The notes under the pieces are model-generated. The model saw only the letters and a list, made by a program, of their open reading frames with translations, was not told where the DNA came from and made no database searches. From contig JANJWS010000085.1 in NCBI GenBank assembly GCA_024709425.1, forward strand, positions 1 to 64,000: DNA of 64,000 nt, read 5' to 3'. This DNA comes from Thiobacillus sp. (lineage in GTDB: Bacteria; Pseudomonadota; Gammaproteobacteria; Burkholderiales; Thiobacillaceae). A program made the translations under genes and the position numbers. Numbering within the stretch: position 1 is the first letter of the stretch; every line of letters begins with the position of its first letter. This document shows positions 1-64,000 of the stretch, in pieces.

Positions 1-131
1 TTGGCGCAGCGGATGTCGTCGCCGCAGCGCACGACGAAGACCATGGCCTCCTTGCCGCTCATCAACTGGCGTAGGACGCCGTCGATCAGGCCGTCTTCGA
101 GCAGGGGTTCGAGGCGCTTGGGGATTTTCAT
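1..131 (-). CDS. RIO-type serine/threonine protein kinase, N-terminal fragment
   Basis: This is the first 43 codons of a gene that continues off the left edge of the window. The visible N-terminus (MKIPKRLEPLLEDGLIDGVL, then RQLMSGKEAMVFVVRCGDDI) has the look of bacterial RIO1-like kinases: a short helical lead followed by the SGKEA..V nucleotide-binding stretch. The catalytic part is outside the window, so activity cannot be judged. The start lies 11 bases downstream of the ycaO stop on the same strand, so the two are probably co-transcribed. The family call rests on the N-terminal motif only. Confidence 0.7.
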   Translation of the reverse strand, partial: MKIPKRLEPLLEDGLIDGVLRQLMSGKEAMVFVVRCGDDIRCA

Positions 132-142
132 CGGTGGAGGCT

Positions 143-1855
143 CTAGCCGCGCACCTTGCGGTACGCCTCCAGCAGGCGCTGGTGGATCGCGCTGCCCTCG
201 AAGTTGTTGCCGAGTTTCGTCAGGCCGAAGAAACGCTCGTCCTGGTTGAACAGGGCGAACGCCTGCTCCAGCGTCTCGCGGCCGTACATCAGGACGAGGG
301 CGGATTCGAAGGGGTCGGGATCGTCGAGCTGAACGAGGTCGGCGATGCAGCGGAAGACCTTGAGGCGTGCTTCGCTGCGCTGGCCGTACTGGGCGATCCA
401 GGTGCAGCCTTCGAGAATGGCTTCGTCGTCGCCGAGGGCAAGCGCGAGCAGCAGCTTGATCTCGCCGATGCGGAGGTCGCTCCACGGCGAGTCGGGGTCG
501 GGAGCAAGACCGATCAGCACGGTTACCAGGCGGTCGTCGGCCAGTTCGAGTTCGACGATCAGGTCGAGCAGGTCGGCGCACTCGTCGTCGTTGAGGTCGG
601 GCAGGCGCGCAAGCGCGGGGCGGATCAGGTTGCCGACGCTGTTGTTCTCGAATTCGAGCTCGTCGATCGGATAGATCTCGGACACGCCCGGCACCAGGAT
701 GCGGCAGGCATAGACGCCGAGATGCGTGAAATCGGCGATGTAGATGTCGTGGCCTTCGGCGTGCAGGGCGTCGACCGACCAGTGGTAATCCTCGTCGGTG
801 GTGGCGGCGAAGTTCCAGTCGACGAAGTCGAAGTCGGGGGTGTGGCGCAGGAACTGCCAGCTGATGACGCCGCTGGAATCGACGAAGTGGATTTCCAGGT
901 TCTGCGGGTCGGCGATCTCGGCCTGGTCGAAGCCGGGCGCGGGAAAGCCCGCGAGCGCGTCCAAGGCGCGGCCCTGGAGTAACTCAGTGAGCGCGCGCTC
1001 CAGCGCAACCTCGAAGCGCGGGTGCGCGCCGAAGCTGGCGAAGCAGCCCTGGTCGTGGGGATGCAGGAGCGTGACGTTCATCACCGGATAGCGGCCGCCG
1101 AGTGAGGCATCCTTCACCAGGATGCCGAAGCCCGCCGCGCGCAGGCCATGGATGCCGGCGGCGATGCGCGGGTAGCGGTTGATGACGTCCTCGGGTACGT
1201 CAGGCAGGCACAGGCCTTCGCGGATGATGCGGAACTTGATGTGGCGCTCGAAGATTTCCGACAGCGCCTGCGCGCGTGCCTCTTTGGGCGTGTTGCCGGC
1301 GGACATGCCGTTGCTCACGTAAAGATTGCCGATGACATTGACCGGGAAGTACACGGTCCTGCCGTCGGACAGGCGCTGGTAGGGGATGGCGCAGATGCCG
1401 CGGTCCCCGTTGCCGGAGTTGAGGTCGATCAGCTGGTCGGCGCGCACGCTGCGACCGGGGTTGTAGTGCGCCTGCAGGTCGGGGGTGAGCAGCCCGGCCG
1501 GCCAGGTGCCGCCGTCCACGGCAAACCAGCGCTCGTCGGGGTGATGGACGTAATTCCGGTTGGCGATCGTCTGGCCCAGATAGAAATGGGTCCAGAAGTA
1601 GTTGGTCGACAGCCGCTCGAAATATTCGCCGAGTGCGCTCGCCCGTGCGGCGAGCTGCGAGGCGCCCTTGCCGTTGGTGAAGAGGATCGGACAGTCGCGG
1701 TCGCGAACGTGCACGGACCAGACATTTTCCACGGGATTGAGCCAGGAGCGCTCCTCGATATGGAAGCCGATGGCTTCGAGGCGAGCCTGGAGGTTGGCGA
1801 TGGAAGCCTCGAGCGAGGCGTCCTTGCCGGGAATGAAATGTTCGTTGGTGTGCAT
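143..1855 (-). CDS. ycaO: YcaO-domain protein, YcaO/RimO accessory factor type
   Basis: A protein of 570 aa that follows the E. coli YcaO pattern throughout: an N-terminal FIPGKDASLE segment, SWLNPVENVWSVH, FTNGKGA, ALGEYFERLSTNYF, the SGNGDRGICA and YVSNGMSAGNT stretches, SLGGRYPVMNV and SFGAHP. YcaO-fold proteins activate amide backbones with ATP; in E. coli this one is described as an accessory to RimO beta-methylthiolation of ribosomal protein S12. The length fits the family (E. coli 586 aa). I chose the ATG at 1855 because the family's conserved sequence begins right after it; an in-frame start at 1945 would add 30 unconserved residues and overlap the divergent TPR gene. No azole or thioamide peptide cluster lies nearby, so a housekeeping role is likelier than natural-product synthesis. 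Confidence 0.88.
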   Translation of the reverse strand: MHTNEHFIPGKDASLEASIANLQARLEAIGFHIEERSWLNPVENVWSVHVRDRDCPILFTNGKGASQLAARASALGEYFERLSTNYFWTHFYLGQTIANRNYVHHPDERWFAVDGGTWPAGLLTPDLQAHYNPGRSVRADQLIDLNSGNGDRGICAIPYQRLSDGRTVYFPVNVIGNLYVSNGMSAGNTPKEARAQALSEIFERHIKFRIIREGLCLPDVPEDVINRYPRIAAGIHGLRAAGFGILVKDASLGGRYPVMNVTLLHPHDQGCFASFGAHPRFEVALERALTELLQGRALDALAGFPAPGFDQAEIADPQNLEIHFVDSSGVISWQFLRHTPDFDFVDWNFAATTDEDYHWSVDALHAEGHDIYIADFTHLGVYACRILVPGVSEIYPIDELEFENNSVGNLIRPALARLPDLNDDECADLLDLIVELELADDRLVTVLIGLAPDPDSPWSDLRIGEIKLLLALALGDDEAILEGCTWIAQYGQRSEARLKVFRCIADLVQLDDPDPFESALVLMYGRETLEQAFALFNQDERFFGLTKLGNNFEGSAIHQRLLEAYRKVRG

Positions 1856-1943
1856 GGCGGATTCTTTCGTGAACAGCCGACAGCATAAGCGATGCGTCAA
1901 GCGCGGCGTAGAATGGAGGGCGTTTTCGTTTGATGCCCGTGCC

Positions 1944-2612
1944 ATGTTCCGCCGTTTGCGTTCATGTTTCCTGCTGGCCGCCCTGGTGTCCGTGGGGCCG
2001 GTGATGGCCGCAGCCCAGACGTTTGGCCTCGACAGCGACGCCGCGGCGCGCGTAGCCCGTGCGCCGGCGGACTGGGTGCGGCAGGCGCAGGCGCTGGAGC
2101 GGCGCGGCGACTGGGCGGCGTTGCTGGCGTGGGGGCGGGAATGGGCAGCCGCTGATGCGACGAATCCACTCGCCTGGTTCGTGCAGGGGCGTGCGCTGGG
2201 CGAACTGGGCCGACTGGACGAGGCGATCGCGGCCTACCGGCAGAACCTGCGGCTTGTGCCGGGTGACGTGTGGGCGCGCAACAACCTGGGCAACGCCTAC
2301 CGTGACCATGGCCGACCGCGGGATGCGATGCAGGCCTACCGCGCGGCGGTGGAGACTGATCCGGACTACTTCCCCGCTTGGCACAACCTGGGGCTGACGT
2401 TCTATCGCCTGAAGGGGCAGGCGGGGGTGGTCGAGGCGCTGCAGCGGCTGCATGCCGTCGACCCGAAGCTCGCCGAGGCGTGGCGCGTGCTGGCGGTCGC
2501 ATATTCCCTGACGGGCGACGCGCGACTCGCAGACGAGGCCGCGCGGGTATTGCGCGGGCTGAATGCCGCCGAGCGTTCGCGCATGCTCGCCATTCTGTTT
2601 GCCGAAGGCTGA
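1944..2612 (+). CDS. Exported TPR-repeat protein
   Basis: A protein of 222 aa. Residues 1-24 form a signal peptide (basic MFRRLR, hydrophobic run, then AAA). From about residue 74 to the end there are four consecutive tetratricopeptide repeats, recognisable from the spaced W/G/Y..A..P pattern (NPLAWFVQGRALGELG; DVWARNNLGNAYRDHG; YFPAWHNLGLTFYRL; LAEAWRVLAVAYSLTG). TPRs mediate protein-protein contacts, so this is probably a periplasmic scaffold, but no partner is evident. The start at 1944 was chosen because it begins the signal peptide; the frame is open further upstream, antisense to ycaO. A TAGAAT hexamer at 1909-1914 could be a -10 box, but I see no good -35 at the right distance. Confidence 0.75.
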   Translation: MFRRLRSCFLLAALVSVGPVMAAAQTFGLDSDAAARVARAPADWVRQAQALERRGDWAALLAWGREWAAADATNPLAWFVQGRALGELGRLDEAIAAYRQNLRLVPGDVWARNNLGNAYRDHGRPRDAMQAYRAAVETDPDYFPAWHNLGLTFYRLKGQAGVVEALQRLHAVDPKLAEAWRVLAVAYSLTGDARLADEAARVLRGLNAAERSRMLAILFAEG

Positions 2613-2615
2613 GTC

Positions 2616-3575
2616 TCAGCCCGCGACGGTCTCGAACTCTGCCACCAGCTGCCGCAGGCGGCTGGCTTCCTGCTCCGGCCGCATCAGGGCACGCCTTGCT
2701 CCGCAGTGGTCGTGCAAGCGCGCGTAGAACGCGGGGTCACGTTCGGCACTGGACAGCAGGATCCCCAGTTGCCTTGAATCGCTCACCCGGAAATAACCCG
2801 GATAGTCGTCGCCGAGCATCCCACGGTTGCCCGGGATGTCGGACGCAAGCACCGGCACGTCGGCGGCGAGTGCTTCGCAGATGACGTTGGCACCGCCTTC
2901 CATCAGTGAGCTGAGGACCAATAGGCGGGCACGCGACAGCGCTCTGAGGACGGCGCCATGTGGCACTTCGCCGGCCCAGTGCCAGCGTGGCAGGCTGGCT
3001 TGCACGCGCTGCGCGGTCTCGGCCATGTCCGCGCTCAGTGCGCGCCCGAGGTGGGACACCTGGATTCGGGAAGTTTCGGGAAGGTGGGCGGTTGCCAGGG
3101 CGACCCGGAAGGGATCCTTTTCCTCGCGCAGGTGGCCGATCACCAGGACTTCGAAGAGGTCGTCCCGCGGGGCGACGCGCTCGGTGTCCGGTGCGGACTG
3201 GTAGATCACCCGTGTCTTCGACCTCAGCCGCGGCGCGAGCTCGTCGGGTCCGCGATCCTGCAGCACGACCAGACGGTGCGCAAGCTCGAGCGCCTGGTTC
3301 GCGTCGCCATCCTGGTGGATGTCACGATAGAGGTCGGTGCCGGTGAGAACGACGATCAAGGGCCGGCTCGGGTAGCGTTCCGCAAAGGCGCGAATCGCGG
3401 CGAAACTGCGGCGCGCGTGCAGCGCGATCATCAGGTCGGCCGCATGGCCGTCCCATTCGACCTGGGTGCGCACCGTATGCCCCGCCTCGCGCAGGAAGTG
3501 GGCCCAGCGCGTGGCGGTGTGCCAGTTGCCGTTGCGTTGCTGGGGGCCGTAGGGGGTGATGAGGGCGATGTGCAT
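2616..3575 (-). CDS. TIGR04348-type GT-B glycosyltransferase, SenB-like
   Basis: A protein of 319 aa with a GT-B glycosyltransferase layout. The N-terminus MHIALITPYG is followed by a GNWHTA stretch at about residues 16-21 that I associate with the TIGR04348 family. The donor-side motif SSLMEGGANVICEAL lies in the C-terminal half and carries the paired glutamates. Members of this family were shown to be SenB, the selenosugar synthase of selenoneine biosynthesis, which joins a UDP-sugar with selenophosphate. Here there is no visible senA (EgtB-like) or selD partner in the window, so the selenium role is inferred from family only; another thio- or glycosyl transfer is possible. The gene converges on the TPR gene (3-base gap) and diverges from the methyltransferase gene at 3610. 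Confidence 0.65.
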   Translation of the reverse strand: MHIALITPYGPQQRNGNWHTATRWAHFLREAGHTVRTQVEWDGHAADLMIALHARRSFAAIRAFAERYPSRPLIVVLTGTDLYRDIHQDGDANQALELAHRLVVLQDRGPDELAPRLRSKTRVIYQSAPDTERVAPRDDLFEVLVIGHLREEKDPFRVALATAHLPETSRIQVSHLGRALSADMAETAQRVQASLPRWHWAGEVPHGAVLRALSRARLLVLSSLMEGGANVICEALAADVPVLASDIPGNRGMLGDDYPGYFRVSDSRQLGILLSSAERDPAFYARLHDHCGARRALMRPEQEASRLRQLVAEFETVAG

Positions 3576-3609
3576 GGTGCGAGTCTACGCCTGCGCGGAT
3601 AATGCGCCT

Positions 3610-4401
3610 ATGACCGAAATTGCTGTGACCTCACGTGACAATCCGATCGTCAAGCGGCTCAGGAAACTGGCCGAGTCGGCCCGCGCCCGGCATGAGACAC
3701 GCATGGCGCTGCTCGACGGCGAGCATCTGCTGGCGGCCTGCCTCGACGCCGGCGGCGCGCCACACACCCTGGTGCGGGCGGCCTCATGCCCGGTGGAGCG
3801 TGGCGCCAGCCTGGCGGCGCGGTGCCCACTGGCGCGCCGCCTCGTGCTGCCGGACGCGCTGTTCGCCGAGCTGTCTCCCGTCGCCACGCCGACCGGCATC
3901 CTCGCCGAGGTGTCCTGGCTGGTTCCGGAGGTGCCTGTCGGAACGCCATTCGTGATCGTGCTGGAGGATATCCAGGACCCGGGCAACCTGGGGGCCATGC
4001 TGCGGACCGCCGCGGCGGCGGGTGCGACGCTCGCGGTGCTTTCCAGGGGCTGTCATGATCCGTGGTCGCCGAAAGCGTTGCGCGGTGGGCAGGGTGCGCA
4101 GTTCGTACTGCCGATGCTGCTGGACGCCGAGGTGCCCGGCTGGCTGGCGGCGTTCGAGGGATGCAGCGTGGCCCTGGCGCTGGGCGAGCCGCGGGATTTC
4201 TATGCCGGGCATTACACCGGCCCGACGGCGCTGGTGGTCGGCAACGAAGGCGCCGGGTTGAGCGCAGCTGCCGCGCAGGCGGCACGCTTGCGGGCGCAGA
4301 TTCCGATGCCGGGCAAGGTGGAATCGCTGAATGCGGCGGCAGCCCTTGCCGCCGCCTTGTTCGAGGTGGTGCGGCAGCGGCGCGTGGTGGCTGCGGCCTG
4401 A
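3610..4401 (+). CDS. TrmH/SpoU-family RNA 2'-O-methyltransferase
   Basis: A protein of 263 aa. The N-terminal part (TSRDNPIVKRLRKLAES) is the small substrate-binding domain typical of RlmB/TrmH-like enzymes. The C-terminal SPOUT domain carries its usual motifs: LEDIQDPGNLGAMLRTAAAAG, VGNEGAGLS and, at the end, IPMPGKVESLNAAAALA. These proteins use S-adenosylmethionine to methylate ribose 2'-OH groups in rRNA or tRNA; the target site cannot be read from sequence. The ATG at 3610 starts the conserved domain. There is no clear Shine-Dalgarno sequence, and a GATAAT hexamer sits only 6 bases upstream, so a very short or absent leader is possible. Confidence 0.85.
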   Translation: MTEIAVTSRDNPIVKRLRKLAESARARHETRMALLDGEHLLAACLDAGGAPHTLVRAASCPVERGASLAARCPLARRLVLPDALFAELSPVATPTGILAEVSWLVPEVPVGTPFVIVLEDIQDPGNLGAMLRTAAAAGATLAVLSRGCHDPWSPKALRGGQGAQFVLPMLLDAEVPGWLAAFEGCSVALALGEPRDFYAGHYTGPTALVVGNEGAGLSAAAAQAARLRAQIPMPGKVESLNAAAALAAALFEVVRQRRVVAAA

Positions 4402-4406
4402 CCGGG

Positions 4407-5288
4407 TCAGCGCTTGCGGATCTGCTGGTCGTAGCGTTGCTTGCCCTGCGCGAGCAGCTTCCCGGCCGTGACGTATTCATCACTGGTGGCGGGGGGGGTC
4501 TCGGTGGCGCCACTCGCTGAACCGGTGATCGCCGCCAGTGCGGCCCTGCCTTCGGCGGCGCCACCAATGCCGGTCAAGACGGCTGTGAGTTTCTTCTTGT
4601 CAGCCTCATCGAGGGTGCTGTTGATGCTGAGCGCGAAGCCGGGGATGCGTGCGGTTTCCGCGAGTACGCGGAACTGTCCGGGGGCTTCCTGGTTCAGGGT
4701 CTTCCAAGCGATCGGGCTGATGCAGATGGCGTCACGGCTGCCGGCGCGCAGTTCCTTCGTCAGCACGTCCATGAACTTGCCTTCGTATACCGAGGCGAAT
4801 TCGCGGTCGGCGCGCAGCCCGGCCTTGCCGAGCGCATCCATGCACAGCGGACCGATCGCGGTATCGCGCGACGCGAGGCCTACGTGCGCCCCCCGGAGCG
4901 CGGTGATCGTCTTGTAGGGCGCATCCGCAGCCACCACGAACATGCCGAATAAGGGCTTGTTCCACTTGGCAACCGGCACGAAGCCGCCGTCGACGGCATC
5001 CGCCGTGATCTGGGCGGGCGCGAGCAGGAGTGCGAAATGGCCCTCGTTGTTGAGCCGGTTTTCCATGTTCCGGAAACTCTGGCTGATCTCAAGCCGGACG
5101 CCATTGCCGGTCTTCTGGGCGATGTAATCGGCCAGTGGCTTGAATTCGGCGCGCAGTTCGGCCTGGTTGTCCTTGCTGGCACTGCCGGCGAAAACGCCGA
5201 AGCGGTAGTCCGCCGCGGAGGCCGTGAACGGAAGGCTCACCAATGCAGCGGCGGCAACAAGACGATGAAACGCTCCGGAAACGGGCAT
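4407..5288 (-). CDS. PhnD-like periplasmic phosphate/phosphonate-type binding protein
   Basis: A protein of 293 aa with a cleavable signal peptide (residues 1 to about 25, ending FTASAA). The mature part shows the PhnD-family order: FGVFAGSASK near the N-terminus, FKPLADYIAQKTG, a central LLAPAQITADAV, then GAHVGLASRDTAIGPLCMDAL. Such proteins bind small oxyanions or phosphonates for ABC importers. No permease or ATPase gene lies beside it. Instead it follows a membrane GGDEF-EAL gene on the same strand after 103 bases, so it may be a sensor ligand-binding partner rather than a transporter part (inference). A strong ribosome-binding site (CAGGAGAA) precedes the ATG at 5288. An 8-G run on the + strand near 4491 lies in its 3' part. 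Confidence 0.78.
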   Translation of the reverse strand: MPVSGAFHRLVAAAALVSLPFTASAADYRFGVFAGSASKDNQAELRAEFKPLADYIAQKTGNGVRLEISQSFRNMENRLNNEGHFALLLAPAQITADAVDGGFVPVAKWNKPLFGMFVVAADAPYKTITALRGAHVGLASRDTAIGPLCMDALGKAGLRADREFASVYEGKFMDVLTKELRAGSRDAICISPIAWKTLNQEAPGQFRVLAETARIPGFALSINSTLDEADKKKLTAVLTGIGGAAEGRAALAAITGSASGATETPPATSDEYVTAGKLLAQGKQRYDQQIRKR

Positions 5289-5391
5289 CGAGAATTCTCC
5301 TGAATGGATCGGGCCGAAAGCATCGGACCCTTGGGGCGCAAAAAAGGGTGCTCCGGGAGGAATCGGCATGCAAGCCGGAAACTTTAGGCGT

Positions 5392-7428
5392 TCAGCCGAT
5401 TGTCGGTGCGACACGACGGAAGGCATCCGTCCAATCGCGTTGCAGGAGTGCCTGCACGTCAGCGGCAGGTACCGGCCGGCTGACCAGGTAGCCCTGGACG
5501 AGGCGGCAGCCGAGGGCACGCAGGGCATCGAGCTGGGCGGGTTCCTCGACGCCTTCGGCAATGGGGGCGAGCTGGAGGCCCTCGCAGAGAGCGAGGATCG
5601 AAGCGATGAGTGCACGATTGACCGGTGCGTTGACAAGATCACGGACGAACAGGCGGTCGATCTTGAGGGCATCGAGTGGGAAACGTTTGAGGTGCGCCAG
5701 CGACGAGTAGCCGGTGCCGAAATCATCGACCGCAATCGTGACGCCCAGCGCCTTCAACTGGCGTACCCGTTCGATTGCCGAATGCATGTCTTCCATGAAG
5801 ATGCCTTCGGTGAGTTCGAGCTGCAGGGCGCTCGCGGGGAGGCGCGACTCCGCCAGCGCCTCTTGCACGTTTGCGAGCAGAGCCTCGTGCCAGAATTCCT
5901 TGCCGGAGACATTGATCGCGACGACCAGTCCGGCGTGGCCGGCGGCATGCCATCCGACCGCTTCGCGGCAGGCTTCCTGCAGCAGGGCACGGCCGACCTT
6001 GAGAATGTCGCCACCAGCTTCGAGCAGGTCGAGAAATTCGCCAGGGGCGAGCAGGCCGCGGGTGGGATGGTTCCAGCGCATGAGCGCTTCGACTGCGACG
6101 ATGCGGCCGCTTTCGAGATCAAGCTGTGGCTGGTAGTGAAACTGGAATTCGTTGCGTGCCAGGGCGTAATGCAGGTCCGTTTCCAGTTGCAGCCGTTCCT
6201 CCGCCATCGCGTTCATCGCCGGGTCGTAGAGATGAATTCGGTCGCGGCCGTGCTGCTTGGCGTGATACATGGCCGTGTCGGCATGCTTGAGCAGCATGGA
6301 CGAATCGGCACCGTCATTGGGGAACACGCTGATGCCGATGCTGCAACTGCTGAACAGTTCGTGTCCGGCGATGTGATATGGCTGGCCGATCGCGGCGAGC
6401 ATCTTTTCGGCCACCTGCAGGATATCGTTGACCCCGGCAGCGTCGCCGATGACCACGACGAACTCGTCACCGCCCAGGCGGGCAACCGTGTCCTCGGCGC
6501 GCGAGGCCTCGCGCAGGCGCTGGGCGACTTCGCGGATGAGCTGGTCGCCGCTGGCATGGCCGAGGGTGTCGTTGACGCGCTTGAAGCGGTCGAGATCGAT
6601 GAAAATCACCCCAACCATCAGGTTGCGCCGCGCGGCGCGGGCCAGCGCCTGCTCCAGGCGGTCCATGAACAGCATGCGATTGGGCAGGCCGGTCAATGTG
6701 TCGTGGGTGGCGAGGCGCTCGCGCTCGTGGCCGATACGTGTCGTGTAACGCAGCACCCGCACGGCGACGATGCCGCCGATGAGCAGCGCGAGGGCGGACA
6801 GCCACAGCATCCAGCGGCGCGCGAGGTCCTGCGCCGCACGGGCCTGCCTGCTGGCTTCGATGACACCGAGCTGGGTGGCGGCGTCGAGCTGCGTCACGAT
6901 CGCCTGCACCGCGTTCTGCGCCGGGATGGCTTCCTTCAGCACAAGGTCGATGACGTCCCGGTCGCTGCCTTCCATGATGAGGTCGACGATATGCTCCTGA
7001 ATCGGCTGCGCTTCGGCGATGAGCTGGCGCTGGCGCTCGATCAGTTCGCTTTCCCTGGGATTCAGCGGCATGCTCAGCATTCCCTGGCGCGCCGCGACGA
7101 ACTCCGAGCCCATCTGGCGGAATTGCATGAGCTGGGCATCGCGTTCGAAGGGGTCGTCGGTTTTCGACATCATGAAGATGAGGATGGTGCGCTGGCGCGC
7201 GGTCAGTGCCATCGCCTTGGCGTAGGTCTGCTTGCGCATCTGGACGTCGGCCATCGTTTCCAGGTTACGTGTGGCCAGGTCGAGCTGGCGCAGGCCGATG
7301 AGGGTGACGAACAGGACCAGCAGCAACTGGATGACGAAGCCTGCCAGCAGGGCATATCTCCACGCTGCCGGCTGGCGGGACTGGGTGGCCGAAGGTGGCG
7401 CGGACGGCGTCTCGTGAGGGGCGGGCAT
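5392..7428 (-). CDS. Membrane-bound GGDEF-EAL cyclic-di-GMP protein
   Basis: A protein of 678 aa. Two membrane helices (about residues 24-46 and 206-226) enclose a periplasmic sensor region of about 155 residues rich in helices (four-helix-bundle-like). The cytoplasmic part is a GGDEF domain with an intact GGDEF motif at 319-323, then an EAL domain with E447-A448-L449 and a DDFGTGYSSL loop. Both active sites look complete, so diguanylate cyclase and phosphodiesterase activities are both possible, and which dominates cannot be told. It starts 10 bases after the ppsR stop, and a PhnD-like binding protein gene follows. That arrangement resembles systems in which a periplasmic binding protein signals through a GGDEF-EAL partner. 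Confidence 0.9.
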   Translation of the reverse strand: MPAPHETPSAPPSATQSRQPAAWRYALLAGFVIQLLLVLFVTLIGLRQLDLATRNLETMADVQMRKQTYAKAMALTARQRTILIFMMSKTDDPFERDAQLMQFRQMGSEFVAARQGMLSMPLNPRESELIERQRQLIAEAQPIQEHIVDLIMEGSDRDVIDLVLKEAIPAQNAVQAIVTQLDAATQLGVIEASRQARAAQDLARRWMLWLSALALLIGGIVAVRVLRYTTRIGHERERLATHDTLTGLPNRMLFMDRLEQALARAARRNLMVGVIFIDLDRFKRVNDTLGHASGDQLIREVAQRLREASRAEDTVARLGGDEFVVVIGDAAGVNDILQVAEKMLAAIGQPYHIAGHELFSSCSIGISVFPNDGADSSMLLKHADTAMYHAKQHGRDRIHLYDPAMNAMAEERLQLETDLHYALARNEFQFHYQPQLDLESGRIVAVEALMRWNHPTRGLLAPGEFLDLLEAGGDILKVGRALLQEACREAVGWHAAGHAGLVVAINVSGKEFWHEALLANVQEALAESRLPASALQLELTEGIFMEDMHSAIERVRQLKALGVTIAVDDFGTGYSSLAHLKRFPLDALKIDRLFVRDLVNAPVNRALIASILALCEGLQLAPIAEGVEEPAQLDALRALGCRLVQGYLVSRPVPAADVQALLQRDWTDAFRRVAPTIG

Positions 7429-7438
7429 GGCGAGACGT

Positions 7439-8218
7439 TCAGGCGGCGTGGCGCAGGCGTGCCGCGATCTCTTCGACCGACATGCGGGTGGTGTCTAGGA
7501 TCGGCACGCCGTGCCGGCGGAACAGTGCCTCCGCGGCGGCGAGCTCGGTACGGCACTGCGCCAGGCTGGCGTAGCGGCTGTCAGGGTAGCGCGCCTGGCG
7601 GATCGCCGCGAGACGCTCCGGCAGCAGCGTCAGCCCGCGCAGTTTCGGCTGGTGGTCGAGCAGTACCGCGGGCAGGGTGTGCTGTTCGAGGTCTTCTGGC
7701 GTGAGCGGATAATTGGCGGCGTGGAGGCCGTATTGCAGGGCGAGGTAAAGTGCGCTGGGCGTCTTGCCGACGCGTGAGACCCCGATCAGGATCAGATCGG
7801 CGCCGTCCAGGCGTTCGGGGCTGAGTCCGTCGTCGAGCAGCAGGGCGAAGTTGACCGCCTCCATGCGCGCCTCGTAGCCGGCGCTCATGCCGTGCGTGCG
7901 TCCGCCGCTCGGCGTGACCGAGGCATCGAGCGTTGCGCCCACCGCCGGCGCGATCATTTCGAAGAGATCGAACAGCGCAATGCCCGCTCGATGGAACGGT
8001 TCGCGCAAGGCGGGGTCGGTGAGTGAGGAGAACACCAGCGCCCGTGGCGAGGCCGCGATGCGTGCCGCTGCCTCGTGGGCCCGTTCGATGCTGTCGACGA
8101 AAGGCAGCGTGCTCGGGCTAAACTCGAAGCGCGGAAACTGCGCCAGCACGCTGCGGGCGACGGCCTCGACCGTTACCCCGGTGTGATCCGAGACGCAGAA
8201 TATCTTGTAATCGTTCAT
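7439..8218 (-). CDS. ppsR: PEP synthase regulatory protein (PSRP, DUF299)
   Basis: A protein of 259 aa, a bifunctional kinase/pyrophosphorylase that inactivates phosphoenolpyruvate synthase by ADP-dependent phosphorylation of a threonine near its catalytic histidine and reverses this with phosphate. The N-terminus ([18 protein letters not shown]) and the P-loop GVSRVGKT at 146-153 are family hallmarks. Its target, ppsA, is the divergent neighbour: the two start codons are only 13 bases apart, so promoter elements of each must lie inside the other's coding sequence. GGDEF-EAL follows 10 bases downstream. Confidence 0.93.
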
Positions 8219-8231
8219 GGAGCCTGACCCT

Positions 8232-10580
8232 ATGTCCGTAGACTATATCGTGCCGCTGGAAGCCCTGTCGATGGGTGATGTTCCCCGGGTGGGCGGCAAG
8301 AATGCCTCGCTCGGCGAGATGATCCGCAATCTGGCCGGCACCGGGGTCAAGGTGCCGGGCGGGTTTGCCACCACCGCGCAGGCGTTCTGGGATTTTCTCG
8401 ACCACAACGATCTGCGCGCGCGCATCCATCAGCGGCTGGCGGCGCTCGACGTCGCCGACATCATCGCGCTGGCTGCGGCTGGCGCCGAGATTCGCGCCTG
8501 GGTCGAGGCGGCGACGCTGCCTGATGCACTGGACGCCGGTCTGCGTGAGGCCTATGCGGCACTGGGCGACACGATATCGGTGGCCGTCCGCTCGTCTGCC
8601 ACCGCCGAGGATCTGCCCGACGCGTCCTTCGCGGGCCAGCAGGAAACCTACTTGCACGTGCGCGGGGCCGATTCGCTGCTCATGCACGTGAAGCGGGTCT
8701 TCGCCTCGCTCTACAACGATCGCGCCATCGCCTACCGCGTGCACCACGGTTTCGACCACGCCGAGGTCGCGTTGTCGGCCGGCATCCAGCGCATGGTTCG
8801 CTCCGACTTGGCCTGCTCGGGGGTTCTGTTCACCCTGGATACGGAATCCGGGTTCCGCGACGTGGTGTTCATCACGGCTGCATATGGCCTGGGTGAAACG
8901 GTGGTGCAGGGCTCGGTCAACCCAGACGAATTCTATGTCCACAAGCCGCGCATGGCCGACGGCTTTCCTGCTGTGGTGCGGCGGGAACGGGGGGCCAAGG
9001 CGATCCGCATGGTCTGGCGCGACGGCGCGACCATGATCGAGGATACGCCTCCGGAATTGCGCCGTCGTTTCGCGCTGACCGATGCCGAGGTGCTGGAGTT
9101 GGCGCGCCAGGCGGTGCGGATCGAACTGCATTATGGCCGTCCGATGGACATCGAGTGGGCGAAGGATGGTGAGTCCGGGGAACTCTTCATCGTGCAGGCG
9201 CGGCCGGAAACGGTGAAGGCGCGCGTGACGGGCATGGCCGAGCGCTACGTCCTGCAGGCGCCGGGGGCAGTGCGCGTCAGCGGCCGCGCCATCGGCCAAA
9301 AGATCGGTGTCGGGCCGGTAAGGCTGATCGCGAGCCCCGCCGAAATGGAGCGGGTGCAGCCGGGCGACGTGCTGGTCACAGACATGACCGACCCGGACTG
9401 GGAGCCGGTAATGAAGCGCGCCGCGGCGATCGTCACCAACCGTGGCGGCCGCACCTGCCACGCTGCCATCGTCGCGCGCGAGCTGGGCATCCCCGCAGTC
9501 GTGGGCGTAGGCAATGCGACGGGCGAACTCGTCGACGGCGAAGTGGTGACCGTGTCGTGTGCCGAGGGGGACACCGGTTTCGTCTATGCCGGAAAACTTG
9601 CGTTCGAGGTCGAGACGCAGGCCCAGACGCCGCTTGCCGAGCTAACGGTGAAACTGATGATGAACGTCGGCAATCCAGAGCGCGCCTTCGAGTTCGCGCA
9701 GATCCCGAACCACGGCGTTGGGTTGGCACGGCTGGAGTTCGTCATCGCCCGGGCCATCGGCGTGCACCCGCTCGCGCTGCTGGAATACGCGAACCTGCCG
9801 GACCCGCTGCGTGCCGATATCGACGCGCGCGCCGCTGGTTATGCCGATCCCGTCGCCTTCTATGCGGAAAAACTTGCCGAGGGCATCGCCACCCTGGCTG
9901 CGGCGTTCTGGCCGAAGCCGGTGATCGTGCGGCTGTCCGACTTCAAGTCGAATGAATACGCCAACCTGCTGGGGGGCGACCGCTACGAACCGAAGGAGGA
10001 GAACCCCATGCTGGGCCTGCGCGGCGCGGCACGCTATGTGTCTGCCCGATTCCGCCCCGCGTTCGAACTGGAGTGCCGCGCGGTGAAGCAGGTGCGCGAG
10101 ACGCTCGGCTTCACCAACGTCGAAGTGATGATTCCCTTCGTCCGCACCGTCGAGGAATGCGCGGCGGTGGCCGCACTTCTGGGGGAAAACGGCCTGCGGC
10201 GCGGCGAACATGGCTTGCGTCTGATCATGATGTGCGAGATTCCGTCCAACGTCCTGCTGGCCGATGACTTTCTCGGGCACGTGGACGGTTTCTCCATCGG
10301 CAGCAACGATCTCACCCAACTGACACTCGGCATCGACCGGGATTCGGGACTCGTCGCCGAGGGCTTCGACGAGCGCAATCCCGCAGTCAAGAAACTGCTA
10401 ACCGAAGCGATCGCCGCATGCAGGCGCCACGGCAAATACATCGGCATCTGTGGCCAGGGGCCGAGCGATCATCCCGATCTTGCCGCGTGGCTGGTGGAAC
10501 AGGGGATCGGTTCGATCTCGCTCAACCCGGACACGGTCGTGGCGACGTGGCGGCAGTTGGCCGCGAGCACCAAGCGGTAA
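8232..10580 (+). CDS. ppsA: Phosphoenolpyruvate synthase
   Basis: A protein of 782 aa that converts pyruvate, ATP and water to PEP, AMP and phosphate, the entry to gluconeogenesis. The N-terminal ATP-grasp domain begins [11 protein letters not shown] and carries [20 protein letters not shown]. The phosphohistidine domain has [15 protein letters not shown] with the catalytic His at 410 and, two residues before it, Thr408, the expected PpsR target. The C-terminal PEP/pyruvate barrel has [13 protein letters not shown] and GQGPSDHP. I chose the ATG at 8232, with a GGAG about 9 bases upstream; an ATG at 8217 would overlap the ppsR start. Length is normal (E. coli 792 aa). Confidence 0.95.
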
Positions 10581-10659
10581 GCGGCCTGCGCTGTGGATCA
10601 CCTCACCCCCGTCTAAGGGGAAGGGGCTCGCCGCGTCTCGCCCCCCGTCGGCTCTCGAA

Positions 10660-11349
10660 TCACCCCTGGAAGGTCTTCAGCCGGTGCGTGTCCAGCACAC
10701 GGATGGTGCGTCCGCTGACCTCGATGACGCCGCCTTCCGCCAGATGGTGGAGGGCACGCGAGAAGGTCTCCGGCGCCAGATTGAGCCGTGATGCGAGCAT
10801 CTGCTTGCTGGTATCGAGCCGGATTTCGCAGGACTTGGGTTCGTCCTCCGGCATCTGGTGGGACAGGTAGCTGACGACGCGCTGCAGGCTGTTCATCAGG
10901 GTGCAGGTCTCCATGTCCGCCATCAGTTCGTGCAGGCGCATGGAAATGCTCGCCAGCATCTTGCGGGCGAACACGGGGTTGCGGTCCATCATGGTGAGCA
11001 GGACGTCCTTGCCGACGATGAGCACCGTGCTGTCCTGTGTCGCCTCGGCGCATACCGGGCAGGGGCGGTCCAGAAACACCACGGCTTCCCCGAAGGACTG
11101 CCCGGGCTTCACCATCATGATCAGCTTTTCCGTGCCCTGGGCAGTCGTCATGAACAGCTTCGCCTGTCCGCTCACCAGCACATGAATGCCACGCAGGTTG
11201 TCCCCTTTTTGGAATAGCATCTCATGCGCATGTACCTTGAATTCACGTACGCCCGGCAGGAGCGGGGTCAGTTCCTCGGGCGGGATGCCGCTGAAGAGTG
11301 GCAGGCGGCGCAGGCTGTCGGGAATGGATTCGGGCGTGTAGGGTGTCAT
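10660..11349 (-). CDS. Crp/Fnr-family transcription regulator beside nap operon
   Basis: A protein of 229 aa. An N-terminal cyclic-nucleotide-type beta barrel is followed by a long dimer helix (about 120-148) and a winged helix. The recognition helix carries E194-TF-S197-R198, the ExxSR signature of proteins that read TTGAT-type FNR sites. The N-terminal cysteine cluster of oxygen-sensing FNR is absent; cysteines at 97 and 100 form a CPVC pair in the barrel, with others at 149 and 174. It is therefore likely a DNR/NarR-like member (heme/NO or redox sensing) rather than true FNR, though the signal is inferred. The gene diverges from napD, and an FNR-type box lies 78 bases upstream of its own start, so it probably controls nap and perhaps itself. 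Confidence 0.85.
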   Translation of the reverse strand: MTPYTPESIPDSLRRLPLFSGIPPEELTPLLPGVREFKVHAHEMLFQKGDNLRGIHVLVSGQAKLFMTTAQGTEKLIMMVKPGQSFGEAVVFLDRPCPVCAEATQDSTVLIVGKDVLLTMMDRNPVFARKMLASISMRLHELMADMETCTLMNSLQRVVSYLSHQMPEDEPKSCEIRLDTSKQMLASRLNLAPETFSRALHHLAEGGVIEVSGRTIRVLDTHRLKTFQG

Positions 11350-11427
11350 GGCGTGGAGCGGCTTGTTCCGGCGGGTCCGGGGAAGATAGGCAGCTTGGGT
11401 GGCTCAGGGTGGTAGTTTCGGATTTTC

Positions 11428-11441
11428 TTGATTTTGGTCAA
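11428..11441. promoter_or_regulatory. FNR/DNR-type operator upstream of napD
   Basis: TTGAT-TTTG-GTCAA matches the FNR/DNR consensus TTGAT-N4-ATCAA at 9 of 10 defined bases. If it acts as a class II activator site (centre at -41.5), transcription of nap would start near 11476, and a CAGAAT hexamer at 11464-11469 would sit at -10. The box is in the 150-base gap between the divergent Crp/Fnr gene and napD, and the regulator's ExxSR helix fits it. Confidence 0.8.
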
Positions 11442-11499
11442 GGTTTTTATTATTACCCCCAACCAGAATCGGGACAACCACGAATTTCGGAGATATCGG

Positions 11500-11811
11500 A
11501 TGAACATATCTGGAATCGCTGTCAGCACCCGCCCGGAGTGGGCGGAATCGGTGGCGCAGGCGCTGTCTGCTATAGAAGGAGTGGAGGTGCACGCGATCGA
11601 TGCCAATCGGGGTAAGCTCGTGGTCACCCTGGAGGCACCCAGTGTGAGCGCGGAGGTCGAAGGGTTCAAGCATATCCGCGCGGTACCTCATGTCGTTGCG
11701 GCGGATCTGGTGCAGCACTATTTCGAGCACGACGAGGAAATCGTCCACGCCATGCCGCCCGACCTCGACGGCATGGAAGGCGTCAGCGTGCCCACCGAGT
11801 TACAGGACTAA
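11500..11811 (+). CDS. napD: NapD, periplasmic nitrate reductase chaperone
   Basis: A protein of 103 aa, a small ferredoxin-fold chaperone that binds the Tat signal peptide of NapA in the cytoplasm until the cofactor is inserted. The N-terminus [20 protein letters not shown] and the [20 protein letters not shown] segment are typical. The C-terminus is somewhat longer and acidic compared with E. coli NapD (87 aa). It is the first gene of the nap operon, 10 bases before napA, behind an FNR-type box. A GGAGATATCGG-like stretch precedes the ATG. Confidence 0.9.
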
Positions 11812-11821
11812 GGAGACCAAC

Positions 11822-14563
11822 ATGCAAGTATCCCGTCGCGAATTCATCAAGTCCGGCATTGCTGCCAGCACGGCCAGCCTGGTCGGCCTGCCCATCTCGA
11901 AACTGGCCGAGGCGGCAGCGGCCGAGCTCGAGAAGGACTGGCAGTGGGACAAGGCCGTGTGCCGGTTCTGTGGCACCGGGTGCGGCATCATGGTCGCCAC
12001 CCACCAGGGCCGGATCGTCGCCACCAAAGGCGACCCCAATGCACCGGTGAACCGGGGGCTCAACTGCATCAAGGGCTACTTCAACGGCAAGATCATGTAC
12101 GGCAAGGACCGTCTGACGCACCCTCTGATGCGGATGAAGGATGGCAAGTTCGACAAGAAGGGCCAGTTCGTGCCGGTGACCTGGGAGCAGGCGTTCGACG
12201 AAATGGAACGCCAGTTCCGCAAGACCTATTCCCAGATGGGCCCCAGTGGCGTCGCGATGTTTGGCTCCGGCCAGTGGACCATCCACGAAGGCTACGCCAT
12301 GAACAAGCTGTTCAAGGCGGGCTTCCGTTCCAACAACCTCGATCCCAATGCGCGCAACTGCATGGCCAGCGCGGTGGCGGCGTTCTACAGCGTTTTCGGC
12401 ACGGACGAGCCGGCCGGTAACTACGATGACATCGAGCACACCGACACCATGGTGCTGTGGGGCGCCAACATGGCGGAAATGCACCCCATCCTGTGGTCGC
12501 GTATCACCGATCGCCGGCTCGCGCACAACAACTGCCGCATCGTCAATCTCACCACCTTCCGCAACATGTCGTCTGACATCGCGGATCTGGAAATCATCTT
12601 CAAGCCGAACACCGATCTGGCGATCCAGAACTACATCGCGCGCGAGATCATCGCCCGTGATGCGATGAACAAGGCCTTCGTCGAGAAGCACTGCGTATTC
12701 GCCACCGGCCCCTACGACATCGGCTACGGCATGCGTGCCACCGACAAGTACGCCTACCCGGCGGAAAAGGACACCCAGGCCAAGGAGGTGAAGGTCAAGC
12801 TCGACAAGTGGGAGGCGATCGGCCAGCGGAGAAAAGAAGGCGACGTGGTCGAGCAGAAGAACACCGCCGATCCGGCGAAGCACTGGATGATCAGCTTCGA
12901 TGACTTCAAGAAGGGCGTCGAACCCTACACGCTCGATTACGTCGCGGAACTGGCCAAGGGCGATCCGGACGAGTCGCTCGACACCTTCAAGGCCAAGTTG
13001 AAGCAGCTGGCGGACCTGTACATCGAACCGAACCGCAAGGTGGTGTCGTTCTGGACCATGGGCTTCAACCAGCACCAGCGCGGCACCTGGGTCAACGAGC
13101 AGTGCTACATGAACCACTTGCTGCTGGGCAAGCAGTCGATGCCCGGCAATGGCGCGTTCTCGCTGACCGGCCAGCCGTCGGCCTGCGGCACTGCACGCGA
13201 GGTTGGCACTTTCTCGCATCGCCTGCCGGCGGATCGTCTTGTCCCCAATCCGCAGCATCGCGCCGAGACCGAGCAATACTGGAAGGTTCCGGCGAAGACG
13301 CTCAATCCCAAGATCGGTTCGTTCTACGCCAAGATCCTGCGTGACCTCGAGGACGGGTCGGTGAAGTGGGCCTGGGTGCAGGTCAACAACCCCTGGCACA
13401 CCCACCCGAACGCCAATCACTGGATCCGTGCGGCGCGCGAGCAGGACAACTTCATCATCGTGTCGGAGGTCTATCCCGGCATCTCCGCCAAGGTCGCCGA
13501 CCTCATCCTGCCGTCCGCGATGATCTTCGAGAAATGGGGCGGCTACGGCAACGCCGAGCGCCGTACCCAGCAGTGGCGCCAGCAGGTGCCGCCCCCGGGG
13601 CAGGCGCGTGGCGACCTGTGGCAGACCCTGGAGTTTGCCAAGCGTTTCAAGCTGAAGGATTTCTGGGGCGAGCAGAAGGTGCCCGGGCTCAAGGCCGACG
13701 GTTTTGCCGACAACACCCTGCCGGACGTCATGGCCGAGGCGCAAAAGATGGGCTATTCGCCGGACGACAGCCTGTACAAGGTACTGTTCGCGACGCCGGA
13801 TAACCTCAAGGTGAAATGGCCGGACGCGGTGGCCAAGGGCCACGACAACCATGTTGCCAAGCTCCTGGGGGATGGCTGGTTTCCTGAAAAGGCCTTCTGG
13901 AAGGAATACCAGCTGTTCGGCAAGGGCAAGGGCAAGGACCTCGCCGACTTCGATGTCTATCATCAGGACAGCGTGCGTGGTCTCAAGTGGCCGGTGGTCA
14001 ACGGCAAGGAAGTCGCCTGGCGCTTCAACGAGCAGTATGACCCCTACGTGACAAAGGGCGCCGGCATCGAGTTCTACGGCAAGTTGTTCAAGGCCATTCC
14101 GAGCGGCAACCTTGACGGCATCACCGACCCTGCGCCGAAGAGCCTTGCTGGCAAGGCGAAGATCTTCTTCCGCCCGTATGCCGCGCCGGCCGAGCAGCCG
14201 GACGCGAACTACGACTTGTGGCTGTGCACCGGTCGTGTGCTCGAGCACTGGCATTCCGGCACCATGACGCGTCGCGTGCCCGAACTGCATCGTGCGGTCC
14301 CGGCGGCAGTGTTGTGGATGCACCCGACCGACGCCAGCGCGCGCGGCCTCAAGCGCAACGACCTGGTGTGGGTCGAATCGCGCCGTGGCAAGGTCAAGGT
14401 GCGGGTCGAGACCGGCGGGCGCAACAAGATGGTGAAAGGTACGGTGTTCGTGCCCTTCTTCGACGAGGGCGTCTTCATCAACCGCGTCACACTCGACACG
14501 ACCTGCCCGATTTCCAAGGAAAGCGACTACAAGAAGTGCGCGGTCAAGATCTACAAGGCGTGA
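11822..14563 (+). CDS. napA: NapA, periplasmic nitrate reductase catalytic subunit, long form
   Basis: A protein of 913 aa that reduces nitrate to nitrite in the periplasm with a Mo-bis-MGD cofactor and one [4Fe-4S] cluster. A Tat signal (SRREFIK) starts it. Cysteines 47, 50, 54 and 82 ligate the cluster, and Cys180 in the [12 protein letters not shown] stretch is the expected Mo ligand. The C-terminal cofactor domain has [14 protein letters not shown]. At 913 aa it is well above the usual proteobacterial length (E. coli 828) and close to the roughly 920-930 aa of Campylobacter/Wolinella NapA. Extra sequence lies around residues 305-375 and 620-720. The ATG at 11822 was chosen for the Tat motif and the AAGGAGACC site just upstream; the frame is open earlier. 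Confidence 0.95.
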
Positions 14564-14612
14564 GTGGGTAGCGGCATGCACGGCGCAGTGAGCGGAGACG
14601 GGTGACGGTGAA

Positions 14613-15395
14613 ATGGATGCGGGGCGGCGGGAATTCCTGATGCGGACCATGCAGGGTGCGGCAGTCGCGGCCTGCGGTGGTTTGCTGTGGTCGCACCTGT
14701 TGCGTCAGGAAGCGGCGGCGGCGATGCTTGCGCTGCGCCCGCCGGGTGCGCTGGCCGAGACCGATTTCGCCGCCGCCTGTATCAAGTGCGGCCAGTGCGT
14801 GGACGCCTGTCCGTACGATACCTTGAGCCTCGCGCGCGCCGAGGACGGCGCGCCCATCGGTACGCCGTATTTCGTGCCACGCAAGGTGCCGTGCTACATG
14901 TGCACCGATTTCCCCTGCGTGCCGGCTTGCCCGACCGGCGCGCTCGACCCGCAGTTCAAGGATATCGCCGACGCGCGCATGGGGCTGGCGGTGATCGACG
15001 CCGAATCCTGCCTGTCGTGGCAAGGTTTGCGCTGCGAGGTGTGTTACCGCGTCTGCCCGGTCAAGGATACGGCCATCACCATCCAGAACCATCCGCGCCA
15101 GCTGAGCAAGCACGCGATGTTCGTGCCCATCGTCCACTCGCAGGCCTGTACCGGTTGCGGCATGTGCGAGGAAGCCTGCCCCACCGAGGAGGCGGCCATT
15201 CGCGTGCTGAATCCCAAGCTGGTGCAGGGACGTATCGGCGACCATTACCGGCTGGGGTGGAAAGGCGAGCCGGCGTCGGGCTCGCTGGCACCCGCCGAGC
15301 CGTCGTCTGCCCCCACGGCACCGCCGCCAGCCGATACGGCGATACCGGAGAAAGCACCGGGAATGGATGTGCTCAATGAAGAACTCGAACTGTGA
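14613..15395 (+). CDS. napG: NapG, ferredoxin-type quinol-dehydrogenase subunit
   Basis: A protein of 260 aa with a Tat signal (GRREFLM) and four [4Fe-4S] motifs: CIKCGQCVDACP, CYMCTDFPCVPACP, CLSWQGLRCEVCYRVCP and CTGCGMCEEACP. With NapH it forms the membrane quinol dehydrogenase that passes electrons to NapB/NapA. The C-terminal 45 residues are a Pro/Ala-rich tail not seen in the core family. It starts 49 bases after napA and overlaps napH by 4 bases (GTGA). No napC gene is present, so NapGH probably carries the whole quinol-to-Nap flow. Confidence 0.93.
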   Translation: MDAGRREFLMRTMQGAAVAACGGLLWSHLLRQEAAAAMLALRPPGALAETDFAAACIKCGQCVDACPYDTLSLARAEDGAPIGTPYFVPRKVPCYMCTDFPCVPACPTGALDPQFKDIADARMGLAVIDAESCLSWQGLRCEVCYRVCPVKDTAITIQNHPRQLSKHAMFVPIVHSQACTGCGMCEEACPTEEAAIRVLNPKLVQGRIGDHYRLGWKGEPASGSLAPAEPSSAPTAPPPADTAIPEKAPGMDVLNEELEL

Positions 15396-16252
15396 ACGCA
15401 CCGCCCAAGTCGCCGAAGGTCAGCCTGTGGGGCTGGCGTCACCTGATCCTGCGCCGCAGTGTGCAGTTCGCGGTGCTGCTGATGTTCTTCGGCACCCTGC
15501 ACTGGGGCTGGGAAGTGGCCGGTGCGCCCTTGCTGCGCGGCAATCTCTCGGCTGCGGAACTGCTTGGCGTGCTTCCGCTGGCCGACCCCTTCGCAGTGCT
15601 GCAGCAACTGGTTTCCGGGCACTGGCTGCATACCACGGTGCTGACCGGCGCGGGGGTTATCCTGGTCTTCTACGCCTTCGCCGGGCGGGTGTTCTGCGCG
15701 TGGGTGTGTCCGATGAATCTCGTGACGGATTCGGCCGCCTGGCTGCGCACCCGGCTCAATCCGAAAAATCTCTTCACGCTGCCGCGCACCACGCGTTACT
15801 GGTTTCTCGGTATGGCGCTGGTGCTGTCCGCCCTGACGGGGGTTGCCGCCTTCGAATGGGTGAGCCCGATCTCGATGCTGCACCGCGAACTGATCTACGG
15901 TGCCGGCCTGGGGCTAACTGCGGCGCTCGGGATTTTCATTTTCGACCTGCTGATCCTGAAGCACGGCTGGTGCGGCCACCTGTGCCCGCTTGGCGCGTTT
16001 TACGGGCTGCTGGGCAGCCGTGCAGCGATCCGTGTGCGCTTCGACGACGCAAGCTGCACGCGTTGCGGCGAGTGCGCACGCGTGTGTCCGGAGCCGCAGG
16101 TGCTCAACCTGAAGCAGGCGGCGGAACGGGGTATGGTTGCATCGGGTGCGTGCACCAACTGTGGCCGTTGCCTGCCATCGTGCCCCGAAAACAGCTTGGA
16201 TTTTGCCTGGCGCTGGCAAGCGCGACCGCAAGGTACGACGAAACAACCCTAA
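15392..16252 (+). CDS. napH: NapH, membrane quinol-dehydrogenase subunit
   Basis: A protein of 286 aa starting at GTG, overlapping the napG stop. It has about four membrane helices, then two cytoplasmic [4Fe-4S] motifs (CTRCGECARVCP and CTNCGRCLPSCP), and two conserved CxxxCP loops between helices (CAWVCPMN and CGHLCPLG). It takes electrons from quinol and passes them to NapG. It lies in the order napD-A-G-H-B with no napC, napE or napF. Confidence 0.93.
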   Translation: MNAPPKSPKVSLWGWRHLILRRSVQFAVLLMFFGTLHWGWEVAGAPLLRGNLSAAELLGVLPLADPFAVLQQLVSGHWLHTTVLTGAGVILVFYAFAGRVFCAWVCPMNLVTDSAAWLRTRLNPKNLFTLPRTTRYWFLGMALVLSALTGVAAFEWVSPISMLHRELIYGAGLGLTAALGIFIFDLLILKHGWCGHLCPLGAFYGLLGSRAAIRVRFDDASCTRCGECARVCPEPQVLNLKQAAERGMVASGACTNCGRCLPSCPENSLDFAWRWQARPQGTTKQP

Positions 16253-16268
16253 CCAAGAGGAAACGGAG

Positions 16269-16733
16269 ATGAAAAAGACCATCACGGCAGTTCTGGCGAT
16301 TGGCCTCGTGGGTGTGACCTATGGTGCGCTGCAGGCGGCCGAGGTCGTGGTGCGCGACGATCAGATTGGCCTTTCGGCGACCAGCGTGTTCGACGATCCC
16401 ACTCCGGACGTCTTCGACTATCCGGAGACCGAACCTTCGGCGGCGCAGGCCCTGAAACGTGCTTATTTCGGCGCGCCGCCGCAGGTGCCGCACAAGATCG
16501 AGAACCTTTTGCCGATTCGTGCAAAAAAGAACGCATGCCTGCGCTGCCACGACGCGCCGGACGACATCGGCAAGGCGCGCGCTGCCGGCGATCCCACCCC
16601 CATGCCACTGAGTCACTATGTGAAGCTCGACGACGGCAGCCTGAAGCGGGGGGACAACCGACATGTCTGCGTGCAATGCCATGCGCCGCAGGCGAACGTG
16701 AAGGACCTGGTGGGCAACACCTTCGCGCCCTGA
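16269..16733 (+). CDS. napB: NapB, diheme c-type subunit of nitrate reductase
   Basis: A protein of 154 aa with an N-terminal signal peptide (residues 1 to about 23) and two heme c sites, CLRCH (90-94) and CVQCH (134-138). His75 and His116 are in position to be distal ligands, as in the NapB family. It receives electrons from NapG and hands them to the NapA cluster. A clear AACGGAG ribosome-binding site precedes the ATG at 16269. It closes the nap cluster; a 155-base gap with its own possible promoter follows. Confidence 0.92.
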   Translation: MKKTITAVLAIGLVGVTYGALQAAEVVVRDDQIGLSATSVFDDPTPDVFDYPETEPSAAQALKRAYFGAPPQVPHKIENLLPIRAKKNACLRCHDAPDDIGKARAAGDPTPMPLSHYVKLDDGSLKRGDNRHVCVQCHAPQANVKDLVGNTFAP

Positions 16734-16797
16734 TTGCCGGCGGCCAAATAATTTTGTCCGCTGTGTCGTTTTGCCCGACAAGTGCGCCGCGCTGTTC

Positions 16798-16803
16798 TAT
16801 ATT
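16798..16803 (+). promoter_or_regulatory. Possible -10 box for fccAB
   Basis: TATATT lies in the napB-fccA gap, 86 bases before fccA. The best upstream hexamer at 17-base spacing (CCGACA, 16775-16780) is a poor -35, so the element may need an activator. An adjacent TTGAT (16802-16806) is only half of an FNR site. Confidence 0.3.
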
Positions 16804-16850
16804 GATTTGAATGGCGGCAGGTAGCAGGCGGCCAGATCGATTCGAGGCGA

Positions 16851-16868
16851 GTCCGCCGGGGGGCGGAC
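16851..16868 (+). other. GC-rich hairpin in the fccA leader
   Basis: GTCCGCC-GGGG-GGCGGAC is a perfect 7-bp stem with a 4-base loop. It ends about 10 bases before the GGGAGGC ribosome-binding site of fccA. There is no U-tract, so it is not a plain terminator. It may stabilise the leader or damp readthrough from nap. Confidence 0.5.
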
Positions 16869-16888
16869 AAGGCAATCGGGAGGCAAGC

Positions 16889-17455
16889 ATGGGTAGACGC
16901 GCTGTGACGGCCATGGTTCTGGCCGGACTTTTCGGTTCGGCTCACGCCGCCGAGTCCATCGAGACTTTGGCCAATACCTGCAACAACTGCCACGGTATCG
17001 GAGGGGTGTCCGTGGGGCCCAGCATGCCGTCCATCGGCGGTCTGCCCGAATCCTATCTCACCAACGTCATGCTGGAGTGGAAGAGCGGGACGCGTTTTTC
17101 CGCGACCATGGGGCGCCTGCTGAAGGGCTACAGCGACGTGCAGATTGCCGATCTTGCTGCCTATTTCTCCAGGAAGCCGTGGGTGCCGCAGGCGCAAAAG
17201 ACCGATGACGCACGGGTGCGGCTTGGTGCGCAATCGCTCAAGCGCTGTGCGGTGTGCCACGGTGACGACGGCGTGGCGCGCGATGCCGTGACCCCGCATC
17301 TCAACGGGCAGTGGGCAGGCTATCTCCATCTCGAAGCACTCAAGTATCGCGATGACGCGACTGCGATGCCGAACCAGCAGATGCGCCGGGCTCTGCAGCG
17401 GCTGAGCGACGAGGAGCTGCGGGCCGTCTCGGACTATTACGCAAGCCAGAAATAA
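16889..17455 (+). CDS. fccA: FccA, diheme cytochrome subunit of sulfide dehydrogenase
   Basis: A protein of 188 aa with a signal peptide (residues 1-20, AHA|AE) and two heme c sites, CNNCH (31-35) and CAVCH (120-124), in a duplicated c4-like fold. The stretch SVGPSMPSI and, further on, [17 protein letters not shown] match the FccA pattern of Allochromatium flavocytochrome c, and the protein ends with YYASQK as that family does. It accepts electrons from the FccB flavin and passes them to periplasmic c-type acceptors. The ATG at 16889 follows a GGGAGGC site. fccB follows 13 bases later. Confidence 0.85.
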
Positions 17456-17468
17456 CCAGGAGATTGCC

Positions 17469-18770
17469 ATGAGCCGATTCAATCGTCGTGACTTCCTCAA
17501 GGCGATCGCCGTTGGCATCCCCGCTGCGGGGATGCACATTCCCCTGGCGCGTGCGAACGGAAGTTCGCGTGTCGTGGTGGTGGGGGGGGGCTTTGGCGGG
17601 GCGGTTGCGGCCAAATATCTGAAAATGATGGCGCCATCGGTCGACGTCATTCTCGTCGAGCGCAACCAGGTTTACGTGTCGTGCCCGCTGTCCAACGAAG
17701 TCATCTCCGGGCATGGCAACCTCAAGGATCTGGAGGTCGGCTACGACGGTTTGCAGAAGCGCGGCGTCACCGTCATTTTCGATGAGGCGACCGCCATCGA
17801 TCCGGTCAAGCGCAGCGTGGCACTCAAGGGCGGCAAGACGCTTGCCTATGATGCGCTCGTGCTCTCGCCCGGCATCGACTTCAATTACGCGGGTGTCGAA
17901 GGCTACAGTGCGGAGCTGGCGGACGGTGATTTGCCGCACGCCTACAAGGCGGGTCCGCAGACGCTCGCACTGAAAAGGCAGCTGGAGGCTATGCCCGACG
18001 GGGGGACCTTCATCATTGCGGTGCCGCCCGGGCCGTTCCGCTGTCCGCCCGGCCCCTACGAGCGCGCGTCGCAGGTGGCTGCCTACCTGAAGGGGCACGG
18101 CAAGGCCAAATCGAAGGTACTCATCCTGGACGCCAACGATTCCTTCTCCAAGAAGGGCTTGTTCGAACAGGCGTGGAAAACGCACTACGGCAACATGATC
18201 GAGTGGGTACCCGGCGCATCCGACGGCAGGGTCGTCAAGATCGATCCCAAGACGAAGACGGCCTTCACCAACTTTGGTGAGCACAAGGCCGACGTTCTCA
18301 ACGTCATCCCGCCTCACCATGCCGGAAACATCGCGCAGACGGCGGGCCTCACCAACGAAAAAGGCTGGTGCCCGGTCGACATGCTGACCATGGAATCGAC
18401 CGTGCAGAAGAACGTGTGGGTCGTCGGCGACGCCTGCGTGCATGGTGACCTGCCGGTCTATCCGATGCCGAAGTCGGCGCATGCCGCGGTAACCCAGGCT
18501 AAGGTGGCGGTGGGTGCGATCGTCGCCCGCCTCGCCGGCAAGCCGGCGCCGGAGCCCCATTTCGTCAACACCTGTTACAGCATCGCCGCGCCCGAATGGG
18601 GGTTCTCGGTGGTGCACGTCTATCGGGTGGAAGATGGCAAGCTGATCTATGCGCAGGAGGCAGGCGGCATCTCCGCGATCGATACGCCGGCCATCGCCAC
18701 GCTGCGCAAGCTGGAGGCGGAGTACGCCGTCGGCTGGCTGAAGAACATCATGGCGGACTGTTTCGCCTGA
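17469..18770 (+). CDS. fccB: FccB, flavoprotein subunit of sulfide dehydrogenase
   Basis: A protein of 433 aa that oxidises sulfide to sulfur/polysulfide. A Tat signal (NRRDFLK) ends near Ala29. The FAD-binding [10 protein letters not shown] is at 35-44. Cys72 (YVSCPLSNE) fits the cysteine that binds FAD covalently in A. vinosum FccB, and Cys192 ([11 protein letters not shown]) with Cys369 (NTCYS) fits the active-site disulfide; subtracting the signal peptide gives numbers close to the published Cys42, Cys161 and Cys337. The catalytic set is therefore complete. A 9-G run (17582-17590) encodes the FAD-binding glycines and is a possible slippage site. SoxF is a close relative, but the paired fccA favours Fcc. 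Confidence 0.9.
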
Positions 18771-18808
18771 TCGCACGCATTGACCGAGTTCTTTCGAGGG
18801 AGAACGCC

Positions 18809-20518
18809 ATGAGCAGAGGGAATCGTTTTTCGCGCGGGCTGCTGGCCGCGGTCGCGGCATGGCTCGGGCTTGCCGCACACGCCGCGCCGACACCGCCGAT
18901 CAAGCCGGTGGATGCCGAGAAGTGTTTCGCGTGCCATGTCGAAATCGAGGATTTCCATGCAGAGGGGCGTCACGCCACGGTGAACTGCGCGCACTGCCAT
19001 GAAAACGCGGATGCGCATCTGAAAACAGCCAAGCCCAAGAACATGGGTACGCGCCCGGTGACTGTTGTCGATCATCGCGCGTGCGCCAGCTGCCACGCCG
19101 ACCAGTACAACTCCTTCGTGCAGACCAATCTGCATTCGCCGGCGCGTCTGGAGAAGGCGACCTTCAAGGGACGCTCCCCGCTGTTCGACAAGCTGATGGA
19201 AGGATATGGCTTTACCAAGGAACACGGCGAGCCACGCTCGCATGCTTTCATGCTGGTCGACCAGTGGGCGGTCGACCGCGGCTTCGGTGGCCGCATCCAG
19301 TTCAAGGACTGGACCTATATCAACAAGGCCGAACTGGCGGCGAACAATGCGTGGAACGTGCTGGTGGACCGCGAGCCGGAAACCTCCGACCAGAAGAAAT
19401 TCATGCGCCAGACGGTCACGGCTGTCAACCCGGTGTGCATGAACTGCAAGACGCAGGACCACATTCTCGACTGGAGCTATCGAGGCGAGAAGCATCCTGC
19501 TGCGAAGTGGGACCGCACCACGAAGCCGGTCGAATTCGCACGCGCAATGAAGCATCCGCTCAATTGTTTCATGTGCCACGATCCGCACTCGGCGGGGCCG
19601 CGCGTGGTGCGCGATGCGCTGATCCATGCCGTGGTGGACCGCAAGCTGGGCACCTATCCCATGGATCCGGAAAAGAGCCAGAAGACGACGATGACCAAGG
19701 TCACGTTCAAGCGTAACGGCACTGATTTTCGCGCCATTGGCGTGCTCAACCGGACCGACTCCAACCTGATGTGCGCGCAATGTCACGTCGAGTACAACTG
19801 CGGGCCCGGCTATGACTGCACCGATCCGGAAGACCACAAGCCGGTTGGTATGGCGGACGCACGCACCAACCTGTTTCCGTGGACCAACGTCTTCGGCTAC
19901 AAGAAGGTCATGGCTGAGGACTACAAGTTCAAGGACTTCAAGCACGCTGGCACCGGTGCGTATCTGCCCAAGATCCAGCATCCGGAGTTCGAGACGTACT
20001 GGGGCTCCAAGCACGAGCGGGCGGGCGTCGAGTGCAAGAACTGCCACATGCCGAAAAAGGTTCTGGCCAATGGCAAGACGCTGACTTCGCACCAACAGAT
20101 GTCGCCGCGATTCCAGATCAAGGAAACCTGCCTCACCTGCCACAAGGACTGGAGCGAGAAGGATGCGCTCTACCACATGGATTCGGTGCAGAACTACGTG
20201 CGTGGCAAGCTCGCCAAGGCCGAGTTCTGGCTCGCCAGCCTGATCGACTGGATCGGCAAGGCGCAGCAGGATGGCAAGGTGCCGAAGGACGTGATGGACA
20301 AGGCCTACGACCTGCAGTACGACGCCACCCTCTACTGGGAATGGTGGACCGCCGAGAACTCCGACGGCTTCCATAACCCGCAGAACGCGCGCGAATCGCT
20401 GACCCGTTCGGTCGATGCGTCGCAGGAAGGCATCGCACTCCTGAAGAAGGCGCTCGGCGTCGACAAGGTGCCGGCCAGTGTCGGCAACAGCAAGGCGTCT
20501 GCGCAGAAAGCGTACTGA
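18809..20518 (+). CDS. Octaheme cytochrome c nitrite reductase (ONR/TvNiR type)
   Basis: A protein of 569 aa with a 26-residue signal peptide. Eight heme sites: CFACH 39-43, CAHCH 60-64, CASCH 92-96, CMNCK 210-214, CFMCH 253-257, CAQCH 322-326, CKNCH 409-413 and CLTCH 441-445. The fourth is CXXCK, as in the catalytic heme of NrfA and of the octaheme enzyme of Thioalkalivibrio nitratireducens. After removal of 26 residues, Lys214, Arg157, Tyr329 and Cys331 become 188, 131, 303 and 305, the numbers I know for the TvNiR catalytic lysine, arginine and crosslinked Tyr-x-Cys pair. A Gln-His (390-391) fits the remaining pair. It should reduce nitrite to ammonium with six electrons. It has no nrfH or nrfBCD beside it; FccA is the nearest possible donor. 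The ATG at 18809 follows CGAGGGAGA. Confidence 0.92.
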   Translation: MSRGNRFSRGLLAAVAAWLGLAAHAAPTPPIKPVDAEKCFACHVEIEDFHAEGRHATVNCAHCHENADAHLKTAKPKNMGTRPVTVVDHRACASCHADQYNSFVQTNLHSPARLEKATFKGRSPLFDKLMEGYGFTKEHGEPRSHAFMLVDQWAVDRGFGGRIQFKDWTYINKAELAANNAWNVLVDREPETSDQKKFMRQTVTAVNPVCMNCKTQDHILDWSYRGEKHPAAKWDRTTKPVEFARAMKHPLNCFMCHDPHSAGPRVVRDALIHAVVDRKLGTYPMDPEKSQKTTMTKVTFKRNGTDFRAIGVLNRTDSNLMCAQCHVEYNCGPGYDCTDPEDHKPVGMADARTNLFPWTNVFGYKKVMAEDYKFKDFKHAGTGAYLPKIQHPEFETYWGSKHERAGVECKNCHMPKKVLANGKTLTSHQQMSPRFQIKETCLTCHKDWSEKDALYHMDSVQNYVRGKLAKAEFWLASLIDWIGKAQQDGKVPKDVMDKAYDLQYDATLYWEWWTAENSDGFHNPQNARESLTRSVDASQEGIALLKKALGVDKVPASVGNSKASAQKAY

Positions 20519-20532
20519 TCCGCATCGCGGGG

Positions 20533-20565
20533 CCGGACAAGGGGGCTTTGGCTCCCTTGTTCCGG
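20533..20565 (+). terminator. Hairpin downstream of the octaheme nitrite reductase gene
   Basis: CCGGACAAGGGGGC and GCTCCCTTGTTCCGG pair as a 14-bp stem with one bulge and one mismatch around a short TTTG loop, 15 bases after the stop. There is no T-run after it, so termination may be partial. It separates the nap-fcc-ONR genes from ccm. Confidence 0.6.
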
Positions 20566-20579
20566 GCGCTTGCCGGAGT

Positions 20580-20590
20580 CCCCCCCCCCC
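20580..20590. repeat. Poly-C tract upstream of ccmA
   Basis: Eleven consecutive C residues in the 155-base gap before ccmA. Such runs slip during replication and could alter leader length or promoter spacing of the ccm genes; they are also prone to sequencing error. Confidence 0.7.
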
Positions 20591-20673
20591 GGCCCGCTCC
20601 TTCATGCGCCGTTCCCCGTTGGGGACGGTGAATTCTGGTAAGCTGCGGGGTTGGTTCCATAGCCTTTGCCCCG

Positions 20674-21303
20674 ATGACCCCGCCCGTACTTTCCGCCCAC
20701 GATCTCGCCTGTGAACGCAGCGAGCGCGCGCTGTTCCGGGGGCTTGGCTTCGATCTCGGCGCAGGGGAGGCGCTGTGGGTACGCGGTGGCAACGGCCATG
20801 GCAAGACCAGCCTCTTGCGCATCCTGTGTGGTCTGTCACAGCCCGCCGCGGGTGAGGTGCGCTGGCGCGGGGAACTGCTCGATCGCATGCGCGAGCGGTA
20901 CGGACGTGAAATGGCCTACGTCGGCCATGCCAATGGCATCAAGGACGACCTCACGCCGCTGGAAAACCTTCGCCTTGCCGCGGAACTGGGTGGGCGAGAA
21001 CTGAACGAATCGAACGCTGTGACTGCCCTGGAGCGGGTCGGGCTGGGGCGTTGCCTCGACCTGCCGGCGCGCGTGCTTTCCTTTGGCCAGCGCAGACGCG
21101 TCGCCCTGGCCAGCCTCCTGACCGCCGGTGCGGTGTTGTGGATTCTCGACGAACCCCTGACCGGCCTCGACGTCGACGGGGTCGCCATGGTGGAAGGACT
21201 GATCCAGGATCACGTTGCCGCCGGCGGCATGGCCGTCATGACGACCCACCAGCCGTTTGCGTTCACGGATATCACGCCCAAGTCGATTTCGGTCGGGGAA
21301 TGA
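20674..21303 (+). CDS. ccmA: CcmA, heme-export ABC ATPase
   Basis: A protein of 209 aa, the ATP-binding subunit of the CcmABCD complex that releases holo-CcmE. The Walker A motif is GGNGHGKT at 38-45; the signature LSFGQRRRVALA and Walker B WILDEPLTGLD follow. The length is normal. It heads the ccm run, 155 bases after the octaheme nitrite reductase, behind a hairpin and a poly-C tract. The ribosome-binding site is weak. Confidence 0.93.
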   Translation: MTPPVLSAHDLACERSERALFRGLGFDLGAGEALWVRGGNGHGKTSLLRILCGLSQPAAGEVRWRGELLDRMRERYGREMAYVGHANGIKDDLTPLENLRLAAELGGRELNESNAVTALERVGLGRCLDLPARVLSFGQRRRVALASLLTAGAVLWILDEPLTGLDVDGVAMVEGLIQDHVAAGGMAVMTTHQPFAFTDITPKSISVGE

Positions 21304-21325
21304 TGCGCCCTTTCCATGAGCCCGC

Positions 21326-21994
21326 ATGCTGCGCTTCCTGACCACTGTGATCCGCCGCGACATCCTGCTTGCTGCGCGCCGGCGCGGCGACTGGCTGACT
21401 GCGCAGTTTTTCTTCGTCATGGTGACGAGCCTGTTCCCACTCGGCATCGGCCCGGAGCCGACGATGCTGCGCAGCATCGGTCCCGGCGTGGTATGGGTCG
21501 CAGCGCTGCTCGCCTGCCTGTTGTCACTGGGGCGACTCTACGCCGACGATCATCGCGACGGCAGTCTGGAACAATTGCTGCTTTCGCCCTATCCCAACAC
21601 CGTCCTCGCGCTGGGCAAGGCGCTCGCGCACTGGATCATCAATGGTATTCCGCTGCTGTTGATCGCGCCGGTACTCGGTATCCAGTTCGGCCTGCCGGGC
21701 GATGCCCTGTGGGTGCTGGTGCTGTCGCTGGCGATCGGCACGCCCATCCTGTCTCTGCTGGGCGGCATCGGCGCGGCACTGACCCTCGGCCTGCGTGGCG
21801 GCGGGGTGCTGATCACTTTGCTGATCCTGCCCCTGTACGTGCCGGTACTGATTTTCGGGGCGGGCGCGGTCGAGGGCACGCTCTCGGGAACTGGCGCCGA
21901 GGCGCACCTGTCCCTGTTGGGGGCCTTGCTGGTGATGGCCCTGCTGATTGCGCCCTGGATCAGCGCACTGGCCCTCAGGGTCTCCGTGGAGTAA
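21326..21994 (+). CDS. ccmB: CcmB, heme-export ABC permease
   Basis: A protein of 222 aa with six predicted membrane helices and the family N-terminus (VIRRDILLAARRRGDW). It is the membrane partner of CcmA in cytochrome c maturation System I. The ATG lies 22 bases after the ccmA stop. FPLGIGPEP and YADDHRDGSLEQLLLSPY are the conserved family stretches. Confidence 0.93.
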   Translation: MLRFLTTVIRRDILLAARRRGDWLTAQFFFVMVTSLFPLGIGPEPTMLRSIGPGVVWVAALLACLLSLGRLYADDHRDGSLEQLLLSPYPNTVLALGKALAHWIINGIPLLLIAPVLGIQFGLPGDALWVLVLSLAIGTPILSLLGGIGAALTLGLRGGGVLITLLILPLYVPVLIFGAGAVEGTLSGTGAEAHLSLLGALLVMALLIAPWISALALRVSVE

Positions 21995-21998
21995 GCGC

Positions 21999-22733
21999 TT
22001 GAACTTCTATCATTACGCCTCGCCGGCGACCTTCTATCCGCTCGCCGGCCGGCTCATTCCGTGGTTCGCTGGACTTGCCGCCATCCTGACAGCGGTCGGG
22101 CTGTACATCAGTTTCTTCGTCGCACCCACCGACTTTCAGCAGGGCGAGGGCTACCGCATCATTTTCATCCACGTGCCTGCGGCCTGGATGTCGATGTTCA
22201 TCTATGTCGTGATGGCGTTCTGGTCGGCCATCGGGCTGGCCTGGAACACCCGGCTGTCCTTTGTCATGGCGCGCGCACTGGCACCGACGGGCGCACTGTT
22301 CACCTTTCTCGCCTTGTGGACTGGCGCATTGTGGGGCAAGCCCATGTGGGGCGCGTGGTGGGTATGGGACGCGCGTCTTACCTCCTCGCTGATCCTGCTG
22401 TTCCTCTACGTCGGCTACATGGCGTTGCAGGCGGCCATCGACGATCCGCGTCGCGCCGACCGCGCCGGCGCGCTGCTCAACCTGGTCGGCGTTATCAACG
22501 TGCCGATCATCTATTTCTCGGTGAAGTGGTGGAATACCCTGCACCAGGGTGCGTCGGTGAGCCTTACCCGCGCGCCTTCCATGGCGCAGACCATGCTGTG
22601 GGGCATGCTGATCATGGCGCTCGCCGCCTGGATGTACACCATCGCGGCAGCACTGGCCCGTTCGCGTACCCTGCTGCTCGAACGTGAACGCCGCACCGAC
22701 TGGGCGCGTGCCGAAATCGGGAGACGGACATGA
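21999..22733 (+). CDS. ccmC: CcmC, heme-handling protein of System I
   Basis: A protein of 244 aa with six membrane helices and the tryptophan-rich heme-binding WWD motif ([13 protein letters not shown]) near residues 115-127, flanked by conserved periplasmic histidines (HVPAAW and TLHQGAS). It loads heme onto CcmE. I chose the TTG at 21999, which gives the family-typical N-terminus [16 protein letters not shown]; the frame is open further upstream inside ccmB but that part is unconserved. It overlaps ccmD by 4 bases. Confidence 0.92.
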
Positions 22734-22903
22734 TGTGGGAAAGCTGGGATGCTTTCTGGGCCATGGGTGGCTATGCGTTCTACGTGTGGGGTTCCTTCGG
22801 TGTCACCCTCGCCTGCGTGGCGGGCGAAGTGTGGCTGTTGCGCCGCCAGCGCCGGCAGGTATTGAGCCGCCTGCGCCGCATGCAAAGCCTGGATTCGCAA
22901 TAA
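22730..22903 (+). CDS. ccmD: CcmD, small membrane protein of System I
   Basis: A protein of 57 aa: [20 protein letters not shown], then a single membrane helix ([17 protein letters not shown]) and a basic tail (RRQRRQ...RLRRM). That is the normal CcmD plan: a WxAFWxMGGY...VW start, one helix and a positive cytoplasmic end. It stabilises CcmC-CcmE contact in the heme-release complex. It starts at the ATGATG overlapping the ccmC stop. The size and place between ccmC and ccmE make the call safe. Confidence 0.9.
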
Positions 22904-22917
22904 CCGTGAAGATGGCC

Positions 22918-23364
22918 ATGAAATCGCGTCACAAGAAACTCGCCCTGATCGTTCTCGTCGTCGCCGCGCTCGGCATTGCCGCGGGGCTCGTGCTCAACGC
23001 CTTCCAGAGCAACCTGGTGTTCTTCTTCTCGCCGACCCAGGTCGCCAACGGCGAGGCGCCGACCGGCCGCGCCTTCCGCATCGGCGGCCTGGTCGAGGAG
23101 GGCAGCATCCAGCGGCAACCCGACGGCCTGTCGGTACACTTCGTCGTGACCGACACCGCACGCACGATCCCGGTCGTCTATACGGGAATCCTCCCCGACC
23201 TGTTCAAGGAGGGCAAAGGCGTCGTCGCCGAGGGCCAACTGGGCAGCGATGGCGTGTTCACTGCGACCCAGGTGCTGGCGAAGCACGATGAGAACTACAT
23301 GCCCCCGGAAGCGGCCCACGCGGTGGAACAAGCGCAGAAGGCCCAGCAGTCGGTGGTCGAATGA
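22918..23364 (+). CDS. ccmE: CcmE, heme chaperone
   Basis: A protein of 148 aa with an N-terminal membrane anchor (residues about 7-27) and a periplasmic OB-fold domain. His123 in [11 protein letters not shown] is the residue that binds heme covalently, and Tyr127 is the expected heme-iron ligand. I chose the ATG at 22918 ([10 protein letters not shown]), 7 bases after a GAAG; another ATG at 22912 would add two residues. It carries heme from CcmC to CcmF/H. Confidence 0.93.
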
Positions 23365-23411
23365 ACAGGCATTTCGAAGCGTGCATGCCCGCACGCTGAC
23401 AAGGAGAACAC

Positions 23412-25388
23412 ATGATCCCGGAACTTGGCCACTTCGCCCTCATCATCGCGTTGCTGCTGGCATTGGTGCAGGCGATCCTGCCGCTTTACGGGGCGCAACG
23501 TGGCAACCGCACCCTGATGGCGGTGGCGCGCCCGGCCGCCCAGGGGCAGTTCATGTTCATCGTGCTTGCCTTCGGCTGCCTCGCCTGGTCCTTCCTCGTC
23601 AACGATTTCTCGGTGCTGAACGTGGCGCGGAACTCGTATTCGCGCCTGCCAGAGGTTTATCGTTTCACCGCGACATGGGGTTCGCATGAGGGTTCGATGC
23701 TGTTCTGGGTGATGATCCTGGGGTTCTGGAGCGCTGCGGTTTCGGTATTTTCGCGCCATCTCCCGGAAGACATGGCGGCGCGCGTCCTGGGCGTCATGGG
23801 GCTCATTGCGGTAGGCTTTCTTGCCTTTCTCCTGACTACCTCGAATCCGTTCGTGCGTCTCGTGCCCGCCGCGCCGGACGGCAACGACATGAACCCGCTG
23901 CTGCAGGATTGGGGCATGATCGTGCATCCACCGATGCTCTACATGGGTTACGTCGGCTTCGCGGTCGCCTTCGCCTTTGCCATTGCCGCGCTGCTTTCCG
24001 GCAAGCTCGACGCGGCCTGGGCCCGCTGGTCGCGGCCGTGGACGACGGTGGCCTGGGGCTTCCTCACACTGGGTATCGTGCTTGGCAGCTGGTGGGCCTA
24101 CCGTGAGCTCGGCTGGGGGGGGTGGTGGTTCTGGGATCCCACCGAAAACGCCTCGTTCATGCCGTGGCTGGCCGGCACCGCACTCATCCACTCGCTGGCG
24201 GTCACCGAAAAGCGTGGCGCCTTCAAGGCGTGGACCGTGCTGCTTGCGCTGCTGGCCTTCTCCCTGTCGCTGCTCGGTACCTTCCTCGTGCGTTCCGGTG
24301 TGCTGTCCTCGGTGCATGCCTTCGCCACTGACCCGGCGCGCGGTGCCTTTATCCTCGGGTTCCTCGCGGTGGTGATCGGCGGCTCGCTCGCGCTGTATGC
24401 GTGGCGTGCACCGAAGATGATCACTGGCGGTGGGTTTACGTGGTTCTCACGCGAGTCGCTGCTGCTCGCCAACAACGTCATCCTGGTCGCGGCGCTCGGC
24501 GCCGTGCTGCTCGGTACGTTGTATCCCCTCTTCATGGACGCCATGGGTCTGGGCAAGATTTCCGTCGGTCCGCCGTACTTCAATGCGGTGTTCGTGCCGT
24601 TGATGGCGCCGGCGCTGTTCCTCATGGGAGTCGGGCCACTCGCACGCTGGAAGGATGCCAGCCTGCCCGACGCGGTGGCACGTCTCAAATGGGCGCTCGT
24701 CGTGGCCGTCGCCACCGCCATCCTGTTGCCGCTCACACTTGATGGTTTCAAGCCATGGGCGAGTCTTGGCTTCTTCCTCGCCGTGTGGATCACGCTGGCG
24801 GTGGGCGTGGCGTTGCGCGACCGCCTGCGCCACGGCGCGGGCAGCCTCGGGCAGAAGCTGCGGTCGGTTCCGCGCGGGTTCTGGGGCATGCAGTTGGCGC
24901 ATTTTGGTGTCGCGGTGGGCATCGCGGGGATTGCGGTGGTGGCCAACTACGAAAGCGAGCGGGATGTGCGCATGGACATCGGCAGCTATGCCGAGCTGGC
25001 GGGCTATACCTTCACCTTCCGCGGAGCGAGCGAATACGATGGCCCCAACTACCGCGCGGCGCGTGGCACGGTGGATGTGACGAAGAACGGCAAGCCGGTC
25101 GGCACGCTGCATCCGGAGAAACGCCTGTACAACGCTTCCGGCATGGCCATGACGGAGGCGGCCCTCGATTCGGGTACGTTCCGCGACGTCTACGTTGCCA
25201 TGGGTGAGCAGCTCGACGAACAAGGCGCATGGAGCGTGCGCCTGTTCCACAAGCCCTTCATCAACTGGCTGTGGCTGGGGGCGACGTTCATGGTCGTGGG
25301 GGGCTTTCTCGCCGCGTCCGACAAACGCTACCGCATCGCCCTGCGGCGAAGCGAACTGCCGCGCGGCGTTGCCGTGCAGGGGGCCTGA
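23412..25388 (+). CDS. ccmF: CcmF, cytochrome c heme lyase subunit
   Basis: A protein of 658 aa with many membrane helices and the WWD signature (WGGWWFWDPTENASFMPWL) around residue 235, preceded by HPPMLYMGYVG. It is the large membrane part of the heme lyase that joins heme from CcmE to apocytochrome CXXCH sites. AAGGAGAACAC precedes the ATG. Note that the window also encodes a CXXCK protein: in E. coli that motif needs a dedicated lyase (NrfEFG), yet no second ccmF/nrfE is visible here. Confidence 0.95.
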   Translation: MIPELGHFALIIALLLALVQAILPLYGAQRGNRTLMAVARPAAQGQFMFIVLAFGCLAWSFLVNDFSVLNVARNSYSRLPEVYRFTATWGSHEGSMLFWVMILGFWSAAVSVFSRHLPEDMAARVLGVMGLIAVGFLAFLLTTSNPFVRLVPAAPDGNDMNPLLQDWGMIVHPPMLYMGYVGFAVAFAFAIAALLSGKLDAAWARWSRPWTTVAWGFLTLGIVLGSWWAYRELGWGGWWFWDPTENASFMPWLAGTALIHSLAVTEKRGAFKAWTVLLALLAFSLSLLGTFLVRSGVLSSVHAFATDPARGAFILGFLAVVIGGSLALYAWRAPKMITGGGFTWFSRESLLLANNVILVAALGAVLLGTLYPLFMDAMGLGKISVGPPYFNAVFVPLMAPALFLMGVGPLARWKDASLPDAVARLKWALVVAVATAILLPLTLDGFKPWASLGFFLAVWITLAVGVALRDRLRHGAGSLGQKLRSVPRGFWGMQLAHFGVAVGIAGIAVVANYESERDVRMDIGSYAELAGYTFTFRGASEYDGPNYRAARGTVDVTKNGKPVGTLHPEKRLYNASGMAMTEAALDSGTFRDVYVAMGEQLDEQGAWSVRLFHKPFINWLWLGATFMVVGGFLAASDKRYRIALRRSELPRGVAVQGA

Positions 25389-25390
25389 AG

Positions 25391-25912
25391 ATGAAACGCT
25401 GGTTGCCGCTGCTCGCCTTCCTGATCCTGGTCGGCTTTTTCGCCAAGGGACTGTTTCTCAATCCGCGTGAGGTGCCCTCGCCGTTCATCGGCCGCGCCGC
25501 GCCGGCATTCACCCTGCCACTGGTCGGCGCTTCGGGCGGGCAATTCAGCCCGGCGGACATGCGCGGCAAGGTATGGCTGCTCAACGTGTGGGCACCGTGG
25601 TGCGTGTCGTGCCGCCAGGAACATCCGGTTCTGATGCAGATCGCCGCGACGGGGCGCGTGCCCATCGTCGGCCTCAACTGGAAGGACCGTGACCGCGAGG
25701 CAGCCGCGCTCCTCGCGCGCACCGGCAGTCCCTATGTGGCGGTGGCCGAGGATCTGGACGGCCGGGTCGGCATCGACTATGGCGTCACCGGCACGCCCGA
25801 GACCTATGTCATCGACCGCGAGGGCATCGTGCGCATGAAGCACATCGGGCCGATCAGCCCTGCTATCTGGCAGGAGAAGCTGGAACCGAAACTGAAGGAG
25901 CTGGGCGTATGA
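25391..25912 (+). CDS. ccmG: CcmG/DsbE, thiol-disulfide oxidoreductase
   Basis: A protein of 173 aa with an N-terminal membrane anchor (residues 4-23) and a thioredoxin fold whose active site is WCVSC (Cys71 and Cys74; the family is usually WCxxC). The GVTGTPETYVID loop carries the cis-proline. It reduces apocytochrome or CcmH cysteines before heme attachment. It starts 2 bases after ccmF and overlaps ccmH by 4 bases. Confidence 0.93.
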   Translation: MKRWLPLLAFLILVGFFAKGLFLNPREVPSPFIGRAAPAFTLPLVGASGGQFSPADMRGKVWLLNVWAPWCVSCRQEHPVLMQIAATGRVPIVGLNWKDRDREAAALLARTGSPYVAVAEDLDGRVGIDYGVTGTPETYVIDREGIVRMKHIGPISPAIWQEKLEPKLKELGV

Positions 25913-26379
25913 GCGGCAGCCCGACTTTCGTGCTGGCGTTGTTGCTGGCTGTTGCTTCGCCCGCGCATGCCGAGGCGCCGCATGCGGCGGCGCCCAACGC
26001 CGAAAATCCCGAGATCGAGCAACGTCTGGTCAGGCTGGGGGAGGACCTGCGCTGTCTGGTATGCCAGAACGAGTCGCTCGCCGGTTCCAAGGCCGAGCTT
26101 GCCGAGGACCTGCGGCGCGAGATTCGCGAGCAGATGAAGGCGGGCAAGAGCGATGCCGAGGTGATCGATTACCTGACGGAGCGCTACGGCGATTTCGTGC
26201 TCTATCGGCCGCCCTTCAAACCGGTGACCTGGTTGCTGTGGCTTGGTCCGGTGTTGTTCCTGGGGGCGGGGGGCGCAGCCTGGTACCTGGCGCTGCGGCG
26301 GCGCCGCGCGGCGGCGACCGAGCCGCCGGATGCACAGAAGCTCGCCGCCGCCGCCCGCTTGCTGGACGAAGGGCGATGA
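25909..26379 (+). CDS. ccmH: CcmH, apocytochrome thiol-reducing subunit
   Basis: A protein of 156 aa with a signal peptide, a periplasmic helical domain carrying the redox pair LRCLVCQN (Cys49 and Cys52), and a C-terminal membrane helix (about residues 106-127). The order and size match N-terminal E. coli CcmH, with the TPR part encoded separately as ccmI. It overlaps ccmG and ccmI by ATGA junctions. Confidence 0.93.
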   Translation: MSGSPTFVLALLLAVASPAHAEAPHAAAPNAENPEIEQRLVRLGEDLRCLVCQNESLAGSKAELAEDLRREIREQMKAGKSDAEVIDYLTERYGDFVLYRPPFKPVTWLLWLGPVLFLGAGGAAWYLALRRRRAAATEPPDAQKLAAAARLLDEGR

Positions 26380-27635
26380 CTCTGTCCTCGACGGCCGTAC
26401 TGTTCTGGGGGGGAGCGATCGCACTTGTGGCGATCGCCCTGGCCTTCGTGTTGCCCCCTCTCCTGCGTTCGCGCAAGGCTGCCGGTGCCGCCGGGCGGCG
26501 CGACATCAACATCGCCGTCTACCGCGATCAGATGAGGGAACTGGAGGCCGACCGTGGCAGCGGCCTGATCCCGGAAGACCAGTACCAGGCGGCACGACAG
26601 GAATTGGAGTTGCGCCTCGCGGACGATGCGCTCGCGCCCGAGTCCTCCCCCGAGCCGGCCGCCGCCAACAGTCGAGGTCTCGGCTACACCCTTGCCGTCG
26701 CGCTGCCGCTCGCGGCGTTCGGTCTGTATGTCTGGCTGGGTAATCCCACCGCGATGGACGCTCCGGTGCCTGCCGCGATGGCCGATGGAGACGGCGCGCA
26801 CGACGTCATGGCGATGGTGCGCAAGGTCGAGGAACGCGCTCGCGCCAATCCCGACGACGCACAGGCCTGGGAAGTGCTCGCCAGGACCTACGCGGCGCTG
26901 GAGCGCTGGGCAGATTCGCAGCAAGCCTACGCGCAGGCGTTGCGGCTGCGTCCCGACACGCCGGCGTTGATGACCGGCCTCGCCGAGGTGCTGGCGGTTG
27001 CCGGCAACGGCAATCTCAAGGGACGGCCGATGGAACTGGTGCTGCGGGCGCTGGAGATCGACCCCAATGATCCCAAGGGGCTGGAACTCGCCGGCCTCAA
27101 TACCTTCCAGGAGGCCAACTTTGCCCAGGCGGCGTATTACTTCAAGCGTCTGCATGCGCTGCTGCCACCCGAATCGGAGTTCGCACGGGATGTACTGGCT
27201 GCGCGCCAGGAAGCCGAGCGCCGCGCGCATGCCGCGATGAGCGGGCTGGACAGCCTTGCTGCACCGCCTGCGGCGAAGGCGCCGGCAGCCTCCGCCGGCT
27301 GGATCGAGGGGCGGGTCGAGCTTTCGCCCGCCCTCAGGGCGAACGTGGGCCCCGACGATACGGTCTTCCTGTTCGCTCGCGCCCCGCAGGGTGGGGCGCC
27401 GGTTGCCGCACTGCGCGCCAGCGCCGCCAGGTTGCCGCTGGATTTCCGCCTCGACGACAGCATGGCGATGAGTCCTGCCAATGCCCTGTCTGGCCAGCAG
27501 CAGGTCACCCTGGTGGCGCGGGTTTCCCGCTCGGGGGACGCCACGGCGCGGCCGGGCGATCTGGAAGGTCGCCTGGCTGACGTCAAGGTGGGTGTGAGCG
27601 ACGTGCGCATCGTCATCGACAGGGCACTGCCTTAG
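26376..27635 (+). CDS. ccmI: CcmI, TPR chaperone for apocytochrome c
   Basis: A protein of 419 aa. Two membrane helices near the N-terminus (about 8-30 and 109-124) flank a cytoplasmic loop with DINIAVYRDQMRELEADR, typical of CcmI. TPR repeats follow (DAQAWEVLARTYAALERW and the next two units) and then a C-terminal beta-rich domain (GRVELSPAL...DTVFLFARAPQG). It presents apocytochromes to CcmH/F. It ends the ccm cluster; a 206-base gap with the pyrG promoter follows. Confidence 0.92.
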   Translation: MTLSSTAVLFWGGAIALVAIALAFVLPPLLRSRKAAGAAGRRDINIAVYRDQMRELEADRGSGLIPEDQYQAARQELELRLADDALAPESSPEPAAANSRGLGYTLAVALPLAAFGLYVWLGNPTAMDAPVPAAMADGDGAHDVMAMVRKVEERARANPDDAQAWEVLARTYAALERWADSQQAYAQALRLRPDTPALMTGLAEVLAVAGNGNLKGRPMELVLRALEIDPNDPKGLELAGLNTFQEANFAQAAYYFKRLHALLPPESEFARDVLAARQEAERRAHAAMSGLDSLAAPPAAKAPAASAGWIEGRVELSPALRANVGPDDTVFLFARAPQGGAPVAALRASAARLPLDFRLDDSMAMSPANALSGQQQVTLVARVSRSGDATARPGDLEGRLADVKVGVSDVRIVIDRALP

Positions 27636-27640
27636 CGTGA

Positions 27641-30321
<2,681 letters not shown>

Positions 30322-30398
30322 TCCGCGACGAGGCGAAGCAACGTGAAGATCATTCGTCGTGAACTTCGCACCCTTCGCGGACAAAAATTGAATTTTGA

Positions 30399-35238
<4,840 letters not shown>

Positions 35239-35262
35239 ACAAGAGGAATGTAGGGAAGAGAC

Positions 35263-36132
35263 ATGAAAAAAGTAACCAAAGCCGTATTTCCGGTCGCGGG
35301 GCTGGGCACCCGCTTCCTGCCGGCCACCAAGGCCAGCCCCAAGGAAATGCTGCCCATCGTCGACAAGCCGCTGATCCAGTACGCGGTGGAGGAGGCGATG
35401 GAAGCCGGCATCACCGACATCATCTTCATCAGCAGCCGTACCAAGCGCACGGTCGAAGACCACTTCGACAAGGCTTACGAACTGGAAACCGAACTGGAAA
35501 CGCGCGGCAAGAAGCGGGTGCTGGAACTCGTGCAGTCGATCCGCCCAAACCACGTCAACTTCATCTACATCCGCCAGGCCGAGGCGCTGGGGCTGGGCCA
35601 TGCGGTGCTGTGTGCGCAGCCTGTGGTCGGGAATGAACCCTTTGCGGTCATCCTCGCCGACGACCTCATCGATGGCAATCCTCCCGTGATGAAGCAGATG
35701 GTCGACCAGTACAGTTATTACCAGTGCTCGGTGCTCGGCGTGCAGCAGGTGGCCCCGGAGGAGACGGCATCCTACGGCATCGTCGATGCCAGCCCCATGG
35801 CGGAGCGGGTGTCGCGGGTGAATGCCATCGTCGAGAAGCCGAAGCCGGAGGAGGCACCGTCGACACTCGGCGTGGTGGGGCGCTACATTCTCACCCCGCG
35901 CATCTTCCACCATATCCAGCATCTCAAGCCCGGTGCGGGCGGCGAGTTCCAGTTGACCGACGCCATCGCGGCGCTCTTGAAGGAACAACAGGTTCTGGCC
36001 TACGCCTACGACGGCATCCGCTACGACTGCGGCAGCAAGCTCGGCTACCTGCAGGCGACGGTGGAATACGCCCTCAAGCACAGCGAAGTCAGCGAGGACT
36101 TCGCTGCCTACCTGAAACAACGCGTTTGCTGA
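35263..36132 (+). CDS. galU: UTP-glucose-1-phosphate uridylyltransferase
   Basis: A protein of 289 aa making UDP-glucose. It has [23 protein letters not shown], the [14 protein letters not shown] stretch, and the [12 protein letters not shown] end motif. GAAGAG precedes the ATG. In this cell UDP-glucose would also serve the sucrose-phosphate synthase encoded at 59593-61779. It ends 1 base before the convergent nnr stop. Confidence 0.95.
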
Positions 36133-36133
36133 A

Positions 36134-37528
36134 TCAGCCGCCGGGCTGGCCGTGCAGCCAGACGGCAGTTTCGAGCGCGTCGCCCGCAGCCAGCCCCTGC
36201 GCGATCAGCGCCGCCGCCATGCCGGCGAGGCGGTCGCCGGAGCCCGCCTGCGCCAACCACGGCCCGCCCGTGGTGTTGATCGCATAGCGGCCGTCCGGAT
36301 GGGTGATCACGGTCCCCACGCCCTTGAGCGCGATGTGCGCACGGTACTGTGTGCTTAGCCGCAGCGCCGCTTCGATCCGGCTTTCCTGAATCGCCGCGAC
36401 CGAGGTGCCGAGCAGGCGCGCCGCTTCGCCTGGATGCGGGGTGAGCAGCGTGGGCGCAGTGCGGTGTGCGACGTGCCCTGCGAGTTCGGCATCGATGGCG
36501 AGCAGGTTGAGCGCGTCGGCGTCCAGCAGCAGGGGGCCGGGCGCATCGAGTGCGGCGGACAGCAGCGCATGCGCGCGCGTTGTCTGCGCCAGCCCGGGGC
36601 CGATCACCAGTACGCCAGGCGGAGTGGCGGCCAGCGACTCCGGTGTGGCGAGCATCAGCCGCGGCTCGCCGTAATCGACGACGAGGCGCTCATCGAGCGT
36701 GCCGACCGTCACCATCCCGGCGCCCTGTGCCAGCGCCGCGCGGCCGGCGATGAGGCAGGCGCCGACCATCCCCGGCGCACCACCGATCACGCCGACATGG
36801 CCGAACGACCCCTTGTGGCTGTTCTTCAGGCGCGGTGGCAGCCGATGGCGGCGCTCCAGTTGGGTCAGCGCGATACCGGGTGTAGCGGGCAGGGTGTCGA
36901 CGCCGAGCGTGTCGAGATGCAGCGTGCCGGCATGGTCCGGACCGTCGGCGGTGAGCAGGCCGGGTTTCAGGCCGAGAAAAGTGAGCGTGTGGTCGGCGCG
37001 CACGGCGCAGCCGCGCACCGTCCCGGTGTCGGCGTCGAGCCCGCTCGGCGCGTCGAGCGCGAGGGTCGGGCAGTCCATGGCGTTGACCGCGGCGATCCAG
37101 CGCGCCAGCTCGCCTTCGATATTGCGTTCGAGGCCGACGCCGAACAGCCCGTCGACGACCAGGCCGAAGCGCTGCGTGCCGGGAATGTCCGGCAGCACTG
37201 TACCGCCATCTTGCAGCCATCCGGTCCACGCGCGCGCAGCGTCCGGTGGCAGGCGCGCGGGGTCGGCACGGCTCACCAGCACCACGCGAAAGCCCTGGGT
37301 CCGCAGCAGCCGGGCCGCGACCACCGCGTCGCCGCCATTGTTGCCCGGCCCCGCCAGCAGCAGCACCGGCTCGCCGGTGTCGGCGGCGAGCGCGGCGGCG
37401 AGTTCGGCCGTTGCCGCGCCTGCGCGCGGCATCAGGGGCGTGTCCGGGTGCGCCGCCGCCCAGGCCCGGTCGATGGCCTGGATGTCAGCGGCGTTGAAGA
37501 GCGGCGGCGAGGCGGGTGCGAGCGGCAT
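36134..37528 (-). CDS. nnr: Bifunctional NAD(P)HX epimerase/dehydratase
   Basis: A protein of 464 aa that repairs hydrated NAD(P)H. The N-terminal YjeF_N epimerase domain carries LLAGPGNNGGDAVVAARLL and ALDAPSGLDADTG; the C-terminal ADP-dependent dehydratase domain carries SHKGSFGHVGVIGGA, LLTPHPGEAARLL, VLKG-like HIALKGVGTVI and AQAGSGDRLAGM. The two domains are fused, as in E. coli. In the final motif GSGD is intact (catalytic Asp). It diverges from the small Cys-rich gene at 37619. Confidence 0.93.
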   Translation of the reverse strand: MPLAPASPPLFNAADIQAIDRAWAAAHPDTPLMPRAGAATAELAAALAADTGEPVLLLAGPGNNGGDAVVAARLLRTQGFRVVLVSRADPARLPPDAARAWTGWLQDGGTVLPDIPGTQRFGLVVDGLFGVGLERNIEGELARWIAAVNAMDCPTLALDAPSGLDADTGTVRGCAVRADHTLTFLGLKPGLLTADGPDHAGTLHLDTLGVDTLPATPGIALTQLERRHRLPPRLKNSHKGSFGHVGVIGGAPGMVGACLIAGRAALAQGAGMVTVGTLDERLVVDYGEPRLMLATPESLAATPPGVLVIGPGLAQTTRAHALLSAALDAPGPLLLDADALNLLAIDAELAGHVAHRTAPTLLTPHPGEAARLLGTSVAAIQESRIEAALRLSTQYRAHIALKGVGTVITHPDGRYAINTTGGPWLAQAGSGDRLAGMAAALIAQGLAAGDALETAVWLHGQPGG

Positions 37529-37558
37529 GAGCGGGGTTGCGGACCGGATGGCGGAATC

Positions 37559-37587
37559 TTAGCAGGCGCGGTCCGATGGACTAGACT
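37559..37587 (+). promoter_or_regulatory. Possible promoter for the small Cys-rich gene
   Basis: TTAGCA (37559-37564) and TAGACT (37582-37587) are spaced by 17 bases, each 4 of 6 to consensus, 31 bases before the ATG at 37619. The match is modest. Confidence 0.35.
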
Positions 37588-37618
37588 GAGTTCATTGCTC
37601 CGATCCGGAGGAAGCGTC

Positions 37619-37861
37619 ATGGAAACCCCACCTCGAACTCCTGCGGGCGCGCCGGTGGCCACCTGCTCCGACGATGCCGTCTGCACAGTGCTGACGTGTG
37701 CGGTCTGTCTGGTGGAAGTGCCGCCCGATTCGATCAATCTGGCCGACGCGCAGGATTATGTGCACCATTTCTGCGGACTCGACTGCCTCGACCAGTGGCG
37801 GCGTCGGGCGGAGCAACGGAGCGAGCCGCCCGGCGAGCCGAAGGGGGATCGGCTAAAATAG
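37619..37861 (+). CDS. Small Cys-rich protein, DUF3330-like
   Basis: A protein of 80 aa. The core TCAVCLVEVPPDSINLADAQ and YVHHFCGLDCLDQW has two Cys pairs spaced like a small treble-clef zinc site, and I recognise it as resembling DUF3330 proteins. The N-terminal 25 residues and the C-terminal 17 are low-complexity. A strong ribosome-binding site (CGGAGGAAG) precedes the ATG. The function is unknown; metal binding is inferred from the four cysteines. It ends 27 bases before purL and may be co-transcribed with it. Confidence 0.7.
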   Translation: METPPRTPAGAPVATCSDDAVCTVLTCAVCLVEVPPDSINLADAQDYVHHFCGLDCLDQWRRRAEQRSEPPGEPKGDRLK

Positions 37862-37888
37862 CGCCTTTGCCCGTTCGCAAAGACGCTC

Positions 37889-40800
37889 ATGCCTGCCCTC
37901 GTCTCCCTCCCCGGCGCAGCCGCGCTGTCACCGTTCCGTCTCGACAAGATCCGCCGTGAGGCGGCGGCGCGGGGCCTCGACCTGGGTACGCTGGCGGCGC
38001 GCCACTGGCATTTTCTCGAAGTGGAGGGCGCGCTCGACGCCGCGCAGCGGGCCCAGCTGGAACAGGCGCTTGATTACGGTACGCCGACCGATACGCCGAC
38101 TGCCGACGACCCGCTGATCCTCGTCACACCGCGCCCCGGCACGATCTCGCCGTGGTCGTCGAAAGCCACCGATATTCTCCGCAACTGCGGCCTCGGCAAC
38201 ATCCGCCGCATCGAGCGGGGCGTTGCCTATCACGTGCGGGATGCCGCCGGCCGGCCGCTGTCGGACGACGCGCGCGCGCGCCTGCTGCCGCTCCTGCACG
38301 ACCGCATGACCGAGGCGGTGATGACGCTTGCCGACGTCGATCAGCTGTTCCGCCATGTGGCGCCGCGGGAGCTCACGCGCGTGGATATCCTCGCGGGCGG
38401 CCGGGGCGCGCTGGAAGCCGCCAACCGCGAACTCGGCCTCGCGCTGTCGGACGACGAGGTCGAGTACCTGGTCGACAACTTCACCCGCATGGGGCGCAAC
38501 CCTACCGACGTCGAGCTGATGATGTTCGCGCAGGCCAATTCCGAGCATTGCCGTCACAAGATCTTCAATGCCGACTGGGTGATCGACGGCGTGGCGCAGG
38601 CGGGCTCGTTGTTCGGCATGATCCGCGACACCCACGCCGCGCATCCCGGCGGCACGGTGGTGGCGTATTCAGACAATTCATCGGTGATCGAGGGCGCCGA
38701 GACCCAGCGTTTCTATCCGCGCGCGGACGGCAGCTACGCCTACAGCAGTGAGCTGACTCACGTGCTGATGAAGGTCGAGACGCATAACCATCCCACCGCC
38801 ATTTCGCCTTTCCCTGGCGCTGCGACCGGCAGCGGCGGCGAGATACGCGACGAGGGCGCGACCGGCATCGGTTCCAAGCCCAAGGCGGGCCTGTGCGGCT
38901 TCTCCGTTTCCAATCTCGACATTCCCGGCTACACCCAGCCTTGGGAGGCGGAGGCCTACGGCAAGCCCGACCGCATCGTCAGCCCGCTCGCGATCATGCT
39001 CGAAGGCCCGATCGGTGCGGCGGCATTCAACAACGAATTCGGTCGCCCCAACATCGCCGGCTATTTCCGCACCTTCGAGGAAACCGTGGCGGGGCAGCGC
39101 CGCGGCTACCACAAACCCATCATGCTGGCGGGCGGTGTCGGCAGCATCCGCGCCGACCACGTGCACAAGAAGCTGCTGCCCACCGGCACGCTGCTCATCC
39201 AGCTGGGTGGTCCGGGCATGCTGATCGGGCTGGGTGGCGGCGCCGCCTCGTCGATGGACACCGGCGCGAATGCCGCCGACCTCGACTTCGACTCGGTGCA
39301 GCGCGGTAATCCTGAAATGGAGCGGCGCGCGCAGGAAGTGATCGACCGCTGCTGGCAACTCGGTGAGGCCAACCCCATCCTATCCATTCACGACGTCGGC
39401 GCCGGCGGTCTGTCCAATGCGCTGCCTGAACTGGTGCACGGTGGTGGCCGCGGCGGACGCTTCGAACTGCGCGCCGCGCCGTCGGAGGAATCCGGCATGT
39501 CGCCGCGCGAGATCTGGTGCAACGAGGCGCAGGAGCGCTACGTGCTGGCGATTCCGCCCGGGCGCCTGGATGAGTTCCGCGCGATCTGCGAGCGCGAGCG
39601 CTGCCCGTTCGCGGTGCTGGGCGAGGCCACCGCGGAGAACCACCTGCTGGTGACCGACCGCCATTTCGGCAACGCGCCGGTCGACGTCGGCCTCGACGTC
39701 ATTCTCGGAAAACCGCCGAAGATGACGCGCGACGTGGTGCACCAGCCAGCCTTGCCCGCGCCGCTCGCGCTCGACGGCATCGAACTGAAGGATGCCGTCT
39801 ACCGCGTGCTTGCGATGCCGGGCGTGGCCTCCAAGATGTTTCTGATTTCCATCGGCGACCGCAGCGTCGGCGGGCTGACCGCGCGCGACCAGTGTGTGGG
39901 GCCGTGGCAGGTGCCGGTGGCGGACTGCGCCATCACCCTGGCGGGCTACCGCACCACGCAGGGCGAGGCGTTCTCCATCGGCGAGCGTGCGCCGATGGCG
40001 CTGATCGACGCGCCCGCGTCGGGACGCATGGCGGTTGTCGAGGCGATCACCAACCTTGCCGCCGCGCGCATCGACGGTCTCGGCAAGGTGAAGCTGTCGG
40101 CCAACTGGATGGCGCCGGCGGGGCACCCCGGCGAGGATGCCGCGCTGTTCGATACCGTCGCCGCCGTATCGCAGTATTGCCAGGCACTCGGCGTGTCGAT
40201 TCCGGTCGGCAAGGATTCGATGAGCATGAAGTCGGTGTGGCAGGAGGGTGCGGAGAAGAAGTCGGTGACTTCGCCGATCTCGCTGGTGATTTCGGCGTTT
40301 GCCATCACGCCGGATGCGACGCGGCACCTGACGCCCCAGCTGCGCACCGACGCCGGCGACACCGACCTCGTCCTCATCGATCTCGGTCTGGGCAGGAACC
40401 GTCTGGGCGCATCGAGCTTCGCGCAGGCGTTCAAGCAGGTCGGCGACCGCTGCCCGGATGCGCCGGCGCCCGCGCTGCTCGCCGCCTTTTTCGACACCGT
40501 TCAGGCGCTCAATGGTGCGGGCAAGCTGCTCGCCTATCACGATCGCTCTGACGGCGGACTCTTCGCCGCGCTGTGCGAGATGGCCTTCGCAGGCCATTGC
40601 GGGATCGACGTCGATGTCGACGAACTGTGCTCCGAAAAGATCCGCCTGGACGTCGAGGATGAAGGATTGCCCGAACCGGTCGACGCGGACACGCGCGGTT
40701 ATACCGAGCGCATTTTCAACGTCCTCTTCAGCGAGGAGACAGGAGCCGTGCTGCAGGTGCGCCGGACGGACACCGCGGCGGTGATGCGGGCTTTCTTCGA

Positions 40801-41842
40801 TGCCGGCCTGCGCGCCGAGTTTTTTGTCATCGGCGAGCCGAATGCCACCGACCGTGTGCGTATCCGTCGCAAGGAACGGATAATTCTCGACGAGGCGCGT
40901 ACCGATCTGCAAGGCGCTTGGGCGCGCACCAGCTGCGAGATGGCGAAGCTGCGTGACAACCCGGCGTGCGCGGAGGAGGAGTTTGCCACCCATGCGGACG
41001 CGGCCGATCCCGGCCTGCACTATGCGCTCACCTTCGATTCCGACGAGGATGTCGCCGCGCCCTTCATCGCCAGCGGCGCACGGCCGCGCGTCGCGGTGCT
41101 GCGCGAGCAGGGCGTCAACGGTCAGGTCGAGATGGCGGCTGCGTTCGATGCCGCCGGCTTCGCCGCAGTCGACGTTCACATGAGCGATATCCTGTCCGGC
41201 CGCGTCAGCCTCGCCGGTTTCGCCGGTCTCGCCGCCTGCGGCGGCTTCAGCTACGGTGACGTGCTCGGCGCGGGTGGGGGCTGGGCCAAGTCTATCCTGT
41301 TCAACCCGCGCGCGCGGGACGAGTTTTCGGCCTTTTTCGGCCGTGCCGATACCTTTGCGTTGGGCGTATGCAACGGCTGCCAGATGATGAGCCAGTTGCA
41401 CGACCTCATTCCCGGTGCGGAGGCGTGGCCTCGCTTCGAGCGCAACCTGTCGGAGCAGTTCGAAGCGCGCTTCGTGCAGGTCGAAGTGCTGGACTCGCCC
41501 TCCATATTCTTTGCGGGCATGGCCGGTTCCGCAATGCCGATCGCGGTATCGCACGGCGAGGGGCGGGTAGTGTTCCGCGAGGCAGCACACGCAGCCGCGG
41601 CATATGCGACGCTGCGCTATGTCGACCATGACGGCGTACCGGCACAAACCTATCCATACAACCCCAATGGCTCGCCTTGGGGGCTGACCGGATTCACCAC
41701 GTCAGACGGCCGTTTCGGCATTCTCATGCCGCATCCCGAGCGGGTGTTCCGTGCCGCCCAGCTGTCGTGGAAACCCGACGACATGCAGGGCGCCGGACCG
41801 TGGTTGCGCATGTTTCGCAATGCACGCCGTGCGGTTGGGTGA
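37889..41842 (+). CDS. purL: Phosphoribosylformylglycinamidine synthase, large single-chain type
   Basis: A protein of 1317 aa, the fourth step of purine synthesis (FGAR to FGAM). It is the large fused form: an N-terminal linker domain, two AIR-synthase-like halves ([20 protein letters not shown] in the first), and a C-terminal glutaminase with [13 protein letters not shown] (nucleophile Cys near 1160) and HGEGRVVF with PHPERVFRA. The length equals E. coli PurL (1295). A TAAAAT hexamer lies 29 bases upstream, without a matching -35. Confidence 0.97.
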
Positions 41843-41898
41843 CCTGTCTCAATGTGCGAGAATCCAAAACTTTGCCTAACCGGATTGGTTGATTGTTC

Positions 41899-44718
41899 AT
41901 GAACGACTCCCAGACCCTGCTGACGGATGACGATCTGCGTGCCCAGGTCAAGCTCCTGGGCACGTTGCTTGGACAGGTACTGCTGCAGTTCGCCGGTGAG
42001 GAGGTGTTCGAGGCGGTGGAAACGTTGCGCCGCGGCTTCGCCGAGCTGCACCAGCACGAAGACCAGCAGCGCCGCTCCGAGCTGATGGCGATGATCGACG
42101 CCATGCCCGCGGAGAAGGTGGAACTCGTCGTGCGCGCTTTTTCCAGCTACTTCATGCTGGTCAATGTCGCCGAGGAAAGTTACGCATACCGCAACCGACG
42201 CCGCCTGCTGTCGCACAGCCTCGCGCTGTGGGAAGGTTCGTTCGACCGCACGCTGGAGCAATTCCGCGCGCAGGGTATTTCCGTGGCCACGCTGCAGAGC
42301 ATGGTCGATCGCCTTCACTATGCGCCGGTGTTCACGGCCCACCCCACCGAAGCGCGCCGCCGTGCGGTGATGGAGGGTATGCGCCGCATCTTCCTGATTT
42401 GCGACCAGCTTTACCATTCCACGCTGGGGATCAACGACCGTCGCGAACTGGAAAGCCAGCTCGCCGCCGAAATCCAGGTGATGTGGCGCACCGACGAATT
42501 GCGAAGTGCCAAACTTGAAGTACGCGATGAGGTGCGCAATGGCCTCTATTACGTGCGCGAGAGCCTGTTCGAGGCGGTGCCGCGTGCCTACCAGTTTTTC
42601 GAGAGGGCGCTGCGCAAGCACTACGGCACTACACCGGAGGGCGATGCGGTCATCCGCGTTCCGAGCTTCATCCGTTTCGGTTCCTGGATCGGTGGCGACC
42701 GCGATGGCAATCCCTTCGTGACCGCCGATGTGACCGAGTGGACCGTCCATCGGCAGATGCAGGAGGCGCTCACTGAATACCGCGCACGCGTGCTCGAGCT
42801 CAAGCAGACACTCACCCACAGCAGCGGCTGGTGCACGCCGGCGGCGGATTTCCTCGAACGGCTACGCGCTTACGAGGACGCATTCGGCGAGCAGGTGTTT
42901 CGCGGGACCGCAGTCCAGCTCTACAGCCGCGAACCCTATCGGCGCATGGCGGCGTTGATGCTCGCACGGCTGGACGCCAATCTCGCGTACATTCGGCAGG
43001 CGCTGGCGGGTGTGCCGAGTTTTACCTCGCATCTCGCGTATGAGAACGCCGCTGCCTTCCTGCATGATCTTCATCTCGTGCGCCACTCACTCATCAGCCA
43101 CGGCGACCGCATCGTTGCGGTGCAGCACCTGCAGGGGCTGATCCGTCTGGTGGAAAGCTTCGGTTTTCACCTGCTGCAACTCGACATCCGCCAGGAATCG
43201 ACCGTGCACACACGTGCCGCTACAGCGATCCTGAAGCAGATCGACCCCGATTTTGACTATGCAGGCGCCGACGAGGCTGCACGCCTGCAGCGGCTCGCGG
43301 CGTGGATCGGCCACATCGACCCGATCGAGTTCGACGACGCACGCCTCGACGACGAGGCGCGCGAGACGCTTGCGGTGTTCCGCCGCATGGCCAAGCTGCA
43401 GGCGGAGATCGGCGATGATGTGTTCGGTGCCTACGTCATTTCCATGACCCACAGCGCTTCACACGTCATGGAAGTCATGCTGCTGGCGCGCTTGGTCGGG
43501 CTGGCGGGGCACACGGGGGATGGCTGGGCCTGCCGGATCCTCGTCGCGCCGCTGTTCGAAACGGTTGACGACCTGCAGCGCAGCCAGGCGATCCTCGATC
43601 AGCTACTGTCGAACCCGGTCTACCGTGGACTCGTGGCGGCCAACGGCAATCGCCAGGAAGTCATGCTCGGCTATTCGGACTCATGCAAGGACGGTGGCAT
43701 CCTGGCATCCAACTGGAATCTCTACCAGGCACAGCTTTCGATCATTGCGCTGGCGCGCCGACACGGTGTCGAGTGCCGGCTGTTCCATGGTCGTGGCGGT
43801 ACCGTTGGCCGCGGTGGCGGCCCCACCCACGACGCGATCCTGTCGCAGCCGCCTGGCACCGTGAACGGCGAGATCAAGTTCACCGAGCAGGGCGAGATGC
43901 TTTACTACAAATACGGCAATCCGGAGACGGCCAGTTACGAGATCGGCATGGGTGTCACCGGCCTGATGAAGGCGAGCACCACTGCGCTGGCGCAGAGCGA
44001 GGTGTGTTATCCGGAAGAATTTCTCACCAACATGCGCGACATCGCGGCGGCTGGCGAGGACGCCTACCGTGGATTGCTTGGCATGGAAGGCTTCATCGAT
44101 TATTTCTACGAGAGCACGCCGGTTGCCGAGATCGGCAAGCTCAACATAGGCAGCCGGCCGTCGCACCGCAAGAAGGCCGATCGATCGCTCGGCTCGATCC
44201 GTGCGATCCCCTGGGTGTTCGGCTGGGCGCAGTCGCGCCACACCCTGCCCGCGTGGTATGGCATCGGCAGCGCGCTGAAACGCTTCGCCGATGCGCACCC
44301 CGATGCGCTCGCGCAACTGCAGGCGATGCACCGTGAGTGGCCGTTCTTCCGTGGGTTGTTGTCCAACGTGCAGATGGCGTTGACCAAGGCAGACCTCGAG
44401 ATCGCCGAGGAATACGCACGGCTGTGCGAACATCCCAATGCGCAGCGCGTCTACCGGGCTATCGTCGACGAATTCGGGCTGACTGTCGAATGGGTGCGGC
44501 AGGTGGCTCAGATCGCTGCACTCCTCGAAGACAACCAGCCGCTGGCGCTGTCACTGTCGCGGCGGCGTCCCTACATCGACCCGATCAATCATATCCAGGT
44601 GCGGATGCTGAAGCGCTACCGTAGCGGGGGTGTGGCGGAAGTCGAGCAGGACTCCTGGCTGACGCCCCTGAAGCGTTCGATCAACGCGATTGCCGCGGGC
44701 ATGCGAAACACCGGTTAG
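41899..44718 (+). CDS. ppc: Phosphoenolpyruvate carboxylase
   Basis: A protein of 939 aa that carboxylates PEP to oxaloacetate. VFTAHPTEARRR carries the catalytic His (near 149), GYSDSCKDGGILASNW the catalytic Lys region (near 591), and FHGRGGTVGRGGGP the mobile loop. The start ATG at 41899 gives MNDSQTLLTDDDLRAQV; a TTG two codons earlier is the alternative. It follows purL by 56 bases. Confidence 0.96.
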   Translation: MNDSQTLLTDDDLRAQVKLLGTLLGQVLLQFAGEEVFEAVETLRRGFAELHQHEDQQRRSELMAMIDAMPAEKVELVVRAFSSYFMLVNVAEESYAYRNRRRLLSHSLALWEGSFDRTLEQFRAQGISVATLQSMVDRLHYAPVFTAHPTEARRRAVMEGMRRIFLICDQLYHSTLGINDRRELESQLAAEIQVMWRTDELRSAKLEVRDEVRNGLYYVRESLFEAVPRAYQFFERALRKHYGTTPEGDAVIRVPSFIRFGSWIGGDRDGNPFVTADVTEWTVHRQMQEALTEYRARVLELKQTLTHSSGWCTPAADFLERLRAYEDAFGEQVFRGTAVQLYSREPYRRMAALMLARLDANLAYIRQALAGVPSFTSHLAYENAAAFLHDLHLVRHSLISHGDRIVAVQHLQGLIRLVESFGFHLLQLDIRQESTVHTRAATAILKQIDPDFDYAGADEAARLQRLAAWIGHIDPIEFDDARLDDEARETLAVFRRMAKLQAEIGDDVFGAYVISMTHSASHVMEVMLLARLVGLAGHTGDGWACRILVAPLFETVDDLQRSQAILDQLLSNPVYRGLVAANGNRQEVMLGYSDSCKDGGILASNWNLYQAQLSIIALARRHGVECRLFHGRGGTVGRGGGPTHDAILSQPPGTVNGEIKFTEQGEMLYYKYGNPETASYEIGMGVTGLMKASTTALAQSEVCYPEEFLTNMRDIAAAGEDAYRGLLGMEGFIDYFYESTPVAEIGKLNIGSRPSHRKKADRSLGSIRAIPWVFGWAQSRHTLPAWYGIGSALKRFADAHPDALAQLQAMHREWPFFRGLLSNVQMALTKADLEIAEEYARLCEHPNAQRVYRAIVDEFGLTVEWVRQVAQIAALLEDNQPLALSLSRRRPYIDPINHIQVRMLKRYRSGGVAEVEQDSWLTPLKRSINAIAAGMRNTG

Positions 44719-44721
44719 CGC

Positions 44722-45294
44722 ATGCAGAGCGAGACCAGCCCCCGCAGTTCTGCCGACACGCGTCGGCGCTGGCTGATCGCATCGGTCAGCTTCAATGTGC
44801 TGTTGCTGCTGGTGGCCGGTGGCTTGGGCCTGTATGCCTTTCTGCTCAATGTCGATCTTGGCGATGTCAAGCGACGCCTCTCGAAGGAAGTGGAACAACG
44901 CCAACAGACCGAACGCTACCTGGTCGAGGCACGCAATCTTCTGACCGAGAACCAGCGCGAGATCGAGCAGTTGAAGGCGCAACTCGCCTACAAGGAATCC
45001 GACCTTCAGGCGGTGGTATCGGCCAAGCCACCGCTGCCGGTCGTGATCGGTTTCCGCGCTTCGATGCTGGGGCGCGGGTTGGTGGCCGTGATCGAGAACA
45101 GCAGTGATCGCTATCTCTCCGTGGTACTTGCGGTGCGCAACCCGACCCGCGCACTGGCCAAGCGCTTCAACCTCGAACTGTCGCCGCGTTCCAGCACTGA
45201 TTTCGGTCACTTCGAGGGCTGGCAGTTCGCCTCCGGCGACGAGTTCGTACTGTTCAGTGACGACTTCGCCGCGCTGCGCCTTTCAGTGCCCTGA
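44722..45294 (+). CDS. Single-pass membrane protein with coiled coil, unknown function
   Basis: A protein of 190 aa. A basic N-terminus, one membrane helix (about residues 17-40), a coiled coil (about 45-95, rich in E/Q/K/L heptads), then a C-terminal beta-like domain (VIGFRASMLGRGLVAVIENS and RYLSVVLAVRNPTRALAKRF). The C-terminal part resembles small domains that pack on beta-sheets, but I do not recognise the family. It starts 3 bases after ppc, so it is translationally linked. No function is assigned. Confidence 0.7.
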   Translation: MQSETSPRSSADTRRRWLIASVSFNVLLLLVAGGLGLYAFLLNVDLGDVKRRLSKEVEQRQQTERYLVEARNLLTENQREIEQLKAQLAYKESDLQAVVSAKPPLPVVIGFRASMLGRGLVAVIENSSDRYLSVVLAVRNPTRALAKRFNLELSPRSSTDFGHFEGWQFASGDEFVLFSDDFAALRLSVP

Positions 45295-45383
45295 GGTCGC
45301 CGTGCCGGGGCGCGCGGGCTGGATTTGACGGCTGCGCTGTGTTAATAAAGACCCTTTGCCATGCGAAACTTGAAGGCACCAAG

Positions 45384-46754
45384 ATGAGCTCGACGACACT
45401 GGAACTGCTCCAGAAATACAGCGTGGCGGGCCCGCGTTACACCTCGTACCCCACCGCGCCCTACTTCCATACCGGCTACCGCGAGGCCGACTGGCTCGAT
45501 GCGCTCGCCGCGATGCAGCCCGAGCGCGGCATTTCGCTGTACGCACACATCCCGTTCTGCGACTCGCTCTGCTACTACTGCGGCTGCAACATGGTCGCCA
45601 CGCGCGACTACAGCAAGACCGTTCCCTATCTGGCCGCGCTGGAGCGCGAAATGGCCGCGACCGCGGCACGCGTCGACCCGCAGCGAATCGTGCGGCAGCT
45701 GCACCTGGGCGGCGGCACCCCGACCTACCTGCACCCCGACGACATCCGCGCGCTGATGGGACGCATGCGGGGCCATTTCAAGCTCGCACCCGACGCCGAG
45801 ATCAGCTGCGAGGTCGATCCGCGCGAACTCACCCGCGAGCATCTCGTCGCGTTGCGTGAGAACGGTTTCAACCGCGTGTCCTTCGGCGTGCAGGACATGG
45901 ATCCCACCGTGCAGGAAGCGGTCAACCGCATCCAGTCGGAATTCCTCATTCGCCAGGTGGTTGACTGGGCGCGCGAACTCGGCTTCTCCAGCATCAACCT
46001 CGACCTCATCGTCGGTCTGCCGAAACAGACGGTCGAGAGCTTCCGCCAAACCCTCGATCGCGTCGTCGCCTGGGCGCCCGACCGCCTCGCGGTGTTCGCC
46101 TACGCCCATGTGCCGTGGATCAAGAAGCACCAGAAATTGATCAACGAAGCCGACCTGCCCGATTTCGCCACCCGCCTCGCGCTGCAGCAGGCCGTCAACG
46201 AAAGACTCGGCGCTGCCGGCTACGTCAACATCGGCCTCGACCACTTTGCCCGTCCGGAAGACGAGCTGGTGCGCGCGCAGCAGAACAAGACGCTGTGGCG
46301 CAACTTCCAGGGCTACACCACGCACAAGCACTGCGACATCCTCGCCTTCGGCGCGTCCAGCATCAGCCAGACCGTCGACGTCTACATGCAGAACGAGAAG
46401 GGCCTCAAGTCCTACGAGGCGCGCGTCACCGCCACGGGCTTCGCCGTCGAGCGCGGCATCAAATTGAGCCTCGACGACCGCATCCGGCGCGAGGCGATCA
46501 CCCGCGTCATGTGCGACCTGGAACTCGATCTCGCTACCTTCGGTACGGAATGGGGTATCGACGCCGCGGCGTATTTCGCCGACGCGCTCAAGGACCTGCG
46601 TCCGCTCGCCGACGACGGTCTTGTGCGCCTCGACGGCGCGCGCATCGAAGTGACGGCCGTCGGCCGCCTGTTCCTGCGCAACATCGGCATGTGCTTCGAC
46701 CGCTATCTCAAGGAAGCCGCGACCGACAAGCCGCGCTACTCGCGTACCGCCTGA
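45384..46754 (+). CDS. hemN: Oxygen-independent coproporphyrinogen III oxidase
   Basis: A protein of 456 aa, a radical SAM enzyme of anaerobic heme synthesis. The cluster motif is CDSLCYYCGCN, preceded by SLYAHIPFC; LHLGGGTPTYL, GVQDMDPTVQEAVNRIQ and DHFARPEDEL follow. The ATG at 45384 begins the conserved N-terminus (TTLELLQKYSVAGPRYTSYP). A cell with many heme proteins needs this enzyme without oxygen, in keeping with the nap/ONR island. I see no FNR box upstream of it. Confidence 0.95.
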   Translation: MSSTTLELLQKYSVAGPRYTSYPTAPYFHTGYREADWLDALAAMQPERGISLYAHIPFCDSLCYYCGCNMVATRDYSKTVPYLAALEREMAATAARVDPQRIVRQLHLGGGTPTYLHPDDIRALMGRMRGHFKLAPDAEISCEVDPRELTREHLVALRENGFNRVSFGVQDMDPTVQEAVNRIQSEFLIRQVVDWARELGFSSINLDLIVGLPKQTVESFRQTLDRVVAWAPDRLAVFAYAHVPWIKKHQKLINEADLPDFATRLALQQAVNERLGAAGYVNIGLDHFARPEDELVRAQQNKTLWRNFQGYTTHKHCDILAFGASSISQTVDVYMQNEKGLKSYEARVTATGFAVERGIKLSLDDRIRREAITRVMCDLELDLATFGTEWGIDAAAYFADALKDLRPLADDGLVRLDGARIEVTAVGRLFLRNIGMCFDRYLKEAATDKPRYSRTA

Positions 46755-46758
46755 CGCC

Positions 46759-47328
46759 ATGGTCAAGCCAGCCGAGCCGCCGGTGGGGCGGCGCACCTGT
46801 CTGTATGACGCCGAGCAGCTCGAAGACGTGATCGGCGACATGGTGCGCCAGGCCGCCGGCCTGATCACCGGACGCAGCCGCGTCGCCGTCATCGGCATCC
46901 TGCGCCGCGGCGCGCCGCTCGCCGACCGCCTGCACGCGCGCCTGGTGCGGGACTATGGCCTCACCGACTGCGTGCGCCTCGACCTGCAGATCAAGCGTTA
47001 CGCCGACGACCTCAGGCTGCTGCACCCCGAAACCCAGCTCACCGAGAACCCCGAGCACGCCAGCCTCGACCTCGACGGCTACACCGTGCTCGTCGTCGAC
47101 GATGTGATGTATCGCGGACACTCGCTGTTGCGTGCCGTACAGTACATCGCCGGAAAGCAGCCCGCCGAAATCCGCACGGTGGTGCTGGTCGACCGCGGCG
47201 TCGCGCGGCTGCCGGTTCGCACCGATATCGTTGGCGTGCGTCTCGACGTCGCGCCGTCCGACATCATCGAGTGCAACGTGCCGCCCTACGAGCCACGTTT
47301 CCAGATCGATCTCATGCAGCCGGACTGA
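46759..47328 (+). CDS. PyrR-like phosphoribosyltransferase
   Basis: A protein of 189 aa with the type I phosphoribosyltransferase fold: VIGILRRGAPLADRL and the PRPP-binding loop VLVVDDVMYRGHSLLRA, then RTVVLVDRGVARLPVRTDIVG. The pattern is closest to PyrR uracil phosphoribosyltransferase/regulators. No pyr attenuator or pyrB/C genes are beside it, so an attenuation role is not shown. It starts 4 bases after hemN. Confidence 0.78.
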   Translation: MVKPAEPPVGRRTCLYDAEQLEDVIGDMVRQAAGLITGRSRVAVIGILRRGAPLADRLHARLVRDYGLTDCVRLDLQIKRYADDLRLLHPETQLTENPEHASLDLDGYTVLVVDDVMYRGHSLLRAVQYIAGKQPAEIRTVVLVDRGVARLPVRTDIVGVRLDVAPSDIIECNVPPYEPRFQIDLMQPD

Positions 47329-47354
47329 TCGCCGGTTCCTGTGCGCCGTTCCGC

Positions 47355-48008
47355 ATGCACCACGTTCCCCGACCCCACCCCACCCGCATCTGCTTCATTC
47401 GCCACGGCGAGACCGACTGGAACGTGGAGAAGCGCATCCAGGGGCATACCGACATTGCCCTCAATGAAATCGGACGCGCCCAGGCGCTGGCGATGGCTTT
47501 CAACGCCGCGCACCATCGCTTCGACGCGATCTACAGCAGCGACCTTGCGCGGGCGACGCAGACTGCGGAGATTCTTGCGCAGCGCGAGGACCACGTGGTC
47601 AAGCCTTTGCCGCAACTGCGTGAGCGGCATTACGGCATTTTCCAGGGCATCACCGCCGCCGAGGGGGCCGAACGCTATCCGCAGGCGCATGCGCGGTATC
47701 TGGCACGGGATCCCGACTACGATTTCGAGACCGGCGAATCCCTGCACGGCTTCGCCGCGCGGGTGGCCGAGGGCGTCGACTGGATGGTGCGGCACCACAG
47801 CGGACAGACCCTTGCGGCAGTCACCCACAGCGGGGTGCTCGACATCCTCTATCGTCGCGCCACCGGCCGCCCGCTCGATACCCCGCGCGACTTCAAGATT
47901 CCCAACTGCGCGCTCAACTGGTTCCACTTCGATGGCCAGGGCTGGCATCTGGAGGCGTGGGGCGATCGCCACCACCTGCACGAGGTGCTTGCGGAGCCGC
48001 CGGAATGA
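47355..48008 (+). CDS. Histidine phosphatase family protein
   Basis: A protein of 217 aa of the phosphoglycerate-mutase-like superfamily, with CFIRHGETDWNVEKRIQGHT (catalytic His in RHG), the SSDLARATQTAEI stretch, and AAVTHSGVLDIL with the second His. GpmB/CobC-like enzymes share this; the substrate is not readable. It overlaps gpmA by 4 bases (ATGA). The N-terminal start at 47355 was chosen because it is closest to the motif; the frame is open upstream. Confidence 0.85.
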   Translation: MHHVPRPHPTRICFIRHGETDWNVEKRIQGHTDIALNEIGRAQALAMAFNAAHHRFDAIYSSDLARATQTAEILAQREDHVVKPLPQLRERHYGIFQGITAAEGAERYPQAHARYLARDPDYDFETGESLHGFAARVAEGVDWMVRHHSGQTLAAVTHSGVLDILYRRATGRPLDTPRDFKIPNCALNWFHFDGQGWHLEAWGDRHHLHEVLAEPPE

Positions 48009-48748
48009 GCGCCCACGCGCCATGGACCGTGCTGCTGCGCCACGGCCACAGCGAATGGAACCTCACCGATCGCTTCACCGGCTGGACCGACATTCCGCTC
48101 ACCGAAGTGGGTCTTGCCGAGGCCGCTGCGGCCGGGCGTAAGCTGGCGCAGGCCGGCTTCGTCTTCGACGAGGTGCACGGCTCCGTGCTCGTCCGCACGC
48201 GACAGACCGCCGACGCCCTGCTTGCGGCCATGCGTACACCGGGCGTTCCGTTCTTTTCCAGCTGGCGACTCAACGAGCGCCACTACGGCGCGCTGCAGGG
48301 CATGAACAAGCGCGAGATCTTCGCCACCTGGGGCGAGGAGGCGTCACGCCGCTGGTGGCGCGGCTACCACGAGCCGCCGCCGCCGCTGGAGCGGGACGAC
48401 CCGCGCCATCCTCGCTTCGATCCGCATTACGCCGGCCTCGACTCGTGCGAACTGCCCGCCAGCGAAAGCCTGCGCGACTGCCAGCGGCGCACCCTGCCGT
48501 ACTGGCACGACGTCGTCGCACCGCGCCTGGCCGCCGGCCGTCGCCTGCTCGTCATCAGCCACGGCAACACCCTGCGCGGGCTGGTCATGCACCTCGATGG
48601 CCTGTCGCCCGAAGCGATGGAAAAAGTCGAGATCGCCTCCGGCGTGCCGCTTGTCTACCGCTTCGACGAGACGGGCCGCGTGCTGGGACGTGAATGGCTG
48701 GCCATGGGCGGTGATCGCGGCGAGGGCGCCGCTCCTACAGCGCTGTAG
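48005..48748 (+). CDS. gpmA: 2,3-bisphosphoglycerate-dependent phosphoglycerate mutase
   Basis: A protein of 247 aa interconverting 3- and 2-phosphoglycerate. LLRHGHSEWNLTDRFTGWTD, RLNERHYGALQG (catalytic Glu) and ISHGNTLRGLVMHLDG are intact. The final residues after EWLAMGG (DRGEGAAPTAL) are not family-like: their codons form a REP-like palindrome that has replaced the natural end. The core is complete, so it should be active. Confidence 0.9.
   Translation: MSAHAPWTVLLRHGHSEWNLTDRFTGWTDIPLTEVGLAEAAAAGRKLAQAGFVFDEVHGSVLVRTRQTADALLAAMRTPGVPFFSSWRLNERHYGALQGMNKREIFATWGEEASRRWWRGYHEPPPPLERDDPRHPRFDPHYAGLDSCELPASESLRDCQRRTLPYWHDVVAPRLAAGRRLLVISHGNTLRGLVMHLDGLSPEAMEKVEIASGVPLVYRFDETGRVLGREWLAMGGDRGEGAAPTAL
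48713..48739. repeat. REP-like palindromic element forming the gpmA 3' end
   Basis: GATCGCGGCGAGGGCGCCGC followed by TCCTACA. The core GCGGCG-AGGG-CGCCGC is a 6-bp stem with a 4-base loop. On the complementary strand it reads TGTAGGAGCGGCGCC..., the form of REP sequences I know from pseudomonads and related bacteria. A 14-bp palindrome (CTACAGCGCTGTAG, 48735-48748) overlaps its end and the stop codon. Confidence 0.65.
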
Positions 48749-48761
48749 AAGCCCGCCCCCG

Positions 48762-48786
48762 GGCCGATCGGACCGTCGCATCGGCC
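48762..48786. terminator. Possible bidirectional terminator between gpmA and alanine dehydrogenase
   Basis: GGCCGAT (48762-48768) and ATCGGCC (48780-48786) form a 7-bp stem with an 11-base loop between convergent genes. No T-run flanks it. A 9-C run follows (48805-48813). Confidence 0.4.
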
Positions 48787-48815
48787 AACGCTCGCGGGTA
48801 AACACCCCCCCCCGC

Positions 48816-49901
48816 CTACGCATCGAACCCCAGATCCTGCGCCAGTCCCGCGTGGGTGATGCGCCCCGCATGTACGTGCAGCCCGGCCTGCAGGCCCGGG
48901 TCGGTCGCCAGCGCGGCGAGTCCCTGTGCCGCGAGCGCCTGCACGTAGGGCAGGGTGGCGTGGGTGAGCGCCTTGGTCGAGGTGCGCGCCACCGCGCCGG
49001 GCATGTTGGTGACGCAGTAATGCACGATGCCGTCGACGACAAAGAATGGATCGCTGTGCGTGGTCGCGCGCGAAGTTTCTGCGATGCCGCCCTGGTCGAT
49101 GGCAACGTCCACCAGCACCGCGCCGGCCGGCATGCGCGCGAGCATGGCTCGCGAAATCAGTCGCGGCGTGTGGCGGCCGGGAATCTGCGCCGCGCCGATG
49201 ACGATGTCGGCGTGCACGAGGCTGTCCTCGATCGCGCCGGGCGAGGAAAAACGCGTTTCCACGCGTGCGCCGAACAGGGCTTCGGCGCGCGCGAGCTTGT
49301 CGGCATTGCGGTCGATCAGCGTCACCCGCGCACCGAGTCCCGCCGCCGTGCGCGCCGCGTTCATGCCGACCACGCCCGCGCCGATGATGAGTACACGCCC
49401 CGGCGGCACGCCGGGCAGGCCGGTGATCAGCTTGCCGCAGCCGCCGTTGGATTTGTGCAGCCCCAGCGCACCGACCTGTGGCGCCAGCCGCCCGGCGATG
49501 TCCGACATCGGCTGCAGCAGCGGCAGGCCGCCGTCGGGCTTGCTCACCGTTTCGTAGGCGATCGCCGACACCCCGCGCGCCATCAGCTCGCGCGCCAGTG
49601 CCGGTGCCGCGGCCAGATGCAGGTAGCAGAACAGCAGCTGGCCCGCACGTAGCCGCTTCACTTCATCCGGCTGCGGCTCCTTTACCTTGACCACCAGCTC
49701 CGCCGCCCACGCCTCGGCTGCGCTGGACGCGACCGACGCTCCGGCGCTGCGGTAGGCGTCGTCAGCAAAGCCCGACGCCGCCCCTGCGCCGGTTTCCACG
49801 CTCACCGCGTGGCCCGCCTCGACCAGCGCCCGCGCACCCTCCGGCGTCAGCGCGACGCGGTATTCGTGGTTCTTGATTTCTTTGGGGATGCCGATGTGCA
49901 T
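48816..49901 (-). CDS. ald: Alanine dehydrogenase
   Basis: A protein of 361 aa that reversibly deaminates L-alanine to pyruvate with NAD. The N-terminal signature is GIPKEIKNHEYRVALTPEGA; the Rossmann nucleotide site VLIIGAGVVGMNAARTAAGLG and the active-site AYETV and HKSNGGCGKLI stretches are present. I used the ATG at 49901. Lengths of 360-375 aa are normal for the family. Confidence 0.93.
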   Translation of the reverse strand: MHIGIPKEIKNHEYRVALTPEGARALVEAGHAVSVETGAGAASGFADDAYRSAGASVASSAAEAWAAELVVKVKEPQPDEVKRLRAGQLLFCYLHLAAAPALARELMARGVSAIAYETVSKPDGGLPLLQPMSDIAGRLAPQVGALGLHKSNGGCGKLITGLPGVPPGRVLIIGAGVVGMNAARTAAGLGARVTLIDRNADKLARAEALFGARVETRFSSPGAIEDSLVHADIVIGAAQIPGRHTPRLISRAMLARMPAGAVLVDVAIDQGGIAETSRATTHSDPFFVVDGIVHYCVTNMPGAVARTSTKALTHATLPYVQALAAQGLAALATDPGLQAGLHVHAGRITHAGLAQDLGFDA

Positions 49902-49963
49902 GACAGGCCTCGCTTCGATTTGGGAGGCTCCAGAATACCCAAAGGGCGGTGGCGCTTGAACCC

Positions 49964-51208
49964 TTATCGCGCCCTTTCGCTCTCGCGCCGCTCGAAGCGG
50001 TAATACGCCGGCGGTACCTGCCGCAGGCGAATCTCGCGCGTGCCGGGCGCGACCGGTACGCGGCCGACACGCTGGTAGGGGCCCATCATAGATGGCGCGG
50101 CGCGCACGTCGTAGAGGCCGGGCACGAGCAGGCGTGCCGACACGGCGAGCCCGCCGCCTTCGGCGTGATGATGGACGCCGGCGAACGGGCGCGCCAGCGG
50201 CTCGCCAATGAAAATCCCCTGGCCCGGCATCAGCACGCTTTTCCAGTAGGCCTCGATCAGCGTTTCGCCCTGCAGGTAGTGCGCCATGACGAGGACGGGC
50301 TGGGGGAATTTGGTGGGGAAGTTGCACGGCTCGGCTACCGTGCCGTAGCTTCCGGTGGCGCCGGCGTCGATCCAGGCGAGGCTGCTCATCTGACCTGTGC
50401 CGAGGAGGTCGCCGCCGAAGGAGGTGAGGTGGTCGGCAATCGCGCCGGGCAGGTAGGTGTTACGTTCGATCGCCGGCACCTGCGCGAGCCCGGTGAAATA
50501 GAACATGACGTCGGGCTTGTTCTCGACGCGGTCGGCCTCGACGACTTCGGTGGCGAAGGCTTGGTGCAGCAGCGCACGCAACGCCGGATAGGCGGCGGCG
50601 CGGACGTTGCGTGCCTTGTCCGCGGTGCTGACGAGATAGGCGGTGCCGTCCGGGTTGCTGCCGTCGCTCGCCACGCCGCGGTCGATCAGCTTCTTTGCGG
50701 CGTCCACGCTGGCGGCGGCAAGGCTCATGGTCGGACGCACGCGGTAGGCGTCGAACGGCCGCGTGGTGCTGCTGTTGAAATACGGGCTTTCACGTGTCGG
50801 CTTGCAGCCGTCCGCACAGAAGGCCGGGTCGAAGCCGAACGCGAACGCGGCGGTGATCGACATGCAGTCGACGCGCCACGGCTGCGTCCAGGTCAGCACG
50901 TAGGCCTGGATGTGCTTGGGCGTCTTGCGGTCGAGGCGGCGCTTCAGGTTGATGAATTCCGCGCGCGGCATCGTCGCGCGTCCCGGCTGAAAGCGCACGT
51001 GGATCAGGTTGGCAGCGGGAATGCCGCGCTTCTCAATGTAGTACGCGGCGACTGCCACGCTCGCCGGGTCGTCGTCGTTGACGATTACCCCGAGGTCTTC
51101 GGCGCCGAGCGCGGGCTGCGGAAAATGCGTGACCACCGCCTGCTCGGGCGCGGCGTGGGCGGCATGCAGCAGCACGCTCGCGGCAAGCGCGGCCAGCCAG
51201 CGCCTCAT
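49964..51208 (-). CDS. TIGR03790-type exported protein of unknown function
   Basis: A protein of 414 aa with a signal peptide ([19 protein letters not shown]). The body has [32 protein letters not shown] and [17 protein letters not shown], the pattern of the TIGR03790 family, and several cysteines ([23 protein letters not shown]) that may form disulfides. The ATG at 51208 overlaps the pyrD stop (ATGA) and starts the signal peptide; an ATG at 51226 would lie further inside pyrD. I know no function for the family. Confidence 0.8.
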
Positions 51209-52215
51209 GCCAGACGCGCGACGCATTCGCGCACCAGTTCCGGGCCGCGGTAGATGAGGCCGGAATAGAGCTGCACCAGCGTGGCGCCGGCGTCGATCTT
51301 TTCCCGCGCGTCCTCGCCCGAGAGGATGCCGCCAACACCGATGATCGGCAGCTGGTTCTGCAGGTGGCGCGCGAGTTCGCGCACCACGCGCGTCGACGCC
51401 GCGCGCACCGGCGCGCCCGAAAGTCCACCGGTTTCCGCAGCGTTCGGCAGGCCGGCGACCGCGTCGCGCGCGATGGTGGTGTTGGTGGCGATCACCGCGT
51501 CGATGCGGTGCATCATCAGGAGTGCGGCGATCGCGGCGATCTGCGCGTCGTCGAGGTCGGGTGCGATCTTAAGCGCGATCGGCACATGCTTGCCATGGCG
51601 CTGCGCGAGTTCGGATTGCCGCAGCTTGATCGCGGAAAGCAGCGCGTCGAGTGCCTCGTCCTTCTGCAACTCGCGCAGGTTCTGCGTGTTGGGCGACGAA
51701 ATGTTCACGGCCACGTAGCTCGCGTGCGCGTAGACCTTGTCGAGGCAGGCAAGATAGTCGTCGACGGCCTGCTCGTTCGGCGTGTCCTTGTTCTTGCCGA
51801 TGTTGATGCCGAGCACGCCCTTGAATCCGCTGGCCTCGACGTTCCTCACCAGGTTGTCGACGCCGAGATTGTTGAAACCCATGCGGTTGATCAGCGCCTG
51901 CGCCTGCGGCAGGCGGAACAGCCGCGGCTTGGGGTTGCCGCCCTGCGGGCGCGGCGTCACCGTGCCGATCTCGATAAAGCCGAAACCCAGCGCCGCCAGC
52001 GCGCCGATGTGCGCACCGTCCTTGTCGAGGCCGGCGGCCAGGCCCACCGGGTTGGGAAAATCGATCCCCATCACGTGCACCGGCCTGCCCGTCGCCCGCG
52101 GCAGCAGGCCCAGCAGGCCCATGCGGTGCGCGGTGTCGAGGCTGGCGAGGGTGAAGCGGTGCGCGTCCTCGGGGTCAAGCGAAAAGAGCGCGGGGCGGAG
52201 CAGGTGGTAGATCAT
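51205..52215 (-). CDS. pyrD: Dihydroorotate dehydrogenase (quinone), class 2
   Basis: A protein of 336 aa, the fourth step of pyrimidine synthesis, FMN-dependent and quinone-linked at the inner membrane. It has the class 2 N-terminal helix region ([21 protein letters not shown]), the [22 protein letters not shown] stretch, the catalytic NISSPNT with Ser, and [26 protein letters not shown]. The downstream gene overlaps its stop. Confidence 0.96.
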
Positions 52216-52218
52216 GGT

Positions 52219-53532
52219 TCAGGCAACCGTCTGGGAGGGCATGGGGCGGCGTGTCGCGTCTTCTACGGAGCCGGCGCGAGGGTCGTCGAACACGGCTTGG
52301 TCGAGCGCATTTTCACTCTTGGCGACGATGCAGCTCACCGCACAGTCGCCTGTGACGTTCACGGTGGTGCGCATCATGTCGAGCAGGCGGTCGACGCCGA
52401 TGATGAGTGCAATGCCCTCCACCGGAAGGCCGACCTGGCTGAGCACCATGGTCAGCGTCACCAGCCCGACCGAGGGGATTGCGGCAGTACCGACCGAAGC
52501 CAGGGTCGCCGTCAGGACCACCAGCAGATAGTCGGTGAGTGCGAGATCGATGGCGTAGACATTTGCGATGAATACGGCCGCCACTCCCTGCATCATCGCG
52601 GTGCCATCCATGTTGATGGTGGCGCCGAGCGGCACGCTGAACGAGGCAACACTGTTGTTCACACCCATCTTCTTTTCCACCGTGTGCAGGGTGACCGGGA
52701 TGGTGGCGCCTGAACTCGCGGTGGAAAAGGCGAAGGCGGCGGGGTCGCGTATCTTTCTGAGAAAGGTGAGCGGGTTGAGCGAGGCCAGCAGGCGCAGCAG
52801 CAGGGGATAGGTACCGAACAGCTGGATCGCCAGCGCGGCGGTGAGCGTGAAGAAATACGCTGCCAGCGGCAGCAGCAAGTCCAGGCCCTGAGTGGCGAAG
52901 CTGCGTGTGATGAGCGCGAACACCCCGTAGGGCGCAAGCCGCATGACCCATTCGACCATGTGCATGATCACCGTGTTGAGGTCCCTGAACAGGTCGAGCA
53001 CGTGCTTGCCGCGCGCACCCGACATCGTCACGGCCACGCCGAAGAGCAGTGCGAAGACGATGATTTGCAACATGTTTCCCTCGGCCATGGCGGCGACCGG
53101 ATTGGTGGGAACCATGTCGATCAGCACCTGGGTGAGCGGTGGTGCTTCCTTGGCGCTGAAGCTTGCGTTGGCTTCGCCGGCATCGAAGCCGAGTCCCGGA
53201 CCGACCGCATGGGCGAGTGAAAGCGCGATGGTCACCGCGATCGCGGTGGTGGCAAGATACAGCACCAGTGCCTTGATGCCGATCCGGCCGAGCGCCCGGA
53301 GATCGGACAGTGCCGTGACCCCGACCACCAGCGAGACGAATACCAGTGGCACCACCATCATCTTCAGGGCCGCGACGAACACGGAACCGATCACGTGCAG
53401 CAGACCGTCGATCAGCACCGCGTGTATCCACGGTGCGGTGGCAACCTGGTTGACGATGACGCCCGACACGATTCCCGAGAGCATGGCAAGCACGATCTGG
53501 CGGGTCAGGCGATGGGGCGCTGGCGACGGCAT
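52219..53532 (-). CDS. Dicarboxylate/amino acid:cation symporter (SDF family)
   Basis: A protein of 437 aa with about eight membrane helices plus two re-entrant hairpins. The SSGATIPVTL and NMDGTAMMQGVAAVFIAN motifs are those of the glutamate/C4-dicarboxylate transporters (GltP, DctA). The substrate and coupling ion (Na+ or H+) cannot be decided. It lies 3 bases upstream of the pyrD start on the same strand, so they may be co-transcribed. Confidence 0.92.
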   Translation of the reverse strand: MPSPAPHRLTRQIVLAMLSGIVSGVIVNQVATAPWIHAVLIDGLLHVIGSVFVAALKMMVVPLVFVSLVVGVTALSDLRALGRIGIKALVLYLATTAIAVTIALSLAHAVGPGLGFDAGEANASFSAKEAPPLTQVLIDMVPTNPVAAMAEGNMLQIIVFALLFGVAVTMSGARGKHVLDLFRDLNTVIMHMVEWVMRLAPYGVFALITRSFATQGLDLLLPLAAYFFTLTAALAIQLFGTYPLLLRLLASLNPLTFLRKIRDPAAFAFSTASSGATIPVTLHTVEKKMGVNNSVASFSVPLGATINMDGTAMMQGVAAVFIANVYAIDLALTDYLLVVLTATLASVGTAAIPSVGLVTLTMVLSQVGLPVEGIALIIGVDRLLDMMRTTVNVTGDCAVSCIVAKSENALDQAVFDDPRAGSVEDATRRPMPSQTVA

Positions 53533-53688
53533 GGTGGCAGGGGCAATCAGAACCCCGTGAGTTTAACAGGGGGATGACAGGCGGGCTCGGGCTGCCGCCA
53601 GATCGTTGCGCGATGTTATCCTCACGCCTGTGCAGGATCCTTTGCCTGCACGTTTTGTTTTGCACTGCTTCAACTCGATGACGAATCC

Positions 53689-54846
53689 ATGACCATCCGC
53701 GATTGCCTGCAAGCCCTTGTACTGTTTTTTGGGGTGGCGAGTGCCGCCACGGCCGCCCCCACTGTTCCTTCCCCCCCGCCGCTCGCTGCAAAGTCCTGGG
53801 TCCTGATGGATGCCGCCAGCGGTGCCGTGCTGGTCGACCAGAATGGCAGCCAGCGCCTGCCGCCGGCCAGCCTCACCAAGCTCATGACCTCGCACGTCGC
53901 CGCGCTCGAATTGCAGCGTGGACGCCTCAAGGAGGCCGACCTCGTCCTCATCAGCGAAAAAGCCTGGCGCATGGGGGGCTCCAAGATGTTCGTGATGGTC
54001 AATGACAAGGTCGCGGTAAGCGATCTGCTGCGCGGCATCATCGTGCAGTCCGGCAACGACGCCAGCATTGCGCTCGCCGAGCACATCGCCGGCGGCGAGG
54101 AAACGTTCGCGTCGATGATGAACCAGGAAGCCAAACGTCTGGGGATGGCCGACACGAACTTTGCGAACGCCGCCGGCTGGCCCGATCCCACGCATTACTC
54201 CAGCGCGCTGGACATGGCGAAGCTTGCCCGTGCGATCATCGTCGAGGACCCCGCGCACTATTCGCTCTACAAGGAAAAGGAGTTCGTCTGGAACGGCATC
54301 AATCAGCCGAACCGCAACCTGCTCCTGTGGCGCGACGCCAGCGTCGACGGCCTGAAGACGGGCCACACGGAGGAAGCGGGCTACTGCCTCGTCGCCTCCG
54401 CCGAGCGCGACGGCATGCGCCTCATCGCTTCGGTGTTCGGCACGGCAAGCGAAGAGGCTCGTGCCACCGAGACTGCCAAACTGCTTGGCTACGGCTTCAA
54501 CTTCTTCACCAGCAGGGCCTTTCACAAGAAGGACGAAACCATGCAGACCGTCGAGGTCTGGAAGGGCGCCGCGCGCAGCGTCAAGGCCGGCGTCGCAGCC
54601 GACTTTGTCGCGACGCTGCCGAAAGCCACGAGCGAGGACTACCAGACGCGCGTTGTGCTGGCCGAGGGTGATGTCATCGCCCCCGTCGTCACTGGCACGC
54701 CGATGGGGCGCGTCGAACTGGTGGGTGCAGATGGCAAGATCGTCATGCAGGCACCGCTGGTCGCGCTCGAAGCGGTCGAGCAGGGGGGCTTCTTCCGCCG
54801 CGTGTGGGACAGCATCCGGCTGTTCTTCAGGGGGCTGTTCGGCTGA
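53689..54846 (+). CDS. D-alanyl-D-alanine carboxypeptidase (PBP5/6 type)
   Basis: A protein of 385 aa, DacA/DacC family. A signal peptide (residues 1-23) is followed by the serine peptidase domain with Ser61 and Lys64 (SLTK), SGN at 121-123, and KTG near 223. The C-terminal PBP5-type domain and a final amphipathic segment (FFRRVWDSIRLFFRGLFG) anchor it on the periplasmic face of the inner membrane. It trims peptidoglycan stem peptides. The 156-base gap before it shows no convincing promoter. Confidence 0.93.
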   Translation: MTIRDCLQALVLFFGVASAATAAPTVPSPPPLAAKSWVLMDAASGAVLVDQNGSQRLPPASLTKLMTSHVAALELQRGRLKEADLVLISEKAWRMGGSKMFVMVNDKVAVSDLLRGIIVQSGNDASIALAEHIAGGEETFASMMNQEAKRLGMADTNFANAAGWPDPTHYSSALDMAKLARAIIVEDPAHYSLYKEKEFVWNGINQPNRNLLLWRDASVDGLKTGHTEEAGYCLVASAERDGMRLIASVFGTASEEARATETAKLLGYGFNFFTSRAFHKKDETMQTVEVWKGAARSVKAGVAADFVATLPKATSEDYQTRVVLAEGDVIAPVVTGTPMGRVELVGADGKIVMQAPLVALEAVEQGGFFRRVWDSIRLFFRGLFG

Positions 54847-54950
54847 ATCGGACCGTTTCCTGAAGCGCCACGAGAAGTCGGAACGGCGCGGTCAAGTGAG
54901 ACGACTGTGTACCGCAAGGCCGCGGTCTCGTGGCGGCAGCAGGCGAGACT

Positions 54951-56300
54951 TTATTCATAATCTTCGTCGTGCACGGCCTCGATGTTTTCCCGATAGAACT
55001 GTTCGAGTTCGTTCTCGTAAAAGAACTGTTTTTCACCGAAGGCCGGCTTGAGCTCGTTCAGCCACGTCGCCCGCTCGTCGTACTTCGCGAAAAACGGGCG
55101 GTGGACCCAATCCGGGTTGCGACCCTGGATGAAACGCAGTTGCAGCACCTTTTCGCCCATGGCCTCGCTGGTGCCCAATATTTGCACCTTGCCGGGGTTG
55201 GCTGACATGCTGGGGCCGCGCACCGTCCGGCACAGGCCGCTCACGCGCTGGTAGGCCTCGCGGAAGATTTCCCAGGCGCGTACCAGGGGAACGCCGAAAT
55301 AGTGCTGGGCGCCGGTGTTGCGGGCGACGAACATGTAATAGGGAATACAGCCAAGATCGACCTGCCGGTTCCACATGTCGGCCCATAGCGTCGGATCATC
55401 ATTGATATGGCGCAGCAGGGGCGACTGGGTGCGGATCACCGCACCGGTCTCGCGGATGCGAGCGATCGCCTCGCGCACGGCTTGCGGGGCCAGTTCGCGG
55501 GGGTGGTTGAAGTGCGCCATGAATGCCAGATGCCTGCCCCGCTCACCGACCCTGCGGAAGAGCGCGAGCATATCGTCGGCGTCGTCGTCGCGGAGGAACC
55601 GGTAGGGCCAGTAGCTGAGCGCCTTGGTGCCGATACGGATGTGGCGCAGGTTGGGCAGCTTGGCATCGAGCAAGGGGTCGATGTATTGCGCCAGGTGGCG
55701 TGTCGACATGATCAGGGGATCGCCGCCGGTGAACAGTACGTCGGTGACCTGCGGATTGGCCTCCAGATAGGCGATCAGGCGATCCACCTCGCGGCTGGCG
55801 AATTTGAGCTCCGTCTGCCCGACGAACTGGGGCCAGCGAAAGCAGAAGCTGCAATACGCGTGGCAGGTCTGGCCCTGGCTCGGGAAGAAAAGCACCGTTT
55901 CCCGATACTTGTGCTGCATGCCGTCGAGGTATTCGCCTTCGAGGGTGGGAATATTGTGGCTCGTCTGTCCGGCCGGATGCGGATTGAGCTGCAGCCGGAT
56001 GCGGGTGGCGGCCGCCTTGATCTCTTCGCTGTCGGCGCCCCTCTTCAGCAACGCCGCCATTTCCTCGTAGTGATGCGGCAGCAGCATGTCGCGCTGGGGA
56101 AAAGTCAGGACGAACATCGGGTCGTCGGGCGCGCGCTCCCAGTCGATGAGCTGGTCGACGACGAAGTTGTTGGCCTTGAAGGGGAGAACACGGCCGACGA
56201 CTTCGATGTCGAACTTGATCTCCTCCGGCAACGCTGCCATCTGCGGGAGGCTGCGGAAATTGCTGAGGGAATAGGCCTTGTATTTGTGGGGTTCCTGCAT
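54951..56300 (-). CDS. KamA-family radical SAM aminomutase, substrate probably not lysine
   Basis: A protein of 449 aa. The radical SAM motif is Cys146, Cys150 and Cys153 (CHAYCSFC). GGDPL and the PLP lysine region (ANPGK, Lys371 aligned with LAM Lys337) are present. In lysine 2,3-aminomutase, Asp293 and Asp330 hold the lysine side chain; here the aligned positions are Arg327 (PYYMFVARNTG) and Ser364. That argues for an acidic or other substrate, as in glutamate 2,3-aminomutase, where both aspartates are also replaced. It is the last gene of the sucrose-mscS run (14 bases after mscS). The ATG at 56300 follows GAAAC and begins the family sequence; an upstream extension is open but unconserved. 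Confidence 0.82.
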   Translation of the reverse strand: MQEPHKYKAYSLSNFRSLPQMAALPEEIKFDIEVVGRVLPFKANNFVVDQLIDWERAPDDPMFVLTFPQRDMLLPHHYEEMAALLKRGADSEEIKAAATRIRLQLNPHPAGQTSHNIPTLEGEYLDGMQHKYRETVLFFPSQGQTCHAYCSFCFRWPQFVGQTELKFASREVDRLIAYLEANPQVTDVLFTGGDPLIMSTRHLAQYIDPLLDAKLPNLRHIRIGTKALSYWPYRFLRDDDADDMLALFRRVGERGRHLAFMAHFNHPRELAPQAVREAIARIRETGAVIRTQSPLLRHINDDPTLWADMWNRQVDLGCIPYYMFVARNTGAQHYFGVPLVRAWEIFREAYQRVSGLCRTVRGPSMSANPGKVQILGTSEAMGEKVLQLRFIQGRNPDWVHRPFFAKYDERATWLNELKPAFGEKQFFYENELEQFYRENIEAVHDEDYE

Positions 56301-56314
56301 CGGGTGTTTCCGTT

Positions 56315-57208
56315 TCAGCTTTGGTTGACCAGATGAAGAGGCGGTGCGCTGCCATCCTTGGCCTGGCCGGGGTAAAGGGTGACGTGCGGGAAGGGGATTT
56401 CGATGTCGAGACGGTCGAATGCCTTCTTGAGGTGCAGCAGGAAAGCGCGCCGCACCGTCCATTGCTGCAGCGGCTGCACCTTGAAGCGCGAGCGGATGAT
56501 CACCGCCGAGTCGGCCCAGGCGTCTACGCCGGCAATTTCCAGGTCTTCCAGGATCAGCGGACCAAGAATGGCGTCGGCGCGCATGCCGGCGGCCACTTCA
56601 CGCATGACCTCGAATACCGACTCGGCATCCTCACGGTAGGCGATGCCGATGTCGACGACAGCGTAGGAGAAGTCGCGACTGCGGTTGGTGACCGTGGTGA
56701 TGGCGCTGTTGGGGATGAAATGCACGTTGCCTTCGTAGTCGCGCAGGCGGATGTAGCGCAGCGTGATTTCCTCGACCTGGCCGCCCTTGTCGGCCACTTC
56801 CACGACGTCGCCGTGGTGGATCTGGTTCTCCAGCAGCAGGAAGAAGCCGGTGAAATAATCCTTGACCAGGCTTTGTGCGCCGAAGCCGATCGCGAGGCCG
56901 ACGATGCCGGCGGATGCGAGGATGGGGGCGATGGAGATGCCGAGTTCGGAGAGTACCAGCATGCCGGCGATCAAGGTGATGATCACGGCGGCGGTGTAGC
57001 GGAAGACACGCCCCAGCGTTTCCAGGCGCTTCAGCTGGACAGGGTCGTCGGTGCGCTTCTGCAGCTGCTTGCGCAGGGCGGGGATCAGCTTGCGCGACAG
57101 CGACAGCATGATCCAGGCGATGACGAGGATGATGCCGACGCGGGTCAGCGATTTCGCCAGCCCTGTCCAGTCGCCAAGTTCTCCGGGGATCGTGGAAAGA
57201 AAGTCCAT
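56315..57208 (-). CDS. MscS-family mechanosensitive channel
   Basis: A protein of 297 aa. Three membrane helices (about residues 18-40, 68-88 and 93-115) include the pore-lining Gly/Ala helix (ASAGIVGLAIGFGAQSLVKDY), then the beta domain (VEVADKGGQVEEITLRYIRLR) and the C-terminal alpha-beta domain. It opens on hypoosmotic shock to release solutes. Its place 9 bases after sucrose synthase and 14 bases before the aminomutase links it to solute turnover. Confidence 0.92.
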   Translation of the reverse strand: MDFLSTIPGELGDWTGLAKSLTRVGIILVIAWIMLSLSRKLIPALRKQLQKRTDDPVQLKRLETLGRVFRYTAAVIITLIAGMLVLSELGISIAPILASAGIVGLAIGFGAQSLVKDYFTGFFLLLENQIHHGDVVEVADKGGQVEEITLRYIRLRDYEGNVHFIPNSAITTVTNRSRDFSYAVVDIGIAYREDAESVFEVMREVAAGMRADAILGPLILEDLEIAGVDAWADSAVIIRSRFKVQPLQQWTVRRAFLLHLKKAFDRLDIEIPFPHVTLYPGQAKDGSAPPLHLVNQS

Positions 57209-57217
57209 TTGCGTCCT

Positions 57218-59596
57218 TCAGACTGCATCAGCGAGGGGGCGCATTTGCAGGTGGTAGAACATCTGGAGATAGCGCGCGGTTTCCTCGCGTTCCAGGTTGC
57301 TGACGAACTTCCAGAAGCCGTAAATGCGCGAAAGGGTCATCATCCGTTCCGCATAGAGTCGCCAGGTGTAACGTGCATCGACCCGTGCCATGGCGCCGCG
57401 TGACAGGCGTTGCCAGGTGTCCGGGTCGGCGGCGCAGTGTTCGAGGAAATCGGCGATGGCATCGGCGGCGGCTGAGCCTTCATTGGGGTCGATGTGGAAT
57501 CCGGAAACGCCGTGCTGGATGATTTCCAGCGGGCCGCCGTGGCGGGTGGCGAAGACCGGCAGGCCGGTGGCCATCGCCTCGATCAGGGTCAAACCGAACG
57601 CCTCGAACAGTGCCGGCTGCACGAAGACACCGTGGAGGTCGGCAACGGTCCGGTAGATTTCGCCCGCCATCGCCTTGTCCAGGCGCGCCCCCAGCCAGCG
57701 CATCTGGCCATCGAGGCCGTGCTGATCCATCAGTTCGTGCAGGCGCTGGATCTGCGCCTGCTCTTCGTTGTCGCTGGATTCCGCAGGATCGACATGGCCG
57801 CCGATCACCAGCAGATTGGCGCGCTCGCGCAGCCGCGCGCAGGCGCCGAACCAGTCAGTCAGGCCTGCCAGGTTCTTGATGCGGTCCAGCCGCGCCATAG
57901 TGAAGATGACTGGCTTGTCCGGATCGACAAGGCGGCCGCGCCAGGGTACACCCGGTTCGGCGCCGAACAGCAGGCGCTCGATTTCGGGCTGCAGCGAACG
58001 CAGGCGGCGGCTTTCGTCGAGATAAGAGAAGTAGATGCGCTCGTCGGCGCCCGGCGAAACGATATTGAACTTGGGATCGAACGGTTCGACGCCCTGCACC
58101 ACGCGGTAGAGCCCGGGCAGCGTGAAGGCGCGGTAGCTTTCGTATTGCCCGATGGTCTTTTTCGTGCCGGCGATTTCCTGATAGGTGCTGGTGATGATGA
58201 AATCCGCGCTGTTCATGGCGATCAGGTCGGCGGTGTACTGGCAGGCGAAGTGATAGGTCGGTTCGTTTTCCTGCCAGTACAGGGCGGAGTGCAGGTACTT
58301 GGTCTGCTCCAGCGCGTGTGCGATGTTGCACTGGGTGACACCCAGTCGCTGCGCGAGCAGCGAGGCGACCAGATTGCCGTCCGAATAATTGCCGATGATG
58401 AGGTCGGGGCGGCCGCCGAACTGCGCCAGGGCCTCGCGCTCGACGTCGCGCGCGAAGGCTTCCAGATAGGGCCATAGCTCGAAGCGGGAAATCCAGTGCC
58501 GCACTATCTCGCCCTGGGCCTGACGGAAAGGCACACGCAGGATCGCGGCGCGGTCGCAGCCATGGATTTTCTCCAGCGGCTGGTTGCAGGTCGTGCCTTC
58601 GGCCTCGGGAATCAGCCGCGTGACGACCAGGATGTGAGGCTCGACGTCGACGCCCTGCACCGCGAGGCGTGCGCGCATCTCGTATTCCAGCGCACGCACC
58701 TGGTCCAGGATGTAGACGACCTGGCCGCCGGTGTCCGGGCGCCCCAGCACGTTATCCTGCGCGAACCAGCCGTGCGGCGACAGGATCAGCAGACGCGAGA
58801 TCATCGGGATGCGCGCCAGGAACGCCTCCAGGGCTTCGGGTGCGGGTGCTTCCAGGATATCGGTGAGCAGGCTCATGGAATCGGCGACGCGCGCCGCCGT
58901 ATCGCCCCAGCCGGGGGCGAAGCCGAGACGGCCGAGGGGCCCTGCGAGCGCGGCCCAGGGAGTTTCCGACGCCTCCTTTTCCACCATCGCCTGAGCCTGG
59001 CGCAGCGCCGAACGCAGCGTGGCGACATCGTGGATGTGCTCGAACAACATCAGCTGTTGCCCCTCCATTGCGTGCAGACGCAGGAAGTTGAGCAGCTTCG
59101 CATGCCATTCCGCAGGCTTCTGGAACATGGCGCTGGAGAGCTGGCGGTTGAGGAACAGCACGCCCTGGCCGATCGATCGCGTCTCCTTGAGGCGGGGAAA
59201 CTCGCGGTTGAACGGTGCGAAATCCACTTCGAGTACCGGCTCGGCGCCCGCATCGGGTTGCACCAGCAGTTCCTTGAAGCGCAGGAATTCCGTGACGGGG
59301 ATCGCTTCGGGTGACGCGTTTTCCAGGTGCGCGCGCAGATAATGCCAGGCGCCCGCACCCTCGCGCAGGGCGAAATAGGCCCAGGGCGGCTGCAGCACGG
59401 CTTCCTGCAACAGCATCACGCTGTCTTCCAGCGGCGACCCGGCAAGTTCATCGGGTGTTGCGGCGCGCAGCTCCTCGAAGATGCTGCATAGATCGGTCTG
59501 CAGCATCAGCGGCCGGTTTTCCGCGAAACAGCGCCGCAGGAAAGCCTGCAGGGCGTCACGATGCGCGTGCGCCCAGCCGTGGAGTTCCTCGATCAT
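57218..59596 (-). CDS. Sucrose synthase
   Basis: A protein of 792 aa, a GT4 GT-B enzyme that reversibly makes or splits sucrose (sucrose + NDP <-> fructose + NDP-glucose). The N-terminal regulatory part is followed by the GT-B core with [38 protein letters not shown], and the donor site [19 protein letters not shown]. It overlaps the sucrose-phosphate synthase gene by 4 bases. Having both SUS and SPS in one operon is known from cyanobacteria, nitrifiers and some sulfur bacteria. Confidence 0.93.
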
Positions 59597-61779
59597 GCCT
59601 GCTCCAGAAGGACGGGTTCGGAACGTGCGCGTGGCACGGCCAGGAATCTGTAATGCGCCATGCCTTCAAGGATGCCGGCGGCGTGCGAAGCCTGCGCAAA
59701 ATAGATCTGTTCGTGCCCACGCAGGCTTGCCAGTTCCGGACTGTGGTTGGCGACCACCACGCCGAGGGTATCGCCGAGCAGCATTTCCTCGTCGTTGCCG
59801 GAATCGCCTGCGACCAAAAAGGCACGCAGCGGCAGCCCCCACTTGTAGGCGAGGTATCGCACCGCATGGCCCTTGGAGGCGCGTACCGGCAGCACGTCCA
59901 GGTAGGCCTCGTGCGAATAGATGAGCTTGGCATGGAGACCATGTCCGCGCAAGGTGGCATGCAGGCTGCGCAACGGCGGCATGGCCTGCGGATCGACGTT
60001 GTAGGAGAGCTTGAATTCGCGCTGGTTCATTGCGGGCTGCAGGGTCAGACCCGGGATCTCCTCCAGTACCCGCGCCACGGCATCGCGCCGCCAGAGATGG
60101 CGGATATGGTTGCTCCAGCCCGCGTCACGGCTGAGGCCGCGCCCATAATGAATTTCGCTGCCCACGGCGGTGATCAGCACGTCAGGCACGGGCACGCGCC
60201 ACTGCTTCAGAATCGCCAACGTGCTCTCGATCGTACGCCCGGTCGCAATGCCGAAACCGAGTTCGCGCCCGCGTTCGCGCAGGTTCTCGAGAAGTTGCGC
60301 CAGGCCGGCCTTGTCGCCGATCAGGGTGTTGTCGATATCGCTGATCAGCATGCGCTCGACAAACGGCAGGGGATTCGGGCCGGGGTGGAGGATGGCAACA
60401 AGGTCGCGCCTGACCTGTTTGCGCTGGCGCCGCAGCATGCGCGCAACCGCTTTGAGATGCTTTCCGACGTGCGCGTCCCAGGTGTAATTGCGGGCGACGC
60501 CGGTGATTCCGCGACGGGCTCGGCGTGCCCAGTCGCGCGGGTTGGAAAGCACGGCCTCCAGCGCACCCGCGATGGCTGCCGTATCGAGCGGATCGACCAG
60601 AAGTCCGTTGTCGCAGTTGGCGACGATGTCCCGCGGACCGCCATCGGCGGTCGCGACGATCGGCAGCCCGCTCGCTGCCGCTTCGATCAGGGTCAGGCCG
60701 AAGGGTTCGGTCAGCGCGGGGTTGGCGAATACACCGCGACGCTGGGCCGCCAACCGGTACAACTGCGGAATGTCTTCGGGCAGGTGCTGCTTGGGGAGGG
60801 CGACGCTGCCCCACAGGTCGTGGCGGTCCACTTCCAGCAGCAGTTCGGTCAGCACCTTCGCCTGATCTTCGTCCAGGGAGCGGATGTCCTCGCGCTGGCC
60901 GGCGACAATGGCCAGATTGGCCAGCTCGCGCAGGCGCGGCGACTCGCCAAAGGCAGTGACCAGGCGCCGCAGGTTCTTGCGTACCTCGGGGCGGCAGATG
61001 GCCAGGATCAGCGGCTTGCGTGGCGCCTCGAAAAAACGGTCGATCATCGCCGTGACGCGGGGGGCGACGGGTGCCTTGCCTGGTGGGGCAAAGCGCGAGG
61101 TGTCGGTACCGGGCGGAATCACCACGGCTCGGCTGGGTTGATGGTTCTCGTAGAGGCCATATTGTTCCGTGCTTTCCTGAGGCGTGCTGGTGATGACCAG
61201 GCGGGCATGTGCGAGCACTTCCTCTTCCGCCGCGATGCGCCGGTTGAAATTGAACTGTCGTTCCAATGCCTGGGCTTTGCGGCCGTGTGCGAGCAGACGC
61301 TGGCGCTTGCAGCGGCCAAGGGAATGGCCGGTGTGGACGAGCGGAATGCCAAGCAGTTGCGACAGCTGCGTGCCGACATAGCCGGCGTCGGCGTAATGGC
61401 TGTGGATCACGTCCGGCAGACGGCCTTGCTGGCGAAGGTAATTCACTGTGCGGTCGACCATCTGGTCGAGGTGGTTCCACAAGGACTCCTTGCGAAGATA
61501 ACGCTGGGGTCCGAACGGCAGGCGAACGATGCGGGCCTTGTTCGGGTTGGCGGCATCCAATGGCTCGAGGCTGCGTGCGTAATCCGGCGAAACCTGCGGG
61601 TCGTCGACGAGGCGGGTGAGCAGATCGACACGGTCAACGGCCGGATTGCGCCCCAGCGCACGCGCCAGTTCCACCACATACAGACTCTGGCCGCCGGTGT
61701 CGGCGTCGCGGCCAAGTTCCAGGTCATGGCTGCGGATCAGGCCATGCACGTTCAACATCAGGATATACGAGGGATTCAT
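59593..61779 (-). CDS. Sucrose-phosphate synthase with C-terminal phosphatase domain
   Basis: A protein of 728 aa. Residues 1 to about 460 are a GT4 glycosyltransferase ([56 protein letters not shown]) that transfers glucose from UDP-glucose to fructose 6-phosphate. From about residue 475 a HAD domain follows ([12 protein letters not shown], nucleophile Asp in Dx[13 protein letters not shown]), as in sucrose-phosphate phosphatase, so one chain may make free sucrose. The ATG at 61779 overlaps the kinase stop (ATGA) and gives [13 protein letters not shown]; a start at 61806 would lie inside the kinase gene. Confidence 0.92.
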
Positions 61780-62786
61780 GTAACGCGCTCCATCGCGAGA
61801 TCCCATGCCTTGATGAAGGGCCGGTAGAAGTCCGTACTGTCCGGGATGGCGCCGCGCACGCGGCAGATCTGGCCGGCAAACTGATGGGCGCGATCCAGCG
61901 TCAGTTGCGGTGGCCAGCCCTGGGTCTGTCCGAGAAGGAAGACGGCGGCAAAGGCGTCGCCGGCCCCCACGCTGTCGACGGCTTCGCTAGCGACATCCGC
62001 AACCGGCTGTGCCGGGTGGGTCTGGAAACAGGCGCCATCGGCAGTTTGCAGCCAGGCGCCTTGCTCGCCCTGGGTCACCAAAACGTTGCGGATGTCGTAA
62101 GCGTGGCTCAGGCGCCGGGCGAGTTCGCGCGGTGCGCCGCTGCCCAGGCCCACCATATGGGCGACGCGATGCAGTTCCGCCTCGTTCATCTTGACAATTT
62201 CCGTCTTGCCCAGCGACCAGCGCAGCACGTCTTTGCGCACCCACGGATCGCGCAGGTTGACGTCGAGGAAGCCCTTTGCCCGGGTGGTTTGCAACAGCGA
62301 TCGCAGGGCCGGTCGCGACGCGGCGCGCTGCGCCAGTGTGCCGAAATAGATCCATTGCGGCCGGCTCATCAGGCCGACCAGCCGGGCCATGTCGGCATGA
62401 ATGAAATCCCAGGCCTGGTCAGGGGCGATCTCGAAACGGTGGCCGGCGGAAGCGTCCAGGGCAATGCGAGCCGTGCCGGTAGGGTGCAGGCAGTCCTGTT
62501 GCACGCCGTCGACTGGCAGACCCGCGGCCTGGATCGATTCCAGCAGGCGTTGGCCCGGCTCGTCCTTGCCGATGCGGGTGACCAGCACGGGCAAGACGCC
62601 CACACCCTGCCCGAGTCGCGCCAAATGATGCGCAACATTGAGGGGCGCGCCGCCCGCGACCTCCCGGTCGGGAAAGCAGTCCACCAGCACTTCTCCGAAC
62701 AGCAAAATGCAGGTGGCCAGGTTCCCCTCGGCGGTTTGTCCTGCCGACGCGGGGGAGTTTGCGCCAGGTAGTTTGTCATAAAACAT
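61776..62786 (-). CDS. PfkB-family sugar kinase, probable fructokinase
   Basis: A protein of 336 aa. FGEVLVDCFPD and AGGAPLNVAHHLARLG open the PfkB fold, and SVGAGDAFAAVFLLG carries the catalytic Asp. A fructokinase would return the fructose released by sucrose synthase to the pathway; the substrate is inferred from context. Its start codon lies in the AT-rich palindrome at 62786-62799. The first 25 residues are less conserved, so a later start is possible. Confidence 0.85.
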   Translation of the reverse strand: MFYDKLPGANSPASAGQTAEGNLATCILLFGEVLVDCFPDREVAGGAPLNVAHHLARLGQGVGVLPVLVTRIGKDEPGQRLLESIQAAGLPVDGVQQDCLHPTGTARIALDASAGHRFEIAPDQAWDFIHADMARLVGLMSRPQWIYFGTLAQRAASRPALRSLLQTTRAKGFLDVNLRDPWVRKDVLRWSLGKTEIVKMNEAELHRVAHMVGLGSGAPRELARRLSHAYDIRNVLVTQGEQGAWLQTADGACFQTHPAQPVADVASEAVDSVGAGDAFAAVFLLGQTQGWPPQLTLDRAHQFAGQICRVRGAIPDSTDFYRPFIKAWDLAMERVT

Positions 62787-62799
62787 TATTACATAATAA
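62786..62799. promoter_or_regulatory. Palindromic operator candidate between the sucrose operon and marR
   Basis: TTATTA-CA-TAATAA is a perfect inverted repeat in an AT-rich stretch (62781-62815) of otherwise GC-rich DNA. It touches the kinase start codon and lies 79 bases from the marR start. MarR proteins usually bind such short AT-rich palindromes. The overlap with the start codon would let binding block transcription or translation of the operon. Confidence 0.65.
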
Positions 62800-62877
62800 C
62801 ATAATCCATTTTGAGGCGGCCGCCGTTAGGATTGCCCGTCTCTTGACCCCGGTTTCCCCACTCGTCGAATCCTTCTT

Positions 62878-63351
62878 ATGACCTCGCCGCTCGTTCTCGA
62901 AACCCTGCAGAAATTCCGTCTCATCATTGGCGCGGTGCGTCAGCATTCACGCGCGTTGGAGGCGGCCTGTGGCATCGGCGGCACACAGGTCTGGATGCTT
63001 GCGACCATAGCGGACAGGCCGGATATCACGGTGTCGCAACTGGGGCAGGCGTTGTCCATACACGTCTCGACGGCCAGCAACCTGCTCGACAAGCTGGCCC
63101 GGGCCGGGTTGGTGGAGCGCCAGCGCGTCGAGGACGACCGACGCGTCGTGCGCCTGCGGGTGACGGCCAAGGGGCAGGACATGGTTGCGCGTGCACCGCA
63201 GCCGCTGACCGGACTCATCGTGGACGCATTGGAGAAGCTGCCCGAGGATTCACTGATGCGGCTCGATGAGGAGTTGGCGCGACTCGTCCAGCAGATGCAC
63301 CTTCTGGATCAGCGAGCCGCGAAAGAGCCCTTGTCCAATTTGGTGCGATGA
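62878..63351 (+). CDS. MarR-family transcription regulator
   Basis: A protein of 157 aa. The winged helix region has ATIADRPDITVSQLGQALSI, STASNLLDKLARAGLVER and the wing RQRVEDDRRVVRLRVT with the usual DxR. Ligand-binding residues are not readable. It is divergent from the sucrose/osmoadaptation operon with an AT palindrome between, so it is the obvious candidate regulator. A TTGACC (62843-62848) may be a -35, with no good -10. Confidence 0.87.
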   Translation: MTSPLVLETLQKFRLIIGAVRQHSRALEAACGIGGTQVWMLATIADRPDITVSQLGQALSIHVSTASNLLDKLARAGLVERQRVEDDRRVVRLRVTAKGQDMVARAPQPLTGLIVDALEKLPEDSLMRLDEELARLVQQMHLLDQRAAKEPLSNLVR

Positions 63352-63415
63352 TCAGCTCCTCGCCGTGTTTTTCAAGGGGGCAAACGGGTTTGGCGCTGCG
63401 CGGGAGTGCATCGCC

Positions 63416-64000
63416 TCAGGGCCTGAAGCGCCGCACTGCCTGGCTCAGTGCGGTCGTCGTCATCGAATCGGCACCATAGCGCAATCCGATATAGAGGTGC
63501 GTGATGTGGTCGATCCGTGGCGCGAGGTCAGGCCGCAGGCAAGCCGCGCGCTTGGCGAAATCAGCCGGCCCCTCTTGCGGTGCGCGTACGATGCCATGAC
63601 GCGCCAGCCGCCTGCAGAACACACCGTAAGCCTCCTGCACCGGGTCGGCCCCGCGCCGCGGTGCGTGCCACAGCATCCACAGGGCGAGCCCCATAAGCAG
63701 TGTGGATGTCCCCAGAATCAGGGCGACCGTCATGCCTCGCCATGAGGCTAGTGAGTGATGGAAGCGTGACAGAAAGCTGCGCTGCCGTTCGTGTCCATAG
63801 CCCAGTATCCACTGGTTCCAGTTGTTGTTGACGAGGTCCCATGCCATCCGTGCGCGCTGCAGCCAGGCGGCATCGAGTTGCGCCATGGCGAGTGGCAACT
63901 CGGCCTCGGGCAGGGCGGCGGCAATTCCCTGCTCGATCCGGTCCGGCGAAACGGCAGCGGTGGGATCGACGCGTACCCATCCTTCCTGCTCCAGCCATAC
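63416..64000 (-). CDS. Transglutaminase-like (TgpA/DUF4129) protein, C-terminal fragment
   Basis: The last 194 codons of a gene that enters from beyond the right edge. The visible part starts inside the transglutaminase domain end (EQEGWVRVDPTAAVSPDRIE), contains one membrane helix (VALILGTSTLLMGLALWML) and ends with a DUF4129-like segment. This matches the C-terminus of TgpA-type membrane transglutaminases, which often neighbour a MoxR ATPase and a DUF58 protein; those would be off-window. It converges on marR with a 64-base gap. Confidence 0.85.
   Translation of the reverse strand, partial: VWLEQEGWVRVDPTAAVSPDRIEQGIAAALPEAELPLAMAQLDAAWLQRARMAWDLVNNNWNQWILGYGHERQRSFLSRFHHSLASWRGMTVALILGTSTLLMGLALWMLWHAPRRGADPVQEAYGVFCRRLARHGIVRAPQEGPADFAKRAACLRPDLAPRIDHITHLYIGLRYGADSMTTTALSQAVRRFRP

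Follow-up and report, generated by a model that had tools for sequence, protein, structure and literature searches.

The window analysed here comprises 64,000 bases (positions 1–64,000 of contig JANJWS010000085.1) from Thiobacillus sp. GCA_024709425.1, within which a gene island occupies positions 10660–27635. Profile searches gave the order as a divergent Crp/Fnr gene, napDAGHB, fccAB, a gene for a TvNiR-type octaheme nitrite reductase (onr; protein, ONR) and nine ccm genes, with all enzyme and ccm genes on the forward strand and the regulator gene on the reverse strand (Table 1). The boundaries and gene content given in a preliminary description of this DNA (nap, fccAB, octaheme nitrite reductase and nine ccm genes) were borne out, the regulator gene forming one end and ccmI the other, as was its mention of a divergent Crp/Fnr regulator with a matching box, which stands in perfect form before napD. 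Neither Rfam nor tRNA searches gave a match in the window, and the numbers of promoter-like consensus sites (4 found against 2.4 expected, a weak one at 16775–16803 included) and of terminator-like sites (13 against 12.3) were within chance. Gaps of 155 bases precede fccA and ccmA, so that internal promoters have room.

Table 1. Features of the island, in window coordinates, with the matches on which each assignment is based.
Feature	Position	Strand	Evidence
Crp/Fnr-superfamily regulator	10660..11349	-	cNMP_binding and HTH_Crp_2 domains
Perfect FNR/DNR-type palindrome TTGATTTTGGTCAA	11428..11441	.	consensus scan
napD	11500..11811	+	PF03927, 2.7e-23
napA, 913 aa	11822..14563	+	NF010055 and TIGR01706 above cut-off
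napG	14613..15395	+	NF007012 above cut-off
napH	15392..16252	+	NF007013 above cut-off
napB, diheme	16269..16733	+	PF03892; 2 CXXCH
fccA, diheme cytochrome subunit	16889..17455	+	cytochrome c domains; 2 CXXCH; position before fccB conserved
fccB, flavoprotein of flavocytochrome c sulfide dehydrogenase	17469..18770	+	PF21706, PF09242
onr, TvNiR-type octaheme nitrite reductase	18803..20518	+	2zo5, 8.9e-221; Cytochrom_C552 family
ccmA	20674..21303	+	TIGR01189 above cut-off
ccmB	21326..21994	+	TIGR01190, PF03379
ccmC	21999..22733	+	TIGR01191 above cut-off
ccmD, 57 aa	22730..22903	+	TIGR03141, PF04995
ccmE	22900..23364	+	NF009729, PF03100
ccmF, CcmF/NrfE family haem lyase	23412..25388	+	TIGR00353 above cut-off, PF16327
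ccmG, DsbE family	25391..25912	+	TIGR00385 above cut-off
ccmH	25909..26379	+	PF03918, 7.9e-49
ccmI	26376..27635	+	TIGR03142 above cut-off, PF23892

The Nap system is represented by NapA, NapB and NapD, with NapGH as quinol-linked donor and NapA scoring 1341 bits against a profile cut-off of 904, and Ccm system I is complete (ccmABCDEFGHI). The word “self-contained” used in the preliminary description is nevertheless too strong: no NapC/NrfH-like ORF was found in the 64 kb, where two or more haem motifs were limited to the napB, fccA and onr ORFs, and the genome also carries narG, nirS, nosZ and dsrA, so that nitrite has another fate. The regulator protein scored under every NCBIfam cut-off (best match FtrB, 99 bits against 211 required). 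It does not classify as FNR proper, the 4Fe-4S oxygen sensor (45 bits against the NF008365 cut-off of 228), and has no N-terminal cysteine cluster, its cysteines being solely at 97, 100, 149 and 174; the Crp/Fnr fold, the lack of Fe-S cysteines and the FNR-like box fit the DNR/NnrR type, to which the regulator may belong, with NO sensing putative. The box TTGATTTTGGTCAA sits 58 bases upstream of the napD ATG and is the sole perfect match in the 64 kb to TTGAYN4RTCAA, which we take to be the FNR/DNR consensus (0.08 matches expected; at least one in 7 of 100 shuffles).

FccB matched PF21706 (2.5e-48) and PF09242 (2.6e-20) as well as the solved structures 1fcd (1.8e-119) and 3vrd (2.2e-123). Its C72, C192 and C369 align with C42, C161 and C337 of 1fcd, the FAD-linking cysteine and the redox cysteine pair, and all three were invariant in 69 of 69 sequences. 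A diheme fccA ORF lies 13 bases upstream of fccB (its start was picked by eye, an in-frame ATG at 16811 being also possible). These domains, cysteines and the adjoining cytochrome gene place FccAB with flavocytochrome c sulfide dehydrogenases, and sulfide oxidation is its predicted activity; the genome has two further fccB genes. FccB shares its flavoprotein domains and three cysteines with 1fcd and 3vrd, and its diheme cytochrome subunit is like that of 1fcd, whereas in phylogeny it belongs to a separate clade (support 100/98) tied to changing redox partners. Outside this clade FccA was monoheme in 29 of 39 cases in the sample. L177, which duplicates L030 and has two motifs, was part of this tally and leaves the monoheme count unchanged.

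ONR contains seven CXXCH motifs and one CMNCK at 212, fourth in order. Its R159, K216, Y331, C333, Q392 and H393 align with R131, K188, Y303, C305, Q360 and H361, the catalytic set of TvNiR. The match to TvNiR of Thioalkalivibrio nitratireducens extends over the full length, with eight haem motifs, the CXXCK fourth and the catalytic residues aligned, so that ONR fits the TvNiR type by haem sites and active site, and nitrite-to-ammonium activity and a hexameric form are predicted. The CXXCK and the Tyr-Cys link of TvNiR also appear in the available part of PMC12285233. With regard to gene context, the window onr follows fccAB (and nap) at a gap of 32 bases from fccB; the Thioalkalivibrio sequence covered (L043) starts 18 bases before onr.

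Linkage between the parts of the island, as claimed in the preliminary description, was supported in 117 genomes of the family: among the 34 with onr, nap was present in 32 (onr against nap, 32/2/19/64), a close fccB in 30 (30/4/11/72) and fccB immediately before onr in 27 at gaps of 33–428 bases, the genomes being related and the counts therefore not independent. Two more genomes (G765 and G801) showed a cut fccB before onr. The counts leave out L033 (same contig as L013) and L177 and L220 (both at the locus of L030/G320); the onr-linked loci number 23 as labelled, including L177, or 22 without it, and in G769, where onr pieces lie on two contigs (C164 and C228), the first alone was counted. 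The complete order napDAGHB-fccAB-onr-ccm, which the preliminary description suggested searching for in genomes, recurs uninterrupted in L274 and on a 5-kb contig (L021) and is rare overall. The same order with mtrAB inserted was seen in L032 and L276, onr is replaced in L275, and in a close relative the ONR slot is occupied by NapC-MtrAB. An assembly artefact was rejected because another genome from the genus (G821, locus L274) shows the same order, together with ppsA upstream, and L032 has the parts with the mtrAB insertion.

The arrangement commonly seen is fccAB-onr(-ccm), in most cases away from nap, and two relatives have nap close to pyrG-kdsA with no fccAB-onr-ccm attached. A unique, self-contained cluster was likewise rejected, fccAB-onr being common and the nap link confined to part of one genus, as was a general tie of ccm to nap, since ccm comes after onr in most fccAB-onr loci; in three family loci (L284, L291 and L292) ccm comes after fccB with no onr in between. 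The napDAGHB operons of relatives (L133, L135 and L138–L140) have the same genes, divergent Crp/Fnr gene (without a crp match in L138) and box. In the window napB is followed by fccAB-onr-ccm, whereas in L139 and L140 other genes spanning ~2.4–2.9 kb come next, before pyrG-kdsA (the names pyrG, kdsA, ppsA and ppsR, and for L139 the labels ModE-, DUF302-, CrcB- and TSUP-like, are presumptive and do not come from profiles). Taken together, the gene orders suggest that the island is a fusion of two older units, nap and fccAB-onr(-ccm).

The distribution of boxes bears on how these units are controlled. A perfect box precedes napD in all five other family nap loci examined and is absent before napD in two Nitrospirota loci (L086 and L087). 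Within 300 bases upstream of fccA, a perfect box occurs in 16 of 20 fccAB-onr loci (mean 0.024 and maximum 1 in 500 resamples), and it is missing in all four loci with napB directly upstream (the window, L021, L274 and L275), a loss that may represent one event. In other FccAB-linked loci the box was found in 0/5 with NapAB, 0/5 with a pentaheme partner, 0/11 with a multiheme cytochrome b and 1/4 with PhsA; boxes are not general across the FccAB clade. Separate regulation, named beforehand as an argument against a joint island, is partly borne out, since fccAB-onr normally has a box of its own. In the window, loss of the fccA-side box points to a single nap-fcc-onr transcript.

Within the family, a multiheme cytochrome or molybdoenzyme was found near close relatives of this fccB in 56 of 65 places, compared with 7 of 39 for more distant FccB, by a broad criterion (within 3 kb, at least four haem motifs or a molybdoenzyme match) that nine of the 65 fail. 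The partners include ONR, an HAO-like octaheme cytochrome, NapAB, a PhsA-like molybdoenzyme, outer-membrane MtrCAB and others. With six exact duplicates dropped (L301, L256, L257, L261, L265 and L270; the MtrCAB-linked L301 has no row of its own for this reason), partner labels changed on the tree at least 12 times for onr, at least four for nap and at least four for the PhsA-like enzyme, numbers that gene conversion among the fccAB copies within a genome could inflate. A 1,901-base fccAB copy, 99.95% identical, precedes an HAO-like octaheme gene and, elsewhere on the same contig (C18 of G797), MtrCAB. We tentatively propose, at somewhat less than even odds, that in Thiobacillaceae-type bacteria the diheme FccAB clade is an exchangeable module for electron input in the periplasm, one that would dock on, and feed sulfide electrons to, at least the five unlike partners named above, bypassing the quinone pool, the island being the case in which it was joined to nap in a single nitrate-to-ammonium operon. 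FccAB might accept electrons from some partners, since the direction is ambiguous for the PhsA-like enzyme and MtrCAB. In the available parts of PMC5744179 and PMC5328954, thiocyanate dehydrogenase clusters likewise place a flavocytochrome c next to a periplasmic enzyme unrelated to it, as the proposed electron partner of that enzyme; there, fccAB is a putative electron acceptor with a monoheme subunit serving a dehydrogenase, whereas the window FccAB is a proposed donor, diheme and associated with reductases.

For the island itself, the reading that we favour, with a probability of roughly 0.5, is that nap and fccAB-onr-ccm have been joined and that FccAB, as an exchangeable module, feeds sulfide electrons to ONR. 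It draws on what was observed of gene make-up and order, catalytic residues, joint occurrence of the parts, distribution of boxes and changes of partner; from these we infer which way the electrons run, that FccA passes them straight to ONR, that the genes share a single transcript and that ammonium is the product. The two operons would have been brought under one oxygen/NO-type regulator. Following established Nap biochemistry, NapGH would send quinol electrons via NapB to NapA, yielding nitrite; FccB would use its FAD and cysteine pair to oxidise sulfide in the periplasm, and diheme FccA would pass the electrons, directly or via a small cytochrome, to ONR for the six-electron reduction of nitrite to ammonium, with the Ccm products attaching haem to NapB, FccA and ONR. 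FccAB would not be specific to ONR, its clade probably serving varied multiheme or molybdenum partners. On sequence grounds, sulfide-fed nitrate ammonification by the island is plausible.

Both half reactions are periplasmic, so the FccAB-ONR pair should conserve no energy by itself and no charge would cross the membrane, which, together with narG, nirS, nosZ and dsrA in the genome, fits an alternative that we consider unlikely though the strongest of those weighed, namely that fccAB-onr is a detoxifying short circuit removing periplasmic sulfide and nitrite where the two meet, with energy supplied by Nar, Nap, NirS and NosZ and by the Dsr pathway. However, detoxification would need no more than nitrite, whatever its source, and the strong nap-onr co-occurrence fits a nitrate-to-ammonium route. 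In other phyla, the more distant ONRs mostly occur without fccAB, so that ONR does not need it, and in two more distant members of the class (f184) onr precedes ccmF without fccAB. These cases, and the fact that sulfide binds haems, favour a doubtful further alternative in which FccAB is merely co-regulated, passing sulfide electrons to the common cytochrome c pool and perhaps shielding haem enzymes, with a quinol dehydrogenase from another locus as the electron source of ONR; yet repeated pairing with unlike partners and the short fccB-onr gap exceed the needs of a common regulon, and the two other fccB genes are available for general sulfide oxidation. It is very improbable that FccAB is not started by sulfide or is reversed, acting as a flavin-haem shuttle that gives or takes a partner's electrons by analogy with the fccAB beside thiocyanate dehydrogenase, since, although PhsA-like and MtrCAB partners could run either way, the three catalytic cysteines are kept throughout, FccA is diheme in the clade and the ONR-linked loci belong to sulfur oxidisers.

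The portions of the literature available leave open which donor supplies octaheme nitrite reductases with electrons, and no paper that couples FccAB to ONR turned up in a search of an open-access literature library. A 2023 survey (PMC10716430), in its available part, treats onr as nearly negligible in soils and considers denitrification genes alongside it rather than donors. The donors driving nitrate ammonification decide whether nitrogen is retained in sulfidic sediments and groundwater. On the favoured reading, FccAB-ONR would give a sulfur oxidiser that otherwise denitrifies a further, sulfide-driven way of removing nitrite, and a dedicated sulfide-to-nitrite pair, if true, would make the donor question of ONR directly testable. 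An exchangeable FccAB, if true, would explain how sulfur oxidisers gain new electron acceptors by the swap of one gene block.

The window covers bases 1-64000 of an 81-kb contig (C40), which comes from a 2.7-Mb genome (90.5% complete, 6.1% contaminated), and the gene content given for the island in the preliminary description was borne out. The TvNiR-type octaheme nitrite reductase (ONR, gene onr) has seven CXXCH haem motifs with CMNCK as the fourth motif, and keeps the residues aligned to the catalytic set of TvNiR, the Thioalkalivibrio nitratireducens enzyme. Published work describes ONR as a hexamer with CXXCK and a Tyr-Cys link that reduces nitrite, hydroxylamine and sulfite (PMC12285233, PMC5433712, PMC8840924). 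In the flavocytochrome c sulfide dehydrogenase (FccAB), FccA shows two haem motifs and FccB retains the three 1fcd cysteines, invariant in 69/69 FccB of a first tree. No frame of the 64-kb window other than napB, fccA and onr contains more than one haem motif, so that no gene close by codes for a NapC/NrfH-type donor to ONR. The N-terminal cysteines of FNR are missing from the Crp/Fnr regulator. NapA is 913 aa long, compared with 830 in the NapA model; full-length napA matches in the family usually have open frames of at least 916 aa. Eleven consecutive C residues in the 155-base gap separating onr from ccmA may mark a site of sequencing error or slippage. CcmF, which possibly acts on the CXXCK haem of ONR, scored 498 bits (cut-off 394) with one NrfE model and 735, under the cut-off of 927, with another.

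Coordinates of the island and of features within it
Feature	Window positions	Basis
Divergent Crp/Fnr gene, napDAGHB, fccAB, onr, ccmABCDEFGHI	10660-27635	profile searches, solved structures
napA	11822-14563	
11-C run	20580-20590	
ccmF	23412-25388	

Among the best 80 of 174 ONR relatives in named genomes, fccB lay directly before onr at 21 loci (L021-L025, L028-L041, L052 and L057) and fccAB 4.8 kb before it at L026; the L027 sequence starts 199-268 bases before onr, and nearly all remaining loci, mostly from other phyla and of ~44-61% identity, were without fccAB. In other phyla (L060, L068, L075-L078 and others), ONR stands before a NapA-like molybdoenzyme, matching window NapA at 27-35%, with NapG- and NapH-like genes, and at L087 and L093 it precedes a NapA of 61-62% identity. 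All 117 family genomes were then searched for onr, found in 34, and for close fccB (E up to 1e-140), found in 41 at 65 places. In 27 of the 34, fccB was immediately upstream of onr; among the other seven, fccB before onr is cut by a contig end (G765, G801), too little sequence is available upstream (G773, G774), fccAB lies 5 kb away (G796) or the ONRs are distant (G770 and G771, 48% identity). Genomes with onr and nap, onr only, nap only and neither numbered 32, 2, 19 and 64; for onr and close fccB the values were 30, 4, 11 and 72 (Fisher p <1e-12 for both, only a guide since the genomes are related).

The first FccB tree (69 rows) placed all 22 onr-linked FccB in a clade of 30 (support 100/98), with onr linkage in none of the 39 rows outside; of the other members, one lay beside NapAB, two beside a PhsA-like enzyme and two beside a nine-haem protein, and three had other neighbours. 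Because closeness to onr had guided part of the sampling, the comparison was repeated with the family-wide fccB search. The neighbours at the 65 places were onr (27), a multiheme-cytochrome-b protein (11, mostly divergent), NapAB (5), a pentaheme protein (5), a PhsA-like molybdoenzyme with TorD-type chaperone (4), ccm directly (3), an HAO-like octaheme with ccm (2), MtrC-MtrA-MtrB (1), NapC-MtrAB behind nap (1), FGE/LuxR-type genes (2), onr 5 kb off (1) and a contig end (3). At L282 a five-motif frame lies between fccAB and NapAB. A uniform rule counted as a partner any frame with at least four haem motifs, or a molybdoenzyme match, lying within 3 kb. By this rule 29 of the 38 fccB not directly before onr had a partner, which made 56/65 overall, compared with 7/39 FccB outside the clade; where the sequence extended for 3 kb to either side, the values were 23/27 and 7/33. 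Two of the seven outside places (L181, L182) adjoin another molybdoenzyme, so such partnerships are also met outside the clade. In five genomes (L286-L290), fccAB is followed by a ~500-aa protein with five CXXCH and weak family matches only. L130, L131, L277 and L278 show the operon fccA-fccB-PhsA/ArrA-like Tat molybdoenzyme, TorD-type chaperone and polyferredoxin, with an iron-sulfur protein annotated in L277 and L278.

A second FccB tree of 73 rows, in which the clade (support 100/98) took up 61, required 14 changes of the onr label (12 forced by well-supported branches), five of nap (four forced), four of PhsA-like (all forced) and one each of the pentaheme, ccm and HAO labels. The nap and PhsA-like labels were as scattered as in shuffles, the pattern expected from repeated gain or from gene conversion. 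In G797 (C18; L300, L301), a 1,901-base fccAB stretch occurs twice, ~24 kb apart and 99.95% identical, one copy before the HAO-like octaheme and ccm, the other before MtrC-MtrA-MtrB.

Two genomes of the family (G043, G261; L139, L140) carry crp-napDAGHB and, ~2.4-2.9 kb further on, pyrG-kdsA; fcc, onr and ccm are absent from the interval, and in the window the fccAB-onr-ccm block occupies this place. The suggested conserved order napDAGHB-fccAB-onr-ccm held in the window, in L274 (G821; same gene order, ppsA upstream) and partly in L021 (G852; napH-napB-fccAB-onr on a 5-kb contig), but not in L032/L276 (G830), which read nap-mtrAB-fccAB-onr-ccm-pyrG-kdsA, nor in L275 (G851, same genus), where ppsA-crp-nap-fccAB is followed, at the onr position (L275:9498-16493), by an AraC gene, a monoheme frame, a NapC-like cytochrome, an MtrA-like decaheme and an MtrB-like gene, then ccm. 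With NapC-MtrAB standing there in place of onr, the slot behind fccAB has been exchanged between near relatives.

One perfect FNR/DNR-type box (TTGAYN4RTCAA) lies upstream of window napD, and napD was preceded by one in 5/5 other family nap loci examined and in neither of two Nitrospirota loci. A perfect box occurred within 300 bases before fccA in 16/20 fccAB-onr loci, against a resampled mean of 0.024 (maximum 1). The exceptions were the window and L021, both with napB immediately before fccA, together with L052 and L029, whose site has one mismatch; the nap-fused L274 and L275 also lack it, and L276, with mtrAB between nap and fccAB, retains it. From these sequences, fccAB-onr appears to have been taken over by the nap promoter, its own box then decaying, possibly as a single event in a shared ancestor. 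The pattern is not general: the fccA box was missing from 5/5 NapAB-, 5/5 pentaheme-, 11/11 multiheme-cytochrome-b- and 3/4 PhsA-like-linked loci.

Elsewhere in the genome, with 6% contamination as a caveat on its gene content, are nirS and two nirS-like genes in one cluster (C95), nosZ and narG (C14), dsrA (C34), two further fccB (C33 and C64; L136, L137), both outside the FccB clade, and, over the cut-off, a single napA; G167, of the same genus, also has nirS, nosZ, narG and dsrA. The organism is therefore a sulfur oxidiser that also encodes enzymes of three denitrification steps, and ONR would, on this gene content, be an additional branch. The earlier proposal of a self-contained, sulfide-driven ammonifying island was thus supported in part, the missing NapC/NrfH-type gene nearby and narG, nirS and nosZ elsewhere speaking against self-containment.

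With anatomy and association as observations, we infer the direction of electron flow and a direct contact between FccAB and its partner. FccAB would take electrons from sulfide and diheme FccA would pass them to the adjoining reductase or conduit; in the window, ONR would be the receiver and Nap would supply nitrite. One serious rival is a detoxifying role of the FccAB-ONR pair, which fits a pair that by itself would conserve no energy; another is that FccAB and ONR are simply co-regulated. The simplest explanation shared by these loci would be an FccAB that donates sulfide electrons to whichever partner adjoins. The open-access literature searched gave no account of fccAB with onr, nor of fccAB as an exchangeable donor. 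The closest precedent comes from thiocyanate dehydrogenase clusters, which include fccAB (PMC5328954, PMC5744179); there it was proposed as acceptor, whereas in the window it would be a donor to ONR. What is new in these findings, and more interesting, is the behaviour of the FccAB clade.
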